In this document: positions 1 through 64,000 of the stretch, piece after piece
Layout of the letters: each line of letters opens with the position of its first letter
Position numbering within the stretch: position 1 is the first letter of the stretch
Source: Antitrichia curtipendula
Lineage: Eukaryota; Streptophyta; Bryopsida; Hypnales; Leucodontaceae
NCBI GenBank assembly: GCA_951230915.1
Contig: OX579637.1
Coordinates: forward strand, 28,458,001-28,522,000
DNA: 64,000 nucleotides
Direction of reading: 5' to 3'
Notes under the pieces: model-generated
What the model saw: only the letters and a program-made list of their open reading frames with translations
What the model was told of the DNA's origin: nothing
The model's database searches: none
Position numbers and translations under genes: made by a program

Positions 1-64
1 AATGCATGGACATAACAAAGGAGTGAAGAATGGTTGAACGGTAGCACAACTAGGCCTGAATGTA

Positions 65-79
65 TCGGCTAGCAGCCGA
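65..79. repeat. P1 palindrome in the intron after 131
   Basis: TCGGCTAGCAGCCGA lies inside the putative intron that begins at the GTAAGT donor. It is one of about twenty P1 copies in the window. Confidence 0.8.
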
Positions 80-1696
80 CAAAAGAAACACCGTCATGCA
101 AAGGAAGGGAAAAGGGCCAACGACACTTACATAATTAACTTGTTTGTGCATGTGATCCCAGTTCATTGCAGAGGGGACGACCTTAAGATTGTCGACGCGT
201 TTATTTCCAACGAGTCTGAACTCGTTTGGCATCTGGTCGGCATTATCGTTAATAATTGTCATGAGAGTTGCTTGAGCTTGAACCGTCTGTGGACGTGGAC
301 GGCAAATCCCCGCATTTCTGTGCGACCCACTAACGGATCCTCCAACTGCCTCGGCCTTGTACACATGATAGGCCGATCTGGAAACCCCGTGAATGATATA
401 CCAAGCGTTTTTGCACACGTCTACATTTGCGAGAGTGACAAAGTTATTCCCCGGAGTAATACCAGCATGAAGTTGACTCTACATCGCATAGGCGATCTCC
501 CTCCTTGTCTTGAATATGCAAGCATAAAACTTTTGGCGTAGAGTTCTAGTGTCCTCCCAGGGAAAGGTTTGGCAACATCTGAGCTTGCAGCACTTCTGGG
601 AGTTGACCTTCCGGATGTCCAGCTCCGACGTCTTGGTTTTCAGCTTAGACCCGTGATCCTTGGGAAGGACCCTCCGACGCACAGACTGGTATGGATTCTT
701 GGGTACCCCCTGCATTCCGCCGTCGTCAGACTTAATCAGCTCAGCAGCCTTGGAGCATAGCATGACAATTTTCGAGGGTAGCCTTCCACCTTCTAATCTA
801 GCTTGAGAAAGCCGCCAGCGCATGGTCGTCATTTGCAGTGCATCATTGTCCAACACAAACATGACACCCACATCCGAATCTCCGAGGACACCGTCGTTGC
901 ACGCTTTGTCAAGAAGACACACTTGGATCATCGCTCTTTCGAGGAAGGAGAAGTCATTGTTCAGTAGTTCGCAATATTGATTCCTCCAAAATAGTCTATC
1001 GGGGAATGGAAGACCCAGCTGAATTCCATCTGAGTTCAAGTTGACGTCTCCACTTCTGTTGGTTCCAATAAACGCATCTGTATCAACGAAGCTTCCAGCA
1101 GCATTGGAATCTGATTCGGCATCTCTAGAGCTACTGAGATCATAAACATTGGGAAGATGATCACCGGACCCGTGGCTGTCATCGTCAGATGAGTATAGTC
1201 TATCGTCTTGATTGTCCTCGTCCAAAGCTGTCGCAAGAGTTCTTGCCTGTGCCAGCACGAGGATCTCAGCCCGGACACAGATTGAGCTACCTCCACTTTC
1301 ACAATGACCATCCAGAAACACTCCCCTCAATTGGGTCCCCGAGGAACATGTCGGCTGGCCGCTAACATTTGTGGGAACTGCACTCGAGGTTACAACAGGC
1401 CTGACCTTATAACCACTTCAAAGTATTATATATCCAACACAGAGTCTGAGTGTCATCAAATCTGGATTCTCGCAATAGGCATTGTGATCCTTGAATTCAT
1501 CAACGACATGCTGAAGCTTGACAACCAGGAAGAAACTGTGTGGAACTCGGCCAAAATCCTTTTGAGGAATACTTGACAATTACACCCACCCCAACATATA
1601 CTAGGCCCGAGCCAATAGTCTGTAGAAGAGCAACATCCATATTAACAGTGAGTGATAGGAACTGGTGAATGGGCTTATCATCCGTGTCCACTTGTG

Positions 1697-1711
1697 TCGA
1701 CTGTCAGCCGA
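1697..1711. repeat. P1 palindrome, diverged
   Basis: TCGACTGTCAGCCGA, with one arm altered. It sits between the two open stretches of the copy A gene, where an intron would be expected. A half-site (TCGGCTGGCCGC) lies at 1351-1362. Confidence 0.6.
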
Positions 1712-2117
1712 CACCAGCAGAAGTAGACCCTTCCAACTCTGCATAGGTATAAACATTGATTTTGTCCCACAAAATTGACCTTCTCGAGCAATGGCGGAGG
1801 AAGACCAAATCCCCCTCAAGATACGGAATAGGCATGTTGAGGTTATCTGGAACATCTAGTACATGCACCCGCACGAGGTAGGGATCGCGGCTCACCACCT
1901 TATCTACGACAGCTCGCCCAACATAATAGAGTCCTTCAAGGATAAGAGCAACGACAACCCCGTGCCGCAACTTTAGTCTCCCGGAGCAACCATTTCTTGT
2001 GAATGCTTCGATAGGACTTGCCTCCAGACCAATGTCAATAGATTCATTCATGATTCCGTGTCGGCGATCGGGACCTACAATATCGGAAGTTGTTGCACTC
2101 AGACCCAGAATCACCTT

Positions 2118-2265
2118 ATCGGCTGGTAGCCGATACATCCGGCAACAACCTCCTAGAAGCCTTCTACAACGTCCTGACGCTATGGATATTTGCAGTACTC
2201 CCTCCACTGCAGCTGGTATCGGCTAGCAGCCAATACCCAACAATCCTATCGACTGGCATCCGACA
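2118..2265. repeat. Three P1 palindromes
   Basis: Copies lie at about 2118-2135 (ATCGGCTGGTAGCCGAT core), 2214-2237 (right arm ends CCAATA) and 2247-2265 (diverged, CGACTGGCATCCGA). They overlap or flank the presumed 5' end of the copy A gene. Confidence 0.75.
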
Positions 2266-2972
2266 GTGACGTCCGTACGGACAAGCTGATGATTCAATCC
2301 TGCACGGATCACGTCCTCTAAATCATCCAGAAATGTAGATCTCAGACACAGGGCACTGATTTTTTGACTAGACGTGATGTGTGAGACATGTAATGTCAGA
2401 AAGTGCGCAAATCCAACAGAGAAAACGATTTAAAGAATAACTTCCTGCAACGACACTAAGCATGTCTTGATCTATAGAGCGTAGTCTACTGCATTCCAAT
2501 CATCCCTGCGGTCCTCTGCATTTCAATCATCTATTGCATTGCCTTGCATTCCCCAACATTCCAATGGAGTCCATTCCTCCCTAATGCTTCTTGGACAGCC
2601 TGACTATGTGCACAGTGAAATAAGACTGAACCTACGTGAGGAGGCCAAAGAGGGAATTTGGCGCTTGAAATTTGAATTTGGAAAAGGATGAAGTTGTTGG
2701 GATTGCAAAAGAGACAAGTACGTACGTTTGAGGATTGGCTAGTGAAACGTACACATCTTCTTGCAATGAGTGTTTGTCACTTTGATGTGCTTGGGTGGAA
2801 ATGAAGTACTGTTTCTTAGATGAATAATGGGGATGGATGAAACTAATGGATGAAAGGACTACATTTGCCATCATTGCGCCTATCGGCTGCTAGCCGTCAC
2901 TTGAGTGGGGTGAGGTGGGGTATACTCCCCATACCACCTTCATTTGTCCTCATTTGCAATCCACCTCTCTTA

Positions 2973-2988
2973 CTCTCTCTCTCTCTCC
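2973..2988. repeat. (CT)n microsatellite
   Basis: About eight CT dinucleotides in a pyrimidine-rich stretch within the divergent intergenic region. Confidence 0.85.
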
Positions 2989-3210
2989 GTGTCCCGGCTT
3001 ACAGCTGACACTAGGTCAGCTTCCCAAGGAGCAGCCGCCCCGCGACTCACAGCAGCCGAATCACTCCAATGGCCAACCAACACATTAGGTGGCGCAGGTG
3101 ACAAGGACAGTCACTAGCCGACACCAATATCGTCCCAACCGATAACCTGCGGATTCCGACGGTGATGGCGTCCTCCTTTGCTGCTCCTCATAGGTAATGG
3201 CTTCTTCCAC

Positions 3211-3677
3211 TGTATCGGCTGGCAACCGATACATTCCTGCTTTCATTTGTTATGTTAGTCGTTCGCATATATTCATGCCTCTATCGGCTGGTAGCCGACA
3301 GTGTTTGCAGCGCTTTGGAGGGGCCGTTGTCGGACTATGTCAACTGGCAGCCGATAAAGGATTTTATATTATATCGGATGCTATAATTAAATCGGCTAGC
3401 AGCCGATAGAGTTACTTGTCATGATGAGGGAAGTGATGATTTTATTGGTTGGCAGCCGATAAGGTTATGACTTCCCTCATCATAACAAGTAACTCTATCG
3501 GCTGCCAGCCGATACAATTATAGCATCCAATATAATGCATGAATACTGCTATGCAATGTCCCATCTCAAGTAGTGGCGGCCGATATAACGACGCCATTGA
3601 TTGAATGTAGGCCATCCAATACAGTAGTTCACGATTGCTGTGAATAGTATCCCCATGTGTCGGCTACCAGCCGATAT
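3211..3677. repeat. Dense P1 palindrome cluster
   Basis: Seven P1 copies fall within 470 bp. Consensus TATCGGCTGGCAGCCGATA; the arms are exact complements around a single central base. Differences concentrate at the centre and at CpG positions. Confidence 0.85.
3368..3536. repeat. 169-bp foldback (long inverted repeat)
   Basis: Left arm 3368-3434 and right arm 3470-3536, 67 nt each, are reverse complements with only a handful of mismatches. Both arms contain a P1 palindrome, and the 35-nt loop holds a third. It could be a hairpin MITE, or the product of recombination between P1 copies. It would fold into a nearly perfect stem if transcribed. Confidence 0.9.
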
Positions 3678-3897
3678 ATGTATTTTGTACTAATCATGAA
3701 TAAACCTATGCAGGAAACCGGCCCTAATGACCAGAGTACTTGGCGAACAAATCCCAAATTCAAAGATAATGGGAGATGGGTTTCCCCCACGCGCAACCTG
3801 GATAGCAAATCCGGCCATCCAGGAGTGGGATCTATGCTGGAGGGAGGGCGCCGATAGATATGTGGAGATTGCATGCTCATTCAAGTTTTAGGGAAAC

Positions 3898-5148
3898 ATG
3901 ACGCCCGGACACGGGAATGTTATGTTAGTGATGGCGGTTGGCGGGGACGTTCACGTCATGATTTGTTTGCTCCTGATCGGGAACTCGGACGGAGTTGCGG
4001 ACTACATTACAACGGAGTTGCCTGTCCACAAGTGCACGGAAAATGTATGTGGACCTCAGTCTATGGCGAAGGGAATGACGTTTGCTGGGGACATCCCTGA
4101 GGATGTAGATGACCTTGTACAGGAATGGGAATACCTGAACACGGAGAGGCAGCAATACAACGCACTAGTCGCCCGTGAGATGGAGAAGGGAAAGAAGAAG
4201 GTGCCTGGATCGCGAAAGCTGGTGACGAGGGCACCGCACGTGGAGGTGGAATTTGCTGTCGAGGAGACGGGATCGACCAGCAAACCGAAGCGGAAGAAGA
4301 AGAAGAAGGACGACCCCAATCGTGTGCTTTCCTTCACACTCGACAAGGCACTTGTCTGTGGGAATCATCTCACGACCAAGACAAAAGACAATGAAGTGAA
4401 TGCCATCTACCAGGCGCTCGAAACGGGGTTGCTTCATGCCTTCCCCTACAAGAAACAGAAACTTTCCGGTGTCATCCCTTCGGACAAGCTCCACACTGCA
4501 CTGGACGAGCTGAAGTACCCAAGATTGCAAAGGATCGCCTTAGTCAGGTATTTCATACGATTGGGCATTCATTCCGGAATTTCATACACTTGCTTCTACC
4601 TATTATGTTGGCTGGTAGCCGACATATTCTTTTGTTGTTTCTAATCTCTAGGGGTTATGTCATTTCAGGTGAAAACCATATACAAGGGGTATGGCTCTAT
4701 CAAAAAGAAGCCCGAGATTCACGACATCCCTCTGAAGCGAGCTCCACTACCGATTGACAAGGGGTTAGACGCCGTGATGGACAAATGTCAGGCGGAGGGC
4801 GATGTAATGTACATCGACAGTCTTCTTGTGCCTTGGTGGCAAACACCATGGGTACACTGGTATATTATTGGCGGGTAGCATATCGTGACCGCGTGCAGGG
4901 AACTGGCCGAACAGTACCTCAATGGCTCTTCGGCCAAAAAGAATCTCCTGGAGTTCAAGGTCATTCATGTATTCAGCAGAGATCCGGACATTCTCGTTCG
5001 AGTTCCTAACGCGCTGAACTTGAACATCACCGAGAAGGTGGCAAAGAAGACCTTTTGATCCTGTGTGGAGATGGGGAGGGCGGCATGGGTGAAGGCCCGG
5101 TGTCCGGAGCCGCACTATGGAGGTGGCAAGCCATCAGCAGCATTTGAG
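3898..5148 (+). pseudogene. ParB/Srx-like (GGQH-type) element gene, copy 1
   Basis: Exon 1 is open to about 4547, with a charged N-terminus (DIPEDVDDLVQEW), a basic KPKRKKKKK tract and a predicted globular part. A putative intron (donor GTATTT at 4548, acceptor TTTCAG ending 4668) carries a P1 palindrome at 4604-4625. The best donor leaves the frame off by one; the weaker GT at 4543 keeps it. Exon 2 (4669-5148) reads VKTIYKGYGS, then WYIIGG-stop-HIVTAC: a TAG at 4876-4878 sits where copy 2 has Gln in IINGQH. A TGA at 5056-5058 follows, then RAAWVKARCP and a possible donor at 5149. Residue spacing after the motif (VF, N..N, R..W) matches copy 2. A ParB/sulfiredoxin-fold assignment rests on this motif alone. 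The gene is dead as read. The start codon is uncertain; a Met near 4063 is an alternative. Confidence 0.55.
4604..4625. repeat. P1 palindrome inside the ParB-like gene intron
   Basis: TATGTTGGCTGGTAGCCGACATA-type copy. The outer arms carry paired differences from the consensus, so the outer complementarity is kept. Confidence 0.8.
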
Positions 5149-5220
5149 GTACTTGTCACCGTAACCCTTATTTCCTGGGAAATTAATTATATAGATTATG
5201 TATTTTTCTCATTCTTTTCT

Positions 5221-5240
5221 GTTGGCTGGAAGCCGATATC
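5221..5240. repeat. P1 palindrome just upstream of the CACTA insertion
   Basis: TTGGCTGGAAGCCGATA-type copy in the presumed intron after 5148. The CACTA terminus begins about 60 bp further on. Confidence 0.7.
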
Positions 5241-5329
5241 TAGTGGATTTAGTAATTTTGGCTGAGCTTTAGATTGTGAGTTACGAACGTCATGTATACA
5301 CTACAAGAAAACGAGGGGTTCTGCGACTA

Positions 5330-6870
5330 CACTGTGCAACTCATTTTGTAGTTGCATATGTCGTTTGCAACTAGGTGATAATCTGGAGCCCGTAGTTGCG
5401 GTGGACAAGTTGCATCAGTCGCAATGTAGTCACAGGGGTTTCATGTCATCGGACAGTATTCAAAAAACTTCATCGACAAATTGTTCTGACGTGGAGATTA
5501 CTGCCACGTAAGGTCAGGTCCTGCATTTGATACTTCAGGCACTGGTAGTCGACTTATTTGCAACTAACATACACTCGTATATGACTTATCATATGCAACT
5601 GGATCACAACTTCTTTGCAATTGGGTTGTGTTGATGTATGACTTCTTTGCCACTACTATGCAACTACAGAGGGATCTGCGACTAGTTCCCGATGTGTCTA
5701 GCTACTCCTCAAGTATGCGACTTGGATGCGACAAGTTTTCAACTGATGTGCTACTCCTTTGTTACTTCCAAGCAACTTCTGCATAACTCCTATGCAATTG
5801 ATAGTCAACTCATATGCAATTACGTTGCAACTCAAAATGCACTCAGATAGAGCTCATTCGCAACTAAAAACCAACTCACATACAGCTAATTTGCAACTAA
5901 AACCAATTCACATGCAACTATAAACCAACTCACATACAACTAATTTGCAACTGAGAACCAACTCACATGCACCTTATTTGGAACTCAAAGCCAACTCATA
6001 CACAACTAATTTGAAACTCAATACCAACTCCCGTGCAACTCATTTTCGAAAAAAACCTTGTCTCCGGCAACTTGTTTGCAATTCAAAGACAACTTATATG
6101 CTACCAGTTTCCAACTCAGAGCCAACTCCAGTGCCACTAGTATGCAACTCAAAGCCAACTTACATGAAACTAGTTTACAACTCATGTCCAACTTACATGC
6201 AACTAGTTTGCAACTCATAGCCAACTAACATACTACTAATTTTCAACTCAAAGCCAACTCAGATGCAACTAGTTTGCCACTTTAAGCCAACTCATCCGAA
6301 AATACTTGGCAACTCCATACCAACTCATATACAACTGGTTTGCAACTAAAATGCAACTAAAATGCAACTAAGTTGCAACTCTTCTGCAAAAGAAGGCCTA
6401 CTTTTAGGCAACTAGAATGCAACTCAGAACCAACTCAAAAGCAACTATGTTGCAATTCGAAGCCAACTCCCATACAATTAGTTTACAACTGAGAATTGAC
6501 TCACATACATCTAATTTGCAACTCAAAGCCAACTCAAGGCCAATTGACATACAATTAGTTGGCAACTGAATACTTACTCCCATACAACTGGTTTGCAACT
6601 AAAGGTTGACTCACGTACAACTAATTTGCAACTAAGAGTTGACTCACATACAACTAGTTTGCGGTTAAGAAATAGGAAATCTTACTACTAGTTTGCAACT
6701 AAAAACTGACTCAGTCACAACTAATTTCTGACTCAAAGGCGACTTATGTATGTGCTACTTTGCAACTCAAAACCAAGTCTCATACAACTAGTTTGCAACT
6801 GGAATCTGACTAACATACAACTAGTTTGCAACTGAGGACTGACTCACATACAACTAGTTTGCAACTCACA
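5330..6870. repeat. CACTA left subterminal repeat array
   Basis: Dozens of degenerate units in both orientations built around TTTGCAACT, with CAACTCACATACAACTAG-type spacers. Unit spacing is irregular, roughly 20-40 bp. In CACTA elements such motifs are the binding sites of the TNPA/TNP1 protein. Small ORFs here are by-products of the repeat. Confidence 0.85.
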
Positions 6871-7073
6871 GTACCTTACACTGTTTGAACAATGAACATC
6901 ATTTCGAACAGAACATCACAAGTTTATAAAATAGTTATTAGCCACATCTATACATGCATCCTATGTTGCATACACTACTACTACGTACTAGAAGAAGCAC
7001 ACACTACTTCCACAATCAGTAAATACAAAATAGTTATTAGTATCTCCCTCATGTACTTTGTACATCACAACAA

Positions 7074-9989
7074 TTATTTCTCTCCAAGTTTTCCTTTCAA
7101 ACTTGAAATACGAGGGATGATGACTATGTATTGTTCATCCCAAATAGTATTTCCTCCCACCACATCTTTCAACTTTAATTCATCTCCAACTGGATTCGGA
7201 TGCATCAAGTCAACAAACCCCCCTGGTGCATGTTCAATGTCAAGCTTGCACCATCCTTTAGGAATAGACTGTCCATGATATAGTTGTGAGCCAGGTCCAC
7301 CACCAATTGCAGTAATGGTTGCTGAGGCCACTACTTGCTTTGGAGCAGATGGGTTCACAAGTGAAACTTGTTGTCCAATTGTAAACTGCACACATAATAA
7401 AAAAGAATTGATACATGAAGACTACATATACCCTTGAAATCTATAAAGAGTGAAGGAACAATGCCAACAAAGACATTTGAAGAATAATTAGACAAATAAG
7501 TTACTCACTCTATATTTTTTTGGAGATCCCATCTTCTGACTTTGTGTAGGACAGTCCACCTTCTCACTTTGTGTAGGTTGTACCTTTGTCCTCAAGATTT
7601 CCTTCTTAGCCGCAGGCTTCTGCACCCATATATCACAATCATGGTTAGTATTTCATCTATGTGAAAATTTGTAGTCACTTTCTCAAATGCAAATCCCATG
7701 TTCCATGATGCTTCCTCACCTGTCGATCCTTCCCTTTCCTTAGCTGCATAGAAAATACTGTGCCTTTGCTTGGATTCTTTGGTACTTCATCAATACCACT
7801 AGAGTTTTCAAGCACTATTACATCAATTCCAGCTTCGCCTTCAACTTCCTTCCCTTTCCTTAATGGCTCATCACTCCCATCAAGGTGGCCGCAATCATTA
7901 TTTTTTTCAGCCTCAATGGATTGTTCTTCCATTCCGTCAATCTTCTGGTTGTTCTTTTGTGCACTACCGTTGTCAGTCTCTTGTAATGACGGTTGTTCAC
8001 TGAGAGGCTCCAAACTGGGGTTGTCAATAGGCTCCAAGCTCTGGTCCATCTCAAAGTCATAAGGATTGTGGACGATGTTGATATCTTCCATAGGTTCAAC
8101 AAGTGTAGAAGGACCTGCTTCATCAATAGCTAGAGAAGGACTAGTTGTTTTAGTAGTTAAAACTTCATTTCCGCCTTCAAGGATGCTCTCCTTCTGTAAA
8201 ATTTTCAATAATGTTGCCTGCAACGATTCGACGGCTTTTGTGTTACGATCTGTACTTGCAAGTACCTCGACCGTGAACTTTTCAAATTCATCTTGTTTAC
8301 GTTCCAAGGTAACAATTTTTGCATGAAGTCCTGAAGATACGGCCTGTATTACATACAAGAACATTAGAAACAATGACTTCACATGCTTGTATGATTCAAA
8401 ATGCATGGTACAATTTGATTTTTGAACCAAACACTTGCAATAGCACTATATGATTGTTATGCAACTCCTATGCAACTCCTATGCAACTCCTATGCAAATG
8501 CAAGGAGTACCATTTCTATAACCACAATACAACTCTTTTACAACAAAGTTTTGATATTAGACCGCTCTATTAATACAAGAACTTATACACATTGAATTTG
8601 TAAACTAACAAAGTCAACCTACACACAATTGTATTAAAATTTATGATGCATGTTTTGAAATGAAAAGAAGATCAAGAACACTTACCGATGACCTTGATAC
8701 TTGTAGCCCCTCTGCAAGTTCACTAAGCCTTGGACTCCTTTCCCTGTCATTCGCCTAATAAAAGGCCAACATTACCACGACATTGTCAAAATGATTTAGA
8801 GGAATAATACAAAGTACTTGTAACAAATTCATTTAGAAGGATGAGAATAAGCCAAAAACAACTTCAAAAATTAACTCACCACATTTGCTTCTTCACCTGC
8901 CTTCCCTTGTCGGCCACGCTTTGATACATTCTGCACTTGTTTTCTAACATTAGACATCATCTCTGATTTCTTCACTTGGTCACATGTGCCCCAATAAACC
9001 TTTAACCGCTTCCACTGCTGAGGATCAATGTTCATAGGACAGTCATCGTCTTTCATAGGATCAGATAATTTCTTCAGTCTACATCGCTCACCCTTCAAAA
9101 ACTTCTGCACTGCATTCCAAAAATTCTTGCTGCTAAGGGAATTGGGAACATATTCAAACTCAAGATCCATAGTATCTCTGAGCTTCTTCAAAGTTTGTGG
9201 CCTGTGTTTGTTCCAATGAATAACACTCATATCAAGGATCAAAGGGGCAAAGGCCCTCATAGTTCGGTCCCAAGTAGTGTTCCCAGAAGAAGAGGCATCA
9301 ATTTCACCATTTGACTTCACATGTAATTCATTCGTTCTTTTGCCATTATTGCTTCTCACTTCTGCTTCCTTCTCTAACTCTCTGTACCTCTTGCGCCTAG
9401 TAGAACGTCCACCACTCTGTAACTGACACACCACTTCTTGTGATTGTACACGCCCTTGCCACAAAGTTGAATTAGGGGGGACATGAGGTTCAACCATTGC
9501 CCGTTGTGGAGGTTCGGTAGGTGGTGGTGGTATGGACTGTGGTGGTGCCCATTGCCACTGCCACTGTCCAGCTGGGCTTTGGTGCGTTGTTAGTCTTGTG
9601 AGTCCACCATCATGAGAAGGCGAGGATCTCTTTCTGCTACCACCGGCTGCTCCATGTATGCAACTATCATCCTCTTCAAGTTCATTGTCTTCATTCCCTG
9701 AAAGAATACTACAACATTAGTAGTATTACAAGTAATGTAGAAAAGAAAAAATTCTTATCATTGAACCTTTATTTTCTGTAAAGGAAGTTCATTTCCATAA
9801 AAAAAAATCAACTCACCTTCTTCAGTGCTGTGAGAGTCCTCTAAAGCCGACATGTCATCTTCAGCACTTGCATCTTCACTGACAGCTTCTAGGTCTTCAC
9901 TACTAACTCTGGCACTCTTACGTGTGGGTAATGCTGGAACTCGAGTATGCTGTTCTTGTACACTTTTGCGCTTTGCAATTGAAGCTCTC
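7074..9989 (-). CDS. TNP1/TNPA-type CACTA transposon protein (Transposase_24-like plus DUF8039-like)
   Basis: Six exons can be joined, all open and in phase, each with GT donor and AG acceptor: 9989-9817, 9697-8880, 8754-8686, 8343-7720, 7619-7509, 7385-7074. An additional upstream exon carrying the start codon is needed, because 9989 is an acceptor and no in-frame ATG lies above about 9855. Exon 1 is acidic. Exon 2 has Pro/Gln-rich sequence, then the Transposase_24-like block (RTMRAFAPLILDMS, QWKRLKVYWGTCDQVKKS). Exon 3 has RSPRLSELAEGLQ. Exon 4 is a long acidic linker. Exon 5 ends MGSPKKYR. Exon 6 (IGQQVSLVNPSAPKQVVASA ... IPKGWCKLDIEHAP) resembles the DUF8039 region of plant CACTA proteins. 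The total is about 700 residues. The expected role is binding the subterminal repeats. Being undamaged, it suggests a recent insertion. Confidence 0.8.
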
Positions 9990-10119
9990 CTGCAAACCAA
10001 CCAACATTATAGCTTTAAAGGAAAAGGATATAAGAACAATCATCTATTTTTGGAGCCACATAATACATGAAGATTTCTGACATTACTTCGGATACTATGC
10101 TACGTTGTGTCTATTTTGC

Positions 10120-10225
10120 AACTACATGGCAAGTAGCAACTGCATTGGAACTAGCTTGCAGCTGCATATCAACTAGCTTGCAACTATATGGCAACTAATT
10201 GGCAACTCGTTTGCAACTTCAGTTA
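10120..10225. repeat. CACTA right subterminal repeats
   Basis: Several copies of GCAACTA / ACTAGCTTGCAACT within about 100 bp, of the same kind as the left array. This places the right end of the element nearby. Confidence 0.7.
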
Positions 10226-10369
10226 CCTCTATAATGCTAGAGGAACTTCTTACAAAAACTACTGAAACACAAATATTGCGACCACCTACTCGTAAACATC
10301 ATTGGAAGACTAAAAGAAGGTTCAAATTTCTGAGAGGCTTTTACAGTTCCTTTGATGTTGCTTTTCTAG

Positions 10370-12218
10370 GTTGTACTTGTGCTGCTCGATCCACCACTCT
10401 AGCATCTCGACGCAATTCCCTCTCCATTTTCTTGTAGTCAGTAGAATCCATACCAAGCGATTCTCATTCACGTACCTAAGAAGTCAAGATAATGGTTCAA
10501 TGAACAATTACTATTTCATGCAACTCTTCAAGAACTCTTTCTATTGCCAGCACAAACGAATGCATAAAGAAAACTACTGTTCTATGTTGTTTGCAAATTG
10601 GTTGCAATGCATTTTAATTCAATATTCATATCAATCCTGGAGGCAAGAAGTTCAACGCTTTAATTCATTATCCAGAGCAAATAAAGAACAAACTACACCG
10701 AAACCTTCATCTGAGGCACCAACGCGGAAGTGTGAGATTAAGTGCCAAATTTTTACGATCTCAGTGCAGCAAAGGTTTGATGCTCGCAAAATCCTCTGGC
10801 ACTGACTTCACTTCACCTGAATATTGACTTCAGAAATAAACTCGTCTCATGAGTCTCTATAAGGTCAACAAACTAGCTTAGATTAACACATTCATAACTA
10901 GGGCCAGCGTACAACATCACTGCATAAATTTTGTTCTTTCATGTGCAAGTCACCGCTCACAGAAGAAGGTAAGCTAAAAGCACGGCAAACAGATCAATTA
11001 TATCCCCGAAAAATCTGTCTAAGGTACACAGCTCTAATTAACAATCAGTGAATCACTGGAGAGCGAGACCACACAACTCTAATAGCTGATTGGCTCCAGA
11101 TGAATGAGTTCTCCACAAAATTTCGAGGAATGATCCACAAGAAGGGAAAAAACATAAGACACCTCGAATTTGTGCACAGCTGCCCTGCAAACAATATAGT
11201 CAAGTGACACCTACCTAGTCCTTTAACACTGTCGTATTTTGAAACAGCCATTGACAGCTACTAGACCTCAGAGTCACTGAAATAAGAGCACCTAGGTTTA
11301 TTCAAAGTCAAACAACGGATGGAAAACCAGACTAGACCTCGCTTCAACATCTTCATGAACAAATGGTGCAAACTTTAAATTTGAGAGACTATATGAACTA
11401 ACATGGTATAATTACTTGCTCATTTTCCAACCTCAAGTACTAATCTCAAATTATGTATACCCTCACTGCAAATAAAACCAATATGCTATGGCACAGGAAT
11501 TTGTCACGGAACTTCTGACCCTTATACTACGACAACTACGGAACTTCAGCTTTCACTATGACAGGTACCGCTTGCAGCTGAAAGAAGGACCACTAATCTT
11601 GCACAATTGATATAAAAGTCAGGACACTCACTACAACTGCTCAATCTCGATTCGCTTCCTTTTTTGCCTCCTTGATGTGCAAATGCCGTCTTTTTCTTCT
11701 ATTTCAATAGCCTGTCCAGCAGCCTACAGAATTTCAAATGCATCTAAGCAAGTTAGAGAATCTCAAATGAAACAGAAAGAGACAGAACTATCCTCGTAGC
11801 CAAAGCAATAATTACTCAATTGTGCTAGGGAGGCAAAACACAACTCACAGAAACTCGAATTCGGCACTTCCAACCGCAAGAATGACGCGAATCTCAAAAA
11901 AGGTTCCACTCTTTTGCTCCTGCGACCTTATAGGGTTAATTGACTTAATGAAGAAGTGTAATCAAAGTTGAAACTCTTATACCATGATTCCTTTGATGAA
12001 GCCTTGTTGCCTATCCCCTAAACTAGTTCTCAAGCACCGGTGTCATCAGGGCTTTCAAGAGATTGCATGGTCGAATTTCCAACCACAATCTGGTAAAATA
12101 CACTGCCATAGAATAAGAAATCAAAAGATAACTGACCTTGAGTACCAAACCTATCCATAGCCACAACGACGATGCTCCCTGACTTGGAAACCCTTTTCAC
12201 TTGCACCATTAATAGCAC
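10370..12218 (-). pseudogene. Exon-like fragments of an unidentified spliced gene
   Basis: On minus, short protein-like stretches follow plausible acceptors: KRVSKSGSIVVVAMDRFGTQ (near 12.1 kb), AAGQAIEIEEKDG with SRRQKRKRIEIEQ after TCTGTAG (near 11.7 kb), AAVHKFEVSY after TTTGCAG (near 11.15 kb), EVKSVPEDFASIKPLLH after ATTCAG (near 10.8 kb), and MDSTDYKKMERELRRDARVV (near 10.4 kb). Several are followed by stops. The pieces may belong to one small-exon host gene or to captured fragments. I do not recognise the protein, and the exon set is a guess. Confidence 0.3.
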
Positions 12219-12915
12219 AGAAGTTCACACCCTATAGGAATCTCTGCGCTGTGACTCATAATCCACGCCTACGAGTTGTCCCAGCTGAAGACCTGGACAA
12301 GTCTGTAAACCCTACCTCACCTACACCACACCACTGCAAGAAGCACAACTTCATCACCGTAATTAAACCTCAGCTCTCTCGGAAAAAATTTATCACGAAA
12401 TGGCAGTTTGAAGATGAGAACTTTGATCCCATAATACAACTTCTGTGCAGGCACTGTGATAGCCCTCTCGGCGGTTTTGAATAATGTAATATTAAAAAGG
12501 AGTTTGTAATAAAGAGTTTGCAGCTCTATTTTTCCTCTTTCATCTCGTGGAGTGTTTACACTATCTTCGCTGCGTTAACTAATTGTGTGGAGTGTATACA
12601 CTATCTTCGTTGTGTTATTTAATTGTGTCAAGACCTGAAATTTGGAACTTTTACACGAAAATGACAACAAGCATCATCAGAATGGCTTGGTCTGTGCGAT
12701 TGACTATCGAAGTTATACCTGGGCAAGAAAAGTTGAACCACACCTTCAACCCATGGCAGTTTCGGATATTACTTCCTTTTGGTTGTTTTCCTCAACTGCT
12801 TCTATACATATGGCTCCACCGATCTTTGGAAGAACACATCCCCCATCCTTGAAATTCTTTTACTTGAGCACTATAATTTCGTACTCCAATTTCTCGATAA
12901 ATTCCCTCTAAGAAA
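12219..12915. other. No confident gene
   Basis: Two overlapping small ORFs on plus at 12583-12911 and one at 12251-12484 (with CRHCDSPLGGF) have no recognisable motif. A 21-bp phrase at about 12734-12754 (GTTGAACCACACCTTCAACC) recurs near 17524-17544 at the frameshift of another decayed gene, which suggests shared element sequence. Confidence 0.4.
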
Positions 12916-14574
12916 CTAGAGCGTCATATCGGCGATCCTGTGCGTTTGCAAATCTTTCATAATTAGCGCACACTCCTTTGATGCACCAAGCAATTGCTTG
13001 TGCTCTTCTTTCAATTTCTCGTGCTCTACCTTCAAGGCCTTGTATTTCTCATTCTCTTCATTCAAGATGTACAGCTTGCGATTATTTTTGACCCGCTCCT
13101 CCAATAATGGTTTTATAGACGTGACGAAATTCCAAAAAGACAAGGCACCAGACACCAATTCGGGCCCAGATTTGGTGAATTCCTGAGCAACTTCCGTAAG
13201 TTTGGGGGCAATGCTAGCTACAAATTTAGTTGTAACCGACAATCTTTTCGAGGTGACCACAAAATTGGACCATTGATCACTGTATTCGGTGACAGGATTA
13301 CTCGGTCCGGCCTTGTTTGTGGTTTCAGTCAAGCCCGCCTCGCTTGCGGGGTTACTAGGACAGGCCTCGTTTGTCTCGATTACTTGGTTTGGTTGAAGAG
13401 AGATGTCTTGTTGATGTGCCTTAAACAAATAAGAAGCTTTCAACAAGCTTTCCAATTCACTCGCCATTGGCAAATGACAAAGATCCTCAAATTGTGCCGT
13501 ATTTTGAGTTGACAAATGCGGATAGCTCTTATCTAATGGGTTGTCATCAATGGACACATTTTGTGCCATGCTATCGAATTGCTTTCCATTTTTTGGCAAT
13601 ATCCGCTCTTCAACTCTTGGGCTTGATACGGTGCTCAATACGGGGCTTGGTGTGGTTGGCAAGTCTTGATTGCAAGGTACTTGTGTCATAAAATTTATAG
13701 CATTACTCTTTATGATATTATCAATTGATGCAATGGCCCTTGCCATTTGTTTAGGATGAACCTCTTCCCGACATTTTTGTGGTGCAGACGGGGCCACCGG
13801 TTCCTCCTTCACGGGCCGCATGCTTGGAGCACCACTTTGTTCACCCACGGATGTAAAATTGCGTGTGCATATCCAATCCGCCCGAGGAGTTAAAAACACC
13901 TCTCTGTCAACACCTTCCACCGTGGCATTTGACATTGTAGTTGGAATCTTTGTAGAATCCAAACGTACTCCAATATTTCCCCCCTCCATGATTTCTTTTT
14001 TATATTGCTTTATACCATCTTTTTGTCGCTTCTGTGATTTTGGTGCCTCACTTGGACTTGCCTTTGGATCATACAAATCTGGAATATCTTTTTGCCCTTC
14101 TCTAATCAAAGGTGGAGCCGCATTTGTCGTTGAAAATGTGCTCCAATCCACCTTCCAAGCCAATACAAGCTCAGCATACACTATAGCGGCTACGTTGTAG
14201 TTTATGTATCCTTTACTCATTAATTTGTCCCCGAAGAAGGCCCGCCAAACCTCAAGTGATTGATGGACAAAATGTCCATCCTTGCAATTCAATGGCTTGC
14301 AACAGAAACCTCGTGTGTGAATAATGTGGGCCTCACGAGGCCACAACTTGTCGATAAGATACATTTTCACATATTTTTTGCACATTTTGGAGGTCCAATA
14401 AGTTTCTTCCTCCTTCTCCCATTCGCTCTCCGCCTTGATATTTGGATCATCTAAAATGTCAAAGTGAAGCTCGTGGAAAGCCCCCTTTGATTTTGTCTTC
14501 CCGCGATTGCCACCTCTTGAAGTCATCGCTGCAGTACCCTTGCTCGTACCTTCCGCTGTCATGACTGACGACAA
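12916..14574 (-). CDS. Intact 552-codon ORF, element-associated protein with C-terminal coiled coil
   Basis: This is the longest open frame in the window, from ATG to TAG with no intron needed. The N-terminus is Ser/Gly/Arg/Lys-rich (SRGGNRGKTKSK), followed by an acidic EWEKEEETYWTS segment. A globular-looking region (KMYLIDKLWP, RGFCCKPLNCKDGHFVHQSL, YINYNVAAIVYAELVLAWKVDW) spans about residues 70-165. A long low-complexity Pro/Ser/Thr linker follows, and a coiled coil occupies about residues 490-545 (KALKVEHEKLKEEHKQLLG). It recalls genes repeated in plant mobile DNA, and two decayed minus-strand genes here (16937-18051 and 50065-53103) have similar S/G/R-rich starts. I do not recognise a named family. 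Its upstream region is CpG-rich, unlike the surroundings, consistent with a young copy. Confidence 0.6.
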   Translation of the reverse strand: MSSVMTAEGTSKGTAAMTSRGGNRGKTKSKGAFHELHFDILDDPNIKAESEWEKEEETYWTSKMCKKYVKMYLIDKLWPREAHIIHTRGFCCKPLNCKDGHFVHQSLEVWRAFFGDKLMSKGYINYNVAAIVYAELVLAWKVDWSTFSTTNAAPPLIREGQKDIPDLYDPKASPSEAPKSQKRQKDGIKQYKKEIMEGGNIGVRLDSTKIPTTMSNATVEGVDREVFLTPRADWICTRNFTSVGEQSGAPSMRPVKEEPVAPSAPQKCREEVHPKQMARAIASIDNIIKSNAINFMTQVPCNQDLPTTPSPVLSTVSSPRVEERILPKNGKQFDSMAQNVSIDDNPLDKSYPHLSTQNTAQFEDLCHLPMASELESLLKASYLFKAHQQDISLQPNQVIETNEACPSNPASEAGLTETTNKAGPSNPVTEYSDQWSNFVVTSKRLSVTTKFVASIAPKLTEVAQEFTKSGPELVSGALSFWNFVTSIKPLLEERVKNNRKLYILNEENEKYKALKVEHEKLKEEHKQLLGASKECALIMKDLQTHRIADMTL

Positions 14575-14599
14575 GTGATATCAAAATAATTGACCTCAC

Positions 14600-15180
14600 T
14601 CTCCACCTGTATAGGAGCAACTAGCACAATGAAGCAACAGTTGTAACATCCGACACGGGTTCCACCTCTCAAATGGAGAGAAGAAGTGAGGAAGAATGGA
14701 AGGGCCGTCCGCCTTTATACCCGTCTGCAACCAAACCTAAAGTAGGTCCGGCGGCGGATGCACTCCCAAACCTTCCGAAGCGGACTCAATCGTCCGATTG
14801 ATTGGATGAACCTACTGTCCGCTTGACCGGGCGGCCGGACTGTCCAATCGATCGAACGATCTGACCGTCCGCTTGATCGGACAGTGGGACCGTTTGAGTC
14901 GAATTCCCCATCGGTCGTCCGCCCCATTGCGCCACTGGACGGTCTGCGCGACTGTCCTTCTGCCCGTCCGATAAAACGCCCATCCGAAAAAACACCCGCC
15001 CGATGGTCGCCGTCCCTCGGACGGTGGCCACCAGGTCCGCTGCGTCCGCAATAGCTTCCGCGAACGCTGCGTTCGGACGTCCGGACGTTCGGTTTTGGAC
15101 GTGATTTGCCCCCGGACGTTCCAATTTGTCAACCCTGGTCACTGTAATCAGGTGTTGTGAAGGATTCACCTGCAATCGAT
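14600..15180. promoter_or_regulatory. CpG-rich upstream region of the 552-codon gene
   Basis: Unusually GC-rich for this window and dense in GTCCG/CGGAC words, including repeated TGTCCGCTTGA..CGG units near 14815, 14868 and 14940. It lies directly 5' of the 552-codon ORF (transcribed leftwards) and so may hold its promoter. The overlapping ORFs here are compositional by-products. Confidence 0.45.
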
Positions 15181-15209
15181 GAGTCTCCACAAGACAATCT
15201 ATGCTTCAC

Positions 15210-15281
15210 GTAATGACATAGTCTCGTACACTGTTGGGATAAATTTTTTCAGTGTAATATAAGACGAGATTATGTCATTAC
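15210..15281. repeat. 72-bp hairpin at an insertion junction
   Basis: Arms 15210-15227 (GTAATGACATAGTCTCGT) and 15264-15281 pair at 17 of 18 positions. A second short stem (TACACTG/CAGTGTA) lies inside. It is located where copy 1 sequence appears to resume after about 10 kb of inserted DNA. It could be a small MITE or the end of the inserted element. Confidence 0.75.
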
Positions 15282-15485
15282 TTGTAGCAGAGTTTGTATA
15301 TTGGAGGCACACCGCTTGCACCCAATCCTCTGCGGCACATGATTACAGGATTCTGCTTTACCCTCAACTCTTGATGGTTGCGTTTGATGAGCAAAAGTAT
15401 GTTGTCTTGTATGGCCGGACATGTCCCATTTTCTCTTACTATACTGCGTCTTGCTTCCTGATATTCCATTCATTGTTTGTCTTTC

Positions 15486-15506
15486 ATATTGGCTGGCAGC
15501 CAATAT
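15486..15506. repeat. P1 palindrome with compensatory arm changes
   Basis: ATATTGGCTGGCAGCCAATAT is a perfect 21-bp palindrome in which the C of the left arm and the matching G of the right arm are both changed relative to the consensus. It lies upstream of the NIF-like frame, probably in an intron. Confidence 0.85.
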
Positions 15507-15573
15507 CACGTGGCCCTCTTCTTGCCTATCTCATTCCTGTCTCATGGTTTTGCATTGTCAGTATTCTGTTTTG

Positions 15574-16229
15574 TTCAAGAGTCCAACAACGGACAACCGC
15601 ATTCGGTCAAGAAATGTGTAGTTCTCTGCGTCGCAGGACTGCTCTGTTTTGTCGACCCAAAAATCGAGGTGGATAAGCGGGAGCCACATAGAAACGTTGT
15701 TAGACGGCCGGGGCTCGTAGAATTATTTTCTACATTGTTTGAAAAGTTCCACGTCAGAATCTGGTCGAAGATGCCAATGCAGGAACTTCAGCCATTGCTT
15801 GCGCACTTACTTCCAGAACATGTCATCAATCGGCTCTCATTCGTGTATGGCCGAGAATATTGTGTTGATAGTTAGAATTTCCCTTGGTGCTACTAGATGC
15901 TCTCAACGCTTTTTAGTAGAGGCCCGTCAAAGGAAATGTGTTCGGAGGACCAAGTGCTCATGGTCGACGTCTCACTGCTTTCGCTACGGAGGACACCTGA
16001 TCCGTTGTGCTACATGCCGTTGCCATTTATCGGTGATCTCAGCTTTCCAAATGATGGCAAAGTTATTCCAAACATTTCAACGGACATTATCCCATTCATA
16101 TACCCCATGTACAAGCATGAGTCGGTCTTGGAATACGTGAAGGAGTCAAGAAGACCCGGACAGCTACACTACGAAGTAGCTCACTCCATTAAGTACGGGC
16201 GGCCTAACTGGGAGGGGATATTTTGGTAG
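15574..16229 (+). pseudogene. FCP1/NIF-like HAD phosphatase segment, copy 1
   Basis: One frame runs from about 15574 to 16229, broken by TAG at 15873-15875 and 15894-15896. The motif I position reads CVVLCVAGLLCF, where copy 2 has NVVLDLNGILSV. Next come RPGLVELFSTLFEKFHVRIW, which matches the FCP1/NIF core (RPxxxxFL...W), and VLMVDVSLLSLRRTP, where copy 2 has the DDSPxK motif. Both catalytic Asp positions are therefore lost here. The tail (IIPFIYPMYKHESVLEYV) corresponds to the helical end of the domain. By comparison with copy 2 it is probably the C-terminal part of the same gene as the ParB-like segment at 3898-5148, separated from it by transposon insertions. Confidence 0.6.
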
Positions 16230-16936
16230 ATACTTCTCTGGAGTGTTGGCTGGCAGTCGATACCCTTCTTTAGTGGGGTTGGTGGATCTTGTACACTTTC
16301 CTCAGCGTTGTCGCCTTCCTTAGCTTCCTGTTATTCTCTGGGATATTGGCTACCAGCTGATACTGTTAATTTTGTTCAATATAGCGGATGTAGATAGGGT
16401 TTAGGATGTATAGTTTGTTGCACTTTTTGCAACAATTGGACCTCTTTGCCGGTTTTGATAGTTTAGTATGCTTTAGTATATCTTGACTGCTTGCGATTTT
16501 TGATAGTTTAGTATATTTTCTAGGCACTAGCGATTTACGGGTTGGTGGTGAGTATCAAACAAAGGCCGACACATTTTCTAGCATTTTGACCCAACTTCTT
16601 AGGAGCTTGTACATTTACTTGTTTTACTGGTATCCCAATTAATTACGAGCTTAGTACTCAATTATTCTCCATATGGGGGTCCTTTCCAATTACTGTTTCT
16701 TGCACACAAATCATTGGATTCTTGATTATCGGCTACCGGCCGATTTATTTCTGGACTATGGATTTGTCCATAATTACTTAAATGTTCGTTTACTTTCTTT
16801 ACTTGTTGTTCTTGTCAGATTTATGAAGTCGCAGCATTTTTCATTGCTTACCATGCGCACTCCTTTTAAATTGAATATGACCTATCTACCATGTTCCACT
16901 ATCAACACCCTCCAAAATATTGGTTGCATTACCTGC
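16230..16936. other. 3' flank of copy 1 with four P1 copies
   Basis: P1 copies lie at about 16244-16263, 16343-16364 and 16727-16745, with a half-site near 16565. No gene is recognisable. The last P1 here marks the right limit of copy 1. Confidence 0.6.
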
Positions 16937-18051
16937 CTACTTGGCATTGGATTGCCAATCCTTTTTTCTCTGTAAGGTTGACTTCACAATAAAGGATACT
17001 ATGTTTATGTTGCATTGCACAAAATAGACCCTATAGTCTATCCCTATGCCTAGAAGGCATGTACTTGAAGACGAGGCTGTTGAAACATAATCATTATAAT
17101 TGTTGAAGTACATAGAATGCTTGATTGTAGTCAATCTATATTTTGGAATAAATGAAATGCCATTTAGTTGAAATACCAAAGTTGACTTATAGGTAATGTG
17201 TCCATTGTATGCAACGGTAGGACTAACTTGAGTAGAGGACAATGCTAATGAAATCTATTCTTTGTAACAAATCAACATATATAATATTACATCCCTTACC
17301 TCACCCTTGGCCGTAATTCCAGCATCTTTGTTGTCATCAAATGATTTAGATTTCAAATGATCTTGGGCCATGAATAAGCACTCCATGTGCACCACCTCAC
17401 TTGTAGCCACTTGCAAACTATGGCAATGCACCTACAAGTTACCATCTTCTTCCAAAACAAGGATAGGAGATGGCTTGAATTTCATGAATTTTTCATTCAC
17501 CCTTTCCACTTCCCATAACCTATTGAACCACACCTTCAACCCTAAACCTAGTGCACCACCCTCTCTTCCATGGCCCTGAAGATCGTGTTTGCTACCGTGA
17601 CGGTGATCCAACTAGACTTTTCCGGATAGAGTATCGAAATCATGAACTCCAATACTTGCCTATGCCGCTTGTTGATGCAGTCTGCGATCGCATAGCCCTC
17701 CTTTGCATGAGGTGGATTCCAAAATTTGCCCGTTGCGTACTTATCCGCCCTTAAAGCCAGGCCGTCCCCGAACTTCCGGAACTGATACACCTCCGCCTAG
17801 ACGTCTTCCGTCCATCCCTTCTTCTACCCTTTCACGGTCAACTCATACTAATTTGTTGTTCCGTCAATCAGCTCCTGAATCAGTTCATCGCTCTTCAAAC
17901 TCCAAGGCCTCTCCAATAGTCCCATACATCCCATCTGTCTAAGATCTTCTTCTAACTCTTGACGGATTGCTGGGTCATTCGGTATGGTCGGACAGACCAT
18001 CCGGGCGACGACCAACACCCTTGAGGATCGTGGGTTACTACTTTCCGCCAT
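16937..18051 (-). pseudogene. Decayed element gene with five in-frame TAG stops
   Basis: It starts with ATG at 18051 (MAESSNPRSSRVLVVARMV) and reads through GLLERPWSLKSDELIQELID, AEVYQFRKFGDGLALRADKY, WNPPHAKEGYAIADCINKRH and FMISILYPEKSSWITVTVAN. The frame is broken by TAG at 17848-17850, 17824-17826 and 17797-17799. It shifts by one near 17550 and continues through GLKVWFNRLWEVERVNEKF with TAG at 17432-17434 and 17255-17257. No TAA or TGA interrupts it. Proteins with a PWSLK...IQELIDG...WxxxVxAEVY...FRKxGDG pattern are, from memory, repeated in plant genomes and element-borne. Its role is unknown. It resembles the 552-codon gene in orientation and in its Ser/Arg-rich start. Confidence 0.6.
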
Positions 18052-18423
18052 CTGAAATCCGAAAAGCTACCCCCTAATCCGGCCTCACCTCTCTCTATCC
18101 GTAAACGCACTCTCACCAGACTTTCTCTCAACTATTTGCACGTGAAGGAGTTCAGGAAACTCAGAAAAGTGAGGAGGATGGGGTGACGGAAGCCCTTAAG
18201 TACCCACTGCGCCGCCAAAAGTTCTCGAATTAGAACTGGATTAGGGTTCCGTTCCCGAGATGCGTTCCCTAGCCTCGTTGGCCGGATCCCTAGACCGTAG
18301 GTGGCAGCATTCTGGTCCATTTCCGGATACCATACCGTAACCGGATCGGAAGCCTGTCTCCAGATGAGGCCGTATTCTAAATTTAAGCCTTTCCGAAGTG
18401 AAATCATAATTCCTTAAACACAA
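18052..18423. promoter_or_regulatory. GC-richer leader upstream of the 18051 start
   Basis: Less AT-rich than its surroundings, with several CCGGAT/ATCCGG words. It lies immediately 5' of the decayed minus-strand gene. Two overlapping minus-strand ORFs here have no motif and are probably leader sequence. Confidence 0.35.
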
Positions 18424-18519
18424 ATTTGAAAATTTTCTAATTTATTACATCTATTCCACTCTTTTAATACGGAAATTGAGTTTCCATGTTGTGACAAATT
18501 CCATACATTTCAATAAATA

Positions 18520-18955
18520 TTGAAGGTATATACATGTTTATTCACTTACTGTCACTTGCTCTTGACCCCTATCGCACTTGCACTCGTATTCATCACCTAT
18601 CACACTCATACTCACCACCTATCACACTCACACTCACCACTTTATCACACGTACCACTTATCACACTCACACGCGCACTTGTCACCTATTGCACCTACAC
18701 TTGAACTCACCATCACTATAACAAAATATGGTAATAAAAAACCACACCCAATTTTGAATTCAATTTTTTTTACCATGTTTTGTTATAATGCAACTATTGC
18801 ACCCGCACTCACCATTTATTACACTTGCCACCTACGCACTTGCACTCTACACCTATTGTACTTGCACATGTCATATGTCACACTTGCACTTCTTGTCTAT
18901 TGCACCCACACTTGCCCCTTATCACACTCGCTCGCACTTGCTTTGTATAAAGGAA
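18520..18955. repeat. CACTTGCACTC / CACCTATCACACTCAC repeat field
   Basis: Degenerate units of roughly 12-25 bp rich in CAC, resembling transposon subterminal repeats. The long ORF on plus is compositional (His/Thr/Leu). A similar CACTTG-rich field lies at 60.7-61.2 kb. Confidence 0.65.
18717..18787. repeat. 71-bp hairpin within the CAC-rich repeat field
   Basis: TATAACAAAATATGGTAA at 18717-18734 pairs with 18770-18787 at 17 of 18 positions. The loop includes an A/T run. A miniature inverted-repeat insertion is likely. Confidence 0.75.
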
Positions 18956-21900
18956 TTGCTATATATCCGAGCAACCTCAAAATCAGTCAACAAGTGAAAT
19001 TTTGGATCACACAGCACCAATTGCAACAAACAATTTTGTTACCAAAGCAAATTCTACACGTCTAGAAATGATTAATAAATGAATAAAAAACAATTCTCAA
19101 ATACACGCCAAGTAATAAATCAATGACACAATCCTAAATCCTTCATGCAACAAATACTAAAAAGTCCCATCATCTAGTTGCCACACTCATAATGACTCCA
19201 TGCACACGACAAAACAAATCAAAATAAGCTACAATCTTAGATGAGCTCCAAATTAATTAGAAACTAAAGTTATAATACAAAGCACCACTTATCCATTGAT
19301 GCTCCAAAATGCGTAATCCAACCCGGTATGTATTATGCAGCTTCTAATTCAACATTACCAATAGCCAACAAAAAAAAATAATCAATGAAGTTGTACAAAG
19401 TTCAAATATACTTAGATGAATTGCAGTCTCACAGATTCATTGAAATACATCTTCAAAACAAATTATTTACCTTGCCCACTAATCGCAATTGAATTTTCAA
19501 CACCAATTCCAAAACTTAGTGAGTATTGCTCACATTGCCTATATCCTCAACAAATTTGGTGAGCCCTTTCAAACTCACACAAATCCAAGTTCAAAGTCTT
19601 TGTCTTCAACTCTTGCCCAACGTCAATTTCAATGACTTATAATTCTGCATCCATAGCATCTTCCTACATTAGTCTTCAATTATGTTTTTTAGTAAAAGGC
19701 TTTAAAAAGTCTTGCTTAAAAAAGGCTCATGATGTACTAAAAGAGAACTATACAACAAGTAGATGGAATTTTAAGTTGTACACTGTTGTTGTTCTCAACA
19801 CTCTTAGTATTCATCGATGCGTGGAAACACAAGAAGAGTTGGATAATGCAACATAAGGATTTTGCATTTGATGATGCATCAAATCCTACAACTCTGAAAA
19901 CTTTGCCACTTGGATTCCATTTGATATTGGTGATCATCATTTGCAACTCAAGTAGAGTAGGTTCTTCATCCAATTTGTGCCTCATTAGCTTAATCAAGTT
20001 AATAAGAAGAATCCATAGTACGTACAATGCACTTACAATGGATTGTTAGTTGTTGTGTGGAGCTTGAAATTAATACACAAACATATTATACCTAATCTTT
20101 CCAAGCTAAAAAGCAAGAGCCAATCCAAGAGCCATTTAGAAATATCAATGGCAATGTATTGTATTGACTATTACCTACGCAATATACTAACTCTATGTTT
20201 AGATAACATCCGCATCGATGTAGAGTGAGACCTTTACTCGCAAAAGAAGAAGGAGATTGAGTATGCTTTTTGGTTTTATCAAGCCCCTTGTGATATCCAA
20301 ATGCAACTCCAATCATAAACTATAGATGTTCTTCTAGATCATGGAAATAGTGTTACTATAATCTAGACAAGGTTCATTTTATGTAAACAATGGCAGTAAT
20401 ATAAATTGTAAAATTATATCAAGACTTTACTAAGCACACTGAACTGTTTCTTCTACACTATTTACATCCTTGAGTACTCATCTCTGATATGAAGTTGGAA
20501 CAACCTTAGATCTTGCACGTGAAAGCTTTATATATTAAAGCACTAAACTAAAATATTTTTGGGCTCTCCAATTCAAATTCCATTTTTTGACTTTCAAGAT
20601 GTAGAAACAACTCTCCATCAATACATTCGATGTGATCAAGCTCATCCTTCGGCACTTTCACAATGGATTGATGCTCTTAATTGGCTAATTTTCAAGAATT
20701 TGCTCCTCTTCTTTCAACTTCTTCTCATCATTTCACTCCTTCAACTCTACTTGAAGTATTTATGAAACATCTACTTCAATTCAAGATCAAAGAAAACAAT
20801 AAATATTCAACTTATAATGGAGCATACAGTAGTATTACTATGTAAGCCCATCTATCAATAGTTATAAGGGAGAATGGGAGAAATGACAAATACCAAACAT
20901 TTGAAAAGGCCATGGAATCTACATTCAATTTTGACAATGTTCAGTTGTCTAACTCTACACCAGAATTTCTCAATGTATCCATATATGCAAAATCCATAAT
21001 CCGTATAGAATCCATAATCCATATATGCAAAAAATTATTGACAAATACTAATAACAACAAAAATTACATTATGAGGCATTTTTGACAATAAAACTCTGAA
21101 ACTAAATAAAAAAAACATGCACAAGCCACTACCATCATGTATGCTAGTTTGTAAATGCAACCACAATAAATAGACTTTCAATACATCAAGTGCCAAAAAA
21201 ACACTATAGCAACAAGACATTCTTCTTGAAGTATAGTACTCTAGAAAAACCTCAATCATTTTTGACTCAACAGACTAATCATACGATGAATCAATTTTAT
21301 CTTATTCTAGTTTGTTACTGACTAGCTAATTGATAAGATGTAATACAAAATAGTTTTAAAGATTAGAAGATTAGATTGCTTCAGAATATTACATATACTT
21401 AAATCAACCATACCAACCTTTACCATCAGGTGCCCAATCTAAAATTAAAAAGTCCACAGATTATAGCAACCTTTAAAAGATATTTCCATCACTAAAAATT
21501 GTTCAGGCATACTATAGGCACATTTGGCTACCTTCTTTGAAGATTCCTAAATGATATTTTCAACTCATATAGAAGCGTCTATTTTTTACAATTGGACACT
21601 TAGAAAAAAATATCGTAATGATTCAGTCCACATTTGAATCCACGTTCATGGACAATTGTACCATGAAATTGATGAACATGAAGAGCATATTTCAGACTTA
21701 CCTTCTAGGGGGTCAAGGGACTACAAGTACATTCAAAGTTGTATGTGTAAGACCACCTTGCAAGCCTTGACCTCGACCTCTTCTTTGACCTCAGTCATAG
21801 GGGCTATCTTTCTACACATGAGCTCTTTTGGCAAGTTTTTATCTTTTTCCTACTGATGTCATTGTCCCTTGAACATTGTCATCGCTGAAAGGCTTGTTTT

Positions 21901-23700
21901 CTTTGTCATCATATTTGTTTATACCTTCCTAAAAGAAGGTTCACATATCAAAACTAGGATTAAGATAGTTGAACATATATTGAAAAAATCCAACATCACT
22001 CTACAGAATACAACTTTGAACATTAGTCATGCTCCATGATACAAATTGTCACTATTAGAAGAAAATCAATACTAAAAGAGCTACTGGAAAACTTGTACCT
22101 AAGATGTGTGTTGCTCTAGCCTTGAAAGATTATTATTGGAAGGCATGTGAGATGACCCTCTTTAAATATGGATATTGATGCTTTTTCACATTGCTGTGGA
22201 TTCATCAAAATAATGAAATCTAACAAGAACTCATGCAATTCCTAATTGCACAAAGTCAATAAAGTCACCGGAAAAGCAAAAGCAAAAAGGACCATAAAAT
22301 TCACAAATAATGATATATGAAATTGTTATTAAAGTGCACCTACATATATTTGGTTACTTTTACAATCACATTGTCTTTTTCTAGTTTATTGAAAAAAGAT
22401 TCTTTTACAAGCTTAGTCTGCACCAATACTATGATAAATCATCACTAAAGTTCAAATTGGACTTCTTAACTGGATTAAGAGATCTGCTATGCAAATAAAT
22501 ATTTTCTAAATTCTAATCAACCATCTTGCTAAAACATCAATACTCAGGGATTCACCAATCGACTTGAAAGAGAAACTAACTACTTTGCTAGACTTAAGAC
22601 GTCCTCCTATTGACCAAAATCTAGTACGTAGACTAATAGCCTCAAAAGATAGAATTTTGCAATAGTTCCAAAATAGATGGAGCTATCCCCTTTGAACATC
22701 TATATTTGCAATTGTAACAAGGATGTACTTGCATATTGTCCAAGTTTTTTTAAAGGCGCCCAATAAATGCAATCTTCTCATCCTTGTTCACAAATTTTTG
22801 AAGTGCCAAACCTAACTCTGACATTGTCAGAATCTCCATTTTTTGCCACATAGACATGATAAAAGTATAAAATTGATAGTAGTTCAAATTACCATTGGAG
22901 CACGTAGAGTTTAGTCCCCGGAACAAACACTTGTTGCTAACACATTCCTAAAAAGGTTATAGTCAGCGAAAATCATTATTTTGGGGGGTCAAAATTTAAT
23001 ACTTAAGAGCACATTTGTATTTATTTATTTTTAATTAATGGAAGACCGACTACATCAAGAGCACAATTTTGGCAGTTACGATCTAGTCATGCTGTAGTTC
23101 AAACTAAAGAAATAGGTGCAACCCCCACTTAATTGTGCAACTTCACCATACAACAATAGTAGGTTTAGAGGTTAGAATGAGGCTAAGGAGATTGGTGGAG
23201 CACACTCACAAAGTATACTGCATCTGAAAAATGAGGAATACACACACAACATGAAGAGACGACAACAACAATGTTGTGTTGTCTTCCAAAAAAAATGGAT
23301 CTAAAGAAGGACCCGCGGTTGGATCAGAAGAGGAGGATTTGGATGGAAAGTAATGCCTGCATTGGGATTGCCTGCCTTCCAACCCTGCCTCCAAAAAAGA
23401 TTTGTTACACTAATTTAGACACAACCCCGTCTCTCCAATTTGACAACCTAAACAACCAATGTCTAGAAAAACCATGCACATTGTACATGGCTGTGGATCA
23501 AATTGCTATATTTAAATCATCACATTTCTATAAAGTTCTTATATAAAAAGAAAAAAAAAAAAAAAACTGACCTAAAGACAATGATTGTGAGGTAACCATT
23601 TTTTGACAACGCCTTGTTCCTAGTGTAAATATCAGCTTTTGTCAAGTGCACGCTGAAGCCAACAACAATCCATAGCAAAAGACTATTCCTTGTAATTGAA
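18956..23700. other. AT-rich stretch without recognisable genes
   Basis: Only short ORFs without motifs or convincing splice-linked continuations. Small direct duplications occur (for example TCCATAATCC..ATATATGCAAAA near 20990-21035). I see no terminal repeats that would define an element. Confidence 0.5.
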
Positions 23701-25153
23701 ACTAGAAGGAAATCAATAAGGAAGCTATTTGGCAAAATGTGATTACTGTGCAGAATGAGTAGGGCAGCAAGTATGCCTTATTTTTCAAGTATTTTGTATA
23801 CCCAATAGAAATCAACATTGAAACATCAGGAATATGATTTGGATTGGTATACTAATGTCTAGGCTATCATGTCATTAGCCTTTGTGATGGTAATTTACAT
23901 CCATCTTGGATATCAATGTTTTCAGGAACCATAGCCTCTATATCTCAGCTTATAAATATGCAACTACATAATTAAGTAATTCACAAGCAATTGTTAGGCA
24001 TAAGTTAGTATGCTTAATTTATACCACTAGCTAGTAATCACTATTCTAAGAGGTAATTAATCCATAGATATGTGTTGAGAAATGATTCCCATGATAAACT
24101 AATTATATCCTATAATTGTATCCACCATTAACATCCAGTGTTAAAATCATTGTAAGAAATGATTTAATAATGAATTAAAGATGATAAATTGGTGCCACTA
24201 TTGGTAACCTAATGGCTGAGTCTAATCAGGACATGAACCACCATCAAAATTATTATCTTAATTGCAAATGGAACAATCTTTGGGTGTCATTTTTCAATAT
24301 AGTATATGACCAATGATGGTCTTTTTTAGTCTAGATAGAAGATCAAATTAAATAATTTGAAGCAACTCAATACATGTCAAAATATCATAGCATGATCTTA
24401 TAAGTTTTTATATCTTTGCAAGCTATCACCTAGGAATAAAGCTTGAATAAATTGTCTAGAAAAAACAAAACAAAACAAAAACAACCCACCAACCTACCAA
24501 CTACAATTAAGGTATATATTTATGTAAGTTTAATTTTAGAAGTTTAATCAACGCCACTACTTCTTCTAATTTGTAAATTTGTAAAGTAATATAAATGAGA
24601 TGGTAAATGCATTTGGAATGATTAATATGTACAAATGACTTTTTTAAAAGATAGATATACTAAAATTTGTCTTTGATATTTATAAAACCAAAATAATAAA
24701 TTGATTTATAATATATTGAAGGAATATATTACAATGGATCTTTCATATGTCTATTATATAATTAAATTGGTCGGATATTTTTTGTGATGGCAAATAATAT
24801 AGCTATTAAGTTGCTTGTAAGATAAACTTATTTGTACATGGACCTAAGTGCCATCATAAAGATTTTTAGCACAAAATTGCTTTAGGTATTATTTTTAAGT
24901 ATGATCTTATATACAAGAATCATTCTTTACAACTTCAAAAATAGTATACATATCAATACAATAAAATCCAACCTTATTACTTTAGTGCTAATTTTTCTTG
25001 AATTTTAGGATATTTTATTCAAACATAGATGAATTGTGGTCTAAGTCTAAATCAAATTTCATCTCAATTCAAATAAAACTGGCTTGAAATTTAAGTTGAA
25101 ACATCACTTGATAAATGTGTTTCTTCCAATAAGCTTGAGTGAAGCTAGAATGT

Positions 25154-25408
25154 TACTCCCTCCATCCCAAAATGATTTTCCACTTGGATTGTCATATTCT
25201 TTTCAAGTTCTTTTGAGTAGGTCAAGAAAATAGTTCTTTTAGGCTAATGTTATTTAGGATGCAGTGAACATATGCAATATTGTTCAATGATTCTGGTGCT
25301 ACAGTATTGGAACCTTTTTAAATTATATTTTTTACAATATGACCAATGAAATTGGCTTACAAAAATACCAACAAAATTGTAGAGAGTCATTTTGGAACAA
25401 AAGGAGTA
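25154..25408. mobile_element. Stowaway-like (Tc1/mariner) MITE
   Basis: The left end CTCCCTCCATCCCAAAATGA and the right end TCATTTTGGAACAAAAGGAG are near-complementary and are flanked by TA on both sides. The interior is AT-rich and non-coding, and the length of about 255 bp fits the class. CTCCCTCC..CCAAAAT is the well-known plant Stowaway terminus. Confidence 0.85.
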
Positions 25409-27049
25409 TACACTACAGTTGAATATCAAACATGTTAGTGATCACTATACCATGTCTATTTAAAATTAGAAATATAATACTTCCATTTGCTCTTGTATTA
25501 TCTAAGTGAAGTTTACTTTTCAAAGTTTAAACTATTGAAATTGGAAATAAAAATAAATTATGACATTATTTGGTTATGATTGTTCTAATAGTTCTAATTC
25601 ATTTACAATCTTTGTTTTGAAATTGATTGATCAAAGGCTCAAAAATAAAGATTCAAAAGATTCAAAATTATAAGTATAAAAGTTGATATTTATAAAATTT
25701 GCCATTTTATTATCACTTTATCTTTATTGTAATAGTTCTCATTCTTTCTTGCTCTTAAAATTAGAGAAAATTGGACTCTCTACACAATTGTTTCAGTTAA
25801 CCATGCAAATACAAAAAAAGTGAAAATAAAAATCTATTTAAGAACAAAATCTATTTTTTTAAATTAAAAAAATAAACTAAAATCATGTACACATGATCAC
25901 ACAAAGGTACCACATTAGACTGTGATTTAAAATTTTAATTTATTTTCTAGAAAAAAAATCCCAAAAAAAAAGAAGTAGTATTTTATTTCCTATATTTAGA
26001 TGGTTGTCTAAAGTCAAACGGCCCTTCAAAGAATCTAGATTTTGTATAATTTTAGATTGTTAAAGGTTCTGAATTGAATTTATTTGAGTTTTTTAAGCAT
26101 TAAACAAGGCACTGAAAATTGAAAATTTGAAGAGCAAAAGCTACTACTCTATTATGTGCGCTTCATATTATTTCCTCAAAAACACCATCAAACCTTGCTC
26201 AATAAAAAACACTAGCTATATCAACTAAAAAATAAAATCCTCCATTCATAAATAAAGGTACAAGGAATGTATAAACAATTACAATTTTTAATTATAGGTA
26301 TGAATATAAATATGGATATGAGTGCAAATTTGGTAATCCCATATTGCTTGTCAAAATGAAGATTAAAAAAATCATTTATTGAAAGTCTAAATTTTTTGAT
26401 ATAAAAGCTTCTAAAAATTAATTTAGTTTAGAAAACTTTAGCTATAAGCTAAAATTTGGTAGGTGATCCCCTTGTAATATATATATTTTTAAATATCCAA
26501 CTCTAGTGGTGTATTAGCTCTTGGGAGATAGTCAAGTTACTATCCACTAAAATACATACTAGGATCCAAATTTCAACTTTCTATGTTCTAATTCATTGCC
26601 AAAAAAGGTGAATAAATAATATCAAATGTAGGACTTTGAACTTTATAGTATGAATAGTGAGGTTCCAATTGTTTGTTCTACCTTACCTTGTTTATAGTAT
26701 GGTATAGCAATTGCGTGACCAAAAAATTGGTTAAATAGTCAAAAGTCCATTTCTTAGCATTTGTAGTATCAAATCTACATTGAACAAAGTTGGACAAAAT
26801 TTCATCCTATTAGAATGCTTTATTTTTTTGTTTTTTCTTCAATTTCTATTCAAAAGAACTATTGGGATTTGAAACCAAGATGGATATGTTATATGTAAAT
26901 CTGAAAAATGAATATTACAACCTTAGCACCAAAACTCTCAAAAAATTGTTGCCATGTAGGTGTTGCTGAGTGATGGAGAACTTGGAACTTGGGACATATT
27001 GTAAAGCCCCTTAGAGCCCTAATTTTCAATTTTCTATCTATTAGATTTT

Positions 27050-27760
27050 AAAAATTCAATAGGACTTGGAATTTGGAACTTAGTATAAAGTATTCTTTAT
27101 TTGATTTTGGCTATTGAGATGCTGACCGTTGCATTTTCCTTATATGCTTATGAGATTGTAACGGTTGCCATTCCATCTAAATTCTTGTTCAAACATTGAT
27201 TGTTTAAGACTTGAAATTGAAATGAAGTGACCATTTTAAGGCTTCAAAAGTTGAAACTAGAAGTATTGAAGTTCCTATTTTATTACTTAGTTATACATAG
27301 TTGCTTTGACATTTTCCATTTCATTCTCTATTTGTGTTCATTATGATGGATAGACATGCCTTTTCCAATTATTATTATTGTAAAGTTGAGTGATCAAGGC
27401 TTGAAAATAAACACTATAAGGCTTACAAATTGAAGTTTGAGGTAAAGAAGTTTATATCACATTATTTTACTTTCTCTTCTATAATAGTTACCATTATATG
27501 TTCTTTATTCTCTTTACTTAAAGAATTGTGATGGTTGACATTTGTGACTTTTTAGTTGTTGTTCTAGACATAAAGTTGGTGCAAAGTAAACTTTTAAGAT
27601 TTCAGAAGTTGACATTAGATGTGTTAAAGTTTTTATTTTATTAATTAACTATGATTACTTTGAATAGTTTTAATTTCATTTTCTATTTATACTCATTGTA
27701 ATGGTGGACATTGCTTTACAAGGTTAGGCAGTTGAAAGTAAAGAGGATCCTTCGTGAAAT
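27050..27760. repeat. Degenerate tandem array, about 180-bp unit, about four copies
   Basis: The landmark ATTGTAACGGTTGCCATT-like phrase recurs near 27160, 27342, 27527 and 27699 (spacing 172-185). A second landmark, TTTTAAGGCTTCAAAAGTTGAA-like, recurs near 27052, 27234, 27415 and 27592. Copies are strongly diverged. Confidence 0.65.
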
Positions 27761-30750
27761 AATAATTCTATAACGTCAAGAATCAATCATTATAGAGATG
27801 TTTGAGGAGTAGCTTACTCAAAAAGCAAACCATAGCTATAAGAATATAACATATTGTAGGGTGCTTTGTTTTCAAATTAAACATTAAAAAATGCTATTAA
27901 ATTTTGCTTAAGCTTCATATGCTTTATCTCATCTTCAACAACTTTGAGATGGATGTCTTGCATATGCTAAACTACTCTAGAACATTAACATCAATTGACA
28001 CAAGTAAATGATAGTGGGATTTTAGTTAATTTAGCATATGACCTTATTAAAGAAATTGTACAAATTATTGTAAGTTTTGTGGATTATTATACCTAGGAGT
28101 CAGATTTGTTAAACTCCATTCAAAATTTTTTCTTTTTGGGTTGGATTTACATTTCTTAACTAAATTTAGAATTTGTGGAAGTTTATTTTTTAGGATTTAG
28201 AATATTTTATAACTTATAGTAGGTTTTGATCAATACCAATCATTTGTGACCTTCAATATTACTAAGGGCTTTATACAAAACTTGCAACTTTACCAAAACT
28301 TGTTGTTTTTTAGTTTTTTAGTTTTTCCATGTTTTAAAAAAATAAATTGAGATTATATCCTTTGCTAATTTTTACACTATACAATTATGCCACCTTATAA
28401 TTTTGGAAAATTTCATCAAATGTCATGTTTAATTGTATTTTGAATTGGATTTTTTTATACAAATTTGACCCTGGCATAAGATAATGACTTAGATCAAGTT
28501 TAGAACAGGCGCTCTTGGAGTTCCAATAATAGTGAGGTAAATATATTTTTGCTATAAATTACTATTTAATCGACAAATCTTTATCTTATTTAGATTTTCT
28601 AAAGTAGAAAAGTATGACTAAAGATTTAGATATTTGATTTTTGTCAAAAGGACCAAACATGTCTTTGTAGAACTTAAGGCAAAAATCATGATCATAAACA
28701 ATAGTCTCGAGATTATAGAAGCATAAATGACTCGATGTTCCCACCATAGAAAAATGATTTTGCACAATTCCATCTAAAAATAATTTGTTTAGTTCTTTGG
28801 ATGCATCCCCGATGCTTGTAGTGCAGTACGTGATCTACTGTAGAATGAAGAAGTGTCGAGAGAGATGTCAAGGACACTCAAGAGTTAAAGAAGGAAAGCA
28901 TGGAGCTTGAAGAGTAATGGCAAAAGCTCCATATCTAATTTCAGAATCATGTAGGGATACATCTAATTGGCGGTAGTTTACGCCTGTCAATACTATTGGT
29001 TGGAGTTATTGTTGCTTCTATGGTTTGATTTCTGTTAATGGTTTTGGTAGGTGGCTCTATTTTAGCTGAATGAAGGTCACTACAACTTTAGCCCGTTGGC
29101 ATTTTTGCCAATTTGTTTTCATTGCCATGGAGTTTGAAGCCTCTTGTGATTGTGTCTAGTTGAGTTTGGTGGAGATTGGCGGTAGTGGCACTAGAATTGC
29201 TATCGGCGTTTTATTTATGGAATATTGACGTATTATGAAGTTGAGTGTTTGGATGGTTCTAGTATTATAGTCAATTGTTTGGAATTTGGACTTGTTGTTG
29301 TTGAAATCTAGATATATATTGTAAGTTGGTGATTAGAAGCTTGAGATGTAGAAACCAATTGTTCATCATTGCTTTGATTATAAGTCTATTTTTTTGCATG
29401 GAGGGATGGGATGGCAGGCGTTTCTATGGCATAACTTGTTTTGAAGCGCATCACAAAAATCAAAGTCATGCCAAAAATTATTGTTTTGGAGGGGAGTAGG
29501 TAGTTCAATTTTGTTCATTATTGAGCAGTTGGTGGAAGGAAGTGACGGAAGTAGGTGGGTCTATTGTGTTGCATGCTATCATAGTGAAGCATCTCGCAAC
29601 CGTTCTTAAAAAGAGGATTTTGGATTGGCCATCCTAAACCCTAAATCATATGGCTTTTTTGAGGTGAAACCAATATTTGAACCTTTTATTTTGATGGTTA
29701 CACTTTTAACGTTATATTCATTAAAATGAGAGGTTTCCACTGAATTGGGAGGTGTTGAGACCAAGTAATTGACCTACATTGCATCAGAATATAATAGATA
29801 TTCGCATGAAACAATTAACTAGTACCACTAACAAGTACATGGCTGCCTATATAGTATGAAGAAGAGGACACAAAATTCATACAATTGTGTCTTTCCAATT
29901 CTTGATTGTTTTATACAATCGTGTGATATTATCCGACGTAAACGTCTTGTAAACTTTTTTCACAGTGTTGGTAATTATTGCGAGTGTGATTCACTGTAGC
30001 ATTGCAATGTATATAATATGTGCAGATAGCTTGTGTACCTTTAGACTATGACTCTACCATATGAACATCTCCTATATGTGCGACTTACTCTTGAGCTTCT
30101 CCATGGCCTTTCTAATCTCTGGCCTACGGCTGTATCCATTACTAGCTTGCTTGTACTCCTGTCGTGCCTGTCGCCTCTAGAGTTCTAAGAACTTTTGATT
30201 CCACTGGTCAAAAAATGGTAAAGCGCAACTCTTGGTCGCCACTCCGCTATGCGTTTTGGTCTTTCTTACTCCTAGGGAAAGAGGTCGTGGCCGAGGAATT
30301 GAGGGCAAGTCAAAGTGGACAGCAACCTTCTCTTTGTACGATTCACGTGGCACTTCCTTCTCAGTCCCAAATGCTAACACTGGTGACATGCCGTTCCCGT
30401 ACAATTTCCTCTGTGGAATCAACCAATGCCGTACATGTGAGGCTGGCATTCAAGAACAGAGACGGAGAGAAACGCAAATTTTGAGAACAATACACAATAA
30501 GATACATTATTACTCGAGATCAACAGAGCAAATTCAATAAACAAATGCAATCTCAAAATATTCAAGGCGAATGCAGCAGACCATAATAGAAAATAAGAAT
30601 TCAAAAACCATATTGATATATTTTATTTCACGAAATATGTGGATACAAAGCAGAACGAGTACGTGAGTTAGTACGTCAGATTCTGTCTAAAGTATCAGGC
30701 CGATGGGAGCTAAAGTGCACAGGAATTTACAGTTGTTTATTTAGGTGCCT

Positions 30751-30770
30751 AATAGATCGAGTCGACCTGA
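30751..30770. repeat. P2 palindrome, leftmost copy
   Basis: TAGATCGAGTCGACCTGAAC-type copy in the putative intron before the last exon. It marks the left limit of P2 in the window. Confidence 0.8.
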
Positions 30771-30853
30771 ACTACACTAACAAAACATACATAGCACTAT
30801 CCTATCGTAATTATTTGAAACTCGCACTGCATTCAATATATTGTTGTACGTGC

Positions 30854-30873
30854 GACGACTTCGTTCGTCGCAG
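30854..30873. repeat. CpG-dense 20-bp stem-loop
   Basis: GCGACGA and TCGTCGC flank a 6-nt loop CTTCGT, in a setting otherwise poor in CpG. It falls just after the NIF-like exon. It may be a diverged palindrome site or chance coding sequence. Confidence 0.5.
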
Positions 30874-32207
30874 AGCATCCTCCTCCCAATTTTTTCTTTG
30901 TTAGTCTCCTAAAAGGACTTCAACCCTATGTCTCGAGCGTTTGTCAGATGCTTGAACCACAACAACAACACCTCGAGCAGAAACGAGTCTTTTGGACCAT
31001 TTCCTTTGTAATTCCAAGAGTCCGGGAGAATGACATTCTCGGTCTTGTTCATCACGTGCTTTGCTGGGCTGTCATCAATTGCAATGGTATTTTCATGGTT
31101 GAGTTTCCCCCGGAATCCCTTGAACAAGGTACTCGTGTTTTTGAGGAAGAGATCTTTACTTGTGCCCGGTTCACTAAAAATCCCGATGCACCCAAAATCA
31201 TCTTTGTACTTTTGTTTCGTGCACGAGTCCTGTCCGAGAACAAACATGGGATACTCCTGACCCTCAAATAGGTACATGCAAACTTCTTCCGTGGTGGACT
31301 TCTTCATGGAGCTCCAAATGGTAACAAATGCTATGCGTCCTAACTCACGGAGGAACTCAGTGCAATTTGGACGGACCCAGACTGCCTTTGGTCCCACTAA
31401 GGTGGAAATGGTTGCTGAGTGCAGCTGCGTCGCATCACGGGCATGAAAGTACAAGCCCTTGGACTTTGCATATTCACAGACACTTAGAATTCCATTCAGG
31501 TCCAGGACAACGTTGAGCTACTTCTCCGGCACCCTGGACGTCAATGGAAGGTCTACCTTCTTCGACTTTCCTCGAGGACATGGAGGATCCGGTCCCTGCT
31601 AGCAAACGTACAAATGTGCAGCGAGTTACTACACTGCACTGACACATTTGGGACATCAACGTAGAACTGAAGAGGACGATCTATAGTCCAAGTAAAAATA
31701 TAAAATGAACTTATCAACACCGTGATATTATAAACCATGAGAACACAAAATACTTGCTCTTTTGAAGAAGTGGGTTCTTGAGCGAGTTGCAGAATTGGAA
31801 TCTCCAAGAGCTCCGCTTCCGGAATAGAGGTGTCATCAGTCAATGGTCCACGCTCTGATAATGACACATTCAGCTCACAATTTTCCATTGTGCAAGCCTT
31901 TGCAGGGGGAATTTTGGCAACATAAATATGCTCTGGAGATGTTGGTGGAATCACAACAAGTGCCTCTGCGATTCAAAAATTGTCAAGAAAAAAATCTGTG
32001 AGACATCGGTATATTTTATCATATTGGAATGTAGTAGGTACAAAATTGATTCTCAAAATGATAACTCAGTGGTTATGTTCACTACAAGTATCCGGCCCAA
32101 AAATGATTGTATTTCATCCTAAAAACCTATATCCATGTATAGATTATGCTACAAATCAAGCCGAGCTAATACTACACAAATGACATCAAGTGATATTGCA
32201 TATTAAC

Positions 32208-33218
32208 CTGCAGGTGCATCTAGATTGGCCAGTGGAGCACTCTCTTCATCTACGTTCGCAGTGGTGTGCTCCTGGACCGCAAAGACATCAGGAATAGAAA
32301 TTCCTGTAGGCTGGCAACCAGCAACCTCGTCACGTACTTCCACAATGTCCGCCATCTCTGCAGGTGGTGTTGGTGTCTCAAGACCAACAAATTGTGGAGG
32401 TGGCGGCGGTGGAACCACAAATTCTCCAGTCGGAAATGCAGGCGCAAGAGCGGGAGGTGCATTCATAGTGGGCACAGAGGGCTCCAAGATTAAACTTGAG
32501 GATCCACTGTTGTTAGATCCTCCTGTTGGACCGTCGACGAGTAGCTGCTATCCCACAGCAGCTGGTTGCAAAGACGCCAGTGGTTGGATGGCACCTACAT
32601 GGTGCATGATGGCCTAAATTGGTTTGCAGATTGCTGTTGTTGCACCAGGAACATCTTCTGCAACTCCTCCATTTGCCTTGCATTCTTCGCAAACATTTCC
32701 ATGTTTGACCTGCGATCATCAATCATGTCCCTCCTGAGCTGGTTAATCTCGGCTTCTCTGACGTCGTCCTTCTCATTTCTCCTCCTCTTCTTCTTCTCTT
32801 GCGCTATGGGCGAGGGCGACGGTTGGGTCCCCACGAGCTGACCTAATGATGCCAACAACCCCCGGATGCTTTGTGAAGCCAAAATCGTAGGCGTTGTTTG
32901 CTCAGTGGGTACGTCATCATCGTCGACATTGTTGTTCATCTCGTGCTCACTGTCTGTTGAGATGTCTACACTCTCGTTTGCTGCAGGCTGCAACTGTCTA
33001 GCTGGTGTCTAACTTGCTTCTCCCACCGCCTTCCCCTTCCTTTTTGACAGTGACGGTGTCCCAGATCTCTAAGGTCTCCTTAGATACTTGAACTCATCAA
33101 CAAAATAGTCGGAAGGTAGAAAATCATTCTTGTCCAAAATTTTGGCTGCTTTTGCAATTCTTGTCCAATCGTCGGATTCGTTCGAGTCATCCACCACAAA
33201 AACATTGAGTCCAATCAT
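32208..33218 (-). pseudogene. Acidic, coiled-coil and Pro-rich middle segment of the copy 2 gene
   Basis: The exon begins after a TTTTAG acceptor at 33218, in the same frame as the previous exon (MIGLNVFVVDDSNESDDW). It continues through SDYFVDEFKYLRRP, a Lys/Arg patch (KKKRRRNEKDD), a coiled coil (EINQLRRDMIDDRRSNMEMF) and a Gln run (VQQQQS). A one-base shift near 32615 leads into a Pro/Ala-rich tail (VVPPPPPPQFVGLETPTPP) that ends at the CAG/GTTAAT donor after 32208. TAG stops lie at 33069-33071, 33009-33011, 32614-32616 and 32548-32550. It looks like a flexible linker region between the ParB-like and NIF-like parts. Plus-strand ORFs here are shadows. Confidence 0.55.
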
Positions 33219-33261
33219 CTAAAAGACGCACACATGTTCAATGACATGGAAAAGAATCAAT

Positions 33262-33322
33262 TTAGATCGGATCGAGCTAAACAACATTCCCAAATGACAC
33301 ATATTAGATCAACTCAACCTTA
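33262..33322. repeat. Two P2 palindromes in the 33219-33371 intron
   Basis: TTTAGATCGGATCGAGCTAAA at about 33261-33280 and a diverged TAGATCAACTCAACCTTA at 33304-33321. The intron is defined by GTAAGT and TTTTAG and joins two same-frame exons. Confidence 0.7.
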
Positions 33323-33371
33323 TTGGCAACTGATTTTATGCTCAATCTATATGAGCATGCGATGTACTTAC

Positions 33372-36318
33372 CATTGCAGCGCATGTAAATTTCAAGCCTA
33401 CGCAGAAGGACAGAAAGTTCGTCCCAGAAATGCAGAATTTTCTCAAAATTCGGAGGTAGAACTCCATCCGCAGCTCTAAATTGTTGATTCTGAATTCGAG
33501 TTCATTGTATTGACGCGGCTTTGTGTATGTATCCGTATTAGGAGCGTCATACGATGCTCTGAGGTCGACATAATTTCTGTTTCTAGGGCTTTGAAGGAAT
33601 GTCAGATAAACTTTCTCGACCGCCTTCTTATTGGTGACGGAGTAATCGCCCATCCTCTCCTGACTCACTAGCATGTAGTCCAAGAAAGTCATCTTTTATT
33701 CCTTCAGTACATCATTTGACTCGATGTAGTGGAGAAGCTGCGTGTGCTCCGTCAGATCAGATGCTATTAGCAGCCAGTTCCGGACGTCCTCGAGGTGTGG
33801 ATGACCTTTCTCTTGGAATGATCTCATGGCAGCTATGAAGAACGGGTTGGCTGGCGTACACTTCTCCTTGTTTAGAACAATAGGAGTGTATCTCATGTCC
33901 CATATGCCAAACATGATGTCCTTCACATGGTCAGCAGTCATCGCTCCCTTTGGCCAGTCCTGGTACTCTTCCGATTTGATGTCATACGGTTGATAGTGAG
34001 CAATAGACATCAATGGGACAAAGTTATTCATGTGTTCAAGAAACACCTTGAAGAATTGGGCCGCGTACGTTGACATTTCCTCCGCGGATTTGTTCTTCGC
34101 TCTCAACTGCTTGGCTTCTACCCACTAATCGTCTCCAGGTTGTTCAAGAAGAACGTTCATCGTGGCACTTGTGAAGTTTCAACTTTTCTTGAATTGCCTC
34201 CACTTCTCCACGTTCAACTCGTCCATGGAATTCATTAGTCCCAGGGTCGAGTCCACGAGGTGCAGTTCCCTCTTCACAAGGTATTTTCGCTTCCGGCGCT
34301 CGACCCACTCCTTGTATGTGTAGCAGCTTTCGAGCACACCCGTGATGAGTTTTATTGTCACCTTCGGATACTTCTTGTTCTTCCTTCCTAGCTCCTGATG
34401 CAGGATGTGCTTGGCCAACTTCATCAGATCATACAACGAGAGGTTGCCAAGCCACTTGAAGATTTCGTGGGTCAAGTTCCTGTTCTCTGGCTTCCAACTT
34501 GGTTTCACGTTGAGCTTCATGCGGGTGTCTGGGTCCAAAAGCTCCCCGTGCGCTGCGCTCAAAATCACTTCACTCTAGAGGTTGAAAACTTCATCAGGAG
34601 CGGTTATAATCTTGAGCTCGTTCACAATCTTAAGCTTTTCCTCCGCGTCCTTGCCTTTTGCTGCCTTCTGGGCCTTCACAACATCAAGCATAGCGAAGCG
34701 CTTATACATTGCCAAGGAGAATTCCTGAACGATCAAGAAGCATTACAGATGAGTTAGTAGGCATGATTCAGGTCGAGTCGACCAAAATTGTACTCCAACA
34801 TTGTTTGAGTGATACAGATAGATTATGCTTTAGAAGTTCAGGTCAAGCCGATCTGATTTACATACCTTGAGCATTGTCTTGTTCAGTTTGTTGTCCGCGT
34901 TCCGCCTGGCGTTGGACTTCTTTCCAACGGGTGCAGCTTCTTTGGAATTTCTAGGTCTCCCCATGATTTCCCATACTTTCCTCGCTCTGAGGATGTTAGT
35001 GGACCACGACGGCTTCATGGCAACGAAGTGGTTCACTCGATTGTAGTACGCGGAGATGGCACGGAGCTTTTCACCATCTGATGACCAAAAGACGTAGCAC
35101 TCCCACTGTCGGAAGTGCTTTACAATTTCTTCGTCTAGTCCTTTTGCTACCATTAGCTTGCTTGCAGTTACACTATGCTGGCCGTTTATAATGAAGAACT
35201 TCTTGTCCTTCAGGAGTGGCCACTGTTCGGGTGTGGGTTTCTCAGTCTGATCTACGGACATGACACACAATGTCTGTTTTGTGGACTTGTCTGGCATCTC
35301 CTATAGAAAAGTCATGACGTCCTCGGCCAATCTTTGCTCGTGGCTGCGAATGTTTAGGTGTGCAGGTGCCTCACTGAGCTGATCGATGGGTATCGTTTTC
35401 TTCTCTTCTTTGTCGAAGACGTATGCGTCAGTGCAGTTTTTCTAGTAAGCCTTGTAAGCAGCCGTGGAAGCGTCGTAATCATGTTTCCGCTTCGAGTCAT
35501 ACGCCATAGGTATATCAGTAACCGCGGAGACAAAACTTTGTTCCCCAACTGCAGATGCGCTTGCATCCTTGTCATAGGGGATAATTTCTGACAACGATGC
35601 AAGATTGCTTTTCTTTCAGCTTGACAAGGTCGTAGCCGCTTGCATATTCTTTCTTGTCTCGCGGCTCTGTTGCGTTCCTGGAGTTTCCATTGACCCCTGC
35701 CTTTCTACTCCTCTCGGAGAATCGGTTGACACCGTCCTTGGGGTCATGTCTTTATGCTTGGCCTATAGTTTGGCTTTCAATACAGCAAAGTCGACAAAAA
35801 GAATCCTCAGCTTACTACACAAGCTCTTCCCAACCACAGTCCTCCCACTTAGCATTTTGAAGAAGCCTAGGTCAACTTTCTTCTCCAGTTCTGGTATCTC
35901 GGTTCTGTAGTCCGTTGGCTTGAGAGACCTGATGAAGTGTGAGACATTGAACTCTACCTTCAACAAGTCTAGGACCAACGTGAAGTAGTACTGGTCTTCC
36001 TCGGGTAATTATATCTGGGCCGTTTTGCAGTGAATTTTTATTATTGGCCCCAGATCGTGGACAATTTCCTTGATTTCTTTGTCATAGGAGATTGGGAAGT
36101 ACGGTTCGGTTTCCTTATATTTTACTGCGAAGCTTATAATGGTATCATGAATGGTTATAATTGAATGGTATCATATTTAGACTCCAGTACTGGACCCTAT
36201 TTGGATTCTGGAATTCCCATTACTCTCCTTCTTGGTTGAAGTCGTCACTGTCCTCTTCAACGTTGAAGTTTTTGCACCTTCTGTACAAGGCCTTGAGCTT
36301 GGGTATTTGGTCTTCCAT
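33372..36318 (-). pseudogene. ParB/Srx-like (NGQH-type) element gene, copy 2
   Basis: It starts near ATG 36318 (MEDQIPKLKALYRRC, after TTGCAG), with one frame shift near 36130, where a short duplication lies. It then keeps a single frame from about 36130 to 33372. A GTATGT...TTCAG intron (34725-34865) joins in phase and carries two P2 palindromes. The ParB/Srx-like core is KKFFIINGQHSVTASKLM near 35170, followed by ECYVFWSSDGEKL, YYNRVNHFVAMKPSWSTN and RARKVWEIMGRP. A second globular part follows (EFSLAMYKRFAML; HEIFKWLGNLSLYDLMKLA; GIWDMRYTPIVLNKEKC). Stops: TAA 36009, TAG 35763, TGA 35616, TAG 35442, TAG 35301, TAG 34575, TGA 34179, TAG 34125, TAA 33696. It ends at a GTAAGT donor leading to 33218. 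Only the NGQH motif supports the fold call; DNA binding is inferred. Confidence 0.6.
34768..34857. repeat. Two P2 palindromes in the 34725-34865 intron
   Basis: TCAGGTCGAGTCGACC at 34768-34783 and TCAGGTCAAGCCGATCTGA at 34839-34857. Together they occupy much of a 141-nt intron. Confidence 0.8.
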
Positions 36319-36351
36319 CCTGCAAAATGCGTTGAACTTGCACTTGTTAGA

Positions 36352-37080
36352 TTCAGGTCGAGTCGAGCTAATTTGCTACAGACCTGGTATTTGTGAGCAC
36401 CGTATAGCCTTGCTGGTTTTCTTTTGGTTCTTTTGGTGGTCGTTCATTACTCTAGTGTTTGGCTTGCTCGAATATATTTTTGGAGGAAGCACTTTAGGTC
36501 GACTCGATCTAAGCTACTATTTTTGATACTTATCTACTCGTTCATTCTGTTGCTGTCGGTCGTTTCATCTTACGTGTTTATTTTTGCTTCTTCTTTTGTT
36601 TTCTTCATTCTCTTGATCTGAGTTACTTTTTTTGTTGGACGTTAGTGAGGCTAGTGCTGCTGTTCTTTATTCGGGTTTAGTATAGTTCACTGTTGGTTGT
36701 GCAGGTCGATTCGACCTGAACAACATCGTTCAGGTTGGTTTTTTGGTGTCTTCGTCTATTTCATTTGTGCTTGGACGGGCTTTTAGATCGGGTCGACTTG
36801 AATATAGCTATCTGCTTAGTTTACGTGATGGTGTGTTCTTATATTTTATATTTAATATTCAGGTCGTCTCGACCTGATTCTGCAGGAAATATTAGCGTTT
36901 GGCTTAGTTATTGCGTGATTTGGTGGATTTTCTTTTGTCTACTTTGCGATTTTGAACTCTTATGCCTATTTAGGTCGGGTCGATCTGAATTATACTTCTA
37001 AATTTCTATTGTAATTTGTGGATTTGTTTGTTTTCAGACATCTCGACCTGAATTGTTGTCGACCTAAACTGCATTTGACC
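36352..37080. repeat. P2 palindrome cluster upstream of the copy 2 ParB-like gene
   Basis: Copies lie at about 36352-36372, 36494-36512, 36702-36720, 36783-36803, 36859-36879, 36970-36990 and 37034-37051, with half-sites to 37080. The region is T-rich on plus; the hydrophobic ORFs here are compositional. This position corresponds to the P1-rich divergent region of copy 1. Confidence 0.85.
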
Positions 37081-37137
37081 TGAAGTGTTTATGATTTCGG
37101 TTTTCCCTAATCCCTGCGCCCTATTTCCACAGCTTAT

Positions 37138-37200
37138 CGTATACCCTAGACCCTAAACCCTTAACTTGAAGTAGTCCTGAGCCCTGTACCCTAAGCGAAC
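37138..37200. repeat. Degenerate CCCTAAA telomere-like tract
   Basis: Irregular ACCCTA / CCCTAAAC units, interrupted. Interstitial plant-type telomere sequence, at the left edge of the 37.1-41.2 kb insertion. Confidence 0.55.
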
Positions 37201-38488
37201 AATACTAACGTCAACAGAATTTGGAAAATGCATATCCATACCTACACAAAGAAAGGTCCAAGGTAAGAATTCCCTCCAAAGCTTGCAAAGTCCTTTATCT
37301 GTCGTTGTAGAACTTGCAAATTCACAATGAATGCAAAATCAGTTCCCTTTTTTCGCAATTCAGCGTTGTTTGTATGGTATAGGAAAAGAACAACTCACCT
37401 GTGTGCCACCTTCATTGAAAGAGGAAAAACAATCTTCAGAAAACAAACTCTGAACAAGCCCCTGTGAACAAAATCATGAATCCATGGACTGTCAATTTAA
37501 TCAAATTCCAGGAGGTCCGCAAGTTTTAAGGGGTCCAAAAAAAAAAATTCACAAAGCAAAGACTATGCCAGAACCTGTGAACACAAACCTTCGCACCAAG
37601 AACACCCTACACCCAAAACTGAATGAAATCAAAACTGAGAATGCAATCTTCAAATCCAAAATTTGCACACACTCAAAATTCTACTGGAATTTACAACTAA
37701 AACTTGAACCCCTCAAACTTGAACACGCTCTATATCCAAGCACTACACATACAACACCGAAAAAACGACCCTCCTACGCTCTTCCAACGGCGGATCCTCC
37801 CGCGCTAGAATGCCGAATCCTCAACAAGTGTGCCCTCCCTCCCGCAAATTCGATGCACGCTGTCCCTCCTCCGTCGCAGTGGAAACCTGAGCAGGACGTT
37901 CAATCTCCGCTTCAATCTTCAATAACCTTCAACCTCGATTCTGTTTTGAGAGCATCCTGCAAAAATTGGTGGAAGAACACGCGATTTGGAAGCACCTTCA
38001 CACACGGAAGTCATCCGAAGTTGCACACGCAAAGGAAACCCAAAATCGACAGAAAAGCCAAAACACCAAACCCTAAGGATGTACACCCGTAGCCTATACC
38101 CGGGAGTTGAAATCCTTACCCGGCAGTCCCGTATAGGGTCTTCAAATTTTTTTTAAATAAAAATAAATAGCCTTAAACAAACAAAAAAATGCTTATACAA
38201 CCAAACAATGGTATGGACAATACTTTTAAGTTGAAGAAAACTTTACCAAATTTTTATTCATAGTAATTTACAATCTACAAAATCCAAGTAGAGGTCTAAA
38301 TTTACACCAAAATTCACACCAAACCATATACCAAAATCCGATGTTGAAATTCAGTGCTTATTATTTTATAAATCAAAAAAAAAAAAATGACTGCGGACCC
38401 AAAAATATTCATCATTCAATTACCATACAAGTGCTTTAAAACATCAAGGCCAAAGAAATATGAACATAATCATCAATAAATTACCATA

Positions 38489-38717
38489 CTTGCACACCCA
38501 ATGATACAATATCAAAAAATATATCGGTTTCCAAAAAAATATATCATTAAATTGCAGAAGTCCCGGAATTAAAAAAAAAATGTATCATTGAGTGTGCAAG
38601 TGCTTTGCATACCAAATGATACAATACCAAAGAAGTATCAATTTCCAAAAAAATATATCATTAAGTTGGACAAGTCCCGGAATCCAAAAAAATATGTATC
38701 ATTGGGTGTGCGAGTGC
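38489..38717. repeat. 115-bp tandem duplication with inverted ends
   Basis: ATGATACAAT at 38501 recurs at 38616, and the following 100 bp match closely (both include TATCATTAA and AAGTCCCGGAAT). ACTTGCACACCCAATGATAC at about 38489 is the reverse complement of 38582-38601 with one mismatch, so each unit is also a foldback. Confidence 0.75.
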
Positions 38718-39559
38718 TTTATCCATACCCAAGCCAAAACCATTACCCATACCCAATAAGACCTGGCCTACACCCGTCTAACCAAACCCTTATCCTATAG
38801 TCCCATATCTGGAAGGATCTAGCCGTTGAACATGGTTGATATCTGATAAGACGCTGACAATACCTATCAATATCACACCCTTGACCCTTGTACATGCGTT
38901 GCGTCTTCAAGGACTACTTTGAACACTTTATAAATGAAAGAGTGACCCAAATAATAAAGACTTTTTATTACCATGTGAATCTAGGCTTATGGAATACGCA
39001 ATGCACCTATCAAATTAAATAAAAGACATAAGAGTACTGACCATAATTATTCACAACAAAAAATCTATAACAAATAGATGCAGTAAGAAATATATAAGAA
39101 GATTCATATCATTCATTTCCCTTTCCGGTTGAAGTCAATGATTACTACCCAATCTTATACCCTAAAATTTATGCATACGCTTGTTTTTTTATAGCATGTC
39201 TTTAACCCTTAAACAACAAATAGGTGACTAAGAAAATAATCCATTATCATCACCGTCGGAATCAATCATTGGATTAAAGAATATGAGATGCACTTTTCAA
39301 AAGTGAAGTAGTTGTATAGAATTTACTCAATTTAGAACCAGAGGTTCGATTCATGGAATTTTTGCAGTATGCACTACAGAACACGTTCTATGTTATGCAT
39401 TTCACCATGACTTTTCATTATGGGTTAAAAATTGCAAATGCTGAAAGAACTAAAAAACTAATATATAAAAATTATAAAGAAGATTCCAAAAATATTAATT
39501 GATAACTTCAAAAAATATTCTATGAACTCAAAATCTTTGATCTGTTTCCAACTTATGCA

Positions 39560-40650
39560 ATCCATTTTTTCTTCACTTCCACATACAAATTTCATGAATT
39601 TAGAGTAAAAATGCAAATGAGGGTACGAATTTATAGTTTATGAAATTTGTAGGGTCATGTACAATTATAAGTATCTTATGTGCAAAAGAAAAAAAATAGA
39701 CCCAACCACGTCCTACACTTTAGGGTTTTCAAGTGCAAGTTCATGGAATTTTGACGTGAAACCATGGAAGAAAGAATTGTGTAAGTTGCAAATGCGGTTA
39801 AGATTTGTAGTTCCTGAAGTATTTAGGTTCATGCACATTTTGGGGTACCTTATGTGCAAAAGAAAATATAAATTGGATATGGTGATTAATGGGCCCAACC
39901 TCTACATTCATGGAATTTTGACGTAAAACTATGGAAGAAAGAATTGTGTAATTCTTAAGGCTTCACAAATACGTGATTTAAATAACTTCATGAATTTAGA
40001 GTCCTAGGATCTCAAAGTACCTGGTGGGTTATAATTTCATATTTGTTCATGCCATTCCCAAAGTAACATGAATATGATCAAACAAATTTTCATGAATGAA
40101 AAGTCTTTACCCTATTTGCAACTTCTACAATTTCTTTTTCCATACTTTCATGTGTGAATTTCGTAGGTTTACAATTGTGGGCCCCAAAATACATGCTCTT
40201 ATTTTTTAATTCACTTACAACATTCTTAATATGAGCATATTCCATTCAAGTTTAATGAATTAAGAATCTTTGCCCCATTCTCAACTCTCACAAAAGAAAA
40301 ATTCACAGTTCCACGTGTGAATTTCAGGGGTTTACACTTGCTTGTAGGCCTCAAAGTACCTATTCCTAAATTTTTTATTTGCGCAAAGCATTTCCAAAGT
40401 AACATGAGAGTGATCAAACATACTTTCATGAATTCTAAGTCTTTACTTTATTTGGAACTTCTATTTTTCTTTTTAAACTTTCACGTGTGAATTTCACGAA
40501 TATTGAAGACTCCAAAGTCTAGAAGTACGTTGTTTGAATAATTTTTTTCACTTATAGCATTCTCACAAACAAGCACGATTCATAAAATTTCATAAATAAT
40601 AAACCGTTCCTCAATTTGTAGTTTCTGCAAAAAAAATTTTACAATTAATC
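39560..40650. repeat. Satellite-like array, about 165-178-bp unit
   Basis: CTTTCATGTGTGAATTTC-like phrases recur near 40146, 40314 and 40482 (spacing 168). Phrases ATGGAATTTTGACGT (39744, 39910) and TTATGTGCAAAAGAAAA (39674, 39850) show closer copies 166-178 bp apart. The unit is degenerate and apparently unrelated to the 27-kb array. Confidence 0.65.
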
Positions 40651-40729
40651 ACAAAACATTTACTAAATGAAATTATAAATACTTGTAGGATCCAATAACT
40701 GAAAGAAATTCATTTTGGTTGTACAGAAG

Positions 40730-41000
40730 ACACTAAATCCTAAACCCTAAATCCTAAAATTTTCAAAAAAACCCTGACTTGTATCCTAAATTCTATATCC
40801 TAACGTTTTTAAAAATGTCCAAATCCTAAACCCTAAATCCTAAACCCTATACCCTAACGTTTAAAAGATCTCAAAACCCTATACCCTATACATTAAATCC
40901 CATACCATAACGTTTATAAAAATCTCCAAATCCAGAACTCTAAATCCTATATCCTATTGTTTCATAAAATATCCAAACCCTAAACCCTAAAGTTTGCAGA
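40730..41000. repeat. Degenerate CCCTAAA / CCTAAATC telomere-like tract
   Basis: Many CCCTAAA and TCCTAAA units, mutated and spaced by A/T runs over about 270 bp. Confidence 0.65.
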
Positions 41001-41237
41001 AAAATGAAGGAATGAAAAATTAAGAAAATCACAGTTCGAAGGTGGGGCCGAGCGAGGGGGTCAGTTCACTTGGGCCCTCCGGAAGGCCATTCTTACATTT
41101 GATTCTGGTGGAAGAACTTTAAATAAGAATTAAATATTCAACCCCCCTCCCTTTACGCCGTATTGTGTTTGTGTGACATTAATTTATAGAAATCAAATCT
41201 ACCAAAGCACATAGCTTACTAAATTCAGTGTTCTACA

Positions 41238-41863
41238 TTAATGGCAGCAGCTGTCTATGCGTTGGATACCGCGAATAGTAGGGTACGCATCCAAGTCCAA
41301 GTCCATGCCTGCGACTTTATGCATGACGTGTGTGTTTTCAAAAATTCTGTACTGTGCTTCCCGCGTTCCTATCCCCACCAAGAAATTCTTGGATGTGGCC
41401 TGTGTTTGGGTTAGGACTTTATCTTTCACATTCGCTAGACTCTGCACCTCCTAGCAAAAGCTATCTTTGTTCATTGTCACTTGTTTCAGCGTTGTTATTG
41501 AGAGTCATTTGAGTATTGTGCGTGCAGGCTGTTTGGTTATTCAGAAGTTCAATGAACAGGCGCTTGGACTCTCAGTACGTCTTTGACGACTCCATAGCTG
41601 TTTCCTAAGATTTCCATTCCATCAATGACTGTCATAAAGAGAAGGATGTATACTTGAAATTGTGCGCATGATATGTTTAGCGTAGTAGATCGATGCTCTT
41701 GTGTTGCGTGGAGATGGTCGTTAGTGATTGCATTAGATTGACTGAATGTGTCGTGAAGCATTGAAGCAATCTTTATGAATGAGGTCCCAATATTACCGCC
41801 GTAAAATACGGAATAGGAAATAAGTGCTTCAAAAACCAATACCTCCGTAAAGCCCGGAGACAT
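41238..41863 (-). pseudogene. Two exon-like pieces upstream of the copy 2 ParB-like gene
   Basis: Open stretches at 41863-41549 (ASMLHDTFSQSNAITNDHLH) and 41447-41238 (KDKVLTQTQATSKNFLVGIG, FENTHVMHKVAGMDLDLDAY) look protein-like, lie on the same strand as the ParB-like gene and sit between it and the divergent DUF7869-type gene. They may be 5' exons cut off by the 37.1-41.2 kb insertion, or another gene. No family recognised. Confidence 0.35.
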
Positions 41864-42537
41864 TTAGGTCAAAGCGACCTGAATGCTAAACATGATAATG
41901 TATTCCTTCAATTTATGATCCAAACAGGGGTATTGCATTTTCAGGTCGGTTCGACCTAAATGGATCTGAATATTATACTATTGGAATAAGAAGCTTACCT
42001 CATCAGTTTAGGTTGGTTTGATCTGAAACTGGTGAAATTAAGTTTCATTATCCCTCGAGTGGATCGTCTAGAGTTTTGTTGTTTTTGCGTACTATGTTGT
42101 CTGTAATCAATATTAGGTCAACTCAACCTAAATGGTTTATATTAAATTTAAGTCATTCATTTGAACTCCATCATACTTGTGGCATTCGTTGCTAGGAATT
42201 TATGTATAATGAGCTTATGATTATCATTCGCTGGAGTTGAATTCAGAGTCAGTGATGCACTTAATTTAGGTCGACTCGACCTGATGGTCAAACTACAAAG
42301 GTCTGCGAAAGTCTTAGTCCTGTCTTGTTATCGAGAATATTAGTCCAAAAATTCAGTTCGCTTTTGGGTAATATCATTCAAGCCGAGTCGATCTGAGTAG
42401 CAGTGATGAAGGTGGATTTACTAATTACTTATACAATCCTTCACTGTAATACATATGCACTTTACTGGTCACAAATATGATATTTTCCTTCTCCAAGATA
42501 GTTGCATTTTTTGACCGTTAAGGTCAAGTCGACCTTA
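41863..42537. repeat. P2 palindrome cluster upstream of the DUF7869-type gene, copy 2
   Basis: Copies lie at about 41863-41884, 41940-41961, 42006-42027, 42113-42133, 42266-42284, 42378-42397 and 42519-42537. The copy at 42113 has both CpG sites changed to CpA while the palindrome is largely kept. Confidence 0.85.
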
Positions 42538-42616
42538 CATTTGACTTATCAGTTTAATATCTTTTTTTTGATTATGTTGACTTACCACCTACAGTATTGG
42601 TATATGCCCAGAAGCA

Positions 42617-45496
42617 ATGGATTCCTCGGCAGACGCATCTGACATGATAGATTCATCGGATGATGAGTACTATCCGCGAGAAGAGGAAGTTTTGTTGTTG
42701 GAGTCGTCAGACGATGAACTCCAGAATGCAGATGGAGTGAATGCTGATGTCCCAGATTGTGAGGGTCTTCCATGTAGGTTCTGGAATACCCGGGTTGTGA
42801 CTTTGTACAATGAAGCCGGCCTGCTCGTTGGTCAAGGTACCTGCCATAGTGTGAATTTTAACCTTGTCCTCGGTGTCAGTGGTCCTCTTAGAGACACTCA
42901 CGTAACAATGCACATTTCCAAGACATTTTCTGAAGATGACTTGTGAAAAGAACGAGAGTACTTGCTACTTACTTGGCCTATTCATTTAGTCCATTGCCGT
43001 TGGGCCAGTCTACGTGATCATGAGGCTCGAGATAATTTCAATCGCCTCCAAGCGGCTCTCTTAAATCCACCATCTTCAACGTCGGCGCGCCGTATACAAG
43101 TACCATCCGAAATCCGCCTTGGGAGACTACTCTAAGAACAAAGGATCTACTCACTCAAGATTCCATCAATTTGATGTCCAGTAAAGTATGTTGTCGGCAA
43201 AACTGTGTTCAACCATTCCCCAGGGATAAGATACAAGCCTTTTGTGAACACATGTACCAGAATTCAACCTTCAAGCACAAAGCCTTTATGAAAATGGAAG
43301 TGCACAGACAAATCCATCTTGACCAACATGGAAGAAGAATGGTAACAATTGAAGAGATACCGGTGTGCATGGATGCATATTTTAGGGGTCCCGTGGTCCA
43401 CCTTCTTTTGCTACCAAACATACATGAAGGTCAGACGGGAAGCGATGAAGCATGGCAACAAAGGATTGGTGAAGCCAAGAAAGCACACTCAACAAGCTAC
43501 TGCAACATTGAAGTGCATCCTAGAGAAAGAGGCGGATCATATGCCACATCGTACAAAGACGTTGAAGTTGGGGGAATAGGTTGTATCCATGATACTCCCC
43601 TCCACGTTCCAATGGAAGGGTAAAATGAAAGAACTCAACGAAGCGAATGCTGCTTTTGGATTGAAGGAGGTCTCAATTTCAAACTTGAGCAAGATTAAAT
43701 GTTCAGCGTTACCAGAGTATGAGGTGAAGAAACCAGGGGACAATTTTGCACGGTGCGCTACTTGTGACAAATTGCAAGAGCTTAGGAGGCGTGCTCTTGC
43801 TGGGTCTGTCACTGCTTTGAAGTGGTCGCGGAGTTTGGACAAACATCTAGCAATTGCTTATGCTCATCAAGAGCTGTACTATGCAAACCGCTACTAATCA
43901 CTTACTTCACCTCACGAGTGCCTTACAATCATGCATGACAAAATGGACCACTTAAAAACAGCTTGTCCAATCTTCTTCCACAAGAGTAAAGATGTTGATG
44001 GTCTAGTGAAATTGCCTGTGTCTGTCACGGGCATGATTGCGCATGGTCATGGAGATGTGCGTTACGCACATTATGGGTTGGATCTATTCACAAAAGATTC
44101 AAACTACACCATTGGCTCCATGGCAAAGCTGTTGCGAGATTTAGAATTGCCTCCCAGGTCTTCTTCCCAATAGTTGCTTGTGGGTTTGAGGTCCACCAAT
44201 TTGTTTCGTGCAATATTGAAGGGAGCAGAGATGTGCGAAAATTCACTTCCTTCACCGCCAATCAACTTAGTTCCAGCAACGCCTTTGCCCCCTATTCTCA
44301 ACGTGAAAATGGACAATGCCACATGCAACAACATGAACAGATATGTTTTCTCTTTTTGGTCTCTACTTGTTGCAAAGAAGATCTTTCGAGAAGTGTATGT
44401 GAACTTCATGATCATGGATCATACGCACGATGATATTGATGCATTGTTTGGAAGATAGAGCATGCTCTTGAAGAAGGAGAACTTTCCAACAATCCCGACC
44501 TTCATGAAGTCCTTCATGGATGTGGAGTCCATTCCTACTATCCCTCATCTCATAGAAGAGGTGCCCGATTTCAAAGGTTTCATTGCTGGTAAATGGATGG
44601 ACGGCAATGAGATTCTCATAGGACAAACAAGACCACAACAAGTGAAGTTCTATCTAGATTCGACGGATTGTCCAGTCATGAAGTACAAATTGAAGTGTAC
44701 GGATGAAGATTGGTTGGGCAAGGATGGCGGAAGCATTGAACTGTAGAAAGAAGACGCTGAAGGGCAAAGTCAATGGCCACGTGGTGTACCGTTTTCAGTT
44801 CTACAAAAGTCAATGAAAGGCGTGGAAGACATTGTGAAAGGTGTAACTAGATTCATGTAGTATTGGGAGAATCTATGCAATGCAGACGTCACTGGAGAAT
44901 GTCGGAGACGCTACGAGCCTATTGTGCGCTATTGGTATGGTGTTAAGATTGCTCTGCAGGAGCCACTACCATTGTCCACTGTTTTGAAAGACAGGTTCTG
45001 GCCAACTATTTGTATACAAGCAACAGAAGCAGATCAATTAGACGAAGATGGCGAGGACCTTGAAGAATATGGTGTGGATGACGCTTATGTTGGGCCTTTG
45101 AGGGATCACCCACAACCATCCTTCAGGGTGGTGCGGGATCTCTACGAAGGGTACTTTGTTGCAGTTCGACCTGCGGATGGTGAAAGTCAACCAGTTTGGA
45201 TTGCCAAGGCGTTGTTTGATCCAAACTATAATCCTGAGAAGCCGAATTGCATGCTCATTCAATACTTTTGTTTGACATCAAGGAATCAGGATGTTCGAGA
45301 TTTCTATACAGGATAGGATAGCAAAAGAAGTCTGCATTAGAAGGTTGATGAAACCGGACCACCTCTTTGGGAGGAAACAAACGCTTTGATGACAGCATGG
45401 AAGTCCCAAAACAGAAGAGGTACTCGCGAATGTAGGATCAAGATTCCTACAGCTCAAATTGAAGTCATCAACCAAAGCTTGGCTTCATATACTTGA
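42617..45496 (+). pseudogene. DUF7869-type (DDE-like) transposon gene, copy B, nearly full length
   Basis: The first exon (42617-42946) is acidic (SSDDEYYPREEE) with GQGTCHSVNFNLVLGVSG. From 43171, CCRQNCVQPFPRDKI carries the same CCxxxC motif as copy A. The frame shifts near 43367 into WMHILGVPWSTFF and continues in one frame to TGA at 45494-45496: PRKHTQQATATLKCI, FARCATCDKL, CLTIMHDKMDH, VSVTGMIAHGHGDVRYAHYG, LNVKMDNATCNNMNRYVFSF, MDHTHDDIDALFGR and ENFPTIPTFMKSF. These match, from memory, the DUF7869 region of plant proteins. The KMDN and HTHDDID motifs look like catalytic acidic positions of a DDE/RNase H-type fold (inference). Stops: TAG 43577, TAA 43895, TAG 44171, 44456, 44744, 44858, 45314 and 45338. 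At 44456 and 44744 family members I recall have Trp. Confidence 0.7.
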
Positions 45497-47968
45497 CATT
45501 CTGGAATATTATCCTTAAATTAGTTATAGTATGTTAATCTCATATATTGGATATTTATTTATTTTTTGTCTTCATTTTTATTTAAATATACCTACCATTA
45601 CGTGTTTCCACATTCTCTTTTTTGGATATGTTATTTTATTTTACTTGCTTAATGTATGTCCAAAATGGATTTGGAAATGTAATGTGATTGAGAAAAAAGG
45701 CAGTGGGTATAACCACTCTTTAGTTTGTTAACATATGAAGCACTTGTCACAATTTGGGATGAGGGCCCGTTGGTTGTTACAACTTTCCTGTCTGCAAAGC
45801 TCACTTAGCAGTACCAAATCATGTATCTCTTTCAGTCACTCATACGATTTCAACGGGAATCGAACTTGGACCGCCTGAAGGAGATGATTAGCTTTTCACA
45901 ACCAAACGTTCAGCTCATGACTTGGTGTTCAACAATAGTTTTAGAATTCATTTATATGATCTTAAACAATACTATAACCCAAACCTGATTGTATTTGGTG
46001 ACAAAACTCTTATTTTAATGGAAATTACAATGTTACAACTAATAAATGTAGTGATTCTCAACCTAAATTGTCTACATTTATTATTTGGATTTTCAGCATG
46101 TAAATGGACAATATTAGTTTGAGAGGTTCCCACCCTCTCAAAATAATGAATATAACATTTTTTCCTTCCTCTAGACAATGAGTTGAATTTATGCATAGTT
46201 GTGCTCTGTAGATCTTGCGGATTGTTAATAGACTAATATAGACAATGAAAATTATTGGGATGTATTCATAACAACTAAGTATTTGTGAACTAAGATTTAT
46301 TTTTTGTTGAACTACATTCTTTAGATCACAAAAATTGTGATCAATATTGTGTTATGCATTGCTTATTCATGTCTATTGATTGTTGTGTAGGTTAAAGTGG
46401 TGCTACAATCAAATATTAAAGATGGCAACTATAATAAAGCTGCAATTATATCAAGTACTATCCTTCTTTTAATCATTTTTTGCCTAAGTAGAAGATACTC
46501 ATATCAAAGGGTTGCATCTAGAGAATTTCCTTAAAAGGTTCTATTAATTTGTTCAATTTTCTAAAGAAGCACCAACAAAGAAATTTGTGATTGCTTTATA
46601 AGTCCTCTACTTGGCTTGATATACTTTGTAGCTTGTGTACTCACTTAAGATGAAGTTGAAATGGATGGAATGTAGTTATGGATATTTAGTTATTATATCA
46701 CAGCTTCTATTTGCAATGCTAGGTAGTTATTGTATAGGTGGTGGAAGTAGTCATGAGCTAGCTCATGCAATATATTTTGGTGAAGGTATTTTTACTGTTG
46801 CCATATGTGGGTGTGTATTTTATGCTCCATCCATTAATGAAATCTTAACTGTAAGCTACAAGCTTCTTGATATCCACTTTGTAATGGATCAAGACAAGCT
46901 TGGTATTGTATTTTTCTAGCATGTGAAACCTCCAACTTTCTTTTTAAGCTTCTTTTTTCATATTTTTTGTACACTTCTGCTTTGTATTGAGCTCTTACGA
47001 GCCAAGTTTTTTGGTTTCAATACAACCAGAAAATTTTAATTAATAGAAATAGAATTCTATTATTTAATAGAAGATGAATACTAAGTAATTGTATCTACTA
47101 AAGAAACTTATCTCCTATTGGAACAAATAATTTTGCTTAAACTGAAGTGTTTTCTTTGGTTGTCTTTGATGTTTCATGTTTGTGACAGCCACAAACATCT
47201 ACTACGGAACAAGCAAAATGGGAGGGTTTTAAAGTTGAATTATGGTTTGATGAGCTTATAATTTGTGGAACTTTTGCTCAACAGTTTACCACTCCATTTC
47301 AAAAAATTATAGTAACTTCTGAAAGGGGGCTTACTTTTAGAAGCTGTTTTGCTTGTCTTATTTGTGTATGCTAGTGCAAAGATTTCTTTTTATGCCATTA
47401 GAGCAAAACTAGGGTCTCTAGATGCCTAACTTACTTTTTCTAATATTGGCTTGGAAAATCCCGATAAATACCACCTTGCATGTTGCCAATTTGGAGTCTA
47501 AGGCCGTGACATCAAATTTGACACGGGGGGCCTCCAATCAGACCAGGGTGTTGGATATTATATAATAACTCTTGTACCCAACGTACCATGTCTTCCATTA
47601 AGATTAAAAAAGAAATTTGGCAATGGGTGTACTAACGCAAGACTTGTTCTGCAATATGACAAGTAGTGGAACCGCCCAGAGAAAGTCTTTGATGTAATGG
47701 CTTTACAAATTTTGTGGGAATTTCAAATTCACACGAATTAAGCCTCCTAGCATGAAATTGGCACACACTCTAGCAAGTGGTGCAAATTACTGTCAATGGA
47801 CATTGTTTATGATCAATGTGAAGATTGTATTGGCGGCATCAGTGGAAACAAGTAGTTCACAATAGAGAATTAGAGAGTCGGAGTGTGGAAACATATAGGG
47901 TGATCAATGGCAACTACTTGTTCCTGGTAGTTGTTGGATTTTGTGAGTAGTTTGCGAGGGTGTGAAAA
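45497..47968. other. AT-rich flank with possible exon remnants
   Basis: A 94-codon plus ORF at 46635-46919 is hydrophobic (YLVIISQLLFAMLGSYCIGG; a membrane segment is possible). QAKWEGFKVELWFDELIIC near 47210-47270 also reads like protein. Neither has recognisable homology, and no linked exon structure is clear. Confidence 0.3.
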
Positions 47969-49496
47969 ATGGAAAGTCGTAGACTTTGTTTGGAAGTTGT
48001 GGCAGTGATTCTCCATAACACTTACAATGATCAAGGGGAGTGGATTTCCACAAGATACAAAAGACTTTCATGGGTGAGGTTGAATCCGGGGTTTAGAGGA
48101 ACTTGGATGCAAGAAGCTGGCCGACATGGAGGGGACAACATGAGAGGATCTTACAAAGCTCAAATTGTCAATTTCAAGTTCAAAGTTGATGGCCGCAAGT
48201 CCATTTTCAACAAGCCGGAGTTAGAGGCAGTGTTGGTGAGGCATGCATATCATTGGCATCAAGTACTGCTTGATCCCAAAATTTGCCACAACCAAGTTTT
48301 ATGCAACTATAACGTTCCACTGCATCTTCACTTCTACCATGAATGAGCTCTAGTTTGTTTCCAATAGTGTAGTAACAACTTTTTTTTTGTTGTTAATTTT
48401 ATGTGCTGTGCTTTCTATTGGAAGCAGTTCTGTACCAATCCTTTTTTGAAGATTGGGTGTATCCAGATTCTATACTTGGAGTCATTGTCGTTGTCAACAA
48501 CAATGTTGGGGAGGCCAGCCGCAATGGGCGTTCCTACACCAAACTACTTGAGAATGATATCTTCTTTTCTAACCTAGTATGTGTTCTATTTATCTTGGGG
48601 TTTCTCTACGGATTAGCTGAGTTGCTGCCGTTGCCAACATTCAATGATCCAGACTAGCCCCTCCTAGACTTGTACACCAGTGAAGCTTTCAGAGCCAAGT
48701 TCCCAGCAAATTTCTAGTCTATAAACAAAGCCACTACTGGGAGCCGCATGGGACATCTCTAGTGGTTTGATCCTTTGCACGTTTTTGTTGATTTGTTTGC
48801 TCAGATGGAAACATGATGAGACAAATATCTACCCTCTATGTTCTCAACAATCCCTCCAATGAGCTATTTACGAGCCTTATGGATCCAGGTTGGCATAAAA
48901 AATTTGTCTTTGGTAAGGATATTGTCAGGTGTACTATTTCACAGGACACCTTAACCTTCAGGTACATTGTAGCATGTTTCCATTGCTCTATTTGCCATTA
49001 CTATATTGCCACTACTCTGTTGTCATTTTTGGTTCACGGCCTACTTCTGTTTCCACTACTTTGTTGTTAGTACCATGACCTTGTGTTGCTGCAATTTTGG
49101 ATGTTTAGAGTTGTTGCCCTTCTTGAATTAAAGGTTGCTCTAACAAGTGTTGTACAATTCAACAGGTACCATGTAGGGCAATCAATGTTATATACAAACT
49201 TCAAGTAAGGGAGAGAGCTTTTGGGGCAAGATGGGGTTAGTTGGGAATAAATTGACTAAGTGCGGGAGGAAGAAATGGTAGTTCTTCCTTGTCTGTTCCA
49301 AAGTGCAATGGTGGCAAGGTTTGAAGTGGGTAGAGAATGGCTGTTGTCTCACATTTGTAGAGAGGTTTGTATTACCTTGGGGGACGTGGCACTAGAGGAG
49401 TTCCGCTTCAAGGTGAGGCAAGTTGGTTTTTATAATATCAACGTCAATCCCAGGCACAAAGCTGTGAACACAATAGCACAAGTCCTACTGCCCTAG
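47969..49496 (+). pseudogene. Unidentified decayed gene, scattered exon-like pieces
   Basis: 47969-48346 reads WVRLNPGFRGTWMQEAGRHG and SIFNKPELEAVLVRHAYHWH, and ends LHLHFYHE. 48403-48657 (SILGVIVVVNNNVGEASRNG), 48813-48960 and 49260-49496 (LEEFRFKVRQVGFYNINVNP) follow on the same strand. Intervening sequence may be intronic. No known family is seen. Length and position between other element remnants suggest mobile-element origin. Confidence 0.35.
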
Positions 49497-50064
49497 ACTT
49501 TTGAGATAGTGGCTAGCAGCACCTAATTAGGACAACTCTTGAGAACTAGTGCTACATGAGCTTTTTTGGATTACAATGGAAAAAATGTGATGTTTAAAAT
49601 GATGTAGTATTAGAAATGATATGTTCCTAACAACCATGATAGGAACTACTCTAAGGCTGGATTTTGACAATCTAGGCATTGTTTTTTTCTAAGCTAATAC
49701 AATGCCTATTTTCTACCTAGTTCATGTTTCAAACTCAGTTGCCACTTGTTTCCTGGGACCAGTTGCATTGATGACTGAGTTTATCCTAATCCTGTAATGA
49801 CCATAACAAGGCTGCAATCATTGTTGCCATTGTTCTTATGAGAGTCACTTGAAGCCAATGTGGAAGATGTCTAGTTTAGAAAAATGTGAAATACTCAAGA
49901 TGTAAAAATGTGAATTTTTATTACTCAAAATGTTTACCACATCAAAATACAGTGACAAGATTGAAAAGTTCCATGTAGTCTGTGTTACAGTACAACAATC
50001 ATTTCAGACTTTGATCTATGCTAAACTATACATAAAGTCCTCAACCTCCCTTATCTAAGGGAGG

Positions 50065-53000
50065 TCACATAGCCTCAATCAACGCATCCAGATCTTTTGA
50101 GGCCGAAGTAGCTGATTTGGACAAACCCGGTGCAAGTTTCTCCTTACTATTGTTTTCATCTTCAGAACCTTCTTCCTTGAATTCTAGTTATGGTGACGTT
50201 GTCGCTGCTATCAAGGGTTGTACAGGATTGACATTCTTGTGGCTCCTTCCCCTCTTCCATACCATCTTCCCTTCTTCCTTGTCATTTTCTTCCTCCTCTG
50301 GAGAGGCTACTTTAGCTAGTGGCACTTGCTGAGCCTTCGGCTTGTTGTTATTGTCACGCACCTTCCTCCTCTCTTCCTTCTTCTTTTCTTCCTTCTTCAT
50401 GTTGTCTTCTTTCTTCCTCTTTTTTTCTTTTGTTCTCCCTTCCAGTAATTGATTTGATATTGGAAATAGACATCTGGGACATCTAGAAACAAACATCCAA
50501 AAACAAGCATCATTGTCAGTTTATTTGGCTGGTCACAACGCAATTCCAATAAACACAAGTACGAGATAGAGGTACTAACACATGCTAATTGAAAACACAA
50601 CTTTGTAAGGAACATACTATGTTGGGCTAAGGTTGAAATGGCTGCAGCAACAACTTCTGTAAAGCTACTTTCACGAGGTTGATTAGCAAGCAAATCAAAG
50701 GGCAAAATCGGTTGATATGCATTTATTAGGAGGACGTTGTGTATTGCCTTATCAACTAGGGGAGAAGGACCCTTAATTTAGACCTTCATCTTCATGAGTT
50801 GGTGGTCCCTCAACAACACTAGCAGCTTCTTTCTTACGCATCACAAAGATGGACGACTCCAAAAGTGCTAGCCTTTTCTCTTTGGGAAGAAGATTTAGGG
50901 GAGGTGTTTCTAACACGTCAAAAACCCATGATTCCAACTACAAGAGATCACCCAATTTCTTGCACTGAGGACAAGCGCAACATCCTGAAAGGAGTTCTAG
51001 CCACAAGCACCAAGTGTAAAACAGACAACCACAAGAATACGGTACTGCATCATTGGAAACAAACAGTAGAGAGCAGCATGCATACGGTGCATCTAGTTGA
51101 ATTTGTGACAAAACACTTGCTTTTGACCACTTATTTCCAACAAGCTTCTTCGACTTGATGGGTATAAGTATACTAGACCCATGCAATTTTGGCAAAACCC
51201 TGTTGTACTATTTTGAACTCAGAGTACTAATTAGTACTTTATGTACTTCTGTGCAATTGATCTCTGCCGTTGCTTTTGGATTGTCAAGGAATAATTAACT
51301 GTGAGATATTCGGTAGGTTTATTTGACAAAATGTGCCAGGGTTATAGTAGACCATAAAACACCGCCGAGCTTCCAAATTTAAAGCAATATTCCTCCGGCC
51401 AAAGTAAAAAATGTACTAAAAATATTACTGTTGTCAGAAGGACATAATGGAGCGTCCAAAAAAAAGTAATGGAAAATCTAAGTTTTTGGTTAATTCCACC
51501 TGCCGCCATTGTAGAACTCCCTACCGCCATCTTAAATCTTCAATCCAATTTGAAAAAGATGGATTTTTCAAGTAGATATCCGTTGCAAACCAAAGCTAAT
51601 TGATTTCTAAGATTTCTGCCAAGTGTAAGCTGTAAACATACAGTTTGGAGAAGATTCCAAGGCACGGCTCCTCCTTTTCTTAGATGCAAAAAAGAAATCA
51701 GTACTTGAACTTTCCATGACCAAAAAATTTGTACTTTTCTCTAAAATAATACACTGTGGTTTTTTACTAGTAATCCAAAAAGTACAAATTTCTCCCACTG
51801 AACTTGATTTTTCAAGAAGCAAATTGTACACATGAGCTCTTCACTTGTATAATGTCTAGAGTACCAAAAAAAAATTGGAATAAAAAGCTTCTAAGTTCCA
51901 GTATTAACAAGCACAAAGTCATGTTGTCCTAAAAAATGCCTTTGTGACCTGAAAAAGTACATGGTCTAGCATACTTATATCCTGATGGAGTACTGCGCTG
52001 CTTTCTCAATTGCTACCTTCTTTTGCAATTGTTCTAGCGCATGTCAGGAACTCAAGTAAATTTTTGAGGCGGTCGCAGTGGTAGTTGCCATTCTTGCTGC
52101 AGACTCCTGGACCGCCTCCAATTTGTTGTCGTTTGTAGCAATGTCCTTACTCACCTGTCATTGTTGCTTGTCAATAAGAGCCTACTCTTCTAGCTCTCCT
52201 GCTTTAGGTCTTTGCTCTTTCTATACAATTCTTCCTTCATGGAATTGAGCTGGTTGTCTTTTGTTTCCAACTTCAGCTTACGATCTTTCGCTTTTTTGTA
52301 CGCGTCCTTCAAATTAGAAAGACACTTTTCCTTACCGTGGAGGTCAATGCACTTCTTTTTCACCTCCTTCAACAAGTCATCCACCTTCTGCATGCCAATT
52401 TCACCACCTCCACTGTGTTGAAGTCCACCGTGCTCAACAAAGTATTGACAGGACTCCTTCATGATGCTCGCAGGCTGTTGCTTCAATGCTGAAGGGCCCA
52501 ACTTGAGCGGATTGTAATGCGTGTGATTTTGACGCTCTTCTATCATCTTGGCAACTACCATTGCCCAATTGACCTTGTTCTTGCGCCCATTGTCTTTATG
52601 GTAGAAGATACATGCGCGCAAGAACGTCTGGCTGAACAGTTTGTTGTCGGGAGGGTCGCCATATACTCATTGGTAAATTCTCAAGTATACTTTTTAGGCT
52701 TTAAGGTCCCGACACTTTTCGATCAAGTACCTTGTCTTATTGGCACCCTCCCCACGAGGCCAATTGTCATCATACAGGTCTGCTGGAACCATACTCCCCC
52801 TCACCTCTTTTGATGAAGAACCCTCCTTGTAGAGTCCTACCACCCTATGGAAGAACTCCTCGTCATAAACCGCCTTTGCTCTTCCTAACAAACATGGTGC
52901 CAATACAACTAGCCTCTCTCTCAACTCTTTTGGAATCCCCTGTAAATCAAACAACACATCCCATGACAATTCTGGCAAAATTGACTCTTTCAAATGAGCT

Positions 53001-53103
53001 TCTAATTTCAGAAAAGACTCTCGTTCCTATTCCTCTGCATTAAGAGCGGCTTTGCCTTTGACAAGGCTTTTTGAACGACTTCCTCTGTTGCCACTCGACA
53101 TAT
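50065..53103 (-). pseudogene. Decayed element gene, Ser/Gly/Arg-rich start, coiled coil, charged tail
   Basis: It starts with ATG at 53103 (MSSGNRGSRSKSLVKGKAAL). The first long exon reads ESILPELSWDVLFDLQGIPK, LGRAKAVYDEEFFHRVVGLY, SMVPADLYDDNWPRGEGANK and TFLRACIFYHKDNGRKNKVN. A coiled coil follows (VDDLLKEVKKKCIDLHGKEK), ending at a GTGAGT donor near 52155. Stops in that frame: TAG 53027, TAA 52694, TGA 52667, TAG 52190. Later pieces near 50705-50640 (ESSFTEVVAAAISTLAQHS) and 50470-50065 (Lys/Glu-rich, KEEKKKEERRKVRD, then acidic) end at TGA near 50065. General architecture (S/G/R-rich start, globular middle, coiled coil) resembles the 552-codon ORF at 12916-14574. No named family. Confidence 0.5.
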
Positions 53104-53489
53104 TCGGAACTGGCTGAAAAAAAATAAAAAAAATATGAAATGCAATGCAAGTACAGAAGACAGCTTGGACAATAGAAACACACTATTGAGAAGAATGAAT
53201 TTGGAAACACACTACTATGGCCAAATTTGTTAAAATGAGACAAAATAGTCATTTTGAGACTTCAATACTAAAATTGTTTTAGTGATTTTATCCTCGAATC
53301 GAAGATAAAATGCGAGTGCAACCTTTGAACAATCAAAGGTTTTTATATATATTAACATATGAAAGTCTCAAATTATCGAATAGTCTCAAAATATAAATAG
53401 TTATAATGATTTATCTTTGAGTCGAAGATAAAATTGAGACTATACCTTTGTTTCATTTTAATGAATATGGCCTTTACTATCAAGAAGAA

Positions 53490-53850
53490 GGAATGTACGG
53501 TTTAGGGTTTAGGTTTAGGCATGATGGCCACGCACCTCAAGCCGTCAACAATTCTTTCTACTAATGCCAAGTAAGTACTTGAATTAGTACTAGGACATTG
53601 ATTGATGACAGGTTGCATGTGATCATGAGTGGAACGAGGGGCTGCTGGGTATACGCTAGAACTAACAGGTCCACTCATTTAGTACATTGTGGAAGTTTAG
53701 TTATGGGCTTGAGGGTCTGGTCTAGGATTTATAATTTAGGGTAGGATTTAGGATTTAGATTCTAAACTTAGGATTTAGGATCTAGAATCCAAGGTTTTAG
53801 GGTTTGGGGTTTAGGATCTACGCTTTTTGGTCTAGGATTTAGGATGGCAA
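53490..53850. repeat. TTTAGGG telomere-like tract
   Basis: Repeated GGGTTTAGG, GGATTTAGGA and TAGGATTTAGG units, degenerate, over about 350 bp. It lies in the region between the divergent genes at 53103 (minus) and 55265 (plus). Confidence 0.65.
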
Positions 53851-54299
53851 GATTATTTTTCCTTGTTGTTCAAATTGGTAATTTCTAGGCATCATTTATG
53901 GACAAATTTGTATTAGAAGACATTTGCATTCAAGTTCTCTTGGATGGATCTATTTTGGAACTAAAAATATTACTTTCAAAGGCTATATTTATCAATTTAT
54001 ATTACATAATGGAATATTTGCTAATCAAAGTCGCAAGAATCTATTTTTATGAAATTATAAAGAACTAAGATAATAATCTGTATACAATTGGGTAGATTAA
54101 AAAACAAAAGATGGTGGTAGGATTAGTAGCAATTTAACCCTGTAGTGACTGGTTGACCAAGTTCTAGTTGATTTCTAGACTATATGCTTGTTGCAGCTCA
54201 AAATACACCCAATTTGCCAAAATACAAAAAATAACAGAATTAGTGCATCTTCAGATGCTCAATCTAAACCAAATTTTGTGATGGAAACATTTTAGGGGA

Positions 54300-54620
54300 C
54301 CATATATTACATACACTCCATTTTGAGTTCTTGTTTACCATCTCTTTTTTGTTCATCACAAATTTTTTGGTTTAGGACATGTCTTTTTCACCCCATTTTT
54401 TTCTCACACCCCATTTTTCTCCTTTCTCATACCCCTTTTTTATTCTCACTTAGTTTTCTTGGTTCAAGCCATGTCCACTTCACCTCATTTTTTACTAACC
54501 TTATTTTTTTCCTCTTATTGTATTTGGATTTATCCCATGTCTTCTTCCCTTCATTTTATTTTTCTCACCCCATTTTTTTCATAAGTTCATTTTTTTGGTT
54601 AATCCCAAGTCTTCTTCAAC
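54300..54620. repeat. T/C-rich repeat field
   Basis: Variants of CACCCCATTTTTTTCTCA and CATGTCTTCTTC alternate over about 300 bp. The 102-codon ORF over it (Ser/Phe/Leu) is compositional. Confidence 0.55.
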
Positions 54621-54625
54621 CCAAG

Positions 54626-54795
54626 ATATAGTGAAAAATATATAGTGTAGTTTGCTAAAAAAAATGTTGTCACCATTGATATAGTGTACAATATAGGGTG
54701 ACTTTACCAAAAAAATGTTGTCACCATTCATATAGTGTGCAAATATAGGGTGAATTTAGGAAAACAATATAATATCACAATTGATATAGTGTAGA
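54626..54795. repeat. Short tandem array, about 55-60-bp unit
   Basis: ATGTTGTCACCATT(G/C)ATATAG recurs at about 54664 and 54716, with TATAGTGTA.AATATAGGGTGA between. A more diverged unit follows to about 54790. Confidence 0.7.
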
Positions 54796-55264
54796 CAATA
54801 ATTTTCTTCATTGGTCTATTATAAAAAAAGTATAAGTATTCATGTAATGTAAATTCACTACTTACTAATGTTGATGGCACTACATCATGGTATTATTTGA
54901 TTGTATTATGATTATAATTACATTGAGAGGTTCATTTATTAAGCAAATGGCCCCATTCAAAATGATTTGAGGCCCAATGCAAGTCATGCATTTATTGTTG
55001 GCCCCAATTCACAATTTCATGATTACCATGCTCAAGCCCACGATTCAGAATGAAACACACTATTCAAACCATTTTGGCTTCATCTCTTTATCTTCTTCTT
55101 CTAGTTTGGGCTTAGCAACAATTCATGTAGTTTAGTCATAAACGTATTCAGTCACAACAGTTATACCTACACACAACATGGGGAGACAACCCCATTGTGT
55201 TTGCGTTATCAACAGGAGGGAAGGATGGGACTGAGGAACATCCCTTGATTGTGTTGAAGACAAA

Positions 55265-56517
55265 GCAATCGATTGTTTAGAAGATGAATTTCATACCCCT
55301 GATAGAATTGTAGACGATGAATGCCAGGAGCCAATTCCAATGGATGGAATTCCAAAAGACTTCAAGCACCAGCTGGTCGATATTGCTCCCGTGCGTTAAG
55401 GTCGTTATGGTGTATACAACGCGGGGTTCTTCAATGTTGTCGTTGGGCTATGCCCTTGTAACATTCAAGTAGACTAGGTGTTGCAGCAGATGTCAGTTAC
55501 TAACAATGAGATCTTGCTGAAATGGAAGACATGGTCAAATCCATATCGATTTCCAATTAACTTGTGTGTTGACAACAAGCAAGGGGCACAGTTCTAGGAA
55601 CAACATAGGCTCATGTATGGAGGCCATCCTTACAAAGACGCATACTCTTTGAGGTTCTTACAAGCTTGCTTTGCCACATTTGTGCAAAAACTTGAGATCG
55701 ATTCGATGGCAAAGGCAATCAAGAGGCATAACACACAAATAGGTTAGAAGAAGCACAACCGCCACAAATTGGGTCTTGTGGCAATCTGAGAGCAACTTGC
55801 CACCTTGTGCGCCGTCATCCACAGTTACACTGCGACTTCCGTTGGCAACAAAAGCTCGACAAAAAATTTGCATGCCCACAAAGGTTCTGTAGTAGTAGTG
55901 CATGCAGAATCAGAGTTGCGTGACTTAATCGAGATTTGTGATCAAGCATTAAGTGTACATGATAACCTCTTGTTGGCATTGATGGAATCAAAGGAGGCAC
56001 TTGCTACCTGTAACCAAGACCAAAAATAATTGCATGAGCAGTATGGCACCATGATGGCTGTGGCACTAGAGCTAAAACGTGAATGCAAACACGCGTTGTC
56101 AACGGAGAAGTTGGTGGCGGGACGAGAAATGTTGGAGAAACTGATCAAAATGGAGGACACAAAAGACAAGGAAAAAACATCAATACAAGCTATTGAAGGT
56201 GAGCAGTAGGTTTTGTCTTTAAGGTCTGTTAACTACTCCAACAATGATGTTGCGACAGACAAGGAGAAGTTACAGAAGGTGAAAATAGCTTCTTTGGTGT
56301 TGTGACTGCAGGCTCCATTTGGGTACCCAACAAGCAAGTCTGTCCCTACCATATAGAGAACAGAACCCAAATTGTATGCGGGCTGTACGAAACACGGATT
56401 TGTAGCGCAAGCTATGATCATTGCATCTTGTGGTTGTGAATTTCACCTGGTGTGCATTAGCATGTTGCTAGCCGAGCATAAACACAGTTGCCCACATTGC
56501 GAGGACAAGTTTAATTG
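55265..56517 (+). pseudogene. Decayed element gene with C-terminal RING-like zinc finger
   Basis: One frame reads IVDDECQEPIPMDGIPKDFK, WKTWSNPYRFPINLCVDNKQ, HPYKDAYSLRFLQACFATFV and a helical region (ELRDLIEICDQALSVHDNLL). It is broken by TAG 55595, TAG 55745, TGA 55787 and TAA 56027. A GTGAGC donor near 56198 and an ACTGCAG acceptor near 56311 suggest an intron. The last exon has CTKHGF...CGCEFHLVCISML...HSCPHC: Cys/His spacing like a RING or related cross-brace finger, ending TGA at about 56517. RING domains often act in ubiquitin transfer, but in element proteins the role is unknown. Divergent from the minus-strand gene starting at 53103. Confidence 0.5.
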
Positions 56518-56829
56518 ATCTTGGATGGCTCATTTCGAATATCCTCTTACACCCCGCATGGAGGAAGACGTTTCTAGCATGACTACAAGGTTGGAGATAG
56601 AAGCTATGCCAAATTTATGGAGATGAGCTGATTTGAATAACAATACCGCTTGCTTGCTTCTATGTTTTGCTATTGATTTGTCCTAAACCCTGAACATCCA
56701 ATAAATGTCTTGCAGCCAATAAGGCAATTGTTCAAGAAGACATGGTCCATAATGACAGTAAAGGTGTGATGATGGAGGAGAATAGCACTACGCCAAGAAG
56801 TAGAGGGATGTTTCCATCAAGTGGATGTA

Positions 56830-58220
56830 GATGTTTCCATCGTCCACAATTGAAGGTGGACATGCAAAACCAGGCCCTAGTCAGATACCAACAATGCCAA
56901 GCTTATCGGCAATGCTAATGCATTTTGCTATATCACTAAATTTACCAACGGGTGCCAACTTTTGCCTACTTCCAGATGGCTTGTTAGCCTCATCATAGAG
57001 TGTTTCCACCCCTGCGGCACCATGTAATTTTAATGTTATTTTTGCACATGATGGGGCAATTTCCATCAACAAGACTTCTTCTACCATGTCTTGAATTTTG
57101 GAAGAGATACAGGATGATTATTTACAGATAACATAGTATTACCGGGATTAGTACATAGTACTTGATTGTTGTACTCGTCTTTTGTTTGTACATGTAGTTG
57201 CTAAGAACTTGGTATCCACTATTGGGTCATACAAAGTTGTGAACATGTGAAGTACCTAAAACCTAAACTTTATTGTATATGTCACTGATGTATCTTCTTT
57301 TATGTTGCTCCTACATGCCTATACAAATGTATGTTGGTCTTAGTAAGTCTAGCAATACAACCAAGGCCCTAAATTGTTGGTAAATTGCCTTGTTTGTTAG
57401 AGCTCTCTACGTTGCCAACATTGTTCATGTTTAGGTTTGCCACATTAGTGGCACTATCTTCCACAACCTCAGTTTCAATTTCTCTCATGCAAGCTTTGCC
57501 TACTTGCATTCTATCTTCCTTCTACCTCTTAGCTGCATCCATGGCATCTGAAGTATTATAGGCCATCCTCTTCTTGTGCAGCGTTGCCGACATGTTAGCA
57601 TCACCTTTTATACGTCTCTCATGTTGCATGCATCCTACACTTGTTCTTGCTTTGTAAATCTGTGTTGTATGTTTTTATACCAATGTTGGTACTGCTGAAC
57701 AATGGCACCTGTTTTATCTTTAGTGCCACCAAGCTGAGTGTAGTGCTGATTAGCAAACTTAGCTACATGATGTGATTTTTCCATACCTTGGTTGTTCCAA
57801 ACAGCTAGACTCCGGTATATTTCCACATACTATGGACCATGCCACACAAGGTTATATTGCAAAGACAATAATAAAATAAATTAGTCACACATACTCGCAA
57901 AGCATCCAAATCCAACACACCCTAAAGACAGTACTTTGGCATTTTTCAAATAAGACATCCATCATTTTGGTAGCACTAGTGGGGATGTTAACAACATCCA
58001 CTCACTTCAAACTTACCATATAATGAGTGACATAGTCTTCCCCAAAGCACTTCACGGAAAGGCGTGCCCAACTCTCAATTTTCCCCTTGAAAGTATCAAT
58101 TTGTTCTTGATATAAGGCGAGGCCCATCAAATAGGTAAAAATTGTTTCCAACACCTTCCAAATTTCTACCATGTCTAAGTATTGTCTACCTTGACTAAGG
58201 GTGTTGACTAAAAATACCAA
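56830..58220 (-). pseudogene. Decayed transposon-type gene with EKSHxxAKxAxxxxTxxGG motif
   Basis: 58220-58002 reads GRQYLDMVEIWKVLETIFTY and ESWARLSVKCFGEDYVTHYM, then probably an intron. 57826-57635 reads WNNQGMEKSHHVAKFANQHY, TQLGGTKDKTGAIVQQYQHW and YKNIQHRFTKQ. A frame shift leads to ANMSATLHKKRMAYNTSDAM and on to about 57370. A further piece at 57087-56881 (KITLKLHGAAGVETLYDEAN) may be a last exon. The ExSH..AK...xHT..GG pattern followed by IQHRF recalls the C-terminal part of a class of plant transposon proteins known to me only from memory. It converges on the RING-like gene. Confidence 0.45.
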
Positions 58221-60680
58221 CCATCTAGAGACCCCAATTTTGCTCTAATGTGGTTTATTCTTTGCAAGAAGCTCATGCTATACATTTTTTTTTATAAAAA
58301 TAACCTTATAATCTAATTTCATCTTCTTTGTAATGTTAGGTAATATTTTGAATATAAAATATCATAAAATGATTGTTGCTTTTGGATTAGGTTCTTTAAT
58401 GAGTGAGTAACCAATGTACTAGATTTTATTCTAGATTTTATAGATGCAGATGGTGATTGTGGAAGATGACTATGTACTTTTTCCTCTACCACAAGGTCCT
58501 ATTGGTCACTGGGGATTGGCTAAGACATTACTTATTCATAAAGTATAAAATCTATCTAATGACAATAAAATTGTTCACATGCTAGATCCATGTCTTAATC
58601 TTAAACTTGTTTGCCTGTTTTTATAAGCGTGTTTAAGGTATTTTCATTGTGCTAGGTTGTTTTATCGATTGGAGGATGATCATATACATTTAAATCTAAA
58701 GTCATTTTCCCATTTGTGGCCTGTTGGCATCGTTCATTTTTACTTGCAGTGTTTATACAATTTTGAATTCCAAATTTAGCAAAACAATTCAATAAACAAA
58801 ATAGTCATCCAAATATTTTATGCCAGATAAACCAATCTAAATGGCAAATACATGTTTTTATTATTATTATTAGCATCTAACGTTTGACTTATTTTCTTAG
58901 ACTCTTATTTTATGTAGAAGTTTGGGGAAATCTTCTCACTATTAGTCGTATTGTTCAATTTGAACTCTTGTTGTTATACTTGAGCACCCTGATAATTTGG
59001 AAACATTTGGATATATTGGAAAATAATCTTCATATTCTTGAGTGTTTTAAATTCCATTTTGGAGCTATATTCCTACGTTGCAAGTATAGTCATTGTTGTA
59101 GGTTAGCCTCTTATTGAAGTTGTAGTCAGTATGTTTGAGCTAAAGTACTTGGCATAAGAATCAGGTGCTTAATTATTTTAAGTGTTTTCTCCCCTCACTT
59201 AATGCTTACTTTTATTGAGTCTTATGGTCATTCGGAAACTAATTTTTGCTAAGGTCATATTTGTATTTGCAACAAGGTGAATTAGGAGCTATGGTAGCTG
59301 ATAGGCAACTTGTGGACATTGTTGTATCTCATATATTGAAGCAAATCTTATTTCATGAGCACTATTGTTTTTTTGTCTATAGACGGTTTGAGAAATGCTA
59401 TCAATTTCTTTAAAGTTGTGTTATTATGGTTGATTTTGTTCAAGTTGCTGAACACATTTCCCCTTGGAATCTACTTCAAGAATAAACCCGTGTTGAATTT
59501 CTAAATGGCATTTTATTATTTGGACTCCTTTATTTTGTTATATCCTATGGTATAGTAGAAAAGTTTATTTAACCAACTTGATTGTTTTTAGAGCTTTAAT
59601 GTCATGGTCTTAAGGAAAAAATTTGTTGGATGTGGTTTCTTCAATTGATTTTAATCTTGAAATTTTTTGATACCAAGTCTTCTAATGGCAATGTTAACAA
59701 ATATGGTGTATATCATCTTTGATTTATTCATCAATTGGGTCATTCAATTTTTGCAGAAGACAAAATTTGTGCCTATTAAATAAGGCAATCAAATTGTGCT
59801 TGTGGTTAAGAGGTACTTGTTCTAAGGCTTGACTAGGATAGTATTTGTTTTGGGTTCAATTCTTTTTTGTGTGCCTTTGTGGTGATGTTAAATTTGGAGT
59901 TGTATTCTCAAATTCTACTGGACCACACATTTGGTGAGGTTTGTATTCATCATATTTTTGCCTTCTAGATTTTGTTGGAATTTACAACTAACAACTAATA
60001 CAAAAACAATTGTCTTGTGTAGCCTAAGAATAATCCCAGTGATAGAATTAATGATTGCTATAGAAAAAGCTACCGCATAGCTACAAATAGAACATGGCTT
60101 TAGCAATGGAGCAAACATGAGCTCCTTTATGACATCCTTCAGTATGGTATGTAGTTATGGCACAACTACTTTGAGCTGCTCATATGAAGAATATTTTTGG
60201 GATTTTGTTTGGACTACAATGCAAGAGGTAAGTGGTTGTCCTTGAACAATTGATCTTGAATTGTCTAGTTTAGTCTTCATGTTGATGGAGGTAGCATTAC
60301 AGAAGTTCATAGCTAGGTAGATGGATTTGAAGATCTTGAATTTTAAAGAGTATGATTTGAGAATACCATATGTTTGATATTCTACATAAATTTGCTTCAA
60401 GTAACCATCTGTTCAAGGCATTGCATGATGTTGTAGATGTTGCAGACACAAAAGCAATGGCTACAAAAACTATGTTGGCACAAGTTTTCTATTATAATTG
60501 TTCAATCTTTTTCTTGAGGTTTACACTCATTATTTGTATTTGTAAGTCAATATAAACCAATGGTGTTGGAATTGACCAACAACCTTATTAAGTTGTACTT
60601 TTATTACTTCTTTAATAGATGTAAGTAACAATGTGTACACTTGGTTGTTGCTTAAAGTAAACTATAGAATGCACAAAAAT
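58221..60680. other. AT-rich stretch without recognisable genes
   Basis: Short ORFs only, none with a motif. No element ends were seen. Confidence 0.5.
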
Positions 60681-60689
60681 GTCCCCATA

Positions 60690-61210
60690 CATTCTACTTC
60701 ATGCGCCTATACACAATTTTCAGAATTTAGAAAAAAACTTCATATGTGTGCACTTGTTGTGAACCTCATGTGCACATTTGCACTCAACTACATGTGCATA
60801 TTAGCACTCACTTCATGTGCACGTATGTACTAGACTTCAAGTCCTCGCATTGAACTTCACATATTTGCACTTGAATAGAAGCATTGACACTTGAATTCAT
60901 GCATTTGTATAAGCACTCAACTAGTCAACTTCAGGCACTTGCCTTGACAATGAACTTCATGCGCTTCCAATTGACTTTGTGTAGTTGCACTTGATTTCAT
61001 GCCTTTGCAATTGATTTTGTGCACTCATATTGAAATTCACATGCTAAATTGATACTTGTAGTTGATTAGCTTCATACATTTAATTTGCACTTGCATTCAA
61101 TTCACACGCATACAATTGTAGTCAATTTTGTGTACTCATTGTCAATTTCATGCACTTGCAGTTTTTTAAACACGCTCGCATTTGACTTCACACACTGACA
61201 CTTGTATACA
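60690..61210. repeat. TTCATGTGCAC / CACTTG repeat field, subterminal-like
   Basis: Dense degenerate units of CTTCATGTGCAC, GCACTTGAATTCATGC and TGCACTTG in both orientations over about 500 bp. The pattern is like CACTA subterminal regions, and a CACTA TNP2-type gene lies 2 kb to the right. No CACTA terminus was found here. Confidence 0.6.
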
Positions 61211-63232
61211 ATGGAAGTTAAGCAAAGCATTAGGAGGTTTTGTTTAAGGTGGCATGGAAATTGTACGCTAGCACTCAATTGCCTTCATAGACATTTACAT
61301 CCAATTCAATTTCATTCTGTGTGCAAGCGTATCTAAGTAATTGTAGGCATGCACTAATATGGATTTGGTTGAGTAACTACAGAAAAAATAAGCGAAAGAC
61401 ATTCGTTTTCAAATTTTTTGACAATGGATTTGATTGTAATAAAAAAGTGGTAAAAAAATCTTTTGGATGTTGCTTGAAATCTTGATTGAATTGCCGTTCT
61501 AAAGCTTCTTTCTCAACTGCAACCGAAATTCAACCTCTCATGTGTTGAAGGAACAATCATGCTGCTAAGTAAAGAATGAAAGCACTTGCTCCAATGTAGA
61601 AGTGAAGAACCTATATAATTAAGCAAAGAAAAGGCTGAATTGTAGTTCATGTGGCATTTTAGGGGCTAAAATTCACTTGCTTAGGTAGATGTGATGGAGG
61701 ATGAGGTAGAAGATAAGTTAGAGGGTCTTTTTCTTCTTCCTCATAATTAGCTTGGGATAATTGTATTGTCAAAGAGCCATCGAAGATTGTATATTGGGAG
61801 TTTTTCAATGAAATTTCGGAAGGTTGTTCATCTTATTTATGTAGTTCCAAAAATTTATTACTCACTCACTTTGGAGTTTCTATATGAAAATTATGCATGA
61901 CAAGGTGAAAGAGGGGTGATTGTTATGGAGAGTGGAGGCAGATACTTCTAGGATTCATAACTATTTGATGAGGAGTCTTTTGTTTTTGATATTTAGAGTG
62001 TTTATGGATTTGAATGGATTTCAAAAAGCTATCATTATCTTGGATTTGGAGTAAAGATGCAAAAGTTATAAGCTTAGAAGCGAAGTAGTGAAGGGTTGCT
62101 TTGATTTAAAGTGAGAGAACTTTGACCGACTACAAAAGCCAGACAATACTTACACAACTTCTATTTTTGTACAAACATGTGATTTACTTACACAACTTCT
62201 ACTACTATTTTACAAACATGTGAGATATTTTGAGATTATATAGCATATTATGGGGGTCATATGGGCATGTGATATTATGTTGGCTATATGGCATTGTATG
62301 GAGTTTTATCATTATGTTTTATAAGTTCTGTGATTACAATATCTTTCATTTTTCGAGCCATGTCTAACTGTAGCTAGAAGTCACGCAATTTTCTAAGGCA
62401 AGGCCTCTCTACTCGACAAGGGTGGTTGTAGAAAGAGTTGCAACAATAGTGGATTAAGAATAATGAGCCTACTTAGATTCTATCATTGGTTATGCAATAT
62501 GTGGATGTTGTGTAGGTTGCATCCTCTTGTAGAACAATTAGTGACTGTAGTCTTCCTTCAAATTGAACAATGTCTTTACAAACATGTTGTCGTCCTCTAG
62601 AATGTCTTGTTTGAAACCAACATGTCAGTATACACATGTGTGTCATGTACTTTTTCTAAAAAAATGTACTCCTTGGTTTAGGCACACGCAATTTAATTAT
62701 TCTTTCCAGTTCAACATTAACAAAATGGATAGCACCAATGGTATGTGCTTTTATGTAAATTTATTACGTGCTGTGATTTTAAGCACTTTTGTACATACCG
62801 TACATTGTGTTTTGTCATTTTGTGCATAATATGACAACATTGACTTTGGTGTGTCTTGAAAGAAATAGCCCCCTAACGTTTACCATGTAAGTAACAACAT
62901 AGTAGGTCAATGATTCCACTATTTTGACACATATACAAAGGTCCTTGCGGAAAGATGATTGTCAGAATAAATGTAGCACTAAGACATCTATAGCATTTGA
63001 ATGTTCTCACATATGTCGTTTGCTACATATATCTTATGCTTTGGAACACTTGTCCTAGCATTTTAGTTATTTCATTCTTATCATGGAGGGCAAATCGCAA
63101 CACAGATAGTCATATCAATGCAAATGGTCCTGGTAAGGGGCAAGAATCTGCATCAATACAAATGGTCATGTCCTTTGGCACATCCTCCTAGGCGACCTCA
63201 TTTTGCAGATAGAGTTGAAGGAGTAAACAAAA
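61211..63232. other. No recognisable gene
   Basis: Short ORFs without motifs. This would be the 5' part or leader of the TNP2-type gene to the right if both belong to one element. Confidence 0.4.
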
Positions 63233-64000
63233 TTGAACTTAAGAAAGTATCCGTGTTTTTGCCAAAATTATCATGGAGCATGCTGCAAAAGAATTGATAT
63301 TATTAGAAAGCATCATGCTACAATGGATAGAAATGACTTCTTGACAAAACCAACAATAGGGAGGCATCCTCAGGATAGTTACCTTCATATTGACATTTTG
63401 GTTGAAGATTTGGCTTTTGATGACGACGTCATTGACATAGACACTAATATTGAAGATGATGATGTTTCTATTGACAATGATGTCCAGGTTCCTATATTTG
63501 GAGATGTTGACCAAGATAAAGCATAAGATGGCAACATTGCATTTAATTTCCAATACAATGTCCAAAGACAAATGATTGGGAGGGCATAAATTTTGTACCA
63601 ACAAAGGTAATTTGACATTTTCCGCTCATATTAAGGCTAAGACACATATGTCAATCATAAGAGATGGTACATATGTTGATTGGTTGTATAAAAAACATCA
63701 GCAAAGACGACATCATGCAATTGATGGTAGACAATCCTATTTGGAAGCACTTTAATGGTGACATTGTATATAGTGAATTTGGCACTAATAGCTTAAACTT
63801 ATGTTTAGCACTAGCACTAGATGGTATCAATCCTTTCAAGTTGAGCAATACCAATTGACAACATGGCCCATAATGGTCATTTTGATTTACATCTTTGAGC
63901 CTTGGTTTGTGACAAAGGAGTTTTTCTTGTCACTTTGCATTCTTATTTCTAGGAAGCAATCACCTACTTCCAAGAGCATTGACGTGTTTATGTGACCACT
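63233..64000 (+). pseudogene. CACTA TNP2-type transposase remnant (Transposase_21-like), runs off right edge
   Basis: 63233-63526 carries a Cys/His cluster (CFCQNYHGACCKR with a following HH), placed like the N-terminal finger of plant TNP2 proteins, then a very acidic stretch. From 63664, DNPIWKHFNGDIVYSEFG leads to LNLCLALALDGINPFKLSNT and, after a one-base shift near 63850, LTTWPIMVILIYIFEPWFVT and SPTSKSIDVFM. The LAxDGxNPF ... WPVxLxxYxLPPW ... SPGKDIDVFL order is the hallmark of TNP2/Transposase_21. Stops and shifts show it is not functional as read. Confidence 0.75.

What the first reader, a model, noticed from the sequence alone, without database searches (positions are those of the whole stretch)
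1..45496. Two copies of an undescribed large plant element: divergent DUF7869-type gene and ParB-like/NIF-like gene
The same three protein types occur twice with the same relative layout. A DUF7869-type gene points one way; a ParB/Srx-like NGQH gene points the other, followed on its strand by an FCP1/NIF-like phosphatase domain. Copy 1 is at 1-5.3 plus 15.3-16.2 kb, copy 2 (inverted) at 30.07-45.5 kb. Conserved gene order in two independently decayed copies argues for one mobile unit, not chance neighbours. I know of no described plant transposon with this combination.
Basis: partly seen in the sequence, partly recalled or inferred. Interest (0 to 1): 0.95.

Follow-up and report, generated by a model that had tools for sequence, protein, structure and literature searches.

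The report
Moss jumping genes with private DNA tags
The window holds copies from two families of large moss transposons, each family carrying its own short mirror-image DNA tag dotted through its non-coding parts, which suggests that the element makes a protein that recognises its own DNA.

Summary
Both copies are end-to-end but decayed DNA transposons: copy 2 at 29,708-46,159, copy 1 from 3,049 bp before the window to 16,790. All 9 copies with both ends found have terminal inverted repeats and a 4-bp target duplication. Two divergent genes lie inside: a DUF7869 transposase (candidate D-D-D triad, weak integrase/Mos1-like fold matches) and one long protein with a ParB-like fold and an FCP1/NIF domain. 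The genome holds at least 49 near-full transposase copies and 92 right ends.

New here: each family has its own 19-21-bp palindrome, repeated in introns, promoters and flanks and depleted in exons. Most share a skeleton, TTYAG-N11-CTRAA; copy 1's family has an unrelated one. Genome-wide they track the elements (39 of 50 and 42 of 50 listed places; expected 0.5-2%).

The duplication, DDD and moss host fit the known Sola superfamily, and a brown-alga Sola1 element has a ParB-like gene opposite its transposase. So this is a new variant, probably with self-recognition like Arabidopsis VANDAL/VANC. Binder and function are inferred.

The parts
1..16790 (-). Copy 1: end-to-end element whose left end lies 3,049 bp before the window (G000:C5:28454951); transposase gene on -, ParB-like/NIF gene on +
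   Evidence: Left terminal repeat in L051, right end at 16790, TACT duplication on both sides; 86-87% identical to the sister copy
16764..16790 (-). Right terminal inverted repeat of copy 1, followed by duplication TACT (16791-16794)
110..1000 (-). N-terminal part of the copy 1 DUF7869 transposase gene
   Evidence: profile E 4.6e-41
3892..5147 (+). Copy 1 ParB-like gene, first exons; NGQH-equivalent near 4866
   Evidence: profile 4840-5121 E 0.03, hhalign 58%; splice borders read by eye
5293..15136 (.). Foreign insertion in copy 1, CACTA-type end at 5299, 11/33-bp repeats at 5.7-6.9 kb; stands where the sister copy has about 3.6 kb of element
15462..15872 (+). Copy 1 FCP1/NIF-like domain; catalytic motif not seen
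   Evidence: PF03031 E 1e-3; sister copy E 4.5e-5
63..16745 (.). Copy 1 palindromes TATCGGCT-N3-AGCCGATA, 23 sites with 5 or fewer mismatches: 63-5238 and 15487-16745; 4 fall in what I marked as exon
   Evidence: Markov mean 1.5
29708..46159 (+). Copy 2: end-to-end element, 16,452 bp
29708..29733 (+). Left terminal inverted repeat of copy 2 (duplication TTTT at 29704-29707)
46134..46159 (-). Right terminal inverted repeat of copy 2 (duplication TTTT at 46160-46163)
30804..36342 (-). Copy 2 ParB-like/NIF gene (several stops; ParB domain in exon 34863-35300, NIF about 30891-31607)
30072..30449 (-). Further open frame at the 3' side of the ParB-like/NIF gene; last exon or separate small gene, also seen in the sister copy
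   Evidence: read by eye
42617..45496 (+). Copy 2 DUF7869 transposase gene (several stops)
   Evidence: PF25273 E 4.9e-34; profile score 1232; start codon read by eye
30751..42538 (.). Copy 2 palindromes TTCAGGTCGA-N-TCGACCTGAA, 17 sites with 5 or fewer mismatches, in introns and in two clusters (36.35-36.99 and 41.86-42.54 kb), none in what I marked as exon
   Evidence: Markov mean 0.10

Best explanation
These are large cut-and-paste DNA transposons of a moss, most likely Sola superfamily. Shown by sequence: terminal inverted repeats, 4-bp target duplication, many copies, two divergent genes and family-specific palindromes concentrated in non-coding DNA. Inferred from conserved residues and a predicted fold: DUF7869 is the DDD transposase. 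Inferred: the long ParB-like/NIF protein binds its own family's palindromes as a dimer, marks the element's non-coding DNA and keeps its promoters open, by blocking silencing or controlling transcription, while not acting on host DNA or other families. Protein and sites would then diverge together, as VANC proteins and their motifs do in Arabidopsis. The NIF domain may contact phosphorylated RNA polymerase tails rather than act as an enzyme, since its catalytic motif is changed.
Confidence: 0.55

Rival explanations
1. The palindromes are operators for simple autoregulation: the ParB-like protein, like plasmid KorB, represses or couples the two divergent promoters and has nothing to do with silencing.
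For: Sites cluster before both genes. KorB has operator TTTAGC(C/G)GCTAAA (PMC2680271 passages), and several families here have outer half-sites TTTAGC/GCTAAA. KorB is among the fold matches.
Against: Sites also lie in introns and 3' flanks. The half-site match is six letters and may be chance; the spacer is 9, not 1.
Confidence: 0.25
2. The palindromes are transposase-binding sites used to assemble the transposition complex, like subterminal repeats of CACTA elements.
For: They differ by family, as the terminal repeats do. In the copy-1 family some sites do come close to the ends (the nearest about 45 bp from the left end with 4 mismatches, and about 350 bp from the right end).
Against: In copy 2 and its sister they are not subterminal: the nearest site is 1.0-1.25 kb from the left end and about 3.6 kb from the right end. 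Many sit in introns and at promoters.
Confidence: 0.12
3. DUF7869 elements form a transposase superfamily of their own, not Sola.
For: No paper in the library uses the name DUF7869; Foldseek finds no close solved relative (none at E 0.001 or better).
Against: DDD, 4-bp duplication, size and moss host are all Sola features; the Ectocarpus ParB case is Sola1.
Confidence: 0.2
4. The two sets of genes are chance neighbours in decayed repeat DNA.
For: Both window copies are interrupted by stops, and copy 1 by a large insertion.
Against: Precise ends and duplications, divergent pairs genome-wide, consecutive locus tags KC19_3G000200 and KC19_3G000300 in Ceratodon.
Confidence: 0.01

Closest known systems
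Sola superfamily of DNA transposons, including moss and Ectocarpus Sola1 (PMC10741241, PMC9033089, PMC12477816; passages seen)
   Same: DDD transposase, 4-bp duplication, some members over 15 kb, known from the moss Physcomitrella; the Ectocarpus element has a ParB-like gene opposite the transposase
   Different: Moss protein joins ParB to an FCP1/NIF domain instead of a recognisable methyltransferase; family-specific palindromes not mentioned in the passages seen
VANDAL transposons and VANC anti-silencing proteins of Arabidopsis (PMC5735166, passages seen)
   Same: Element-specific short motifs in introns, intergenic and terminal non-coding DNA, changing between related families
   Different: VANC21 motif is 9 bases, in dense same-orientation arrays; here 19-21-bp dispersed palindromes; 4-bp duplication; no likeness of the proteins was seen
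Bacterial ParB/Noc/KorB
   Different: Eukaryotic transposon protein; NGQH in place of the usual motif (recalled); no partition partner seen
ParB-like plus DNA methyltransferase proteins of algal transposons (PMC12477816, passages seen)
   Different: Catalytic DPPY-type motif (recalled) not seen; NIF domain present

Membership tests
Sola superfamily | 4-bp target site duplication | tested here: met
   9 of 9 copies with both ends found; for 3 further copies the left end was not in the stretch fetched
Sola superfamily | DDD transposase | tested here: met
Sola superfamily | Terminal inverted repeats of 11-1124 bp | tested here: met
   26-27 bp, imperfect
Sola superfamily | Sequence kinship to Sola reference transposases | not testable with these tools
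   no Repbase; the defining paper is not held
ParB/Srx fold | ParB nucleotide-binding fold | tested here: met
ParB/Srx fold | CTP-binding and hydrolysis residues | tested here: inconclusive
   NGQH and YN..NH nearly invariant in the alignment; comparison with ParB motifs is from recall
FCP1/NIF phosphatases | NIF domain | tested here: met
   PF03031 E 3.9e-15; 17 of 27 aligned moss proteins
FCP1/NIF phosphatases | Catalytic DxDx(T/V) | tested here: not met
   DLNGI in the copy 2 lineage, EVSGT and CVAGL in the copy 1 lineage; motif recalled
VANDAL (MULE) | MULE duplication of 7-12 bp | tested here: not met
   4 bp; MULE value from PMC10741241 passages; that VANDALs are MULEs is recalled
CACTA | Ends starting CACTA | tested here: not met
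   ends start AAC or AAT

The most novel reading that the evidence does not exclude
Moss Sola-type transposons use a captured ParB-type sliding clamp for self-recognition: the protein loads at family-specific palindromes, spreads over the element, and its FCP1/NIF domain holds RNA polymerase or silencing polymerases off or on, giving a second, independently evolved anti-silencing system whose DNA code changes from family to family.
Probability: 0.3. Interest if true: 0.9.

Novelty: new variant of a known kind. Interest (0 to 1): 0.72.

Why it matters
How transposons tell their own DNA from the host's and escape silencing is known in molecular detail for few plant elements (recalled). Here about seven palindrome codes on one architecture can be compared, some close and some unrelated, one of them from another genome, in a plant group with tractable genetics. 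Co-evolution of a DNA-binding protein and its sites becomes directly testable. It would also extend ParB-type proteins in transposons from algae to land plants.

Tried and rejected
Chance palindromes: rejected by Markov controls and by genome-wide control patterns with 0 hits. Terminal repeats from the window alone: the pair was found but scored no better than shuffles (32 against a maximum of 33); other copies settled it. DUF7869 in viral contigs: 52 pattern stretches, none a relative. ParB profile in viral contigs: not possible for lack of a conserved stretch. Motif pattern in viral contigs: one stretch with a single site (L002), taken as chance. PDB sequence search with the ParB/NIF profile: nothing significant (best E 0.83; a methyltransferase line at E 1.5). 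Last protein search with the ParB/NIF profile: 88 hits among the 7,998 candidates that were scored; the named ones are all Physcomitrium, no algal name. Recognition-domain test by comparing families: linkers vary most, so inconclusive. NCBIfam gave only a weak phosphatase-domain line. Literature searches; for papers I saw listings and passages, none whole.

Full report
What is there. The window lies in a 400-Mb genome (G000, contig C5:28,458,001-28,522,000). The relatives that carry an organism name in the listings come from the mosses Physcomitrium and Ceratodon, so I take the host to be a moss; the species is not given. The window carries two end-to-end but decayed elements. Copy 2 runs from 29,708 to 46,159 with terminal inverted repeats AACGTTATATTCATTAAAATGAGAGG (left) and AATGTTATATTCATTATTTTGAGAGG (right, reverse strand) and the duplication TTTT. 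That duplication alone would be weak, being a run of T. Copy 1 runs from 3,049 bp before the window to 16,790, with the duplication TACT on both sides.

Proof of mobility. A search of the genome with a Physcomitrium DUF7869 protein scored 49 near-full copies, 67-70% identical to it, out of 2,208 first-look candidates. The 30 fetched loci fall into five families, clustered at 85% identity, plus three singles. A right terminal repeat was found after the transposase gene in 25 of 25 loci tested (24 with up to 4-6 mismatches, L022). For eight D/E-family copies I fetched the expected left end; five held it and three did not. With L022, the sister of copy 1 and both window copies, 9 of 9 copies with both ends found show a 4-bp duplication: TTTT, TACT, ATAG, TATC, TCTA, ATAA, CGCT, ACAA, CTAC. 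The right terminal repeat occurs 92 times (up to 2 mismatches) against 0 for the reversed control.

The palindromes. Each element carries many copies of one palindrome. Copy 2 has 17 sites with at most 5 mismatches to TTCAGGTCGANTCGACCTGAA, 0 in exons, although exons by my reading make up 71% of the stretch examined (Markov mean 0.10). Copy 1 has 23 sites of TATCGGCTNNNAGCCGATA (Markov mean 1.5), of which 4 fall in what I marked as exon, one of these (at 63) beyond the conserved part; neither motif is enriched in the other copy. Other families: TTTAGGTCGANTCGACCTAAA (A, B; one letter per arm away from copy 2's), TTTAGCGCTRGTCGCGCTAAA before the transposase and TTTAGCGCG-type sites before the ParB gene (C), TTYAGCGCG-type sites (L003, overlapping with C), TTCAGGTCGGNCCGACCTGAA (L005), TTCAGCTCGANTCGACCTGAA (L029), and TTTAGCTCGANTCGAGCTAAA in L001, a 4.3-kb contig filed under a cyanobacterium that holds an open DUF7869 gene and that I take for a moss contaminant. 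In 30 loci the 1,480 bp before the transposase gene hold 169 palindromes against 13.2 expected, the coding sequence 53 against 32.6; the skeleton TTYAG-N11-CTRAA occurs 98 times before the gene and 0 times in it. Related copies are not independent, but each of the 30 loci has at least 3 palindromes and at least 1 skeleton site before the gene. Genome-wide, the exact copy-1 palindrome occurs 95 times (control 0); of the 50 places that the call listed, 39 lie within 20 kb of a copy-1-family gene, expected under 0.5%. The copy-2 palindrome occurs 225 times with at most one mismatch (control 0); of the 50 places listed, 42 lie within 20 kb of a transposase, ParB or end match, expected about 2%. 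The listed places are the first ones in the output, not a random draw.

How it most likely works. Shown: structure, mobility, palindromes. Inferred: the transposase cuts and pastes; an element-encoded protein binds the palindromes as a dimer. I favour the ParB-like/NIF protein as binder because ParB proteins load at palindromes and spread (recalled); the transposase remains possible. The spread of sites over introns, promoters and flanks fits marking of the whole element better than a promoter switch alone, and parallels VANC. KorB, a ParB-type repressor, has the operator TTTAGC(C/G)GCTAAA; the outer half-sites TTTAGC/GCTAAA recur here in some families. This is a lead, possibly chance.

Comparison with the known. 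Sola transposons have a DDD transposase, 4-bp duplications, sizes up to over 15 kb and occur in Physcomitrella (PMC10741241 passages; also the table in PMC9033089). A 21.5-kb Ectocarpus Sola1 element carries a ParB-like/methyltransferase gene opposite its transposase (PMC12477816 passages). The NIF fusion, the apparent loss of the methyltransferase motif and the family-specific palindromes were not found described in the searches made, which cover open-licence papers only.

Noticed in passing
G000:C5 (window's contig): C5 is 9.3% of the genome but holds 56 of 92 right ends (hand count), 56 of 85 ParB matches and 20 of 50 transposase genes. It may be the sex chromosome; many Ceratodon relatives also carry UG or VG locus tags, which I read as sex-chromosome tags.
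   Followed up: partly
window 5293-15136: CACTA-type insertion with 11/33-bp repeats and open frames on the minus strand (554 aa at 12,919-14,580); no clear matching right end found.
   Followed up: partly
window 8874-9716: Weak Transposase_24 (Ptta/En/Spm) match at E 0.03 inside the insertion.
   Followed up: no
L034, joined coordinates 1304-2143: Another ParB-like gene piece, best matched by a Ceratodon protein, beside the left end of the sister of copy 2: a neighbouring or nested element.
   Followed up: no
window 3368-3536: 84-bp inverted repeat, 87% complementary, with a 1-bp spacer in the copy 1 promoter region, overlapping several palindromes.
   Followed up: no
L001: Record filed as cyanobacterium AVDCRST_MAG81 carries an open moss-type DUF7869 gene: likely contamination of the bin.
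   Followed up: partly
L053 (C218): Element with an open transposase but no N-terminal ParB part seen: possibly served in trans.
   Followed up: no
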